A DNA stretch of 64,000 nucleotides. It comes from Salinivirga cyanobacteriivorans (GTDB taxonomy: Bacteria; Bacteroidota; Bacteroidia; Bacteroidales; Salinivirgaceae). Shown piece after piece: positions 1-64,000 of this stretch (within the stretch, counting starts at the first letter, position 1; each line of letters begins with the position of its first letter). The stretch is from contig NZ_CP013118.1 of the NCBI RefSeq assembly GCF_001443605.1, positions 752,225-816,224 on the forward strand, written 5' to 3'. The translations under genes were made by a program, and so were the position numbers. The notes under the pieces are model-generated. The model was not told the DNA's origin. It saw nothing but the letters and a program-made list of their open reading frames with translations, and searched no databases.

Positions 1-1271
1 CTCAGCAACCAGTGGTTTTTGCGGTTCTGGATCAGGTAGGCTGCCCCCATCCAAAGCACCACTGCAGAGAGGACCTGGTTCGAGAGGCCCAGGTATTTCC
101 ATACCGTGGCAAAATCAAGCTGCGACAACGCAAAACCCAGCACAAAAAGCGGAATACTTACAATAAGCCGGTTGCCAATGGTTTTTTGTTTAAAATTGAA
201 AATATCGGCTACGGTGAGGCGGGCGCTCCTAAAGGCCGTATCACCCGTACTGATGGGAAGTGCAATAACACCTACAATGGCAAAAACTGCCCCTACCCTG
301 CCCAACCACGAGCGACTAATCATGTCCACAACCTCGGCAGGATTGTGCCCTATTTCTACCATTTTAGTGTTCAGACTCTCCGCATCGCCAAAATAGTTCA
401 TGGCTGCCGTGGCCCAAATAATGGCCACAATACCCTCGGCAATCATGGCACCGTAAAAAACCTGACGCCCCTGTTTTTCGTTTTTCAGGCAGCGCGCCAT
501 GATGGGTGCCTGCGTAGAGTGAAAACCTGAAATAGCTCCGCACGAAATCACAATGAACATCATCGGGATCAGAATATTTTGATCGGGTGTATGATGCCAG
601 TTTTTTAGGTTTGCAGGGACAAGTTCCATCATATCCATTTCACCGGTAGCCCCCTGCCAAATCATGGCTACAGCTATGCCCACGGCCATCACCAAAAGCG
701 CCAGCCCGAAAACAGGATATATTTTGCCAATAATTTTATTGATGGGCAGTAACGTCGCAATAAGGTAATAAGCAAAAATGCCATACAACCACCATAGCTT
801 ACCTCCACCGGTAATTTTTTCTAGCAATCCGGCCGGACCGGTCACAAAGGCCACACCTACGAAAATCAACAACACAATGGTAAAAACCCGCAAAAATTGT
901 TGCATGCCCGTACCCAGGTATTTGCCCACCAGTTCGGGCAGGCTGGCACCATTGTTCCGCACAGAAAGCATACCCGAAAAATAGTCGTGCACACTACCCA
1001 TAAAAACACATCCTACCACAATCCACACATAAGCCCAGGGCCCGTACATTGCTCCCAGAATGGCCCCAAAAATAGGTCCCAGCCCGGCAATATTCAAAAA
1101 TTCAATCATAAAAACCTTCCAGCGCGGCATGGGGATAAAATCCACTCCATCGTTAAGTCGGTAAGCAGGTGTTTCGCGGTTGGCATCTTCACCAAAAAAA
1201 CCTGCAATAAACTTTCCGTAAATAAGATATCCGATAATCAGTGCAGCAATTGCTATGATGAACGTGACCAT
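1..1271 (-). CDS. cstA: Carbon starvation protein CstA family transporter (C-terminus outside window)
   Basis: Reading the minus strand from an ATG at 1271 gives an uninterrupted frame to the window edge, about 423 residues, starting MVTFIIAIAALIIGYLIYG. It is a polytopic inner-membrane protein with many hydrophobic helices. CstA-family hallmarks visible are FLNIAGLGPIFGAILGAMYG, the CVFMGSVHDYFSG segment, and SGFHSTQAPIMARCLKNE. CstA proteins are peptide or pyruvate uptake transporters induced by carbon limitation; the substrate here is inferred from family only. The start is chosen because it directly precedes the first membrane helix and matches the usual CstA N-terminus. The C-terminus is missing only because the window ends. 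It is divergent from the large-protein array to its right. Plus-strand open frames over this stretch are shadows. Confidence 0.9.
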   Translation of the reverse strand, partial: MVTFIIAIAALIIGYLIYGKFIAGFFGEDANRETPAYRLNDGVDFIPMPRWKVFMIEFLNIAGLGPIFGAILGAMYGPWAYVWIVVGCVFMGSVHDYFSGMLSVRNNGASLPELVGKYLGTGMQQFLRVFTIVLLIFVGVAFVTGPAGLLEKITGGGKLWWLYGIFAYYLIATLLPINKIIGKIYPVFGLALLVMAVGIAVAMIWQGATGEMDMMELVPANLKNWHHTPDQNILIPMMFIVISCGAISGFHSTQAPIMARCLKNEKQGRQVFYGAMIAEGIVAIIWATAAMNYFGDAESLNTKMVEIGHNPAEVVDMISRSWLGRVGAVFAIVGVIALPISTGDTAFRSARLTVADIFNFKQKTIGNRLIVSIPLFVLGFALSQLDFATVWKYLGLSNQVLSAVVLWMGAAYLIQNRKNHWLL

Positions 1272-1449
1272 TTTTTTGAAAGACAAATTTACAATAATCT
1301 GTTTTCCATTGTTTTTATTGATGTGCTTTTTATAATTTCTCAGGCATAATTCACTGCCGTAGTTGCTCAGCTTTGTTGTTCCCCATGAGCACGAATCCAA
1401 AACTATAGTACTCATTTACAGATATGTTAACGAAATCACAAATAACTCA

Positions 1450-1457
1450 TATGTTTG
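1450..1457 (+). promoter_or_regulatory. Candidate Bacteroidota -7 element (TATGTTTG)
   Basis: TATGTTTG matches the Bacteroidota -7 consensus TAnnTTTG exactly. No convincing -33 TTTG lies 19-21 bp upstream. If used, transcription would start near 1463 and give fibre gene 1 a leader of about 220 nt. The motif is short, so chance occurrence in AT-rich DNA is likely enough to keep confidence low. Confidence 0.28.
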
Positions 1458-1616
1458 ATTTTTAAGAAATAATGGAGTAAATTGCTTAGGAAAGTGTCTG
1501 GGGAGCTTTTATTTTATTGCAGCCTTTCGGAATAACACCGGGGTAAAAAACAAGAATATGCATTTGTAGGATAGCAAAACTATTCGAGAAAATTATCCTG
1601 TAATTGAGTTATAAAA

Positions 1617-1645
1617 TCAGTTCCATGTATCCCTCCGGAAACTGA
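1617..1645 (+). promoter_or_regulatory. Stem-loop in the leader of fibre gene 1
   Basis: TCAGTTCC (1617-1624) pairs with GGAAACTGA (1637-1645) with one bulged A, around a 12-nt loop, followed by CTTTTAATA. It lies 37 nt upstream of the start codon. The form resembles a weak terminator or attenuator, or an mRNA-stabilising 5' hairpin. It is seen in sequence only; the role is inference. Confidence 0.3.
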
Positions 1646-1681
1646 CTTTTAATAGGGACCTAACTATTAAAACAGCATACT

Positions 1682-4600
1682 ATGAAAAAACAGCTACTTG
1701 TTGTGCTAGCCTGTATAATCAGTCTTGCACACCTTTCTGCACAACCTACTACATTCAATTACCAGGCTGTAGTGCGGGATACGGATGGCAATATCATAGC
1801 TGATCAACCAATTCTACTGCAACTATCGATCATTGATTTTCAGGAAACCCTTTACTACACGGAAGAACATAGCGCCACAACTAACGGTTTCGGCCAAATA
1901 CAGGTAGAAGTTGGCGCCGGGGCTCCTATTTCAGGTCTATTTGAAGATGTGCCGTGGGCTGAGCAACAATTATTGATGGAAATCAAAGTTTCTATAAATG
2001 AGGGAGTATCCTACATCGAAATGGGACAATCACCCTTGCTTGGAGTACCTTACGCCTTCTATGCTGCTTCCATCGAACCGGGAACCGGCATAGAATCTGT
2101 ATCTGACAACGGCGATGGCACACTCACCTTCCATTTTACCGATGGTTCCTCCTACACCACTCCCAACCTTGCCGGCCCCACGCTGGAGGACCAGCCAGGG
2201 AATCTCATCTACCACGACTCCACCGGGTGGGTAGGCACCGACGCCATTAAGATTGCAGGCAGCAATGTAGCTATCGGAACCAATCCCGCTATCTCAAGAT
2301 TATTGGTACATGGCGATGTCACCGCCAATATTGACGATCCGATTTTTGAAGTAAAAAATAAAGACGGCAATGTGGTATTTGCTGTATACCAAAATGGTGT
2401 GGAAGTAAATGTGGATGAATCAGCAAAAAACAAAGCCCAAAAAGGTGGTTTTGCTGTAGGTGGACTTACCGGAGGTAAAGACAGCATTGTACAATATTTC
2501 AGGGTAACGCCCGACAGCGTGCGTGTTTATCTGAAAAATGACAGCACCAAAGCTCAAAAAGGTGGTTTTGCTGTGGGTGGACTAACTTCAGGTAAAGGTT
2601 CAACAGAGTACCTCAGGGTAACACGCGACAGCACCCGTGTATATGTCGATAACTCAGCAAAAGCTCAAAAAGGAGGATTTGCAGTCGGTGGGCTCACCAG
2701 TGGGAAAAACGGAGCCTATTTTATGGATTTAACACCAGAGAATTATTTCATTGGGCATGAAAGTGGAAGCAATTTATCCACAGGTTTATACAATTCAACC
2801 CTGGGCTATCAATCAGGGTATTCAATAAATGAAGGTAATAGCAACGCATTTATCGGGTATCAAAGTGGCTACAACAACAATATTGGATCCGGGAACCTGT
2901 TCCTGGGATACCAAACCGGATTTACCAATACCGATGGAAATTATAATACATTCCTGGGCTACCTTGCTGGCTACTCCAATACAATCGGTGTATTCAACAC
3001 ATTCCTTGGCAGTTTCTCAGGCTATAGCACCACTAATGGCTACAACAATACCTTTGTGGGCGACTCAACCGGATATCATAACCAGTCCGGGTACTTCAAT
3101 ACCTTTATAGGAACTGGTTGCGGCAACCAAAACACAAATGGAAACTCAAACGTATTTATTGGGAATAAAGCAGGTTACAGCAATACATCGGGATTTACAA
3201 ACATTTTTATTGGTAATAAAGCAGGATACCTGGCAGAAACCGGGCAGCAAAACGTATATATCGGAAACCTATCTGGTTATCATAGTACATCAACCTGGGG
3301 TAATGTGTGTATTGGCTTTCGCAGCGGAGAAAATACCACCACCGGGGGTGCCAATACTTTTGTGGGTGCCCGCACAGGCTTTACCAATTCCACAGGATTC
3401 TCAAATACCTTTATCGGAATTGAGGCAGGTTATACGCTTGATACAAGCTGCTGTAATACAATGATCGGCGACCATGCCGGATACCTGGTAGCTAAAGGGG
3501 AGAATAATGTAATAATGGGTGCCTATGCCGGATACAACTTTGCAGAATCTACTGAAAATGGTTATGCCAATGTTTTCATTGGTAATGAAAGCGGATTTAA
3601 CAGCATCGAAGGCTTTGCCAATGTGATGATTGGCCATAAAGCAGGCTTTAGTAATGTTGAAGCCAATTCAAGTGTGGTCATTGGCAATGAATCCGGTTAC
3701 AGCATCACTTCAGGAACAGACAATGTGTATATTGGTAATAAAGCCGGATATTCGAGCACGGAGAATTACAGCAATGTTTTTATTGGTAATGAAAGTGGCT
3801 TTAACACAACTACTGGAAGTGATAACGTTTTCATGGGTTTTTTAAGTGGCCACTCCAACACCACTGGTAGAGAAAATGTGTACATAGGCTGGCTAGCCGG
3901 TCGCTCTAGTGAAACCACACTGGGCAATACTTTTATTGGTTCTTCAACTGGTGAGCACAATGAAGAGGGATATTCGAATACTTTCATTGGTCTGCATGCC
4001 GGTTCATTAAACAAAGACGGTTCTGAAAACACTGTTATTGGCGCCTGGACAGCCTCTGACACTACCCTGGGCTGGGGAAACACCATTATGGGTATGGGTG
4101 CTGCAAGAGTGTTAACTGGCAACCATAATGTGGTAATAGGGAACCGGGCAGGTGAAATAAAAGAAACAGGTAGCAATAATGTGATCATCGGACGGGGTGC
4201 CGGGCACAAAAACCAGGGAGATGCCAATGTTTTTATTGGAAATGACGCCGGAAACTTCAATGCTGAAGGATCAGGCAATGTTTTTATTGGAAATGAAGCA
4301 GGAGCGCATGAAGAAGGGTCCAATAAGCTATACATTGATAATACACCTAATGATTCAGCACATGCAATGATCTATGGAGATTTTGCAGAAAAAACCGTAA
4401 GGTTCAATTCCTGGTTATCCATGAATGCTCCGCCAGATAAAGATTACGATTTTACCATAGATAACCGCTGGACATCATCCAACATCAAGCTTAATGGAGT
4501 CGGAGATGGCTATAATTATTCCACTTTAGCGCTGTGTGCGAAAAATTCCTCCAATGAAAATCTATGGCAAATCAATCATAGTCTCAATGACCATAAACTA

Positions 4601-5113
4601 TCCATAGCTTCGCATAGCGGTGGAGGGTGGCATGTACCGCTTACCATTGACACTACTGGTATTTTTAATTTCGATGGCGAACTAATTCCCGTAAACGACA
4701 ATACCAAAAACATTGGAAGCAGCTCCAACAGGTGGAACACCGTCTATGCTGCAAATGGCGTAGTACAAACCTCCGATGCAAGATTAAAAACAGATATCAC
4801 AAATCTGAGCTACGGTTTAGCCGAAATCATGAGCTTGCGGGCGGTTTCTTTCCATTGGAAAGGAAAAGAAAACGGAAAACAAAAAATTGGTTTGATCGCG
4901 CAGGAAGTAGATGATGTCATAAAAGAAGTGGTCACTAAAGGCGATAACGAACTTCAAACCCTTGGAATTAATTACTCTAATCTTATACCGGTACTAATCA
5001 AAGGTATGCAGGAACAGCAATCTACTATCCGTCAACATCAATCTACCATCACTAAGCAACAAGAAATCATCAATGATTTGCTAAACAGAATCGAGAAAAT
5101 TGAAAACAAGTAA
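1682..5113 (+). CDS. Fibre gene 1: modular surface/secreted protein with S74 intramolecular chaperone tail
   Basis: 1143 residues. Order: Sec signal peptide (1-20, cut before QPTTFNYQAVVRD), a globular head shared by all paralogues (21-130), an HFTDGSSYTT segment (about 148-165), three GGFAVGGL repeats (255-345), about thirty 17-residue GxxNxFIGxxAGxxNTT repeats (353-886), a linker, an S74 endosialidase-type chaperone domain opening with SDARLKTDI (about 1030), and a C-terminal coiled coil. S74 domains trimerise beta-helical fibres and then cut themselves off; the Ser and the Lys five residues later, thought to form the catalytic pair, are both present. So a trimeric fibre is expected. No T9SS sorting domain or outer-membrane anchor is visible, so the export route is unclear. 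It is the first gene of the array; the next starts 17 bp downstream. Substrate or partner is unknown. Confidence 0.85.
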   Translation: MKKQLLVVLACIISLAHLSAQPTTFNYQAVVRDTDGNIIADQPILLQLSIIDFQETLYYTEEHSATTNGFGQIQVEVGAGAPISGLFEDVPWAEQQLLMEIKVSINEGVSYIEMGQSPLLGVPYAFYAASIEPGTGIESVSDNGDGTLTFHFTDGSSYTTPNLAGPTLEDQPGNLIYHDSTGWVGTDAIKIAGSNVAIGTNPAISRLLVHGDVTANIDDPIFEVKNKDGNVVFAVYQNGVEVNVDESAKNKAQKGGFAVGGLTGGKDSIVQYFRVTPDSVRVYLKNDSTKAQKGGFAVGGLTSGKGSTEYLRVTRDSTRVYVDNSAKAQKGGFAVGGLTSGKNGAYFMDLTPENYFIGHESGSNLSTGLYNSTLGYQSGYSINEGNSNAFIGYQSGYNNNIGSGNLFLGYQTGFTNTDGNYNTFLGYLAGYSNTIGVFNTFLGSFSGYSTTNGYNNTFVGDSTGYHNQSGYFNTFIGTGCGNQNTNGNSNVFIGNKAGYSNTSGFTNIFIGNKAGYLAETGQQNVYIGNLSGYHSTSTWGNVCIGFRSGENTTTGGANTFVGARTGFTNSTGFSNTFIGIEAGYTLDTSCCNTMIGDHAGYLVAKGENNVIMGAYAGYNFAESTENGYANVFIGNESGFNSIEGFANVMIGHKAGFSNVEANSSVVIGNESGYSITSGTDNVYIGNKAGYSSTENYSNVFIGNESGFNTTTGSDNVFMGFLSGHSNTTGRENVYIGWLAGRSSETTLGNTFIGSSTGEHNEEGYSNTFIGLHAGSLNKDGSENTVIGAWTASDTTLGWGNTIMGMGAARVLTGNHNVVIGNRAGEIKETGSNNVIIGRGAGHKNQGDANVFIGNDAGNFNAEGSGNVFIGNEAGAHEEGSNKLYIDNTPNDSAHAMIYGDFAEKTVRFNSWLSMNAPPDKDYDFTIDNRWTSSNIKLNGVGDGYNYSTLALCAKNSSNENLWQINHSLNDHKLSIASHSGGGWHVPLTIDTTGIFNFDGELIPVNDNTKNIGSSSNRWNTVYAANGVVQTSDARLKTDITNLSYGLAEIMSLRAVSFHWKGKENGKQKIGLIAQEVDDVIKEVVTKGDNELQTLGINYSNLIPVLIKGMQEQQSTIRQHQSTITKQQEIINDLLNRIEKIENK
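2555..2664 (+). repeat. 110-bp block identical to 6022-6131 (fibre genes 1 and 2)
   Basis: By direct comparison every base matches 6022-6131 in fibre gene 2. The block covers one GGFAVGGL unit. Flanking sequence differs between the genes, so identity has been transferred or maintained over this segment alone. Confidence 0.85.
2741..4340 (+). repeat. 17-residue (51-bp) NxFIG shaft repeats of fibre gene 1
   Basis: Imperfect tandem units of the form GxxNxFIGxxAGYxNTT, clearest as NVFIGNKAGYSNTSG. The regular Asn, Ile-Gly and Ala-Gly spacing suggests one beta-solenoid coil per unit. The repeats are diverged in DNA and coding throughout, so this is protein repetition and not an RNA or CRISPR repeat. 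Confidence 0.85.
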
Positions 5114-5130
5114 TAACTAAACAAAGATTT

Positions 5131-7695
5131 ATGAAAAAACTAACTTTATTATCCTTAATTATAACATTTTTATCGCTAGGATCTTCAGCACAACCCACCA
5201 CATTCAATTACCAGGCAGTGGTGCGCGATACAGACGGAAACCTCATTACAAACCAGCAGACTTTGTTGAGGCTTTCTATTACCGATCCTGAGCAAAACAT
5301 CTATTACGAAGAGGAACACCAGCCAACTACATCCGAATTTGGTCAAATTCAAATTGAAGTGGGCGGCGGAACACTAATCTCAGGTTCTTTTGTCAATATT
5401 CCATGGGGATCGGCTCAACTACTGCTAAACGTTGACATATCGATGGACGAAGGAACTACCTTTACAAACCTGGGACAATCTCCATTACTCGCCGTCCCCT
5501 ATGCCTTTTATTCTGCTTCAGGTGAACCCGGCCCCGAAGGCCCTGCCGGCAACGGCATAGAAACAGTTGAAGATAATGGCAATGGCACGCTCACCTTCCA
5601 TTTTACCGATGGTTCCTCCTACACCACGCCCAACCTGGCCGGCCCTACCCTCGAGGACCAGCCCGGAAACCTCATCTACCACGACTCCACCGGATGGGTG
5701 GGCACAGATGCCATTAAAATTGCAGGCAGCAATGTGGCCATTGGCACCAACCCTGCTATATCGAGGTTACTTGTGCATGGCGATACCAACGCCAGTGAGG
5801 ATGATCCCATTTTCGAAGTCAAAAACAAGAACGGTAATGTGGTATTTGCCGTTTACCAAACCGGTGTAGAAGTAAATGTAGATGAAACAGCCGGCAGCAA
5901 AGGCCTTAAAGGAGGTTTCGCAGTGGGCGGCCTCACAGGCGGAAAAGACAGCATTGTACAATACTTCAAAGTAACGCCTGACAGCGTGCGGGTTTACCTC
6001 CGAGAAGATACTACAAAAGCGCAAAAAGGTGGTTTTGCTGTGGGTGGACTAACTTCAGGTAAAGGTTCAACAGAGTACCTCAGGGTAACACGCGACAGCA
6101 CCCGTGTATATGTCGATAACTCAGCAAAAGCCCAAAAAGGTGGTTTTGCAGTCGGTGGGCTCACCGGGGGTAAAACAATCACAAATTTCCTCGACCTCAC
6201 GCCGGACAATTACTTTATTGGCCACAATGCAGGAGCCAATACCGAGGCAGACGGATCTTATTACGGAATGTATAACTCTTTCATAGGGTTCGAAAGTGGC
6301 TACATGAACACCACAGGTCATCATAACGTATTTTTGGGTTATTATTCCGGCCGTTCGAGTGTTGAAGGCTTCAATAATGTGTTTATAGGCAACAATAGCG
6401 GTTCGTCAAACTTTGACGGGTACCGGAATGTTTTTATTGGTACTGATGCGGGAGCAAGCAATACCGAAGGATATCTCAATACTTTTATTGGCAATGTTGC
6501 CGGCACATCAAATATTGATGGGTATGCCAATACTATAGTTGGTAATTATGCAGGGTACAGTAATGAAAGCGGGAATCTCAATGTATTTATTGGTCAGTCG
6601 GCCGGGAATAACAACAGAAGTGGTAGTAGAAATGTCTGCGTGGGCCGCCGCACAGGCTATAGCAATAAAACCGGAGAAACCAACACCTACATAGGTGATG
6701 AAGCAGCTTATTTTGATACAAGTGCTGTCAATAACACATTTCTCGGAGCATCGGCTGGTCGCAATATTCAAAGTGGAAGCAACAATGTATTCCTTGGCTA
6801 TCAGGCTGGGATGAATGAAAACGGCTCGAATAAATTGTATATCAGCAACAGTGAGACAAATAATTTAATTTACGGGGAATTTGACACGAAGCAGCTGAAA
6901 TTTGATGCACATGTCGGTATAAATACTGACCCATCACCAAGTATTCAGCTTTACGTTGATGACCCTACTGCAAATAACGATAATCCAGCCATTTATGGTG
7001 TCCATAACGTCACTGACAACTACGGAATTGGTGTACAGGGGTTGGGTCGTTTTATAGGTGTAAGGGGCAGGGGATATACTGTAACGTCAAACGCATTTGG
7101 TATATATGGTTATGCCTACGGATCGGGAACGGGCACAAGATATGGCGTATATGGCTATGCAACAGGAGGCACCACAAACTGGGCCGGTTATTTTTCCGGA
7201 AATGTAAATGTAACGGGTACAGTTACAAAAGCAAATTCAGCCACAAAAATTGATCACCCGCAGGACCCTGAAAACAAATATTTGGTACACGCCAATGTGG
7301 GCAGTCCTGACATGAAAAATATTTATGACGGAGTTGTGGTTCTTGATGCTTCAGGCAGTGCAAAAATTGAATTACCAGCATATTTTAGTGCATTCAACAA
7401 AGACTTTCGCTACCAACTAACAGCCATAGGCCAACCCGCCCCTTCCATTTACATTGAGCAAGAAATTACAGATAACACATTCATTATAGCAGGCGGGGAG
7501 CCCGGAATGAAAATTTCATGGCAGGTAACCGGCATCAGAAATGATCCATATGCCCAAAAGAACAGTCTGGAAGTTGAGAAAGCCAAACGTCCTGAAAACC
7601 ACGGCAAGTATACGAATCCTGAATCATATAACAAATCAGAAGAATATAGCATAAACTATGACGAAAAGACAATGCCAAAAACAGATGGTAGGTAA
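5131..7695 (+). CDS. Fibre gene 2: modular secreted protein with a non-S74 C-terminal domain
   Basis: 854 residues. It has a signal peptide (1-20), the shared FNYQAVVRD head, a short collagen-like GEPGPEGPAG stretch, the HFTDGSSYTT segment, three GGFAVGGL repeats (about 258-345) and a short 17-residue-repeat shaft (about 360-573). It then departs from gene 1: a glycine- and tyrosine-rich section (about 625-690, GIYGYAYGSGTGTRYGVYGY) leads to a conserved tail (about 706-835) running from KIDHPQDPENKYLVHA to SWQVTGIRNDPYA. I recognise that tail as a recurring end of bacterial fibre-like proteins, but know no assigned function. No S74 domain, T9SS signal or anchor is seen. The 5' third (5463-6041) is identical in DNA to fibre gene 4, and 6022-6131 to fibre gene 1, so the gene is a mosaic. 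Confidence 0.82.
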   Translation: MKKLTLLSLIITFLSLGSSAQPTTFNYQAVVRDTDGNLITNQQTLLRLSITDPEQNIYYEEEHQPTTSEFGQIQIEVGGGTLISGSFVNIPWGSAQLLLNVDISMDEGTTFTNLGQSPLLAVPYAFYSASGEPGPEGPAGNGIETVEDNGNGTLTFHFTDGSSYTTPNLAGPTLEDQPGNLIYHDSTGWVGTDAIKIAGSNVAIGTNPAISRLLVHGDTNASEDDPIFEVKNKNGNVVFAVYQTGVEVNVDETAGSKGLKGGFAVGGLTGGKDSIVQYFKVTPDSVRVYLREDTTKAQKGGFAVGGLTSGKGSTEYLRVTRDSTRVYVDNSAKAQKGGFAVGGLTGGKTITNFLDLTPDNYFIGHNAGANTEADGSYYGMYNSFIGFESGYMNTTGHHNVFLGYYSGRSSVEGFNNVFIGNNSGSSNFDGYRNVFIGTDAGASNTEGYLNTFIGNVAGTSNIDGYANTIVGNYAGYSNESGNLNVFIGQSAGNNNRSGSRNVCVGRRTGYSNKTGETNTYIGDEAAYFDTSAVNNTFLGASAGRNIQSGSNNVFLGYQAGMNENGSNKLYISNSETNNLIYGEFDTKQLKFDAHVGINTDPSPSIQLYVDDPTANNDNPAIYGVHNVTDNYGIGVQGLGRFIGVRGRGYTVTSNAFGIYGYAYGSGTGTRYGVYGYATGGTTNWAGYFSGNVNVTGTVTKANSATKIDHPQDPENKYLVHANVGSPDMKNIYDGVVVLDASGSAKIELPAYFSAFNKDFRYQLTAIGQPAPSIYIEQEITDNTFIIAGGEPGMKISWQVTGIRNDPYAQKNSLEVEKAKRPENHGKYTNPESYNKSEEYSINYDEKTMPKTDGR
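5463..6041 (+). repeat. 579-bp block identical to 12177-12755 (fibre genes 2 and 4)
   Basis: No mismatch was found by eye between 5463-6041 and 12177-12755, including third codon positions. The wider collinear match is 5191-6041 with 11905-12755, which has only about ten substitutions, all in the first 270 bp, and no indels. It encodes the end of the head through the start of the second GGFAVGGL repeat. Confidence 0.85.
6211..6850 (+). repeat. 17-residue shaft repeats of fibre gene 2
   Basis: About twelve imperfect GxxNVFIGxxAGxSN units, for example GYRNVFIGTDAGASNTE. This is the shortest shaft in the array and less than half the length of that in gene 1. Confidence 0.8.
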
Positions 7696-7832
7696 CCACA
7701 CAACATCGCAATGTTATGCAGCTTATGCAACATGAACACCTAAACTAAAACCGATCGAGCTCAAAAAAGCAGGTTGTTTTTTGTCGTACCAAAAACCAGA
7801 GAAATAATACCAACAATCAATACCAGAACATC

Positions 7833-10800
7833 ATGAAAAAAACATCTTCACTATTTATTTTAGTATTTGCCGTTTGCTTCAGTGCTATAGCCCAACCCAC
7901 CACATTCAATTACCAGGCAGTGGTGCGGAATACAGACGGCAGTCTTTTAATAAATCAGGAAATTCAACTACGAATTAAACTTGTGGATGATGCACAGATC
8001 AATTATTATGTTGAAATTCATAATATCCAGACCAATACATTTGGTCAGGTCAGCGTAGAAATTGGAGGCGGAACGCCAATAGAAGGTAACTTCTCCTCTA
8101 TTCCGTGGAGTACACATCAACTATTTCTTAAAACATCTATTTCCATGGATCAGGGAGCAACTTACACTGAACTCGGACAAACACCATTACTCAGTGTACC
8201 CTATGCCTTGTTTGCTGCTTCAGGAAACCAGGGACCTCCGGGAAACGGAATTGATCATGTGGAATCAATTGGTGATACAGCATTCATCTTACATTTTACC
8301 GATGGCTCTTCTTACACTACCCCTACTCTTGCAGGAAATGAAGGAACGGGTATTGACTATGTAGAAAATTACAACGATACAGCACTCATTTTCCATTTTA
8401 CCGATGGTTCAAGTTTTACCACTAATTCCTTAATCGGACCGCAGGGACAAGATGGTACCGGAATAAGCTCAACTGTAGACAACGGAGATGGTACAATTAC
8501 ATTCTTCTATTCGGATGGTTCTTCATTTACCACTTCCGATATGTCGAGTGCTATTGCGCCAGGCGAAAACATGCAAACACTCCGGCACGATGGCACTACA
8601 TGGGTAGCCACCGATGCATTGAAAACCAACGGAGAAAATGTGGCCATTGGCACCAACCCTGCTATATCGAGGTTACTTGTGCATGGCGATACCAACGCCA
8701 GTGAGGATGATCCCATTTTCGAAGTCAAAAACAAGAACGGTAATGTGGTATTTGCCGTTTACCAAACCGGTGTGGAAGTAAATGTAGATGAAACTGCCGG
8801 CAGCAAAAGTCTTAAAGGTGGTTTCGCAGTGGGCGGCCTCACAGGCGGAAAAGACAGCATTGTACAATACTTCAAAGTAACGCCTGACAGCGTGCGGGTT
8901 TACCTCCGAGAAGATACTACAAAAGCACAAAAAGGTGGTTTTGCTGTAGGCGGACTCACATGGGGTAAAAATAAAACTATTGGTAACGAATACCTTCATG
9001 TATCGCAAGATAGCGTGCGCATTTACATTGACGAATCAGGTACAAAGGCACAGAAGGGTGGTTTTGCCGTGGGCGGACTTACATGGGGTAAGAACAAAAC
9101 CCCCGGTAACGAATATCTTCGCGTATCACCAGACAGTGTCCGTATTTACATTGACAAATCAGACGGAAAAGCACAAAAAGGTGGTTTTGCTGTGGGTGGG
9201 CTTACATGGGGGAAAAAGGAAAATATGAGCAACGAATATCTTCGTGTATCACCAGATAGTGTGCGAATATATATTGACGATTCAGAAACCAAAGCACAAA
9301 AAGGCGGTTTTGCTGTGGGTGGGCTCACCTGGGGTAAAACAGGACAAAAATCCTACCTAAACGTAGAAGTAGATACCGCGCAAACGATTCTTCCGGCCGT
9401 AAACCGTATTCTGTGGTACCCCACAAAGAATGCATTTCTCACGGGCAATGTGCTTATTGAAGACCCGGATAGCGTAGGTACAAATTCAATGGCCACCGGA
9501 TTTGAATCCAAAGCCATTGGGAAATATTCACAGGCTATGGGTTACAAAACCATTGCACGAGGAGATTATTCAACAGCCATTGGAGATTCTGCCATTGCAA
9601 CAGGTGCGAGTTCATTATCATTTGGTGATGGTGTTATAACGACTGGCGACAATAGTTTCGCCTTGGGTTACAACAGCCAATCTGTCGGACAAAACTCCGT
9701 TGCAGCAGGAAATGCCTCCATAACTTATGGAGACAACAGTGTTGCCATGGGTTATTCTAACAGTTCAGCGGGCGCAGGTAGCGCAACGTTTGGTTTTGAC
9801 AACAGTGCCAATGGAGATTACGCCCTGGCAACAGGAAGAGCCTCCTCTGCCGGTGGAAATAATAGTGTAGCCATTGGATATAGTAACATATCTTCAGCAA
9901 CAGGAAGCACTTCTTTTGGTTATGACAATAATGCATACGGCGCTTATTCATTTGCTGCCGGAAGGCAATCTACAGCATCAGGTGATAACAGCGTAGCAAT
10001 AGGTTACAGCAACTATTCGTCTAAACCCGGTAGCGCTTCATTCGGTTTTAATAACGATGCAACAGGAAATTACGCGCTTGCTGCGGGATATTCAAATGTG
10101 TCATCGGGCACAGGAAGTGCGTCTTTCGGTTATGACAATAGCGTATCAGGAGCTTATTCTGTAGCAATTGGAAGACAAACAAGTGTTTCAGGGTATTATT
10201 CACTGGCAATAGGCTATTTATCCAGTTCGCAAGCCAATTATTCCTACACAATGGGACAAAACAATGAAGCCAGGCATGCCTATTCGTTTGCATTCGGGAA
10301 AGATTGTATCGCAAATGAAGAACTGGCATTTGCATTTGGTGCCAGTGCATCAAGTTCAGGAGAAGGAGCTTATGCATTTGGAGCTGGGGCAAATGCAGCC
10401 GGCAGCAAGTCTTATGCTTTTGGTGAAGCCTCGTATACCGGTGGATATGGATCATATGCTTTTGGAAGTAATGCCAAATCGTACGGTACATCGTCCTACG
10501 CAATAGGCAATGCGGCAAAAGCTTATGGAAACTACAACTTTGCAATCGGACATGATGTGTTAACCGGAAGCTCAGGCTGGCAATATGCTACAGTTCTGGG
10601 TAAATTTAACAGCACCTCTGTAACCAACCCGCTCCTCGTTGTAGGTAATGGAACAAGCAACACCGCCCGTTCCAATGCCCTGGTATTAAATACCAATGGA
10701 AACCTGGGTCTTGGTGTAACTAATCCAGCACAGAGGCTTGATATAAACGGAAATATCCGTTTAACAGGTGGCGACAGAACAATAGAAGTCATTAGTGGGT

Positions 10801-11768
10801 ATTTAGACATCAGGCCCCATGACAACTCCCATGGCATAGTTCTGAGAGATCACACAGGAATAACAACCATTTGGTCGGCCCTGAGAACAGTGCCTTCAAC
10901 AACAGACTTCCTCCACATCTCAATGAATTCCACAAACCTCAGTGAAGGATTGATAATCAGCGATAATGGGAATATTGGAATTGAAATATCTACGCCCGGT
11001 GAAAAATTGGATGTGGCCGGAGATATACGGGTACAGTTGGGAGGAGATGTCGTTTTTGGTGACAATAATACAAGACTATACGAATATAATGATGACCTGA
11101 ATATTACGGCTGACGACGATATTTTTATTCGACCTGATGATGATATTTATATTGCCTCGGGTGACAATACTTCGTATTGGGTGAGATTTGATAATGGAAA
11201 CAGACGTCTGGGAATTGGAACAACAAGCCCGGGTTACTATTTCCATGTACAAGAATATCAAAGTGATGGATATATCGCCCAATTCAGAAATACCAGCACA
11301 TATAAGCCCCATGGTATTGCTGTGGTAGTTGGAGACTATACTGATGCGGTGGCATTTGTGGGATGCAAAACAGGAACAGAACATCTGGGCGGACTCTACG
11401 CCAATACCTCAGGTGATTTATATTTATCAGGGGCCTCTGATGCCAGGGTAAAAAACAGTATTGAAGATACAAGAATTGAGGCTTTAGATATTATCAATAA
11501 ACTTAAGGTCAGGGATTATTTCTTTAACAAAAGACCAGCTGAAAAGAAAACAACAGGCTTCATAGCACAAGAAGTTATGGAAATTCTTCCTGACATGGTC
11601 ATCTATGATAATGAAAAAGACCTGTACCTGGTAGCTCGTGACTTCCTTGTCCCCTACATTACCAGAGCTGTCCAGGAACAACAGGAAGAAATTAAAAACC
11701 TGAAATCCGAGAACGAACAACTCAAGCAAAAAATTAATGAAATCATGGAAAAATTGCTGGAGTATTAG
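7833..11768 (+). CDS. Fibre gene 3: YadA-like trimeric fibre protein with S74 chaperone tail
   Basis: 1311 residues, the longest of the array. Signal peptide (1-20), FNYQAVVRD head, three tandem FTDGSS-type segments (about 138-245, where other members have one), five GGFAVGGL repeats (about 327-502, the last four with GGLTWGK), then about 25 units of a 14-residue YadA-head-type repeat (about 549-909, e.g. GDNSVAIGYSNYSS). Distal domains contain LGLGVTNPAQRLDINGN-type motifs common in fibre shafts, then an S74 domain from SDARVKNSI (about 1201) with GFIAQEVMEILPD, and a C-terminal coiled coil. The left-handed beta-roll repeat type is known from trimeric adhesins, so host-surface or cell-cell adhesion is plausible but inferred. 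No YadA membrane anchor is present. A 137-bp gap separates it from gene 2. Confidence 0.85.
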   Translation: MKKTSSLFILVFAVCFSAIAQPTTFNYQAVVRNTDGSLLINQEIQLRIKLVDDAQINYYVEIHNIQTNTFGQVSVEIGGGTPIEGNFSSIPWSTHQLFLKTSISMDQGATYTELGQTPLLSVPYALFAASGNQGPPGNGIDHVESIGDTAFILHFTDGSSYTTPTLAGNEGTGIDYVENYNDTALIFHFTDGSSFTTNSLIGPQGQDGTGISSTVDNGDGTITFFYSDGSSFTTSDMSSAIAPGENMQTLRHDGTTWVATDALKTNGENVAIGTNPAISRLLVHGDTNASEDDPIFEVKNKNGNVVFAVYQTGVEVNVDETAGSKSLKGGFAVGGLTGGKDSIVQYFKVTPDSVRVYLREDTTKAQKGGFAVGGLTWGKNKTIGNEYLHVSQDSVRIYIDESGTKAQKGGFAVGGLTWGKNKTPGNEYLRVSPDSVRIYIDKSDGKAQKGGFAVGGLTWGKKENMSNEYLRVSPDSVRIYIDDSETKAQKGGFAVGGLTWGKTGQKSYLNVEVDTAQTILPAVNRILWYPTKNAFLTGNVLIEDPDSVGTNSMATGFESKAIGKYSQAMGYKTIARGDYSTAIGDSAIATGASSLSFGDGVITTGDNSFALGYNSQSVGQNSVAAGNASITYGDNSVAMGYSNSSAGAGSATFGFDNSANGDYALATGRASSAGGNNSVAIGYSNISSATGSTSFGYDNNAYGAYSFAAGRQSTASGDNSVAIGYSNYSSKPGSASFGFNNDATGNYALAAGYSNVSSGTGSASFGYDNSVSGAYSVAIGRQTSVSGYYSLAIGYLSSSQANYSYTMGQNNEARHAYSFAFGKDCIANEELAFAFGASASSSGEGAYAFGAGANAAGSKSYAFGEASYTGGYGSYAFGSNAKSYGTSSYAIGNAAKAYGNYNFAIGHDVLTGSSGWQYATVLGKFNSTSVTNPLLVVGNGTSNTARSNALVLNTNGNLGLGVTNPAQRLDINGNIRLTGGDRTIEVISGYLDIRPHDNSHGIVLRDHTGITTIWSALRTVPSTTDFLHISMNSTNLSEGLIISDNGNIGIEISTPGEKLDVAGDIRVQLGGDVVFGDNNTRLYEYNDDLNITADDDIFIRPDDDIYIASGDNTSYWVRFDNGNRRLGIGTTSPGYYFHVQEYQSDGYIAQFRNTSTYKPHGIAVVVGDYTDAVAFVGCKTGTEHLGGLYANTSGDLYLSGASDARVKNSIEDTRIEALDIINKLKVRDYFFNKRPAEKKTTGFIAQEVMEILPDMVIYDNEKDLYLVARDFLVPYITRAVQEQQEEIKNLKSENEQLKQKINEIMEKLLEY
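8943..9155 (+). repeat. 213-bp block identical to 12751-12963 (fibre genes 3 and 4)
   Basis: Base-for-base identical by eye over two GGFAVGGLTWGK repeats. Similarity continues leftwards to about 8637 with scattered mismatches. Downstream of 9155 the two genes diverge and then carry unrelated shafts. Confidence 0.85.
9481..10560 (+). repeat. 14-residue (42-bp) YadA-head-like repeats of fibre gene 3
   Basis: Units follow SxAxGxxSxAxGxx, with NSVAIGYSN and SFAFG cores. This is the pattern of the left-handed beta-roll heads of YadA-type trimeric adhesins and differs from the 17-residue repeats of genes 1, 2, 4 and 5. Confidence 0.85.
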
Positions 11769-11844
11769 AGTCTATTCCAGTAAATATCAGTAGTAAATAT
11801 TCAAGATAAGCGACTGTGGAATGACAAAAATAAAAAATAAAATC

Positions 11845-14748
11845 ATGAAACGACATCTGATATTTTTACTCTTGTTTTGCATCGGAGCTTTTGAGCTCTT
11901 GGCCCAACCCACCACATTCAATTACCAGGCTGTGGTGCGCGATACAGACGGAAACCTCATTACAAACCAGCAGACTTTGTTGAGGCTTTCTATTACCGAT
12001 CCTGAGCAAAACATCTATTACGAAGAGGAACATCAGCCAACTACAACCGAATTTGGTCAAATTCAAATTGAAGTGGGCGGCGGAACACTAATCTCAGGTT
12101 CTTTTGTCGATATTCCATGGGGGGCGGCTCAGCTACTGCTAAACGTTGACATATCGATGGACGAAGGAACTACCTATACAAACCTGGGACAATCTCCATT
12201 ACTCGCCGTCCCCTATGCCTTTTATTCTGCTTCAGGTGAACCCGGCCCCGAAGGCCCTGCCGGCAACGGCATAGAAACAGTTGAAGATAATGGCAATGGC
12301 ACGCTCACCTTCCATTTTACCGATGGTTCCTCCTACACCACGCCCAACCTGGCCGGCCCTACCCTCGAGGACCAGCCCGGAAACCTCATCTACCACGACT
12401 CCACCGGATGGGTGGGCACAGATGCCATTAAAATTGCAGGCAGCAATGTGGCCATTGGCACCAACCCTGCTATATCGAGGTTACTTGTGCATGGCGATAC
12501 CAACGCCAGTGAGGATGATCCCATTTTCGAAGTCAAAAACAAGAACGGTAATGTGGTATTTGCCGTTTACCAAACCGGTGTAGAAGTAAATGTAGATGAA
12601 ACAGCCGGCAGCAAAGGCCTTAAAGGAGGTTTCGCAGTGGGCGGCCTCACAGGCGGAAAAGACAGCATTGTACAATACTTCAAAGTAACGCCTGACAGCG
12701 TGCGGGTTTACCTCCGAGAAGATACTACAAAAGCGCAAAAAGGTGGTTTTGCTGTAGGCGGACTCACATGGGGTAAAAATAAAACTATTGGTAACGAATA
12801 CCTTCATGTATCGCAAGATAGCGTGCGCATTTACATTGACGAATCAGGTACAAAGGCACAGAAGGGTGGTTTTGCCGTGGGCGGACTTACATGGGGTAAG
12901 AACAAAACCCCCGGTAACGAATATCTTCGCGTATCACCAGACAGTGTCCGTATTTACATTGACGAATCAGACGGGAAAGCACAAAAAGGTGGTTTTGCTG
13001 TGGGTGGATTAACATCCGGAAAAAGCAATCTCAATGACTTTTTGCGTGTTACAGGCGATAGCACACGTATTTTTGTAAAAGATTACAGCGCAGGCTTTGG
13101 TGTGCTGAATATTGACGGAGTTCAGTCAACCAGTTTTCTTGATCTCACAGAGTTTAATTACTTCATAGGCCATGAAAGTGGTGTAAATCTTACTACTGGA
13201 GCATACAATTCAACTGTAGGTTATTTATCCGGCAGGTCATTATCATCGGGTAGCTACAATGTTTTTATGGGATACGAATCCGGCAAATCAACTACTAATG
13301 GATCAAGTAATGTATTTTTAGGCTATCATGCAGGCCAGCAAAACACAAGCGGAAATAATAATTTGTATTTAGGATACCAGTCTGGTTATTACAATCAGAG
13401 TGGAAACTTCAATACCTATATGGGGTATCAAACTGGTTATTTCTCAGATTATGCGTCATCAGCTCCAAATTACAACACTTATATTGGTTTTCAGTCCGGA
13501 TATAATACCCGCTCAGGTAGCAACAATGCCTTTATAGGCTACAGAGCAGGGCGAACAACAACCACGGGAAGCAGCAATGTATTTATCGGGACAGATGCAG
13601 GTTATTCAAATACCACAGGGTTGCATAACGTGTACATCGGGCATAAAAGTGGATACACGGCAAGTACGCCCGGATACAACACATTCCTTGGCTACCAATC
13701 TGGCTATTCCAATACTACAGGCAGCTCAAATGTATTTCTTGGTATTAGTGCGGGTTCTGTCAATACAACCGGATACGGAAACACCTTTGTTGGCCCCGGA
13801 GCCGGAAACCACAATACGACCGGATTCAACAATGTATATATCGGAGTGAGCGCAGGAGAATACTGCACTACAGGAGATTTCAACATAGTAATTGGGCCAC
13901 AATGGGATACGCCTAACGAAAGACCCGGAAATAATAATATTTTTATCGGACCCAATGCAGGAAAAAATGAAACCGGATCCAACAAACTCTATATAGGATC
14001 AACACCCCTTATCTATGGCGATTTTGCCAACCAAAGAGTCGGTATAAACACAACAAATCCCGATGCACCATTAAAAGTAGAATCAACAACAGCAAATACG
14101 GGAACCATTCGTAGTGAATCAAAATACAATGGATCAAACCCGCATTATGGTGGAGCCTTTAATGCAAGCAGTGGAACACAAGGTATTGGATGTTATGCCG
14201 CAGGAAGTTTACGCGACTTTTTTGCCGGAGGTGCAGGTACAAATTACTACCCCTTTACTGGGGCTCACGAGGTTATTTTAGATGAAAACTTCCCAGAAAA
14301 CACAAAACCGGGGTTGATAGTGGTTTTGACCGGTCACGTTGAAAAGCGAATTACCGATGATGGTTCTGTCTCCCTTTCATCAACAATGCCTGAAGTCACA
14401 TTAAGCACAAAAGCCAATGACAAAGCCGTTTTGGGTGTTTTCTTATCTGAAGATGAACATACAAAAGATCACTGGCTCAAGAAAAACATTAGAGCCGGAA
14501 CAGTAAATGCCCTGGGAGAAGGCCGCGTATGGGTTTGCAATAGCAACGGAACTATCGAAGCAGGAGATTATATTACAACATCTAGGGTTCCCGGTTATGG
14601 ACAAAAACAGGACGACGACCTTCTGCACAACTACACTTTGGGTAAAGCAACTGAAACCATCAATTGGGAAAATGTAAAGAAAACCATCACAATTAAAGGG
14701 AAAACATATAAAGTTTTCCTGGTAGGGGTAGTATACACAAGTGGCTAA
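11845..14748 (+). CDS. Fibre gene 4: modular secreted protein with phage-like G2-type C-terminal domain
   Basis: 967 residues from the ATG at 11845; an in-frame ATG at 11821 would only add a charged octapeptide before the signal peptide MKRHLIFLLLFCIGAFELLA, so the later start is preferred. Shared head, HFTDGSSYTT segment, four GGFAVGGL repeats (12622-13025), 17-residue shaft (about 440-720), then a tail from about residue 785 containing GEGRVWVCNSNG, IEAGDYITTSRVPGYG and QDDDLLHNYTLGKA. The GDYITTSxxPGYGxxQDDDxxHNYT signature recurs in marine phage and large-virus structural proteins and resembles the Peptidase_G2 autoproteolytic chaperone domain (established for phage appendages; assignment here is mine). 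The 5' half is a patchwork of gene 2 and gene 3 DNA. It is 52-76 bp downstream of gene 3. Confidence 0.82.
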   Translation: MKRHLIFLLLFCIGAFELLAQPTTFNYQAVVRDTDGNLITNQQTLLRLSITDPEQNIYYEEEHQPTTTEFGQIQIEVGGGTLISGSFVDIPWGAAQLLLNVDISMDEGTTYTNLGQSPLLAVPYAFYSASGEPGPEGPAGNGIETVEDNGNGTLTFHFTDGSSYTTPNLAGPTLEDQPGNLIYHDSTGWVGTDAIKIAGSNVAIGTNPAISRLLVHGDTNASEDDPIFEVKNKNGNVVFAVYQTGVEVNVDETAGSKGLKGGFAVGGLTGGKDSIVQYFKVTPDSVRVYLREDTTKAQKGGFAVGGLTWGKNKTIGNEYLHVSQDSVRIYIDESGTKAQKGGFAVGGLTWGKNKTPGNEYLRVSPDSVRIYIDESDGKAQKGGFAVGGLTSGKSNLNDFLRVTGDSTRIFVKDYSAGFGVLNIDGVQSTSFLDLTEFNYFIGHESGVNLTTGAYNSTVGYLSGRSLSSGSYNVFMGYESGKSTTNGSSNVFLGYHAGQQNTSGNNNLYLGYQSGYYNQSGNFNTYMGYQTGYFSDYASSAPNYNTYIGFQSGYNTRSGSNNAFIGYRAGRTTTTGSSNVFIGTDAGYSNTTGLHNVYIGHKSGYTASTPGYNTFLGYQSGYSNTTGSSNVFLGISAGSVNTTGYGNTFVGPGAGNHNTTGFNNVYIGVSAGEYCTTGDFNIVIGPQWDTPNERPGNNNIFIGPNAGKNETGSNKLYIGSTPLIYGDFANQRVGINTTNPDAPLKVESTTANTGTIRSESKYNGSNPHYGGAFNASSGTQGIGCYAAGSLRDFFAGGAGTNYYPFTGAHEVILDENFPENTKPGLIVVLTGHVEKRITDDGSVSLSSTMPEVTLSTKANDKAVLGVFLSEDEHTKDHWLKKNIRAGTVNALGEGRVWVCNSNGTIEAGDYITTSRVPGYGQKQDDDLLHNYTLGKATETINWENVKKTITIKGKTYKVFLVGVVYTSG
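13150..14000 (+). repeat. 17-residue shaft repeats of fibre gene 4
   Basis: About sixteen units, the most regular in the array, e.g. GSSNVFIGTDAGYSNTT. One unit carries a short insertion (SDYASSAPNYN). The series ends with the same GSNKLYI cap seen in genes 1 and 2. Confidence 0.85.
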
Positions 14749-14830
14749 TATATAGAAAACAACAATAATATAAGCATGAATATAAATAGAAGAACTAATT
14801 TTAAATTATAAAACTTTAAACCATAGAACT

Positions 14831-17464
14831 ATGAAAAAACAGCTTTTATTATGTGTCTTTTTATTGGGGTATTTAAACCTATGGACACAACCCACCACGT
14901 TTAATTATCAGGCTGTGGTAAGAGATTTGGACGGAAACCTCATTACAAATCAGGAATTAATACTGAGGTTATCTATTAGCGATATTCAGGAAACAATTTA
15001 TTACCAGGAAGAACATCAGACCTCTACCAATGAATTTGGTCAGATTCAGGTTGAGGTAGGTGGCGGCACACCACTTTCCGGGGATTTTGCAACCACACCC
15101 TGGGGATTGGCCCAGCTTCTGCTCACTGTTGACATGTCGATGGATCAGGGCACAACCTATACGAACCTTGGGCAATCACCCCTGCTCGCAGTGCCTTATG
15201 CCTTTTATGCGGCCTCTGGAGAGCCCGGACCCGAAGGCCCTGCCGGAAATGGCATAGACACTGTGGAAGATAATGGCGACGGCACGCTTACCTTCCATTT
15301 TACCGACGGTTCAAGTTACACCACGCCCAACCTGGCCGGCCCCACACTTGAAGCTCAACCCGGCAACCTCATCTACCATGACTCTACAGGGTGGGTAGGC
15401 ACCGACGCCATTAAGATTGCAGGCAGCAATGTAGCTATCGGAACCAATCCAGCTATCTCAAGATTATTGGTGCATGGCGATATTAACGCTAATATCGACG
15501 ATCCTATTTTTGAAGTAAAAAATAAAGACGGCAATGTGGTATTTGCAGTTTACCAAAACGGTGTAGAAGTAAATGTGGATGAATCAGCCAAAGACAAAGC
15601 CCTTAAAGGAGGATTCGCTGTAGGTGGACTTACCTCAGGTAAAGACAGCATTGTACAGTACTTTAGAGTAACGCCCGACAGTGTGCGTGTATATCTGAAA
15701 GATGACACCACCAAAGCTCAAAAAGGTGGCTTTGCAGTAGGTGGGCTCACATCAGGAAAAGGCGCTTTGGAATACCTTAGGGTAACACGCGACAGCACCC
15801 GCGTTTATGTCGACAACGCAACAAAAGCTCAAAAAGGTGGCTTCGCTGTAGGTGGACTTACCTCAGGTAAAAGTGGCGATTATTACATGAACATTACAGA
15901 AGACAACTATTTTATAGGTCATCAAAGTGGTGGGCAATTGAATACCGGAACCTACAATTCCACATTAGGGTACCAATCAGGCTATTCTGTTTACAATGGA
16001 AATAGTAATTCATTTATTGGTTACCAGAGCGGTTATTCCACAACGAATGGTGAGGGTAACTTATTCCTTGGTTATCAATCAGGTTTTAATAATGTGGATG
16101 GATTCTACAATTCATTTTTAGGATATCAATCCGGATATAGTAACACAGTTGGCAGTGCCAATAGTTTCCTGGCAAGCTACAGTGGATACAGTAATACAAC
16201 CGGAAACCTGAACACTTTTGTGGGATACGAGTCAGGTTTTTCCAACACCACAGGTACAGCCAACACATTTATCGGGAGCTATGTAGGACGAAACAATACT
16301 GAGGGCAATTACAATGTTTACATAGGTGAGCGGGCAGGTTTTATGGGCATAAACCCCGACCTGAATGTTTTTATTGGCTACCGAAGCGGATATGAAGTAA
16401 ATACAGGATCTTCTAACGTTGCCATAGGTTACCTGAGTGGTTACAGTCTCAATGACGGCATTGATAATGTATTTATGGGTACCAATGCGGGGTACAACAT
16501 TGAAGATGGAGATAAAAACATTTGTCTGGGCTCCAATGCCGGAAATATGCTCTCTAACGGCAACAATAATGTGTTTATTGGAGATAGCACAGGCTATTCA
16601 GGTGGTTCTGTAGATGAAAGTGTTTTTATGGGTTCAGCAGCAGGTAAAAATGCCCTAAACAACACCGAAAATGTATTCATTGGATACCAGTGTGGATACC
16701 ACACTACAACTGGAGGTTATAATGTATATATCGGCAACAGAGCTGGGAGAGACAATAATGGAGGAAACAATGTTTTCATAGGTCGGGGAACCGGCAGGTA
16801 TGTAACCTCAGGAGTAAACAATGTTTATATGGGTATAGGTGCTGGTGGCGACAATGCTGAAGGAGACAATAACACCTACATTGGAACCCTGGCCGGAGGT
16901 AATGGAGTATCTGGAAGTAAAAACGTATATATTGGTAATTTTACCGGAGGTGGTGCCGTAGGCGACAGTAATGTGTTTATCGGCAATTTTGCAGGCTATT
17001 CAGAAAGTGGGTCGCAAAAACTATATATTGATAATACAAGTACATCGAGCCCGCTCATAAAAGGAGATTTTAATAGTAACTGCCTCCAGGTGAATGGGAA
17101 TTTCTATTATACAGGTTCATTTGGCGCTTGTTCAGATGCCAGATACAAAAAAAATATCCAACCCATTTCCAATGCTTTAAGCTACATCATGAAGCTACAG
17201 GGAATTAACTATTATTGGAGGCAAAATGAATTTCCAGATGTACCATTTAGCAACCAAAAACAAATAGGTTTAATTGCCCAGGATGTAGAAAAACTCATAC
17301 CTGAACTGGTTTCGGAAAACAACGACGGGTATAAAACCATTGATTATGCAAAACTTACACCTCTATTAATAGAGTCGATAAAGAGCCAGCAAGAATCTAT
17401 TGAAAAACAAAAACTTCTGATTAATGAACTCGTAAAAAGAATAGAAAAGCTTGAAAATAATTAA
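14831..17464 (+). CDS. Fibre gene 5: modular surface/secreted protein with S74 chaperone tail
   Basis: 877 residues. Signal peptide (MKKQLLLCVFLLGYLNLWT, cut before QPTTFNYQ), head, GEPGPEGPAG linker, HFTDGSSYTT segment, three GGFAVGGL repeats (15603-15875), 17-residue shaft (about 358-735), and a compact S74 domain from SDARYKKNI (about 768) with QIGLIAQDVEKLIPELV, ending in a coiled coil. Unlike gene 1 there is almost no spacer between shaft and chaperone. Head-to-repeat DNA around 15380-15480 closely matches gene 1 (about 2215-2325). It probably shares a transcript with the gene at 17559, which follows after 94 bp. Function of the mature fibre is unknown. Confidence 0.85.
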   Translation: MKKQLLLCVFLLGYLNLWTQPTTFNYQAVVRDLDGNLITNQELILRLSISDIQETIYYQEEHQTSTNEFGQIQVEVGGGTPLSGDFATTPWGLAQLLLTVDMSMDQGTTYTNLGQSPLLAVPYAFYAASGEPGPEGPAGNGIDTVEDNGDGTLTFHFTDGSSYTTPNLAGPTLEAQPGNLIYHDSTGWVGTDAIKIAGSNVAIGTNPAISRLLVHGDINANIDDPIFEVKNKDGNVVFAVYQNGVEVNVDESAKDKALKGGFAVGGLTSGKDSIVQYFRVTPDSVRVYLKDDTTKAQKGGFAVGGLTSGKGALEYLRVTRDSTRVYVDNATKAQKGGFAVGGLTSGKSGDYYMNITEDNYFIGHQSGGQLNTGTYNSTLGYQSGYSVYNGNSNSFIGYQSGYSTTNGEGNLFLGYQSGFNNVDGFYNSFLGYQSGYSNTVGSANSFLASYSGYSNTTGNLNTFVGYESGFSNTTGTANTFIGSYVGRNNTEGNYNVYIGERAGFMGINPDLNVFIGYRSGYEVNTGSSNVAIGYLSGYSLNDGIDNVFMGTNAGYNIEDGDKNICLGSNAGNMLSNGNNNVFIGDSTGYSGGSVDESVFMGSAAGKNALNNTENVFIGYQCGYHTTTGGYNVYIGNRAGRDNNGGNNVFIGRGTGRYVTSGVNNVYMGIGAGGDNAEGDNNTYIGTLAGGNGVSGSKNVYIGNFTGGGAVGDSNVFIGNFAGYSESGSQKLYIDNTSTSSPLIKGDFNSNCLQVNGNFYYTGSFGACSDARYKKNIQPISNALSYIMKLQGINYYWRQNEFPDVPFSNQKQIGLIAQDVEKLIPELVSENNDGYKTIDYAKLTPLLIESIKSQQESIEKQKLLINELVKRIEKLENN
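15905..17040 (+). repeat. 17-residue shaft repeats of fibre gene 5
   Basis: About 22 units of GxxNxFIGYxSGYxNTTG form, e.g. GTANTFIGSYVGRNNTE, capped by GSQKLYIDN just before the S74 domain. Confidence 0.85.
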
Positions 17465-17558
17465 TAATCCACCCGGCTCACAGTTTTGTTTTTCAGCAAA
17501 TAAAGGACTGAATTGCAGGAAAAACAGGTGGCCGGGAAACCCTAATAAACAACAAACT

Positions 17559-18062
17559 ATGAAAACATTATTTTTAACAATAATCGCCGTTGCTGTAATG
17601 GAGTTTGCAGCAGCACAAACAATATCTAAAGATGTTGTTGCAACTGCCGGTGACACCTATACCAATACCAGTGAAAACATTGTGTTAAGCTGGACAATTG
17701 GACAAACTGTAACCGGTACCTTTTATTCTGGCGATGGTACTTTCTCCATAAGCCAGGGATTTCACACAGGCATGCCCCTGAGCGGCATTGGCATTGAGGA
17801 GTACTACTCCAATAGCCCTGTGCAAAACATTTATCCGAACCCAACGCATGGAAATGCATATCTTGAAATGACAAACAGCCAGGAAGGCCCCATTATTTTC
17901 AAAATCTATAATGCACAGGGAAAGCTGGTAAGCACACAGCAAGAAATCATTGAAAACGAAAAAATAGAAATCCAGTTGCAATCATTAAAACCCGGAATAT
18001 ACTTTATTTCGTCACTTTTTGAAGATGGAAATAAAAAAAGTCAGAAAATTATAAAACAGTAA
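17559..18062 (+). CDS. Small secreted protein with T9SS type-A C-terminal sorting domain
   Basis: 167 residues from the ATG at 17559, which opens a clean signal peptide (MKTLFLTIIAVAVMEFAAA, cut before QTIS). The longer frame from 17451 overlaps the previous gene and puts 36 hydrophilic residues before the signal peptide, so it is rejected. The N-terminal half (SWTIGQTVTGTF, FSISQGFHTG) is a short beta-rich domain seen in many small Bacteroidota exported proteins. The C-terminal part (IYPNPTHGNAYLEM through GIYFISSLF to KIIKQ) is a classical type-A sorting domain that directs passage through T9SS and attachment to the cell surface. It is the only protein of the array with this signal. The next fibre gene starts 4 bp after its stop, suggesting translational coupling. 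Confidence 0.85.
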   Translation: MKTLFLTIIAVAVMEFAAAQTISKDVVATAGDTYTNTSENIVLSWTIGQTVTGTFYSGDGTFSISQGFHTGMPLSGIGIEEYYSNSPVQNIYPNPTHGNAYLEMTNSQEGPIIFKIYNAQGKLVSTQQEIIENEKIEIQLQSLKPGIYFISSLFEDGNKKSQKIIKQ

Positions 18063-18596
18063 AAACATGAAAAAACAGCTTATCTTTTTATCCATGCTGA
18101 TGCTTGGGGTTATAAATTTATGTGCCCAACCAGACACCTTTAATTACCAGGCGGTTGTCAGAGATACCGATGACAACCTTTTAACAACCGAATCCATACA
18201 ACTTCGATTGTCTATTCAGGATGATGGATCAAGCAACCATTATACTGAATTACATGAAACAACCACAAATGAATTCGGACAAATTGCAATAGAAGTTGGT
18301 GGCGGAACATTAATTTCAGGCGACTTTAGCACCATTCCATGGGGAGATACCCGATTATGGCTCACCACCGAAGTTTCACTCGATGGCGGAACAAGCTACT
18401 CTCAATTGGGGCAAGCTCCGTTATTAGCTGTGCCTTATGCGCTTTATGCAGCGTCAGGAGAACCAGGCCCGGCAGGTAATGGTATTCAAAATGTAATAGA
18501 TAATGGAGATGGTACACTGACCTTTGAATTTACAGATAGCACCAGCTATACAACTCCGAACCTTGCCGGACCCACACTGGAGGCCCAGCCAGGTAA

Positions 18597-18604
18597 TTTA
18601 ATCT
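18597..18604 (+). repeat. Left 8-bp target-site duplication (TTTAATCT)
   Basis: TTTAATCT at 18597-18604 is repeated exactly at 20103-20110. The intact paralogues carry a single copy at this place. Eight bp is the usual target duplication for IS256-family elements. Confidence 0.9.
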
Positions 18605-18653
18605 CATACCGTCCAAAAAAGTGTGTCTAAAACACATGGTTCCCAACTATTAT

Positions 18654-18661
18654 TAGTTTTG
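18654..18661 (+). promoter_or_regulatory. Candidate -7 element of the transposase gene (TAGTTTTG)
   Basis: TAGTTTTG fits TAnnTTTG exactly, 38 bp before the transposase start. No clear -33 TTTG was found. It lies inside the element, as expected for an internal transposase promoter. Confidence 0.35.
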
Positions 18662-18699
18662 CAATGAATTAAAAAGTAAAACAATAAAAGTCAGAAACC

Positions 18700-19866
18700 A
18701 TGATGTTTACAAAGAAACAAACAGAAGAAGTATTAAGCAAGTTTATTTCACGAGAAAATGGTCTTCATGATGTAATGGAGATGGTCTTAAATGCAATGAT
18801 GTATTCAGAACGGGAAGCCTTTCTGTCAGGAGCAAAAAGCAACAAGGGAAATGGTTACAGACCCCTAAGTGCCTTAGGTCATGGACACCAACTTGAGCTG
18901 CAAGTCCCTAGAGATCGCTTAAGTCAATTTACTCCAAAAATATTAGCTATATTTCGAGAACAAGAATCTTACTTAAAAGAAGTCTCCTTTAAGCTATATT
19001 CAAAAGGTTTAACCACGCGTGATATATCCTCAGTCATGGATACCATTTATGGCGGACATTATAGTAAAAGTAAGATTAGTGATATTAGTACCAGTTTTTA
19101 TGATCAAATGCAAGCATGGAGAAACAGAGAACTGGACTCCCATTATCTTGCACTTTATATTGACGGCCTTCATGTAAAATTAAAAAGAGGAAATAAATAT
19201 GAAACAGAATGTTTTTATATCATTCTTGGCTTGCGTGAAGATTTTAAGCGAGAAGTCATATCTATCGTTAATTTTCCCGTAGAATCAGCTAATTCATGGG
19301 AAATAATATTTGATCAAATCAAAGCAAGAGGAATAGAGACTGTTGGTATTATAATATCAGACGCTCTAAGCGGTATTGATAAGAGCATAGCAAAAAAATT
19401 TAGTTGCCCGCATCAGAAATGCATTTTACACTTGCAACGTAACCTATTAAGTTATGTCCGCATGAGTGATAAAAAAGAGGTTGCTAATGACTTTAGAGAA
19501 GTTCTCAGTGCTGCTGATCCGCACCATAACAAAGCTATAGCTGTGTCAAAATTTAAAGAATTTAAAGAAAAATGGCGAAAGAAATACAGGTCTTTTGGGC
19601 AATATCTTGATAACCTGGATATTTACCCATATTTAACCTTTTTAGATTACGATGTCAGAATACGTCGTATGCTTTATACGACCAACTGGATAGAGCGATT
19701 TAATAAAAGCGCCAGAAGAACATTGAAAATAAGAGGTGCATTACCATCTGAAGAGGCAGTTCTATCACTGATAACAAGTGTGGCAAAAGAACAAACAGAG
19801 GGTCATTACTCATATCCTATTTATAATTTTAGATATGAAGAAAAACTATTAGCAAACAAATATTAA
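18700..19866 (+). CDS. IS256-family (mutator-type) transposase
   Basis: 388 residues, full length for the family. DDE catalytic residues are visible: Asp155 in LYIDGLHVK, Asp221 in IIISDALSGI, and Glu332 in TTNWIERFNKSARR. The family's Cys/His signature between the second Asp and the Glu is present as CILHLQRN (241-248). It catalyses cut-and-paste or copy-out movement of the surrounding element. The start at 18700 is followed immediately by a second ATG (18703), either of which could serve. The frame is intact, so the element may still be active. Confidence 0.93.
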   Translation: MMFTKKQTEEVLSKFISRENGLHDVMEMVLNAMMYSEREAFLSGAKSNKGNGYRPLSALGHGHQLELQVPRDRLSQFTPKILAIFREQESYLKEVSFKLYSKGLTTRDISSVMDTIYGGHYSKSKISDISTSFYDQMQAWRNRELDSHYLALYIDGLHVKLKRGNKYETECFYIILGLREDFKREVISIVNFPVESANSWEIIFDQIKARGIETVGIIISDALSGIDKSIAKKFSCPHQKCILHLQRNLLSYVRMSDKKEVANDFREVLSAADPHHNKAIAVSKFKEFKEKWRKKYRSFGQYLDNLDIYPYLTFLDYDVRIRRMLYTTNWIERFNKSARRTLKIRGALPSEEAVLSLITSVAKEQTEGHYSYPIYNFRYEEKLLANKY

Positions 19867-20102
19867 CCTGGATTTGATTTATTATCTCAAATGCAAAATT
19901 AATTTGACTAGGAAAGTTGTCAAGAGCAAGACAAGTGGCCCCACATGCCACTACACAACACCTAAGCCACTATTGACAACATCCTTCGTCAAATTTTAAA
20001 AGCATTTAGAACAAATAAATCAACGAAAAAAATATAAGTTTGTATTGAAAGAATGCATTACTAATAATAGGTCAACCCAGACACACTAATCTGGACACTA
20101 CC

Positions 20103-20110
20103 TTTAATCT
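20103..20110 (+). repeat. Right 8-bp target-site duplication (TTTAATCT)
   Basis: Exact partner of 18597-18604, directly abutting the right inverted repeat. Confidence 0.9.
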
Positions 20111-20879
20111 ACCACGATTCCACGGGTTGGGTAGGGACCGATGCCATTAAAATTGCCGGACAAAACGTTGGAATTGGAATAAACCCTGCAATTTCACGAT
20201 TACTGGTACATGGCGATACAGCAGCAAGTGCCGACGATCCTATTTTTGAAGTAAAAAATAAAGATGGCAATGTAGTTTTTGCAGTGTACCAAAACGGTGT
20301 GGAAGTAAACGTGGATGAATCGACTAAGGAAAAAGGGCTGAAGGGCGGTTTTGCTGTGGGTGGCCTCACTGGAGGAAAAGACAGTGTGGTGCAGTACTTC
20401 AGGGTAACACCCGACAGTGTGCGTGTATACCTTCGAGAAGATACTACCAGGGCTCAAAAAGGTGGATTTGCTGTGGGTGGCCTCACAGGAGGAAAAGGGG
20501 TTGCTGAATATTTGAGAGTAACACCAGATAGCACCAGAGTCTATGTCAACAACTCTGCCAAAGGCCAAAAAGGTGGCTTTGCAGTAGGTGGGCTTACAGG
20601 TGGCAAAAACACAGGCATTCGCGATGAATACATCCGAATATCACCTGACAGTGTGCGTATTTATATTGATGAATCGTGTGGCAAGGCGCAAAAAGGAGGT
20701 TTCGCAGTTGGAGGGCTGACAGGTGGAAAGCAACAACTACCTCAATTTTTTAATGTAGAGTTCGATACCACACAAACAATAAACCCCAGTGAACCCAGAA
20801 TTTTGTGGTACCCCGGCAAGAATGCATTTATGGCCGGACAGGTACTCATTGAAGATGTCGATAGCGTTGGAAAAAACTC

Positions 20880-21640
20880 CCTTTCGAATGGCTTTGAGAA
20901 CAAAGCCATTGGAAATGGTTCAGTTGCAATGGGATACCGATCTATAAGTCGTGGAATATTATCTTCTTCCATCGGTTATAATTCAGTGGCCAATGATACG
21001 CTTTCTTTTGCATTTGGAAATCATTCATTTGCAAATGCACCGAGCTCCTACGCCTTTGGTTCCTATTCCAGAGCCCTGGGGTATGGTAGTTTTGCTCTTG
21101 GGTTTTATGAAGAGGGCCTTGCTGCATTCATTGAAAAACCAACAACAGCATCAGGGCCATTCTCATTTGCCATAGGATTTGGTTCTACAGCTGCCGATAC
21201 TGCTGCCGTTGCAATGGGTGTTAAAGCAGAAGCTCTGCAGCCATTCTCAACAGCAATTGGTTTTGTATCGCAAGCGCAGGGCAGACAAAGTCAGGCCATT
21301 GGAGCTTTTTCTAAAACCAGTGGAGACAATGCCACTTCTATAGGAAATTATGCTGAAGCCCAGGCAGTAAATGCTTTTGCATTTGGAAACAATGCCATTG
21401 CAGGTAACGACTTTGCTATGGCGGTCGGAAACACCGTTACATCGGCAGGTGAATTCAGCTATAGTTTTGGAAATAATATTACAAACTCCGGGAAAGAATC
21501 TTTTGGGCTTGGTAACAATATAATAATCAATGAGCTTGCAATGAATTCATTCGCTATTGGAAATAACATTGGTGTCAATTCACCAGGTTCATTTGTATTT
21601 GGTGACGGAACAGCATTGAGCCAAAACATCGCCAAACCAG
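20880..21640 (+). repeat. 14-residue YadA-like repeats of fibre gene 7
   Basis: Units such as GNGSVAMGYRSISR and YSFGNNITNSG follow the SxAxG head-repeat pattern of fibre gene 3. It is the second shaft of this type in the array and lies in the disrupted gene. Confidence 0.75.
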
Positions 21641-22105
21641 AAAATAGTTTTATCGTGAGGTCTTCCGGTGGAGTTTATTTTTACACATCAAGCAATTTGG
21701 AGTCAGGTGTAGAAATTACAAATGGTGGAAGCTCCTGGAATACCATATTTAAAAACAACCGCTTAAAGTATGGTAAAGCAAAAGGGAGCGACATCTACAA
21801 AAAATTACAGAGCCTTACCGTTGAAGAATGGAGTTTTGGAAAACAGGAAGGATCGATAAAACATATCGGCATTGACCCTGCCCTGTTTTATGAAACATTT
21901 GGTTTTGGGGCAGGTAAAGATAAAATGACCTGGATCGATCCTGTTGGAATTAACACAATTGCCATACAGGAACAACATAAGATTATAACAGAGCAACAAA
22001 TTACAATTGAAAACCAGGCAAAAAAGATTAAGCAGCTTGAGCAGGAAATCGAGCAAATAAAAGAGCTAATTCAGAAATAGTAATTTAATTGTAATTGCAG
22101 AATTG

Positions 22106-22138
22106 TTAGAGGTGAAACTTTCTGAGTTTCATCTCTAA
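22106..22138. other. Strong hairpin at the convergent gene ends
   Basis: A 14-bp stem (22106-22119 with 22125-22138, one G-T wobble) closes a 5-nt loop. It overlaps the last ten codons and stop of the minus-strand kinase and sits 26 bp after the end of fibre gene 7. Neither strand has a U-run right after the stem, so it is not a canonical intrinsic terminator. It may protect or separate the converging transcripts. Confidence 0.45.
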
Positions 22139-24787
22139 TACCTCCTGGGTAATTGGTTTATCCAAAAAATCATCGCAACCTTTTTCAATTGACTCAGAGC
22201 GGTACTGGTTTCCGGTATAAGCAGTTTGTACAAAAATTTTAGTATCAGGGGAATTAAACTTAATCTCTTTAGCCAAATCAAGGCCATTGACATCGGGCAG
22301 CCTCACATCCATTAAAACAAGATCTATATTATGCTCACTTACTAACGCTCTGGCTTTTGTGCCATTTTCTGCTTCATAAATTTCATATTGCATTTCTTCA
22401 CCACTCAGCAGTTCAAAAAGCTGACTTAAATAAAGTCTGCTTGCCATATCATCTTCCACAATCAATATAGTCTTGCTATGCGCTTTATCTTCCATAATAA
22501 CCTTTGTTTTTTTATTTTCTGTTTCTGCTATTGGTGCGTTTAAAACAAATTCAATTTTGGCTCCATTTTTTCTGTTCTTATCTACTATAATTTTACCGCC
22601 CATGGCATCTATGAGACCCTTTGCGACTGAAAGTCCCAATCCGGCTCCACCATATATTCGATCGCGTTTTACATCGCCCTGCACAAATGGAATGAAAATA
22701 TCATTTTCCTTACCTTTTGGGATACCAATGCCGGTATCTTCAACAAACGCCAACAATTGCTGGTCTTTAAGTTGATACCCAAACCAAATAGTTCCTTTAT
22801 CGGTAAATTTCACAGAGTTATTTAAAGCTGCTTTTATAGCAAATTTAAGTTTAAACCAATCAATCAATCGCTCTACATTTTTTTCATCATGAGGTAAAAC
22901 CAACTTCAAAATTATTTCTTTTTTACGCATAGCATAATCGAACTCTTCATATAATTCTTCAAAAGCATTGGGTAAATTAACTAATTCTTTGGTCACACTT
23001 ATTTGTCCTGTCTGAATTTTAGCAATTTCAACCGTATTCATAATAATTTCGAGCAACTTATCAGAAGATTCTCGAATTAGTCGCAAATATTGCCCCTGTT
23101 TAGAGGAATTAGGTTTCAAATGCTGCAGTAGTTGTGCAAACCCACTAATACCGTTTAACGGTGTCCTAACCTCATGTGATAAGTTTGCTAAAAACGCTGA
23201 CTTCAGGCGGTCGCTCGATTCGGCAAGCTCTTTAGCTTCCTGTAAAAGCTTATTGTTTTTTTGATAATCAGTTACCAGTTTTTCATATTGTAAGTTTCGC
23301 TCTTTGAGGTTAAATTCTGTGTTTTTCCTATCTGTTATTTCTCTGGTATTCACATAGCTTTTAATAGCCTCTGGATCTGAAAAATCGTGATGTACTACAT
23401 CTTCAATCCATATGTAGGTATGGTCAGATTTCATAATGCGGTATTCATACTTAACTATGCTCCTCTGATTTGAAATACTGGCTCTCAAATTGCTCAATAC
23501 TCTTTTCTGATCATCAGGGTGAATGCGAGCTTCAAGTTCTTCAAGAGATAAGCCCACAATATCATTCTCCTGGTAACCTAATATTTTGTAGTAAGAAGGC
23601 GATGCATAATGCATCACATCATTGATGAACAATGCAACACCATCATGAGTATTTTCAGCGAGCAACCTGTACCTTTCTTCACTTTTTCTAAGTTTTTTCT
23701 CAGCATCAACGCGGTCAGAAATGTCAATTATGGTAGAGTAAAGCAGTTTTTTGTTGCCAAATAAAATGGGAGTTGAAAACACCTCTATATCTCGTATTTC
23801 TCCATTTTTCAGTCTGTGTTTGAATTGAAAAACATTCTGTTTCTGCTTTACAGTAAGGTCCATTTTCCCCAACACCTTCTCCTCTCCCAACGTATTGATG
23901 TCAAAAATGAATTTATTAATAAACTCGTGATAACTATAGCCATAAAATTTCAGTGCAGCATCATTGGCATCTTTAATCATGCTTGTATCCGGGTCAATAA
24001 GTAATTTTACAGACTTATCATTATAAAATAAATCACGAAAACGCCGTGCACTCTCACCCAGCTGGTTTTGTATTTGTTTTCGGATCGTAATGTCGCGGTA
24101 AATTAAATATGCAGCTATAATTTCGCCATCTCCACTTACAGGAGTTCCTATAATGGACACATCGATTAATCGGCCACTTTTAGTTTTTCGTACTGTTTCA
24201 CGACTCATCTCAACACCTTGCAAAACTCGCTCGGTTAAAAGATTGGCCTCATTGGCAAACTGCACAGTAGCAAGGTATTTATCAAGTTGTTTATTTTGAA
24301 GTTCATTAGAGGTATACCCAAAAATTTGTTCAAACCTCCTGTTTACCCTAATAACCTTACCTTTAGTATTAAGCAATGCAATTGCCTCTGAGGCCTGCTC
24401 AAAAAGGCTCTCAAAAAAATAGCGCCCCTCCTGAACTGGCAGATATTTTAATTTGTCGTTTACATCATCTTTGGTAACTACCAGACAGTATTTTTCAGGG
24501 CCAAAACTCAGCGGAGTTAAAGAAATATTGTATCTTTTATCACCACTCCCGGTAGTTATCGTTTTGGCTTCAGATGGCATTGGGGAAAACAAATGCTGAA
24601 ATTCATCGGGGAACTCTGATAACAGGCTAATATCATGTAAACCAGCAGGCAACTTGTCTTCCATTAAGCCAAACTGGCCAGAAAACACCTTATTAACTAA
24701 AGTTACTTGCAGCTTCTCGTTAATCACAAAAGCAGAGGCATCAATCTGCTCCAGCAATAACAAAATGCTATTCCCGACCTGGTTCAT
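22106..24787 (-). CDS. PAS-domain hybrid histidine kinase with C-terminal receiver
   Basis: 893 residues, cytoplasmic, with no membrane segment. Order: four PAS-type sensor domains (about 10-110, 120-240, 245-365, 370-490), coiled linker, HisKA with phosphoacceptor His538 in LSHEVRTPLNG, HATPase_c (EDTGIGIP at 683-690, GAGLGLS at 714-720), and a receiver (about 770-893) with Asp827 in LMDVRLPDVNG and Lys877. The N-box reads ALNNSVKFT instead of the usual NLxxNAxKFT but keeps the key Asn. It should autophosphorylate on His538 and pass phosphate to Asp827; a further Hpt partner is not encoded nearby. First of three minus-strand kinase genes. Ligand unknown. Confidence 0.9.
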   Translation of the reverse strand: MNQVGNSILLLLEQIDASAFVINEKLQVTLVNKVFSGQFGLMEDKLPAGLHDISLLSEFPDEFQHLFSPMPSEAKTITTGSGDKRYNISLTPLSFGPEKYCLVVTKDDVNDKLKYLPVQEGRYFFESLFEQASEAIALLNTKGKVIRVNRRFEQIFGYTSNELQNKQLDKYLATVQFANEANLLTERVLQGVEMSRETVRKTKSGRLIDVSIIGTPVSGDGEIIAAYLIYRDITIRKQIQNQLGESARRFRDLFYNDKSVKLLIDPDTSMIKDANDAALKFYGYSYHEFINKFIFDINTLGEEKVLGKMDLTVKQKQNVFQFKHRLKNGEIRDIEVFSTPILFGNKKLLYSTIIDISDRVDAEKKLRKSEERYRLLAENTHDGVALFINDVMHYASPSYYKILGYQENDIVGLSLEELEARIHPDDQKRVLSNLRASISNQRSIVKYEYRIMKSDHTYIWIEDVVHHDFSDPEAIKSYVNTREITDRKNTEFNLKERNLQYEKLVTDYQKNNKLLQEAKELAESSDRLKSAFLANLSHEVRTPLNGISGFAQLLQHLKPNSSKQGQYLRLIRESSDKLLEIIMNTVEIAKIQTGQISVTKELVNLPNAFEELYEEFDYAMRKKEIILKLVLPHDEKNVERLIDWFKLKFAIKAALNNSVKFTDKGTIWFGYQLKDQQLLAFVEDTGIGIPKGKENDIFIPFVQGDVKRDRIYGGAGLGLSVAKGLIDAMGGKIIVDKNRKNGAKIEFVLNAPIAETENKKTKVIMEDKAHSKTILIVEDDMASRLYLSQLFELLSGEEMQYEIYEAENGTKARALVSEHNIDLVLMDVRLPDVNGLDLAKEIKFNSPDTKIFVQTAYTGNQYRSESIEKGCDDFLDKPITQEVLEMKLRKFHL

Positions 24788-24875
24788 TAGCCATTTTTTT
24801 TATAAAGGTAGCTAATTGTCAATCAAATCGCATAGGTATTTTTACTCAATCAGAAAATAATGAAAAAACATTTTA

Positions 24876-44479: not shown

Positions 44480-47407
44480 GTGATGGGACCCGGTAAAAAC
44501 AGTAATTTAAGAGCAAAAGCGAGGAAGATTCTTGAGCAGCGAGGCATCAAAAAGGACCAGTATTATACGCAAAATCTTGAATCACTCATAGAAGAACTCA
44601 ACATTTACCAGATTGAGCTGGAGCAACAAAATGAAGAAATGGTTAATGCACAGCTTGAATTACAAAAAAGCAGGCAGGAATTTATTGATCTTTTTGAGAA
44701 TGCGCCCTATGGTTATATCATAATAAACAGACAAAACAATATATTAAACGCCAACAACAAGGCTGCACAAATTCTGGAAATGGATAAAAATACACTTGTG
44801 CAGCAGAGGTTCACCAAAGTTATACATCCCGACAGTCAGGATGATTTCTATTTTCATGTAAAGCATGTATTCGAAAAAAACAAAACTGAAATTTGCGAAC
44901 TCACTATTGTTACAAGCAGAAACAGCAAAAAAATTGTCCGGATTCAAAGTGAAATTAATGAATCAAAAAGCACAGGGCATGCAACTATGCGCATGGCTGT
45001 AACTGATATTACAGAAAAAGTTGAGGCCACACAAGCACTCCAGCGTAGCGAAAAAAAATATAAGACAATATTCGAGAATTCCGGTGATGGCATAGTTATA
45101 TTCAGTGAGAAAATTGAAGATTGTAATCCTCAGGCACTTAACATGTTCCGGTATACAAAAAAAGAACTCATTGGTTTGCGCCCCGGCAATGACCTGTCAC
45201 CAGAACTGCAACCCGGCGGTGAAAAAAGCGATGAAAAGGCATCTTTAAACATAAAAAAAGCGCTTGAACTGGGGCCGCAACAGTTTCATTGGAAACATAA
45301 ACGTAAAGACGGATCGGTATTCGATGCGCAGGTCACATTATCAATACTAACCACAGAACCCAAAGTACAACTCATTGGCATTGTTCGTGATATCTCTGCA
45401 CAAATAGCCTTTGAAAATGCTTTACAGGAAAAAGGCGAAGAAATTGCTGCCCAAAATGAAGAGTATGCATCATTAAATGAAGAATTGAAAGAGACAGTTG
45501 AAGAACTGCAGGATACAAACAATAAGCTACATGAAAGTGAAAAAAAATTCAGAAAATATATAGAAGCCTCTCCCACTTCAATTTTTATTCTGAATAATGA
45601 TTATCGTGTAATTTACGGAAATCCTTCAGCGGAAAAGCTAACAGGATATAGTTCATATGAACTATATACCAAAACATTAGCAAATCTAATTTCCAGTCCC
45701 GATAAAAACAATGCACTTATAAGCCATCTCGAACAAAATGGGATATTGAGAAACCGTGAGATAAGCATTAACCACAAAAAAAATATTCATAAGTATGCGC
45801 TCCTCAGCGCTACCCAGCTCGACCGTGAAGCGCAGACTATACTTTATTTAACCGATATTACCAAACAAAAACAACTTGATCAGCAAATATATTTCGAAAA
45901 AGAACAGTGGCGAAGAACTTTTGAGGCTGTAAATGAAGGTATCTACCTCATAGATAAAGACTTTAACATAATACTGTGCAATGCTGGTTTTGCCAGAATA
46001 GCCGGACAAAAAAATCCACAGGAACTTATTGGAGCAAAATCCCATTATGTAATTCATGGTCAAGATATACCGCTTGATTCATGCCCAACATGCAGAACAA
46101 AAAAACAGCAGAAAACAATAACACATGAATTCTATGAACCCAACCTTGGCAAGAATCTCAAAACAACCAGTACTCCGGTTCTGGATGAGGACAACCAAAT
46201 AGAATTTTATGTGAATATAATACAGGACGTGACCACGCAGGTTAAGAACCAGCAAGAACTCGCCGATAGTCAAAAAAGACTGCAGCTGGCACTCGAAGGA
46301 GCCAACGAAGGAATGTGGGACTGGAACATACAAACGGGTGAAGTAATATTCAATGACATTTGGTTCGAAATGCTTGGTTATAAGCCCAAAGAGCTACCAT
46401 CTGCAATAGATACCTGGGAAAAACTCATACACCCGGACGATGAAGCACGCACAAAAAAACTACTACAGTCCCATTTAGAAGGCAAAACAAGTCGCTATGA
46501 GTCAACACACCGGTTACGCACAAAAAACGGCGACTGGAAATGGATTCTGGACACCGGGCAGGTTGTTGAACACGATAAAAATGGCAATCCCATAAGGGCT
46601 ATTGGGACACATCTGGATATGACAAAACAAAAGCACGTAGAAGAAGAGTTGCGTAAAGCAAAAGAGAAAGCCGAACAGGCCGATAAACTTAAGTCCGCAT
46701 TTTTGGCCAACATGAGTCACGAGATCAGAACACCCATGAATGGTATTGTAGGCTTTACAGAAATACTCAGTAAAAAACAACTCTCTGAAAGTAAAAGAAG
46801 CCGAATATTTCAAATAATTCAATCGAGCTCCCAGCAACTCTTACAGCTAATCAATGATATTGTAGATATTTCAAAAATTGAAGCCAATCAGCTTACCATT
46901 TATAAAGAAAACTTTTGTCTAAATAAATTATTAGTCGAAGTATATGAACAATCGAAACTGGAACTGCAAAAAAGAAACAAAACTGACCGATTAAATCTGA
47001 AACTTGATATTCCTGACAGCGATAGTGATTTTATTGTATACAGCAGCGCTACACGAATACGACAAATCTTTTCAAACCTCATAGGCAACGCCATGAAATT
47101 TACCGAACACGGAGAAATAGCCTTTGGCTATAAATTATCGTCTGATAATAATCTGGAACTTTTTGTTCAGGATACCGGAATCGGTATATCAAAAGAAGCT
47201 CAGAAAATAATTTTTGACCGTTTCATCCAGGCTGAACCCGGTACAGCAAAAAAATACGGAGGTACAGGACTGGGCTTATTCATTACCAGGCAACTGGTCA
47301 ACATGCTTGATGGAGAAATAACGGTAAAATCAAAAGCCAGTGAGGGGTCAAAATTTATCATTAAATTGCCCCAATCAGCTAATGTAGGTGCACAACAATC
47401 TCATTAA
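44480..47407 (+). CDS. Multi-PAS histidine kinase
   Basis: 975 residues. Helical LIEELNIYQIELEQQNEEM motif (36-54), PAS domains at about 65-180, 190-310, 350-465, 475-585 and 595-720, then HisKA with His747 ([12 protein letters not shown]) and HATPase_c (NLIGNAMKFT, DTGIGIS, GTGLGLF); it ends directly after the kinase core. The fourth PAS has a CxxC pair (Cys535, Cys538 in LDSCPTC) after IHG, a form also found with one Cys left in the last PAS of the CheB-CheR fusion upstream. The protein lacks a receiver. The short spacing to the fusion gene suggests they work together. Confidence 0.9.
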   Translation: MMGPGKNSNLRAKARKILEQRGIKKDQYYTQNLESLIEELNIYQIELEQQNEEMVNAQLELQKSRQEFIDLFENAPYGYIIINRQNNILNANNKAAQILEMDKNTLVQQRFTKVIHPDSQDDFYFHVKHVFEKNKTEICELTIVTSRNSKKIVRIQSEINESKSTGHATMRMAVTDITEKVEATQALQRSEKKYKTIFENSGDGIVIFSEKIEDCNPQALNMFRYTKKELIGLRPGNDLSPELQPGGEKSDEKASLNIKKALELGPQQFHWKHKRKDGSVFDAQVTLSILTTEPKVQLIGIVRDISAQIAFENALQEKGEEIAAQNEEYASLNEELKETVEELQDTNNKLHESEKKFRKYIEASPTSIFILNNDYRVIYGNPSAEKLTGYSSYELYTKTLANLISSPDKNNALISHLEQNGILRNREISINHKKNIHKYALLSATQLDREAQTILYLTDITKQKQLDQQIYFEKEQWRRTFEAVNEGIYLIDKDFNIILCNAGFARIAGQKNPQELIGAKSHYVIHGQDIPLDSCPTCRTKKQQKTITHEFYEPNLGKNLKTTSTPVLDEDNQIEFYVNIIQDVTTQVKNQQELADSQKRLQLALEGANEGMWDWNIQTGEVIFNDIWFEMLGYKPKELPSAIDTWEKLIHPDDEARTKKLLQSHLEGKTSRYESTHRLRTKNGDWKWILDTGQVVEHDKNGNPIRAIGTHLDMTKQKHVEEELRKAKEKAEQADKLKSAFLANMSHEIRTPMNGIVGFTEILSKKQLSESKRSRIFQIIQSSSQQLLQLINDIVDISKIEANQLTIYKENFCLNKLLVEVYEQSKLELQKRNKTDRLNLKLDIPDSDSDFIVYSSATRIRQIFSNLIGNAMKFTEHGEIAFGYKLSSDNNLELFVQDTGIGISKEAQKIIFDRFIQAEPGTAKKYGGTGLGLFITRQLVNMLDGEITVKSKASEGSKFIIKLPQSANVGAQQSH

Positions 47408-47444
47408 TTTTTTTTTAGCTAAAAAACTTAAGAACCTGAATGGA

Positions 47445-47478
47445 AAAAGCAGTAAAATTTTCCAGTTTCACTGCTTTT
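47445..47478 (+). terminator. Terminator-like hairpin after the signalling island
   Basis: AAAAGCAGT (47445-47453) pairs with ACTGCTTTT (47470-47478), 38 bp after the kinase stop, with T-rich 3' arm. A competing stem, TGGAAAA (47441-47447) with TTTTCCA (47457-47463), overlaps the left arm. Either fold could end transcription before the ABC genes. Confidence 0.5.
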
Positions 47479-47544
47479 ATCTAAATTCGTAGGCTAATTA
47501 AAAAAATCAAAATTGTTATTATCTGCTAACCTAAAAATAAAACC

Positions 47545-48471
47545 ATGACCACTATTCTTAAAGCAGAAAGCATCAACAAATCCTTTATTAACCACAGAGC
47601 ATTGACAGATGTCTCACTCGAGATATCTGAAGGAAGTGTATTTGGACTATTAGGACCAAATGGTGCCGGAAAAACCACCCTGATCAGAATTATAAATCAA
47701 ATTACCCGCCCCGATAACGGGAGGGTATTATTTAATGGACAGCCATTGCGGCGCAAACATGTGGAGCAAATAGGCTACCTCCCCGAAGAACGGGGTTTGT
47801 ATAAAAAAATGAAAGTCGGAGAGCAGGCGCTTTACCTGGCAAGGTTAAAAGGCCTAAGCAAGCAGGATGCGCTTAAACGACTCAAATACTGGTTCGAAAA
47901 ATTTGAAATAGAAGCCTGGTGGGGCAAAAAAGTAGAGGAACTCTCTAAAGGAATGGCCCAAAAGGTGCAATTCATAGTTACCATAATTCATGAACCCAAA
48001 CTACTAATCTTTGATGAACCCTTTAGTGGTTTTGACCCTATTAATGCCAATCTGTTAAAAAATGAAATTCTGGGCCTTCGTGATAAAGGCGCTACAGTAA
48101 TTTTCTCTACACACAATATGGGCAGTGTAGAAGAAATTTGCGATGAAATTGCACTGATCAACCAATCAGAAAAAATACTGGAAGGTAATGTTGATGAAGT
48201 TAAAAAACGCTTCCGTACATACGAATATGAATTTCATTACAATGGAGCAGACAAGCTCAGCACCAAGCTACCAAACCAGTACCAGGTAATTAACGATGAA
48301 AATAAAAAGGGAGAACAATTTGCCCGCATCAAAATTCTGGACGAATCATCACCCAATGAGTTGCTGAAGGAAGTTATGCCGCATGCCACCATTCATGCAT
48401 TTAAAGAAGTAATTCCTTCGATGAACGATGTTTTTATTGAAGTTGTTAACCAATACCAAAACAAAAACTAA
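47545..48471 (+). CDS. ABC transporter ATP-binding protein, NatA-like
   Basis: 308 residues. Walker A GPNGAGKTT (37-45), signature LSKGMAQKVQ in place of LSGGQ, Walker B LLIFDEPFSGFDP and a switch His in FSTHNM. The C-terminal 80 residues form the extra domain usual in NatA/CcmA-type exporters. It couples ATP hydrolysis to the membrane partner encoded 12 bp downstream. Substrate unknown; NatAB of Bacillus exports sodium, but most Bacteroidota homologues are uncharacterised. The start at 47545 gives the standard N-terminus. Confidence 0.93.
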   Translation: MTTILKAESINKSFINHRALTDVSLEISEGSVFGLLGPNGAGKTTLIRIINQITRPDNGRVLFNGQPLRRKHVEQIGYLPEERGLYKKMKVGEQALYLARLKGLSKQDALKRLKYWFEKFEIEAWWGKKVEELSKGMAQKVQFIVTIIHEPKLLIFDEPFSGFDPINANLLKNEILGLRDKGATVIFSTHNMGSVEEICDEIALINQSEKILEGNVDEVKKRFRTYEYEFHYNGADKLSTKLPNQYQVINDENKKGEQFARIKILDESSPNELLKEVMPHATIHAFKEVIPSMNDVFIEVVNQYQNKN

Positions 48472-48483
48472 AGACCCACTACC

Positions 48484-50112
48484 ATGAATAAAGCTAAATA
48501 CATTGTAAAAAGAGAATATATTTCAAGGGTTAAGAAAAAAACCTTCCTCTTAATGACCTTAATTGGCCCGGTACTCTTTGCCGGTCTGCTGGCTGCACCA
48601 GTATGGTTTGCAACCATGGAAGACAGCGAAACCAAGCATATTGCCGTAATTGACTCATCAGGCATATTTGACTATACGAAGGTACTGAAAGAAAGCATTA
48701 CACTCAATAGCCGAAGATTTCAATCAGAGCTAGATAAATATCAGAAAAATTTGCCTCCAATAGGGAGTGAAATGAAAAACCTCAATGATAAGCTCCACCT
48801 GATAGCCAACAACAGAGACACACTTATGGGAAAAAACCTTAAGCTGGGTTTTATCAACGAGGCGCGAAAGATCAAAAAAGCACATAATTTACCACAGCAA
48901 CCCTTTGATTCACTTGCAACCAAATATGCAAACCTTTTACCTTTGATTAATCAACGATTAAACGATGTAAAAGGCAGAATAAGCAACACATCCAGTGCAA
49001 TATTTCATTTTAAAGATTTCGATTATAAAACCTCAAAAGAGGCCATTCGCAACGGTGATTATTATGGAGCAGTTTTTATTCCGTCAAATGTACTCTCTTC
49101 GCTTAAAATTCAGACCTATGCACAAAAATCGCTTTCTATGGGGCTGAGAAGTCATATTAAAAACTCCATAGAGCGTGAAATAGAGAATCAAAAGCTACGC
49201 AATGAGGGTATTGATCAGGAAACGCTCAAAAACATGAAAACCAGCATTAATGTTGCAAGCATAAAAATTACTGAAGATGGAGAAGAAAAAGAGGCGCGGC
49301 CGGAAATAGCCATGATCATTGGTTATGTGGCCGGGTTCCTAATTTACATCTCCATCTTTATGTTTGGTTCACAGGTTATGCGAGGTGTAATTGAAGAAAA
49401 AACCAGCCGGATTGTAGAAGTTATACTAAGCTCAGTTAAGCCAATGCAGCTACTAATGGGTAAAGTACTTGGCGTGGGGCTCGTTGGGCTGACACAATAC
49501 CTGATATGGATCATAATGACAGGACTACTCACCTTTGGAGCATTTACTTTCCTTGTACCCTCTGATGTTTCTCAGCTGCAGCAACAAGCTACCGATTTTG
49601 CAGGAAATGGCGGCATGCAAAATATGGCTCCTGTAGTAGAAGGCAATATGGGTCAAATTCAGGATATCATAGCTTCCATCACCAGTGTAAACTGGCCGTT
49701 AATTCTGGGTACCTTCCTTTTCTTTTTTATTGGTGGTTACATGTTATATGCAGCACTTTTTGCAGCAGTTGGGTCAGCTGTAGATAACGAAACCGATACG
49801 CAACAATTTATGGCGCCCATTACCATACCACTGATTCTGGCCTTGTTTGTAATGATAAATACAATAAATAACCCGGAAAGCGCCCTTACTTTCTGGTTTT
49901 CGATAATACCGCTAACCTCCCCAATTGTAATGTTGGTTCGAATACCTTTCGGTGTACCCGTTTGGGAATTAGCATTATCAATGGGCTTGCTTGCAATTAC
50001 CTTTATAGCAATGATTTGGCTGGCCTCACGTATTTATAAAACCGGAATACTCATGTTCGGATCAAAAGTTTCATATAAAGAACTTTGGAAATGGATCAAA
50101 ATAAAAGACTGA
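48484..50112 (+). CDS. ABC-2 type permease, NatB-like
   Basis: 542 residues. One N-terminal membrane helix (about 22-42), a large extracytoplasmic domain (about 45-275), then a cluster of five to six helices (about 280-520), as in NatB/YhaP proteins. It contains a MRGVIEEKTSRIVEVILSS motif after the second helix, diagnostic of ABC-2 permeases of this group. It is paired with the ATPase 12 bp upstream, giving a two-gene exporter. A 207-bp AT-rich gap without features follows. Confidence 0.92.
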   Translation: MNKAKYIVKREYISRVKKKTFLLMTLIGPVLFAGLLAAPVWFATMEDSETKHIAVIDSSGIFDYTKVLKESITLNSRRFQSELDKYQKNLPPIGSEMKNLNDKLHLIANNRDTLMGKNLKLGFINEARKIKKAHNLPQQPFDSLATKYANLLPLINQRLNDVKGRISNTSSAIFHFKDFDYKTSKEAIRNGDYYGAVFIPSNVLSSLKIQTYAQKSLSMGLRSHIKNSIEREIENQKLRNEGIDQETLKNMKTSINVASIKITEDGEEKEARPEIAMIIGYVAGFLIYISIFMFGSQVMRGVIEEKTSRIVEVILSSVKPMQLLMGKVLGVGLVGLTQYLIWIIMTGLLTFGAFTFLVPSDVSQLQQQATDFAGNGGMQNMAPVVEGNMGQIQDIIASITSVNWPLILGTFLFFFIGGYMLYAALFAAVGSAVDNETDTQQFMAPITIPLILALFVMINTINNPESALTFWFSIIPLTSPIVMLVRIPFGVPVWELALSMGLLAITFIAMIWLASRIYKTGILMFGSKVSYKELWKWIKIKD

Positions 50113-50319
50113 GGCCATAGGTATTCAAATCTGGTTAAAATAATTAAATTAGATAAATTCTAAATTGAACATATTTGATAAATAAAAAAACACTGTTAAT
50201 CAAATAAATATAGATTAGTTAGTAAGCAGGTTATAAATCATATAGGAAAATATTAAGACAAATTATACCTTAGCAGAATAATTAGGTAAAAAAACAACAG
50301 CCATATCAAAAAACCAGAT

Positions 50320-51258
50320 ATGAACAAACGTATAGCCATTTTCGATTTGGGGTCAAACGCTTTCAAATTGTTAATTGCCGAGCAAGCAGACACACCAGAA
50401 GGTTTTAAAATAATTCATAAAGAACAATCAGGTGTAAAACTGGCAAGCAAAGGAATCACTAAGAAAATTATTACAGAAGATGCACGTTTGAGAGCGCTTG
50501 AGGCTATAGCATCTTTTAAGGTAACAGCCGAAAATTACAAATGCAGAACCATAAAATGCACAGGCACATCAGCCTTTAGAGATGCACAAAATGGTCAGCT
50601 TTTGGTAAATGAGATCAAGGAGCGTTTCCATCTCGACGTTGAGATAATCAGCGGACAGCGAGAAGCTGAATTGATACATAAAGGATTACGGAAAGGTTAC
50701 AAACTGGAAAAATCACCCGTGCTCATTATGGACATTGGAGGTGGCAGCCTCGAGATTATTATTGCCAACAAGAATGAATTAATTTTCCAAAAAAGCTACG
50801 ATCTGGGTATGCGAAGGGTTATGGAAAAGCTAAAATTGCCAGATCCCTTAAACCAGCAAGAAAAAGACCGTATTATTCAGTTTTTTGATGAGGAATTTAA
50901 AGAATTGGATAAGACCGTAAAAAAATATAAACCAGAAGTACTTATAGGCACAAGTGGTAGTTTTGAAACCATTAGTAAGCTGGTAGAGGTACAAAAAGGC
51001 CGGCCTTTAAAGAAAATAGATACAGCCGCCTATAAACTTTCAAGGGCTCGCATCAAGGAATTACACGACGACCTTGTATTTATGCCTGAAAGTAAAAGGC
51101 GTGAAGTAAAAGGCATGGATATGATCAGAGTAGATCTTATGTCTATAGCCATGGTATTTGTGCATCATATTATTAAAAAGTTTAACTTTGAGAAAGTCTT
51201 CTTTTCTGCTTTTGCATTAAAGGAGGGCCTATTGACAGAAGCACTTGAACAGGAATAG
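50320..51258 (+). CDS. Ppx/GppA-family exopolyphosphatase / pppGpp phosphatase
   Basis: 312 residues, the single-module length usual in Bacteroidota, without the C-terminal HD-like extension of the longer enterobacterial proteins. ASKHA-fold motifs: phosphate-1 loop IAIFDLGSNAFKLL (5-18), CTGTSAFRDAQNG, and phosphate-2 loop MDIGGGSLEI. The family removes terminal phosphate from inorganic polyphosphate or from pppGpp; sequence alone does not decide which. It heads a compact run: the sigma54-type regulator begins 3 bp after its stop, and the SiaC-like gene 2 bp after that, so a shared transcript is very likely. Confidence 0.9.
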   Translation: MNKRIAIFDLGSNAFKLLIAEQADTPEGFKIIHKEQSGVKLASKGITKKIITEDARLRALEAIASFKVTAENYKCRTIKCTGTSAFRDAQNGQLLVNEIKERFHLDVEIISGQREAELIHKGLRKGYKLEKSPVLIMDIGGGSLEIIIANKNELIFQKSYDLGMRRVMEKLKLPDPLNQQEKDRIIQFFDEEFKELDKTVKKYKPEVLIGTSGSFETISKLVEVQKGRPLKKIDTAAYKLSRARIKELHDDLVFMPESKRREVKGMDMIRVDLMSIAMVFVHHIIKKFNFEKVFFSAFALKEGLLTEALEQE

Positions 51259-51261
51259 ATT

Positions 51262-52440
51262 ATGGCGAGAATTCTAGTAATAGACGACGAAGAGAGCATT
51301 AGAAACACGCTTCAGGAGATACTCGAATACGAAAAATATTCCGTTGATCTATCTGAAGACGGAGAGCAAGGGCTGGAACTGGTCAAAAAAAACGACTACA
51401 ATGTAATTCTTTGTGATATTAAAATGCCCAAGATGGATGGTATTGATGTGCTGGAGCGCGTTACAAGGCTGCAGCCCGATACCCCTGTGATTATGATATC
51501 AGGTCACGGAAACATCGATACAGCCGTAGAGTCGATCAAAAAAGGGGCTTACGATTTTATAGAAAAACCACTCGACCTGAACAGGCTGCTTATCACCATA
51601 AAAAATGCACAGGACAAATCCACATTGGTGGAAGAAACCAAAAGACTTAAACAAAAGGTTTCGAAAAACTTTCAAATGGTAGGTAGTAGCGCTTCGCTAA
51701 CACAGGTAAGACAAATGGTCGAAAGAGTTGGCCCAACAGAAGCAAGAGTGCTGATTACTGGCGAAAACGGAACAGGTAAAGAGCTTGTAGCACGTCAATT
51801 GCACGAAATGAGCCAACGTAAAAGCTCATCTTTCATAGAAGTAAATTGCGCTGCAATACCATCTGAGCTCATAGAAAGTGAACTATTTGGCCATGAGAAA
51901 GGAGCATTTACCTCAGCCAATAAACAACGGAAAGGTAAATTTGAGCAAGCCAATGGTGGTACCCTATTCCTCGACGAAATCGGAGACATGAGCCTCTCTG
52001 CGCAATCAAAAGTGCTCAGAGCTTTGCAGGAGAACAAAATAACCCGTGTAGGTGGCGATAAAGATATTGATGTAAATGTGCGAATTGTGGCAGCTACCAA
52101 CAAAAATATGGATAAAGAAATTGAAGCAAACCGCTTTCGCGAAGACCTCTACCACCGAATTAGTGTAATCCTGATTAACGTACCACCCCTGAGAGAGCGC
52201 ATTGAAGATATACCTGAACTAGCCAGCTTCTTTACCGAACAAATTTGTGATGAATATAAAATTAAACCGGTAAAAATTACCGAAGATGCAATAGAAGAAC
52301 TTCAAAAGCTGCAATGGACAGGCAATATTCGGGAATTCAGAAATGTAATTGAACGGCTCATTATTTTAAGCAATGAGCAAATAACGGGTAAAGATGTAAA
52401 ATCTTTTGCACACCCTTTGAGTACAACCAAAAAACAGTAA
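51262..52440 (+). CDS. NtrC-type sigma54 activator lacking a DNA-binding domain
   Basis: 392 residues. Receiver (1-120; Asp52 in VILCDIKMPKMDG, Lys102), AAA+ domain (about 140-365) with Walker A GENGTGKE (167-174), Walker B GGTLFLDEIGD, and the sigma54-contact loop reading GAFTSA (214-219) where the classical form is GAFTGA. The protein ends about 15 residues after the AAA+ lid (NIREFRNVIERL), so the C-terminal Fis-type helix-turn-helix is absent. It could work from solution, as other HTH-less activators do, or control something other than a promoter. It lies between ppx/gppA and the SiaC-like gene. The cognate kinase is not adjacent. Confidence 0.9.
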   Translation: MARILVIDDEESIRNTLQEILEYEKYSVDLSEDGEQGLELVKKNDYNVILCDIKMPKMDGIDVLERVTRLQPDTPVIMISGHGNIDTAVESIKKGAYDFIEKPLDLNRLLITIKNAQDKSTLVEETKRLKQKVSKNFQMVGSSASLTQVRQMVERVGPTEARVLITGENGTGKELVARQLHEMSQRKSSSFIEVNCAAIPSELIESELFGHEKGAFTSANKQRKGKFEQANGGTLFLDEIGDMSLSAQSKVLRALQENKITRVGGDKDIDVNVRIVAATNKNMDKEIEANRFREDLYHRISVILINVPPLRERIEDIPELASFFTEQICDEYKIKPVKITEDAIEELQKLQWTGNIREFRNVIERLIILSNEQITGKDVKSFAHPLSTTKKQ

Positions 52441-52442
52441 AC

Positions 52443-52823
52443 ATGCAGACACTTCATATAGATGGAACCAAAGTGAGCCCGGAAGTTGAACTCAACCCAA
52501 AAGAAGGAATATTTTACTTTAGAGGTACCTCAATGTCGGAAGATGCGGTAGGATTTTATATGCCAATTATTGATTGGTTAAAAGCATACGCCGAAAAACC
52601 CAACCCTAAAACACATGTTACCTTTCACTTAACCTATTTCAATACAGCATCATCAAAACTACTGTGGGAAATTATGATTTTGCTGCAGGAAATCTACAAA
52701 GGCGGGCACGACGTTAAAATAGACTGGGTTTTCCAGGATGAAGATGAAGACATGGAGGAGGCCGGTGAAATTTATGCTGAGCGTATGGATATCCCTGTCA
52801 ACCTCATCATTAATGAGGACTAA
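52443..52823 (+). CDS. SiaC-family (DUF1987) regulatory phosphoprotein
   Basis: 126 residues, the family's usual length. The conserved core LTYFNTASSKLLWEI contains Thr68, the position equivalent to the phosphorylated Thr68 of Pseudomonas aeruginosa SiaC. In that system a PP2C phosphatase (SiaA) and a kinase (SiaB) set SiaC phosphorylation, and unphosphorylated SiaC activates a diguanylate cyclase. Here no SiaB-like or GGDEF gene is adjacent, but two REC-PP2C phosphatases are 16-19 kb upstream. The gene follows the sigma54-type regulator by 2 bp. Its stop overlaps the stop of the converging HD gene by 4 bp. Confidence 0.85.
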   Translation: MQTLHIDGTKVSPEVELNPKEGIFYFRGTSMSEDAVGFYMPIIDWLKAYAEKPNPKTHVTFHLTYFNTASSKLLWEIMILLQEIYKGGHDVKIDWVFQDEDEDMEEAGEIYAERMDIPVNLIINED

Positions 52824-53365
52824 CTGAACGCATCCATTGCACGCTCACTTATTGCTCTAAATTCTTTTAAAAGACATCTGTCTGGCGATTTAATATTGTC
52901 TACTACCTCGTTTGCCCACACTACATAATCTAATTTACGCTTTTGGGTCCATGATAAATCATACTCCAGAATATCGTTGATATTGCAAGCTTTATCGGCA
53001 ATTTTAATTTTGGCTGCATCAGCAGACAATTCTGGGGCGTGCACAACCTGTAGTTGTTTTCGCTTCTTTGAGGGTAAAGACATATCATCGGTCATCTCCG
53101 CTACGATTCCGGCTACCTTTTCTGAAAACTCCGCTGCCAATTGTTCTAAAGTATACTCCGTATCTTCTATCACGTCGTGCAATACGGCCGCCTGCAAAAG
53201 TTCAATGTCGCGGTGGCCACATTCTGCAAGCATAAGCGCAACTTTTACCGGATGATTTATGTATGGTATTTTCTGACTACCCTTACGCCGCTGATACCTG
53301 TGAAGCCAGGCCGCTTTTGATACGGCTGTAAGTATACATGATGGTACTTCTTTTTTGTTGATCAT
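52820..53365 (-). CDS. Mesh1/SpoT-like HD-domain alarmone hydrolase
   Basis: 181 residues from the ATG at 53365. That start overlaps the upstream stop as ATGA, a coupling arrangement, so it is preferred to the longer frame from 53401. Metal-dependent HD motifs fit the (p)ppGpp hydrolase group: His38 (YINHPVKVA), His63-Asp64 with Glu67-Asp68 (LLQAAVLHDVIEDT), Asp124 (KIADKACNINDI). The TDDxSLP-xxxRKxLQVxxAP block is characteristic of small alarmone hydrolases (Mesh1), and the length also agrees. It has no synthetase, TGS or ACT domain. It is last in a minus-strand run with the exported protein and the MBOAT gene. Confidence 0.85.
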   Translation of the reverse strand: MINKKEVPSCILTAVSKAAWLHRYQRRKGSQKIPYINHPVKVALMLAECGHRDIELLQAAVLHDVIEDTEYTLEQLAAEFSEKVAGIVAEMTDDMSLPSKKRKQLQVVHAPELSADAAKIKIADKACNINDILEYDLSWTQKRKLDYVVWANEVVDNIKSPDRCLLKEFRAISERAMDAFS

Positions 53366-53829
53366 TGAACAGCTAATTCTATTTTTCCCAGTTTGCCCCA
53401 TTCATAAATCCGGTCTTTTCCAAAATCCAGAATTATTTCAGGAGTCGATACTTTTACATGTTTAACACCTGAAAAGACCTGCTGTTCAATTACCAATGGT
53501 AAAGTCATTGCATTTTCGCCCGGATTAATCCTCCTGGCCTTAAAATCACGTTCATCGCGCTGAACTTCTTCTCCGTTTTTGAGCACATAGGTCTGAGCCC
53601 CCAAATCAACCCCGAAAAGCGGCTGGGCAGCTCTATTAACTATTTTCCAGCGCACCTTACCATTGTACCCTTCAATTAAAGTCCCGTAATAGAGTACAAT
53701 AAAAACTTTACCACCTTTGGTTAATGATGCATAGGGCTGCCATTTCCAGTCGCGCTCATGATATTGAGCATTTGCAAAAAGCGTTATGAAAAGGAAAAAT
53801 GCTGCAAACAAAAATATCTTTTTAGCCAT
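53362..53829 (-). CDS. Small exported protein of unknown function
   Basis: 155 residues with a clear Sec signal peptide (MAKKIFLFAAFFLFITLFANA, cut before QYHERDW). The mature part is beta-rich, with an even spacing of aromatic and charged residues (WKWQPYASL, VRWKIVNRAAQPLFGV, FGKDRIYEWGK). I do not recognise a family. It has no lipobox and no T9SS sorting tail, so a soluble periplasmic location is most likely. It lies between the MBOAT acyltransferase and the alarmone hydrolase, and its stop overlaps the start of the latter by 4 bp. Confidence 0.75.
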   Translation of the reverse strand: MAKKIFLFAAFFLFITLFANAQYHERDWKWQPYASLTKGGKVFIVLYYGTLIEGYNGKVRWKIVNRAAQPLFGVDLGAQTYVLKNGEEVQRDERDFKARRINPGENAMTLPLVIEQQVFSGVKHVKVSTPEIILDFGKDRIYEWGKLGKIELAVQ

Positions 53830-53908
53830 ATTTTTTATTTTGAAATTTATCAGATATAACCCGTTGGGGAAAGGGTTGTTTTACCCGATTTCAGCAGGAA
53901 ACAAAGAT

Positions 53909-55423
53909 TTAAAACTGGAAATAAATAAATGGCTGTATATCTGCAGACTGTATCTGGAAAATAAAGAATACCACGATAACGATAATGGGTATTTTTAAGT
54001 ACCATGGCACTACAATATACCAACGAATGTAGCTCTCTTTAACCCGTGAAGGCAACCAATGAAATACAAACCCAACTAACATTAACAAAAATATCCATTT
54101 ATAGCCTGCCAAATACTCAAATGTTTGTCCCCATTGCCAGTCGGTACCAATTTGTTGTAACATATTTCCAACAACTTCAGTGCTTTGTGCCCTGAAAAAT
54201 ATCCATGCAAATGATACAATGTGGAAGGTAATAAATATGGACAATGCCCTGCCCCATTGTCCTGAAAATCTGAAATTTGTAACCGACTTTATAAATTTAT
54301 CAAAAGCCAGTGCAAGGCCATGAATAGCACCCCAAATAATAAAGCGCATGTTGGCTCCGTGCCACAAACCACCAAGTATCATGGTAATCATTAAATTGGT
54401 GTAGGTACGTACGGTTCCCCTGCGATTACCACCAAGTGGAATGTACAGGTAGTCTTTTAACCACGATGATAAAGAAATGTGCCACCTGCGCCAAAAATCG
54501 GTTATGCTGGTTGCTTTATATGGAGAACGAAAGTTCACGGGCAACCTAAAACCTAATAGCAATGCCACGCCAATTGCAATATTGGTATAACCACTGAAAT
54601 CGCAATATATTTGTATTCCATACCCGTAAACAGCCATTAAGTTTTCGAAGCCGGAGTACAACAGAGGCTGTTCAAATACCCTGTCGACGAAATTAACCGA
54701 AATATAATCGCTTATTACAATTTTTTTCACCAATCCGTTAAGGATCAAAAAAGTGGCATATCCAAATTCATAAGCACTCAGTTTGAATTTTCTGTAAATT
54801 TGAGGCACAAATTCTGCTGCACGCACAATAGGCCCTGCAACCAATTGCGGAAAAAACGAAACGTAAAAGCCAAAATCAAGAATATTCTTCACTGGTTTCA
54901 CCTTATACCGGTAAATATCAATGGAGTAACTGATGGTTTGAAAAGTATAAAACGATATCCCAACAGGAAGAATAATGGTATAAATATCGAGCGAGGTATT
55001 GGCAATTTCATTCATCCCCAACGCTAAATAATTTACCACCTTGATGTCGGTGCCCAAAATGGTATTAAAAAGGTCGGTATAGAAATAAGCGTATTTAAAA
55101 TACGACAATACAAAAAGGTTTACAAACACACTTAAGCCGACTAAAAACTTACGTTTGTTGGGCGTTGTGCTGTTATAAATTCCCCATCCGATAAAATAAT
55201 CGACAATGGTACTAAAAATGAGCAGGAAGAAATAGTAACCTCCACATTTATAATAGAAAAACAGACTTACAACAAACAACCAAATATTACGAAGCTGCAT
55301 GCGCTTCTGAAGTGCAGAAAATCCGGCAAGCACGGCAAGAAAGAATACCCAAAAGCTCCAATGCGTAAATATCATTGGAACACTTTCCTGGTAGGTAAAT
55401 ATCTTACTTAATAAGTCCTGCAT
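53909..55423 (-). CDS. MBOAT-family membrane O-acyltransferase (AlgI/PatA-like)
   Basis: 504 residues with about ten to eleven membrane helices. The MBOAT signature is present: WRRWHISLSSWLKDYLYIPL with His315, and the catalytic His355 in GGLWHGANMRF. AlgI and PatA proteins move acetyl groups from a cytoplasmic donor across the membrane, where a SGNH protein attaches them to alginate, peptidoglycan or another glycan. Two SGNH genes directly upstream in the same run (44 bp and 12 bp gaps) support that pairing. The substrate is not determined by the sequence. A neighbouring MltD makes peptidoglycan attractive. Confidence 0.92.
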   Translation of the reverse strand: MQDLLSKIFTYQESVPMIFTHWSFWVFFLAVLAGFSALQKRMQLRNIWLFVVSLFFYYKCGGYYFFLLIFSTIVDYFIGWGIYNSTTPNKRKFLVGLSVFVNLFVLSYFKYAYFYTDLFNTILGTDIKVVNYLALGMNEIANTSLDIYTIILPVGISFYTFQTISYSIDIYRYKVKPVKNILDFGFYVSFFPQLVAGPIVRAAEFVPQIYRKFKLSAYEFGYATFLILNGLVKKIVISDYISVNFVDRVFEQPLLYSGFENLMAVYGYGIQIYCDFSGYTNIAIGVALLLGFRLPVNFRSPYKATSITDFWRRWHISLSSWLKDYLYIPLGGNRRGTVRTYTNLMITMILGGLWHGANMRFIIWGAIHGLALAFDKFIKSVTNFRFSGQWGRALSIFITFHIVSFAWIFFRAQSTEVVGNMLQQIGTDWQWGQTFEYLAGYKWIFLLMLVGFVFHWLPSRVKESYIRWYIVVPWYLKIPIIVIVVFFIFQIQSADIQPFIYFQF

Positions 55424-55467
55424 TTAAAATCGAATCAAATGGCACTCCCAGAAATATTATTCTGTTT

Positions 55468-56688
55468 TCATTTTTCTGGCATTGCCGCGTGCTCAAAACT
55501 ATGCAACAAAGCATTAAAAAACAAATCGCCCTGCAAATGATAACCCTTTTTAGAAAGATGCACCCTGTCGCGGGCACTCAATCCATACATATCCCACATT
55601 CGCATTGAGCCTTCGCCACCCATAATGGCATAGAAATCCCAAACAGCAGATTGAAATTTAACTGCAATGTCCTGAATAACTGTTGCTGCCTTTTTAACTT
55701 TCTTATTGGGTAAATACCCACGGATAAAATGGTCACCCGGGGTAGTTAAAATTAACGCTTTATCGGGAAAAACTGCTCTTATTTGCTGAATTAATGAACC
55801 ATAATACAAAGTAAAATCACTCATTTTAGCATATCTGTCATAAATGTCATTGGTTCCGAGAGAAATCACAATTAGGTCTGGGTTAGTAAAGTTCAGAAAA
55901 CGTTTGAAGTTCTCACATTGCGCAAAATCCTCGGCCTCTGCACCATTGAGACCAAGGGCATGATAGGTAATACCTGGCAACTCATTTTTCAGACCAATTC
56001 CATACATCTCAAAGGGATGCAACGAGTCGGCACCCAGTATTTTAATCTCCACTTTTTTCACCAGGTGTCTCAATGCAATATTAAGTTTTCCCTGCCCCGG
56101 AAGTACATCAACATAATTGCCTGATGGGGTTTCTAATATGATTGTATCTTTTGAGGCATACCACATTTCAATCTCATTAAACCCAGAGAATGGTAATGTG
56201 TCGTATTGATTGATACCTAAATCGATTACTGAATCGGTTGAATAAACTTTTGCCGGTATAAGGCCGGTATGGACATTCTTCTGTTTTACGCCGTTTACTA
56301 CCTTCCATTTGTTAGAGGAACGAATTAAATAATTCCCGGGATTATTTGTTGCAGCAAGATTGTATGGAAAAATTACACCTCGTGCACCTTCGGAGCCGGG
56401 GAAAAATTGTTGCATGCGTTTTCGAATCTGACCTGTAAAGAAATCAGCCTGAATGTGAGAGTCGCCCAAATGTAAAATTTCAATTTTCGAATCGCCGTTC
56501 AGTATCAGCTCCTGCCACTTTTTAAAAAACTTATCGAATCCGGGTAATTGCGATAAATCGCCCTCGAGCTTGTTCTCATCATACTTTATAAAATCGTATT
56601 GTGGTATATCGTATGGATAATCCTGTGAGAATATATATCCGGGTATTAAAAACAATAAAATACAAAAGCCGGCTACTCGGATTGTCAT
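55468..56688 (-). CDS. Exported SGNH/GDSL-type hydrolase or acetyltransferase
   Basis: 406 residues with a signal peptide (MTIRVAGFCILLFLIPGYIFS, cut before QDYPYD). Block I HLGDSHIQADFF has nucleophile Ser77; block III is VISLGTNDIYDRY (Asn present); block V is DRVHLSKKGYHLQ with the catalytic Asp/His near residue 380. Between blocks there is a beta-sandwich insertion like that of PatB/Ape-type proteins. Activity could be acetyl transfer or acetyl removal. It lies between a second SGNH gene (12 bp upstream) and the MBOAT gene. Confidence 0.88.
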   Translation of the reverse strand: MTIRVAGFCILLFLIPGYIFSQDYPYDIPQYDFIKYDENKLEGDLSQLPGFDKFFKKWQELILNGDSKIEILHLGDSHIQADFFTGQIRKRMQQFFPGSEGARGVIFPYNLAATNNPGNYLIRSSNKWKVVNGVKQKNVHTGLIPAKVYSTDSVIDLGINQYDTLPFSGFNEIEMWYASKDTIILETPSGNYVDVLPGQGKLNIALRHLVKKVEIKILGADSLHPFEMYGIGLKNELPGITYHALGLNGAEAEDFAQCENFKRFLNFTNPDLIVISLGTNDIYDRYAKMSDFTLYYGSLIQQIRAVFPDKALILTTPGDHFIRGYLPNKKVKKAATVIQDIAVKFQSAVWDFYAIMGGEGSMRMWDMYGLSARDRVHLSKKGYHLQGDLFFNALLHSFEHAAMPEK

Positions 56689-56700
56689 GAGATTAAAAAT

Positions 56701-58209
56701 TTATATATCTGATTGTTTCACTTTTGTGGAATCAATATTTTGGGTACTATAGTTATTGTATTCGTACATAATTGCATTATACATCATGCGTGCAATAATG
56801 CGCGCACCACGAAAATTGAAATGAGTAAAATCTTTTCGTGCCAGTGGCGGCTGAGCAAAAACCCATGCCGGCATTGAATTGTGTCCGCCCATTGCTTCAT
56901 ACATATCCCAGAAAGCACAATTACTCTTAAAGGCTGCATTTCGCTGCGCATTCCTGATTTTAGTAATATTGGGATAAGATTCGTACCAACCATGTTTCTT
57001 GCGCGACATATCACTCACACCTACAACAAGTACAGGAATTTCTCCTGCGGCCTTCTTTAAATGAGTTAACTGACGCACCAATTGGCGTTCATAAAACCCG
57101 TAACTATTCACAATGTGTGGTACCACGTTCACACCAAATTGAAAAACAATGAGTTTTACATTTAACTGTCTGAAAAAACGTGAAAGTATATCGGTTCGCA
57201 TTTTGTAAAACTCCGCTCCTCTGCTACCACGCCAGGCGATATTATCAACAGCTATGCCAGATGGTTGATCAAATGAAACAGCATAAAAAACGGGTAAACT
57301 ATCTCCTGAAACCTCAAAAGTTAAGTCTTCGGGCGTGTGATTAAGCTGAAGTCCGAAGTAATTTAGCGGACCGGCACCACTTACAATATCTTTAAGTAAA
57401 AGGGAGTCTTTTTCGTAAATAGAAAGATTAAAATCGCCACCTCCCCTTCCGAAAAACAAACGTGCCCATCTAAAGTGGCGGCTTGACATGTAGCTGTAAT
57501 TTGATATTTTATAGTTCAACTTACCACTCAAAGTGGAATCCTCTCCTTCGAGCTTTGAACAGGAACCAAGAATACCATAATTGCGGTAATCAAAAGTTGA
57601 ATCGCTTTGCAGCATTACCGTATGTTTCTCCCATGGCCCCTCTGTACTAATTTGCATACTCGAATTTTCACTTACGGGCTTGTAAGTGGGCAGCAAACCC
57701 GGACCGCTTCCGCTGTAACTCTTTTGAAAACGGTTGCGCAAATAACGTGTGATGCGATCGCCTTCAATTTGCGAGTCGCCATAATGTAAAATACGAATAA
57801 GGCTTTTTTTAACATTCCCTGAGCGCAATTCCTCAAAAAAGGGCTCGAACATCAGGGTATTGTCCCTGGGGAACTCTATACGCTGAATTCTTTCCCGTAA
57901 AGTTGAAGCGCTGGCGCGAACGGTATCAATAGCCGGTTGTTTTTTAGCCGAAGTATCTTTTGCAGCTCCATTTTGCATTTGCTTTTGCTGCAGACTGTCC
58001 GTAATTTTAGCTGCGGCAACAATGCTATCCAAATTGGCATATTGCGGCTCTTCTGCAGTTATTTGGTCAAAACTCAGAAAGCGAACTTTTACATCATCTG
58101 TCAACTTTATCCCATCAGAGGGAAAAACCCATGAAAGCAAAGCCAGTAAAACCAGCACAAGTGCAAAAAACAGCACAATTTCTATAGGTTTTACGGGTTT
58201 TATGTTCAT
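56701..58209 (-). CDS. Membrane-anchored SGNH/GDSL-type protein
   Basis: 502 residues. An uncleaved N-terminal helix (about 10-30) anchors it facing the periplasm, followed by a linker and the SGNH fold: ILHYGDSQIEGDRIT with Ser146, VFQFGVNVV (Asn in block III), and DFTHFNFRGARII with the catalytic Asp/His near residue 470. It resembles the protein encoded next to it in block order and insertion, so the two may be an acetyltransferase and esterase pair or two successive carriers. It starts 3 bp after the MltD stop, implying co-transcription and probably coupling. Confidence 0.87.
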   Translation of the reverse strand: MNIKPVKPIEIVLFFALVLVLLALLSWVFPSDGIKLTDDVKVRFLSFDQITAEEPQYANLDSIVAAAKITDSLQQKQMQNGAAKDTSAKKQPAIDTVRASASTLRERIQRIEFPRDNTLMFEPFFEELRSGNVKKSLIRILHYGDSQIEGDRITRYLRNRFQKSYSGSGPGLLPTYKPVSENSSMQISTEGPWEKHTVMLQSDSTFDYRNYGILGSCSKLEGEDSTLSGKLNYKISNYSYMSSRHFRWARLFFGRGGGDFNLSIYEKDSLLLKDIVSGAGPLNYFGLQLNHTPEDLTFEVSGDSLPVFYAVSFDQPSGIAVDNIAWRGSRGAEFYKMRTDILSRFFRQLNVKLIVFQFGVNVVPHIVNSYGFYERQLVRQLTHLKKAAGEIPVLVVGVSDMSRKKHGWYESYPNITKIRNAQRNAAFKSNCAFWDMYEAMGGHNSMPAWVFAQPPLARKDFTHFNFRGARIIARMMYNAIMYEYNNYSTQNIDSTKVKQSDI

Positions 58210-58212
58210 GAT

Positions 58213-59775
58213 TTAGTTAATGCGTTTGACTTTAATGCGTTGGCCTGCTTTTAAATATCGGCCTGTAGTGAGGTTGTTCATTCGTAAAATATCACGATCG
58301 CTGACACCCTCGTAACGCTTGGCAACTTCCCAAAGTGTTTCCCCTTTTTTAAGGGTATAATATTCATATTTTCCGTCGTCGGGATATTTCTTTGATACCT
58401 TTTTTGATTGGGTATTTGACACAGGATTTCCTTCACGCTTTTGTTTTTCTGCAAAACTGAGTTTATCAATATTTTTGTAATTGGCAGCCCTTGATTTTGG
58501 AATGTACACATTCAAACGCTGGCCAGTGCGAATCATGCTTCCTCTTATACCGTTCCAGTAGCGCAAATCGCGAATTCTAACATCATACCAGTCTGCTATA
58601 AACCCTAAATTATCTCCGGGTTTTACCCGGTAATATAACCTGGTATAATTACCCGATGGCGCTTCGCCATAGTAACGTTGCTTACTTGGTTTGCTTGCCA
58701 GGGCCTTAGTATTAAAGTAAACTGAGTCTTTGTAATTCAGAATGGAATCCTGCAATGCGATAAAGTCGGTAGCCCGTTTATAGGGTAAACGCAATGCATA
58801 CTCCTTTCCTCCGGGGATTATGTTTCTGCGATACTGCGGATTTAAATCCTGCAATTGCCCAAGTGGAAGCTGCATAACCTCTGCTACCTGCTTTAAATGA
58901 AGCTTTTGCGTAAGCTTAACGGTATCTGTAAGTAAAGGCATTTCAATATTCTTTGCATTCAGGTTAAGATCTTCCTGGTGGTGAAAAATGTATAAAACAG
59001 CTATAAAACCTGGCACATATCCACGTGTTTCCCGGGGCAGGTAGTAGTACAAATCCCAAAAATTGGTTTTACCTCCGCTTCTCCTGATGGCTTTATTGAC
59101 ATTACCCGGACCGCAGTTATAGGCAGCAAGGGCAAGCGTCCAGTCTCCAAAAATTTCATGTAAGGAGTTCAGGTAATCGGCAGCAGCATAGGTTGAAGCG
59201 ACCGGATCTCTTCGTTCATCAACAAACGAAGTAATTTCCATGTCCAGGAAACGTCCTGTGGCATACATAAACTGCCATAAACCAGTAGCGCCAACTCTTG
59301 AAACAGCCCGGGGGTTCAGTGCCGATTCAATAACGGGTAAATATTTCAGCTCGAGCGGAAGGTTATGTGCATCGAGAATTGATTCAAAATACGGAAAATA
59401 ATACTCCGATAGGCCAAGTACAGTTTCAGTCAGTTCGCGTTTATCTTTCAGATAAACCTTAAAATAGCTTTTTACGATGCGGTTATAGGTCATATCGAAA
59501 AAAACAGGCATTTCTGCCATGTTCTTTCTGATCACTGAATCGTGGGGCATGCTCATTGATCGGTTGGCGATATCCTCCATCGCGATTGTGTCATCGTTAT
59601 TTTGATTCAGAGACCTGCTCACATACCAGGAATGCAAAAGACTGTCGTAATCTTCTGACAACTGCAGTAGTGCAACTTTATCGTTTACCCGGCTGGTGTC
59701 GGTTAGATAATCTGAGGTGGTAGCCTGAACAGATAGGCTAAAAAAAATGCAGAGGCTAACTATTATTGTTCTCAT
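58213..59775 (-). CDS. mltD: Membrane-bound-type lytic murein transglycosylase with two LysM domains
   Basis: 520 residues. Signal peptide (1-18), SLT catalytic domain (about 110-265) with Glu150 in KYLPVIESALNP, the GATGLWQFM motif, and ALAAYNCGPGNVNKA; then two LysM modules (about 382-425 and 473-518) that bind peptidoglycan. It cuts the MurNAc-GlcNAc bond to give 1,6-anhydro ends. There is no lipobox Cys, so it is soluble or held by LysM. Gene order places it first in a minus-strand run with two SGNH proteins and an MBOAT acyltransferase. MurNAc O-acetylation is known to block lytic transglycosylases, which fits the grouping. A possible -7 motif TAATTTTG lies at 59890-59883. Confidence 0.93.
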   Translation of the reverse strand: MRTIIVSLCIFFSLSVQATTSDYLTDTSRVNDKVALLQLSEDYDSLLHSWYVSRSLNQNNDDTIAMEDIANRSMSMPHDSVIRKNMAEMPVFFDMTYNRIVKSYFKVYLKDKRELTETVLGLSEYYFPYFESILDAHNLPLELKYLPVIESALNPRAVSRVGATGLWQFMYATGRFLDMEITSFVDERRDPVASTYAAADYLNSLHEIFGDWTLALAAYNCGPGNVNKAIRRSGGKTNFWDLYYYLPRETRGYVPGFIAVLYIFHHQEDLNLNAKNIEMPLLTDTVKLTQKLHLKQVAEVMQLPLGQLQDLNPQYRRNIIPGGKEYALRLPYKRATDFIALQDSILNYKDSVYFNTKALASKPSKQRYYGEAPSGNYTRLYYRVKPGDNLGFIADWYDVRIRDLRYWNGIRGSMIRTGQRLNVYIPKSRAANYKNIDKLSFAEKQKREGNPVSNTQSKKVSKKYPDDGKYEYYTLKKGETLWEVAKRYEGVSDRDILRMNNLTTGRYLKAGQRIKVKRIN

Positions 59776-59887
59776 TAATTCAATATTTTCTGTTAGGGAT
59801 TATATCTTTTTATTCGCTTACAAAAACCGTACAATCATTTATGCATCATACATATCCAAATCTGAAGCACGATTCCCTGAAACAAAA

Positions 59888-60457
59888 TTAAAAATTTAAA
59901 GTGAGTTTAATGCCCATGGCATTGGAAGTTTTTGACAATGCAGGATTGTATACCAATTGGTTATATGTGGCCTCATATCGCAATGTTAAATCGTCGCTAA
60001 TGTCGTATTTATACAGATGTGCATCGACATTGGCATCAATAATTTGCAGCAAATAGAGTGCGCCCAGTCCAATGTAGTTTAAATCGCGGTTTCGGCGCCA
60101 GTATTCTCGTTGATCGCGAAAAATGGCTTTATCTACATTCTCATATATGGGATCGATCTCACCTTCTCCTTCATCAAAAGCAACTTTTTGTTGATATAAA
60201 TTACGGTATTTGATATACAAACGGTTATTATACCTTATGAAATATGCAAAAGTGGCAAAGCCCGCATAGATAACGGGAACTTTCCAGTACTTTTTGTTGT
60301 ATACCTGTCCGGCTCCCGGAACAATCGTGGAGAGCCAGCTAGCCACTTTTGGAGAATGCGGTTTTTCTTCTTCGATAAGGCGCCCCGATGGGTCAGCTTT
60401 CTGACCTGAAGCCGCCATACATAAAAACATCGCCCCCACAATTAGCCAAAAACGCAT
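59888..60457 (-). CDS. DUF5683-family exported or membrane protein
   Basis: 189 residues from the ATG at 60457, which opens the signal-like segment MRFWLIVGAMFLCMAASG. The longer frame from 60520 overlaps parB and would put 21 residues before it, so it is rejected. DUF5683 features: a hydrophobic hairpin STIVPGAGQVYNKKYWKVP, followed by FATFAYFIRYNNRLY and YWRRNRDLNYIGL, and a C-terminal stretch that may be a short amphipathic beta region. This family typically follows parB in Bacteroidota; its role is unknown. The gap to parB is 10 bp. Confidence 0.85.
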   Translation of the reverse strand: MRFWLIVGAMFLCMAASGQKADPSGRLIEEEKPHSPKVASWLSTIVPGAGQVYNKKYWKVPVIYAGFATFAYFIRYNNRLYIKYRNLYQQKVAFDEGEGEIDPIYENVDKAIFRDQREYWRRNRDLNYIGLGALYLLQIIDANVDAHLYKYDISDDLTLRYEATYNQLVYNPALSKTSNAMGIKLTLNF

Positions 60458-60467
60458 GTAAAAAGCT

Positions 60468-61370
60468 TTAATCGTTTTTAACGTGGTCGAGTAACCCGAT
60501 AATTCGCTCAAGCTCATCATCGCTTTTAAACGGGATTACAATCTGTCCTTTACCGTTATCATTTCGCTTGAGCTTTGTCTTTGTATTAAAAAAATTATCC
60601 AGCTGGCTCTGCAACTCTTTATACCCTTCGCCCAACCCTGGTTTTTTGGTTGTTTTTTGAGTATTCTTGTTCTGCTCCTTTATATCAACACCTTCATTTA
60701 TGCTTTTTGCCAACTCTTCAACTTTTCTTACAGAAAGTCCCTCCTTAACAATCATTTCAAAAAGGAACAACCGGTCATCATCATTCTCAATGTTGATCAG
60801 TGCACGGGCATGCCCCATAGCGATCACTTTGTGTCGAATACCTTTCTGCACTTCTGCAGGTAAATTTAAAAGTCGCAGGTAATTGGTTATGGTTGAGCGC
60901 TGTTTTCCAACACGCGAACTAAGGTTTTGTTGTGTAAGTTTACATTCGTCAATTAACCTTTTGTAACTAATGGCAATTTCAATTGCATCAAGGTCTTCAC
61001 GTTGAATGTTTTCTACCAGGGCAAGCTCCAGCATGGCCTGGTCATCAGCAGTACGTACATAAGCAGGAATAGTCTCCAGCCCGGCCATATGTGCGGCCCG
61101 GGTTCTGCGCTCACCGGAAATAATCTGGTATTCCTTTTCTCCAACCTGACGAACTGTAATGGGCTGAATGATTCCAAGCTCTTTTATGGAAGCAGAGAGC
61201 TCCTCAAGCGCTTCCTCACTGAATTCGGTTCTGGGCTGAAATGGGTTTACCTTTACCTGCGTAAGAGGTATTTCTGTTATAGCGTCATTCTGTACAGGCT
61301 CTTCTGCCTTTGGTGATTCTTCAATTAAAGCACCTAATCCTCTGCCTAAAGCATTCTTCTTCGCTACCAT
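60468..61370 (-). CDS. parB: Chromosome partitioning protein ParB
   Basis: 300 residues, full length. The N-terminus MVAKKNALGRGLGALI is typical; the CTPase/clamp domain includes NPFQPRTEF, the ISGERRTRAAHMAG motif and ALVENIQREDL; the helix-turn-helix (LTQQNLSSRVGKQRSTITNY) binds parS; a C-terminal dimerisation domain ends the protein. It loads on parS sites near the origin and spreads, organising the origin region with ParA. It follows parA by 19 bp. A degenerate parS-like sequence is at 62294-62308. Confidence 0.95.
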   Translation of the reverse strand: MVAKKNALGRGLGALIEESPKAEEPVQNDAITEIPLTQVKVNPFQPRTEFSEEALEELSASIKELGIIQPITVRQVGEKEYQIISGERRTRAAHMAGLETIPAYVRTADDQAMLELALVENIQREDLDAIEIAISYKRLIDECKLTQQNLSSRVGKQRSTITNYLRLLNLPAEVQKGIRHKVIAMGHARALINIENDDDRLFLFEMIVKEGLSVRKVEELAKSINEGVDIKEQNKNTQKTTKKPGLGEGYKELQSQLDNFFNTKTKLKRNDNGKGQIVIPFKSDDELERIIGLLDHVKND

Positions 61371-61389
61371 CTTTTAAAAAAATATGTGA

Positions 61390-62190
61390 TTAATCTACTT
61401 GTTTCTCTGCATTCTCCATTTTTGTTGAGTCGTTGCGCTGCAACAATTCTTTAGCCAGGTTCAGATAACTGGTTGAACCAATGCTATTGGCATCGTACTG
61501 AATAATAGGCTTACCATAACTTGGAGCCTCACTAAGCCTGATATTACGCTGAATTATCGTATCAAATGCCATTGATTCAAAGTGTGTGCGAACCTCGTCA
61601 ACAACCTGGTTTGATAATCTTGTTCTTCCATCATACATAGTAAGCAGGAAGCCCTCAATTTCCAGTTCACGATTAAGATTTCCCTGAATAATTTTAATGG
61701 TATTCAGCAATTTACCTAATCCCTCTAATGCAAAATATTCGCATTGTACAGGAATTATTGTAGAATCAGCAGCTGTAAGTGCATTAACAGTAATCAGACC
61801 AAGTGAAGGAGAACAATCTATAAGCACCCAATCATAATTCTCTTTTACTTTATTGATTACGCCTTTAAGCATATTCTCACGATTGGGCATGTTGAGCATT
61901 TCTATCTCTGCACCTACCAAATCGATATTAGATGGAATTAGATCAACATTGTCCATTTCGGTGTTCAAAATAGTTTTTTGAGGGTCGACCTCATCAACAA
62001 TGCAATCGTATATGCTATTTTTAACGTTTCTTACATCAAAACCAAAGCCTGATGTGGCATTTGCCTGTGGATCAGCGTCAACCAAAAGCACTTTTTGCTC
62101 GAGCACACCTAAACTGGCCGCAAGGTTTATTGCTGTGGTCGTTTTTCCTACTCCGCCTTTTTGATTCGCTAGTGCAATTACTTTTGACAT
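61390..62190 (-). CDS. parA: Chromosome partitioning ATPase ParA/Soj
   Basis: 266 residues. Deviant Walker A KGGVGKTTT (11-19), the LLVDADPQANATSG motif, DWVLIDCSPSLGL, and the QCEYFALEGL block place it firmly in the chromosomal Soj group. It forms ATP-dependent dimers on the nucleoid that pull ParB-parS complexes apart. It lies first in the parA-parB-DUF5683 run; the 277-bp gap upstream should hold its promoter, although I see no strong TAnnTTTG element there. Confidence 0.96.
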   Translation of the reverse strand: MSKVIALANQKGGVGKTTTAINLAASLGVLEQKVLLVDADPQANATSGFGFDVRNVKNSIYDCIVDEVDPQKTILNTEMDNVDLIPSNIDLVGAEIEMLNMPNRENMLKGVINKVKENYDWVLIDCSPSLGLITVNALTAADSTIIPVQCEYFALEGLGKLLNTIKIIQGNLNRELEIEGFLLTMYDGRTRLSNQVVDEVRTHFESMAFDTIIQRNIRLSEAPSYGKPIIQYDANSIGSTSYLNLAKELLQRNDSTKMENAEKQVD

Positions 62191-62293
62191 GTGTATTTAT
62201 TTAAAATTCAACGTTCTACGAAAAATAATCCTGTATTAAACAGTTTTTTCTAAGAACCTGCAATTTAATCAAAATATTGTATGTTTTCTAAAA

Positions 62294-62308
62294 TGTTCCA
62301 CGCAAACA
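62294..62308. promoter_or_regulatory. Degenerate parS-like sequence upstream of parA
   Basis: TGTTCCACGCAAACA has the complete left half of the bacterial parS consensus (TGTTCCACG) but a right half that is one base short (CAAACA against TGGAACA or TGAAACA). It lies 104 bp upstream of parA. It could be a decayed parS or chance. Confidence 0.25.
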
Positions 62309-62467
62309 TTCAAGTTAAATTATACCTTATTGACATTCAGTAGCAACGCTGTATTAAATTTTCCGTGACAACCATACAACACTGCTGCATAGATACTTAA
62401 CCACATAACTAATTACTAACAGGCTAAATTACAAGGTATTTGAAGAAAAGAAAACCTCAGTACGTGT

Positions 62468-63577
62468 CTAAAATAACTTGTACTCACACAAACGGGTCTC
62501 AATTGGACCGTTAAACAACACTGTCCGCGAATTAGTTTTAAGACCTATGTTCCTTATAGCATGATCGTTACCAGACAAGACCCAGGCATCGTAACCTTTA
62601 AATTGCTGTTTCAAATGATCACCAAATCTCCGGTAAAGCCGATCGATTTCATGGGTTTTAACTCGCTTATCGTAAGGAGGATTTGTTATTATTGTTCCAC
62701 GCTCATCTTCACCCTGCACTGATTCAAAATCGCCGGTTTGCACAGCAATATACTTTTGTAAAAAAGCGCCCTGAATATTGGCTTTTGAAAACCCGATCTG
62801 TCGTGGAGAGTTGTCCACACCTAAAATTGGGACTTCAATTTTCTTTTGGTCATCCTCTTCCTGCACCAACTCCAGTGTTTTCCGATCAAAGTCATTCCAA
62901 TGCTCAAATCCGAACTGCGTGCGGTATGAGCCCGGTCTTATATTGGCTGCAATTAATGCCGCTTCTGTAAGTATGGTACCCGATCCACAAAACGGATCTA
63001 CGAGTTCATTCTGTCCTTTCCACCCGGTTTTCAGAACCATACCTGCTGCCAGTACTTCGTTGAGTGAGGCCTGGCCATGATGAGCCCTGTAACCTCTCTT
63101 AAAGAGCGCCTCTCCACTTGAGTTAAGTGAAATTGTACAGTTGTTATTACTTAAATATACATCTATGCGCACTTGCGGATTTTCTTTATCAACATTAGGT
63201 CTGCGTCCGGCTTTATCTGAAAAATAATCGGCAATGGCATCCTTGGTGCGTAGTTCAAGAAAATGCGAATGGTCAAAAATAGGTGAGTTTGCAGTGGCAT
63301 TAACCAAAATTGTTTTACGCACTTTAAAATACTGCCCCCAATCAATGGCACGTACCTGCTCATAAAAATCATTCTGATTTTCGATAGTAAACTCTTTAAT
63401 GGGCATCAAAACATTCAGGGCAGTACGTAATGCCATATTTGCGCGGTACATCATGGCTTTATCGCCTTCATAAGCCACAGCCCTTTTATGCGTCACGATG
63501 TTTTGTGCACCAATTTCCTTTAGCTCTTGAGCCAGTATGTCTTCAAGTCCGTGAAAAGTCTTTGATAATAGCTGCAT
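62468..63577 (-). CDS. THUMP-domain RNA (guanine-N2) methyltransferase, RlmL-like
   Basis: 369 residues from the ATG at 63577. That start is chosen because a perfect -7 element lies at 63615-63608, inside the longer frame from 63625, and because MQLLSKTFHGLEDILAQEL is the usual family N-terminus. Order: RlmL-type N-terminal ferredoxin-like and THUMP domains (about 1-155), then a Rossmann methyltransferase with SAM-binding LVDPFCGSGTILTEAA and the catalytic ITNPPYD motif (NPPY type, exocyclic amino group of guanine). It corresponds to the N-terminal half of RlmL (23S rRNA m2G2445) or the YpsC group. It has no RlmK-like second half. It is transcribed alone, away from floA's terminator. Confidence 0.9.
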   Translation of the reverse strand: MQLLSKTFHGLEDILAQELKEIGAQNIVTHKRAVAYEGDKAMMYRANMALRTALNVLMPIKEFTIENQNDFYEQVRAIDWGQYFKVRKTILVNATANSPIFDHSHFLELRTKDAIADYFSDKAGRRPNVDKENPQVRIDVYLSNNNCTISLNSSGEALFKRGYRAHHGQASLNEVLAAGMVLKTGWKGQNELVDPFCGSGTILTEAALIAANIRPGSYRTQFGFEHWNDFDRKTLELVQEEDDQKKIEVPILGVDNSPRQIGFSKANIQGAFLQKYIAVQTGDFESVQGEDERGTIITNPPYDKRVKTHEIDRLYRRFGDHLKQQFKGYDAWVLSGNDHAIRNIGLKTNSRTVLFNGPIETRLCEYKLF

Positions 63578-63607
63578 ATATGCAATTTGCTGATTAATAA
63601 ACCGCGA

Positions 63608-63615
63608 CAAAGGTA
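63608..63615 (-). promoter_or_regulatory. Candidate -7 element of the methyltransferase gene (TACCTTTG on minus strand)
   Basis: TACCTTTG matches TAnnTTTG exactly. Transcription would start near 63602, leaving about 25 nt before the ATG at 63577. A -33 TTTG is not obvious. The position argues against the upstream start at 63625. Confidence 0.45.
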
Positions 63616-63630
63616 ACAAAAACACATTAA

Positions 63631-63664
63631 AAAAAGCTGCCCAAAATGTGTTGGACAGCTTTTT
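63631..63664. terminator. Terminator hairpin between floA and the methyltransferase gene
   Basis: A 14-bp stem, AAAAAGCTGCCCAA (63631-63644) with TTGGACAGCTTTTT (63651-63664), one mismatch, 6-nt loop, flanked by A and T runs. On the minus strand it follows the floA stop by 23 bp and ends in a U-run, a good intrinsic terminator. Confidence 0.8.
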
Positions 63665-63687
63665 TGTGTTTATAAATTTTCTGGCAA

Positions 63688-64000
63688 TTATTCGTTATGT
63701 GGAATATCGCCATCGCTATCTTCATCTGCAATAGAATCACGCATTTTTGTATCGGCATCGATATTTTTCATGCGGTAATAATCCATTACACCTAAATTGC
63801 CTGAGCGGAAGGCTTCTGCCATTGCTTTTGGAATTTCTGCTTCGGCTTTAATAACTTTTGCACGCATTTCCTGGGCAAGGGCCTTATTCTCCTGCTCCTG
63901 TGCAACTGCCATAGCCCTGCGCTCTTCAGCACGAGCTTGTGCAATATTTTTATCGGCATCTGCCTGATCAATTTGAAGTCCGGCACCAATGTTTTTACCT
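63688..64000 (-). CDS. floA: Flotillin-like protein FloA, C-terminal part
   Basis: Minus-strand frame open from the window edge (64000) to the stop at 63688, 103 residues of the C-terminus. Diagnostic stretches are [20 protein letters not shown], an Ala/Glu-rich coiled coil ([20 protein letters not shown]) and [20 protein letters not shown]. FloA forms membrane foci that organise lipid-ordered domains. The frame extends beyond the edge, so the true start is outside the window; internal ATGs such as the one at 63912 are not starts. Confidence 0.93.

Follow-up and report, generated by a model that had tools for sequence, protein, structure and literature searches.

The window analysed here is a stretch of 64,000 nucleotides, covering positions 752225-816224 of a 4.81-Mb, one-contig genome. 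It contains six fibre genes at 1682-22080, all of them on the + strand. The intact genes 1-5 have 854-1311 codons each, they are followed by a 167-codon gene, here called the companion, and then by the sixth fibre gene. The features of the array are listed below, where R1, R2 and R3 are successive GGFAVGG units.

1682..5113, + strand: fibre gene 1; signal peptide, MAT-like head, neck, three GGFAVGG units, FIG-repeat shaft and S74 tip (SDARLK)
5131..7695, + strand: fibre gene 2; matches gene 4 at 98.8% identity from head to R1 and gene 1 at 99.1% in R2; FIG shaft and non-S74 tip
5191..6050, + strand: exchanged block of gene 2, at CDS nt 61-920, reaching from the mature N-terminus to inside GGFAVGG codons and matching gene 4 at 98.8% identity
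7833..11768, + strand: fibre gene 3; head and linker of its own, 98.6% identity to gene 4 from neck to R3; YadA_head shaft and S74 tip (SDARVK)
8637..9199, + strand: exchanged block of gene 3, at CDS nt 805-1367, that matches gene 4 at 98.6% identity and ends inside GGFAVGG codons
11845..14748, + strand: fibre gene 4; blocks in common with genes 2 and 3, FIG shaft and another non-S74 tip
14831..17464, + strand: fibre gene 5; three GGFAVGG units, FIG shaft and S74 tip (SDARYK)
17559..18062, + strand: companion gene; signal peptide, SWTIG..QGF domain of about 50 amino acids and type-A sorting domain of type IX secretion (T9SS; PF18962/TIGR04183)
18067..18604, + strand: fibre gene 6, 5' part; signal peptide, head and linker, starting 4 bp past the companion
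18605..20102, + strand: IS256/Mutator-family insertion of 1498 bp, with the transposase at 18700-19866
20103..22080, + strand: 3' part of the same sixth gene (gene 7 of the original prediction); neck, four exact GGFAVGG units, YadA_head shaft and SDIYKK end

A signal peptide is present in every complete fibre gene. Its cleavage site precedes a Gln, in agreement with the Q-rule for Bacteroidetes signal peptides, in which Gln follows cleavage (PMC5837995). The open reading frame of gene 4 extends from 11821 and its likely start is at 11845. After the signal peptide comes a head of about 115 residues, which carries Q-P-x-T-FNYQAVVR in all six fibres, then a linker, and then a neck of 60 residues followed by 3-5 GGFAVGG units of about 40 residues each. 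The exact motif occurs 3, 3, 5, 4 and 3 times in genes 1 to 5 and 4 times in the sixth gene. Two kinds of shaft occur. Genes 1, 2, 4 and 5 have a FIG..AG repeat with matches to PHROG families of virion-structural and tail-spike proteins, and genes 3 and 7 have a series of Pfam YadA_head repeats. Pfam identifies a Peptidase_S74 domain at the ends of genes 1, 3 and 5. Gene 7 ends in a coiled coil bearing SDIYKK, a variant of SDxxxK that Pfam does not call, and genes 2 and 4 carry two non-S74 tips that are unrelated to each other. A sequence search of the PDB matched gene 1 in its S74 region only and returned nothing for gene 4. No window fibre matches a T9SS sorting tail.

The sixth gene is interrupted. 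The inserted element encodes a transposase (Transposase_mut, E 2.6e-77), has imperfect inverted ends and is flanked by the two copies, at 18597 and 20103, of a perfect 8-bp target duplication, TTTAATCT. When the flanks are joined across the element they form one 835-codon frame, genes 6 and 7 are therefore one gene split by an IS256-family element. The insertion looks recent, its transposase is apparently intact, and it inactivates the sixth fibre gene.

The original prediction had described a same-strand array of giant fibre-like genes with GGFAVGG repeats, two shaft types and at least three C-terminal types. The array is there, with five intact genes and one split by the IS; each fibre gene has three to five exact motifs, the two shafts are the FIG..AG repeat and YadA_head, and we count at least four kinds of C-terminus. 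A common signal peptide and head, also predicted, hold for genes 1-5 and fail for gene 7, which has neither because it is the 3' half of the split gene.

Matches to PHROG tail-spike and tail-fibre families in the shafts and S74 ends would suit a prophage remnant or phage tail-fibre region. We consider this origin very improbable, since every complete gene has a signal peptide, family searches of the window found no genes for phage structure, lysis or integration, the flanks encode CstA, sensor kinases and ParAB, and the same arrangement is widespread on Bacteroidales chromosomes.

Exchange of the base between neighbouring genes

Genes 2 and 4 share a tract of 860 bp at 98.8% identity, and just outside it the flanks are 40% and 31% identical. 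The tract runs from the first mature codon to a point 22 nt into the second GGFAVGG motif. Genes 3 and 4 are 98.6% identical over 563 bp, from the neck to 19 nt into the fourth motif of gene 3; the head and linker of gene 3 are its own and lie outside the tract. The tract common to genes 2 and 3 is 97.5% identical. Unit R2 is 99.1% identical between genes 1 and 2, the neighbouring units being 64-78% identical. The 2/4, 2/3 and 3/4 tracts all end 19-22 nt into GGFAVGG codons, and these codons are the site of most tract ends. For every listed tract, column permutation gave 0/2000 arrangements as extreme. Among the shafts and tips of the array, blastn (E 1e-8) detects only 132 nt of similarity at 70%, between genes 3 and 7.

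Recent tandem duplication followed by fast divergence of the tips, without gene conversion, would be a simpler origin for these blocks. Tandem paralogues do exist, and the region from head to R1 is common to genes 2 and 4. However, the blocks are mosaic: gene 2 follows gene 4 from the head to R1 and then gene 1 in R2, so that simple duplication is insufficient, and gene 3 joins its own head to the neck-to-R3 region of gene 4. In the near-identical pair 2/4, moreover, the signal peptides are 63% and the upstream DNA 47% identical, and identity drops within a few bases. We regard duplication without exchange as improbable. The tracts instead show, at the level of DNA sequence, ordinary-looking recombination between neighbouring genes, which keeps the head, neck and stem alike within the array and leaves the shafts and tips distinct. 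It presumably acts through the nearly identical GGFAVGG repeats, by gene conversion or by crossing over.

A similar pattern is seen elsewhere. A second array of the same genome and arrays in three other genomes (G029, G001 and G003) contain base tracts of 92-98% identity beside diverged DNA. No exchange was found when this genome's two arrays were compared with each other, the top identity being 90% over 48 bp. Necks and S74 tips were compared in 20 genes having both parts, from trees of short alignments with many unresolved forks that were read for clustering of genome labels only. The neck tree required 9 label changes against a shuffled mean of 13.8 (0/500 shuffles as low), the necks thus cluster by genome. 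The matched tip tree required 13 changes against 13.8 (173/500) and has no such clustering. Larger, unmatched sets of necks and tips agree with the 20-gene test. Because the necks cluster by genome and the S74 tips do not, exchange within the array homogenises the base, and the tips are not visibly shuffled. The tip types of the array recur in other genomes.

In this sample, which holds one genome per species with fragmented assemblies for the relatives, we found no identical gene order and sequence lacking signs of exchange; the arrays differ and several have the exchange signature. Among same-genus genomes, whose assemblies are fragmented, the best match to the flanking kinase in G001 is only 37% identical.

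A constant base with variable tips, recombinable repeats, tandem same-strand copies and block mosaics are also what would be expected of a contingency or antigenic-variation locus, where recombination switches the tip joined to an expressed base and cells of one culture differ. Yet each of the five genes without an insertion begins with a start and a signal peptide of its own, which leaves neither a silent donor nor a single expression site visible. Exchange within the array affects the bases and hardly any of the tips. Searches for an invertase or a diversity-generating element (a reverse transcriptase with a template repeat) found neither, the only enzyme of this kind being the IS transposase, and inverted repeats within the array are short and chance-like. 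The lack of invertible repeats and of a recombinase also argues against such switching, which we think unlikely.

The DNA-level block sharing of the original prediction is thus far beyond chance by permutation, and its logic of constant head and variable tip, as in tail fibres, is supported by the modular build, the exchanged bases and the distinct tips. Its proposal of a dedicated diversification locus is not borne out: apart from the IS transposase, the searches revealed neither a recombinase nor an invertible repeat nor a reverse transcriptase, and the visible exchange homogenises the base.

The second array of this genome has three fibre genes (L043 10567-18856, at about 2.98 Mb) with another head, of the LLVPRLTNTQMNNI type. 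It keeps the GGFAVGG stem and the FIG shaft and has S74 in two genes, the head module is thus swapped too. A long gene of a shared family (QKGI.NNGARIVV.NGAYIKVQ) is found at L043 18865 to L044 3622 and at L050 2-3838, and lies directly downstream of arrays with this type-2 head in two genomes, this one and G001. In this genome the last residues of its product look like a T9SS tail.

A T9SS-tagged companion gene

We consider the small T9SS-tagged gene, which the original prediction did not list, the most informative neighbour of the array. Its sorting domain is recognised by PF18962 (E 2.4e-14) and TIGR04183 (E 7e-14), and the predicted structure of this C-terminal domain (CTD) resembles the CTDs of mirolase and RemA (Foldseek E 3e-3 to 8e-3). 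The N-terminal SWTIG...QGF domain is small, is predicted at a pLDDT of about 55-80, and has no name in either Pfam or NCBIfam. The gene that immediately follows the companion in this window is the one broken by the IS.

A profile of the small domain gave 47 matches in 24 of 41 genomes. In 34 of the 47, spread over 21 genomes, the companion immediately precedes a fibre head on the same strand; the profile was seeded with fibre-adjacent members, which biases the search, and with the seeds left out 30 of 42 are still adjacent. Among the loci that were fetched, a fibre is directly downstream in 22 of 26, with gaps of -4 to 277 bp (median about 26, two overlaps). A separate phylum-wide sample added seven new companion matches, five upstream of a head and one just downstream. 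A model trained on the companions, and recognising all of them, detected no T9SS tail on any of the 73 distinct frames that bear a head. Over the 41 genomes, 23 have both head and companion, five have a head only, one has a companion only and 12 have neither (Fisher p 8.6e-6, with genomes counted as independent and phylogeny ignored). The T9SS channel SprA is encoded in 40 of the 41, this genome included, the co-occurrence therefore does not simply reflect the presence of T9SS.

Genome comparison thus shows that tail-less fibres have a gene for a T9SS-tagged protein of about 165 amino acids directly upstream in many Bacteroidales, an arrangement that is new here; in our search of the open-access literature, neither the companion nor MAT-like fibres linked to T9SS were described. 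We propose from this genome context that the companion may be an export or anchor partner of the fibres. The pairing is not obligatory, since some heads have no detectable companion and some companions stand alone.

These exceptions would also fit an independent small T9SS surface protein, such as a second adhesin or a regulator, that shares an operon with fibres which exit elsewhere. We take this possibility seriously and lean against it, as the same-strand adjacency is tight and recurs over many families, and T9SS tails are distributed in a complementary way, present on the companion and absent from the fibres.

Two lone companion-fibre pairs occur elsewhere in the same genome (L046 6071-7929 and L045 8297-10146). 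In another genome (G008), in which no head was detected, a companion-type domain opens a 465-residue protein (L082 1432-2829).

Relationship to known fibres and proposed function

The NCBIfam model Bdello_MAT_N (NF053851) matches all six heads, with a best E of 1.1e-7 and 31.8 bits. It also matches two lone fibres of the same genome, one of which, at 3.97 Mb, scores 34.4 bits. The head scores of about 32 bits lie below the curated cut-off of 60. The head is predicted as a seven-stranded beta domain (pLDDT 86), and a fold search found no PDB match below 1e-3, only weak matches to viral beta-sandwiches. The heads of Bdellovibrio MAT fibres have likewise been reported as a beta domain without a strong PDB match (PMC10769870).

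The array proteins resemble the mosaic adhesive trimer (MAT) fibres described in Bdellovibrio bacteriovorus by Caulton et al. (2024, PMC10769870) in having a signal peptide, a beta-rich head of about 115-130 amino acids, a long fibre and many paralogues, and in combining S74 (SDxxxK) and non-S74 tips in one paralogue set, with a constant base and swapped tips. They differ in their distant head, which is below the curated cut-off, their GGFAVGG stem and their Bacteroidales host with T9SS, and also in their tandem arrays with exchange inside the array and their T9SS-tagged companion gene. Judged by sequence the proteins are MAT-like, and we do not class them as MAT members.

Trimeric autotransporter adhesins such as YadA and Ata share the YadA_head repeats found in genes 3 and 7. 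Unlike them, the array proteins have no detected C-terminal YadA anchor barrel, only YadA_head, and they end in S74 or a coiled coil. Phage fibres and spikes with an S74 chaperone, such as the K1F endosialidase and the T5 L-shaped fibre (4uw8), share the S74 end and the segment preceding it, whereas the array genes are chromosomal, encode Sec signal peptides and have no phage context. In Porphyromonas gingivalis, variants of surface virulence factors are exchanged among strains (PMC5266723). In both cases domain rearrangement and recombination diversify surface proteins of Bacteroidota, but the proteins are unrelated and the exchange visible here concerns the constant base within one array.

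The locus probably encodes MAT-like adhesive surface fibres, likely trimeric, of T9SS-bearing Bacteroidales, with bases homogenised by recombination and the companion as a predicted escort or anchor. Each fibre would be exported by Sec through its Q-rule signal peptide. The constant beta-sandwich head would stay near the cell, with the neck and GGFAVGG stem, the shaft and the tip extending outward, and some tips would self-cleave through the S74 chaperone. The companion, presumably co-transcribed and co-expressed with the fibres, would cross the outer membrane by T9SS and may bind the common head, so escorting or anchoring every fibre of the set. A homogenised base would keep all tips compatible with this one partner, and the tips may adhere to different ligands such as glycans, other cells or particles.

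We therefore put forward, more tentatively and as plausible without being quite probable, a two-gene display system of Bacteroidota in which a small protein with a T9SS tag and a hitherto undescribed N-terminal domain binds the common head of tail-less MAT-like fibres and so exports or anchors them, and recombination keeps the heads compatible with it while the tips differ. If this is true, T9SS would serve proteins that have no sorting tail. The study of the MAT fibres (PMC10769870) did not settle which element of the surface holds the constant head. For that head's distant relatives, genome context now offers a candidate partner, and as the outer-membrane route of these hosts, T9SS, is known, the question of the head's partner is directly testable. 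The array also provides a natural series of tips that are interchangeable on one base.

Beside the array, at 22106-47407 of the window, lies a dense group of genes for multi-PAS histidine kinases, response regulators, SpoIIE phosphatases and a CheB-CheR-PAS fusion.
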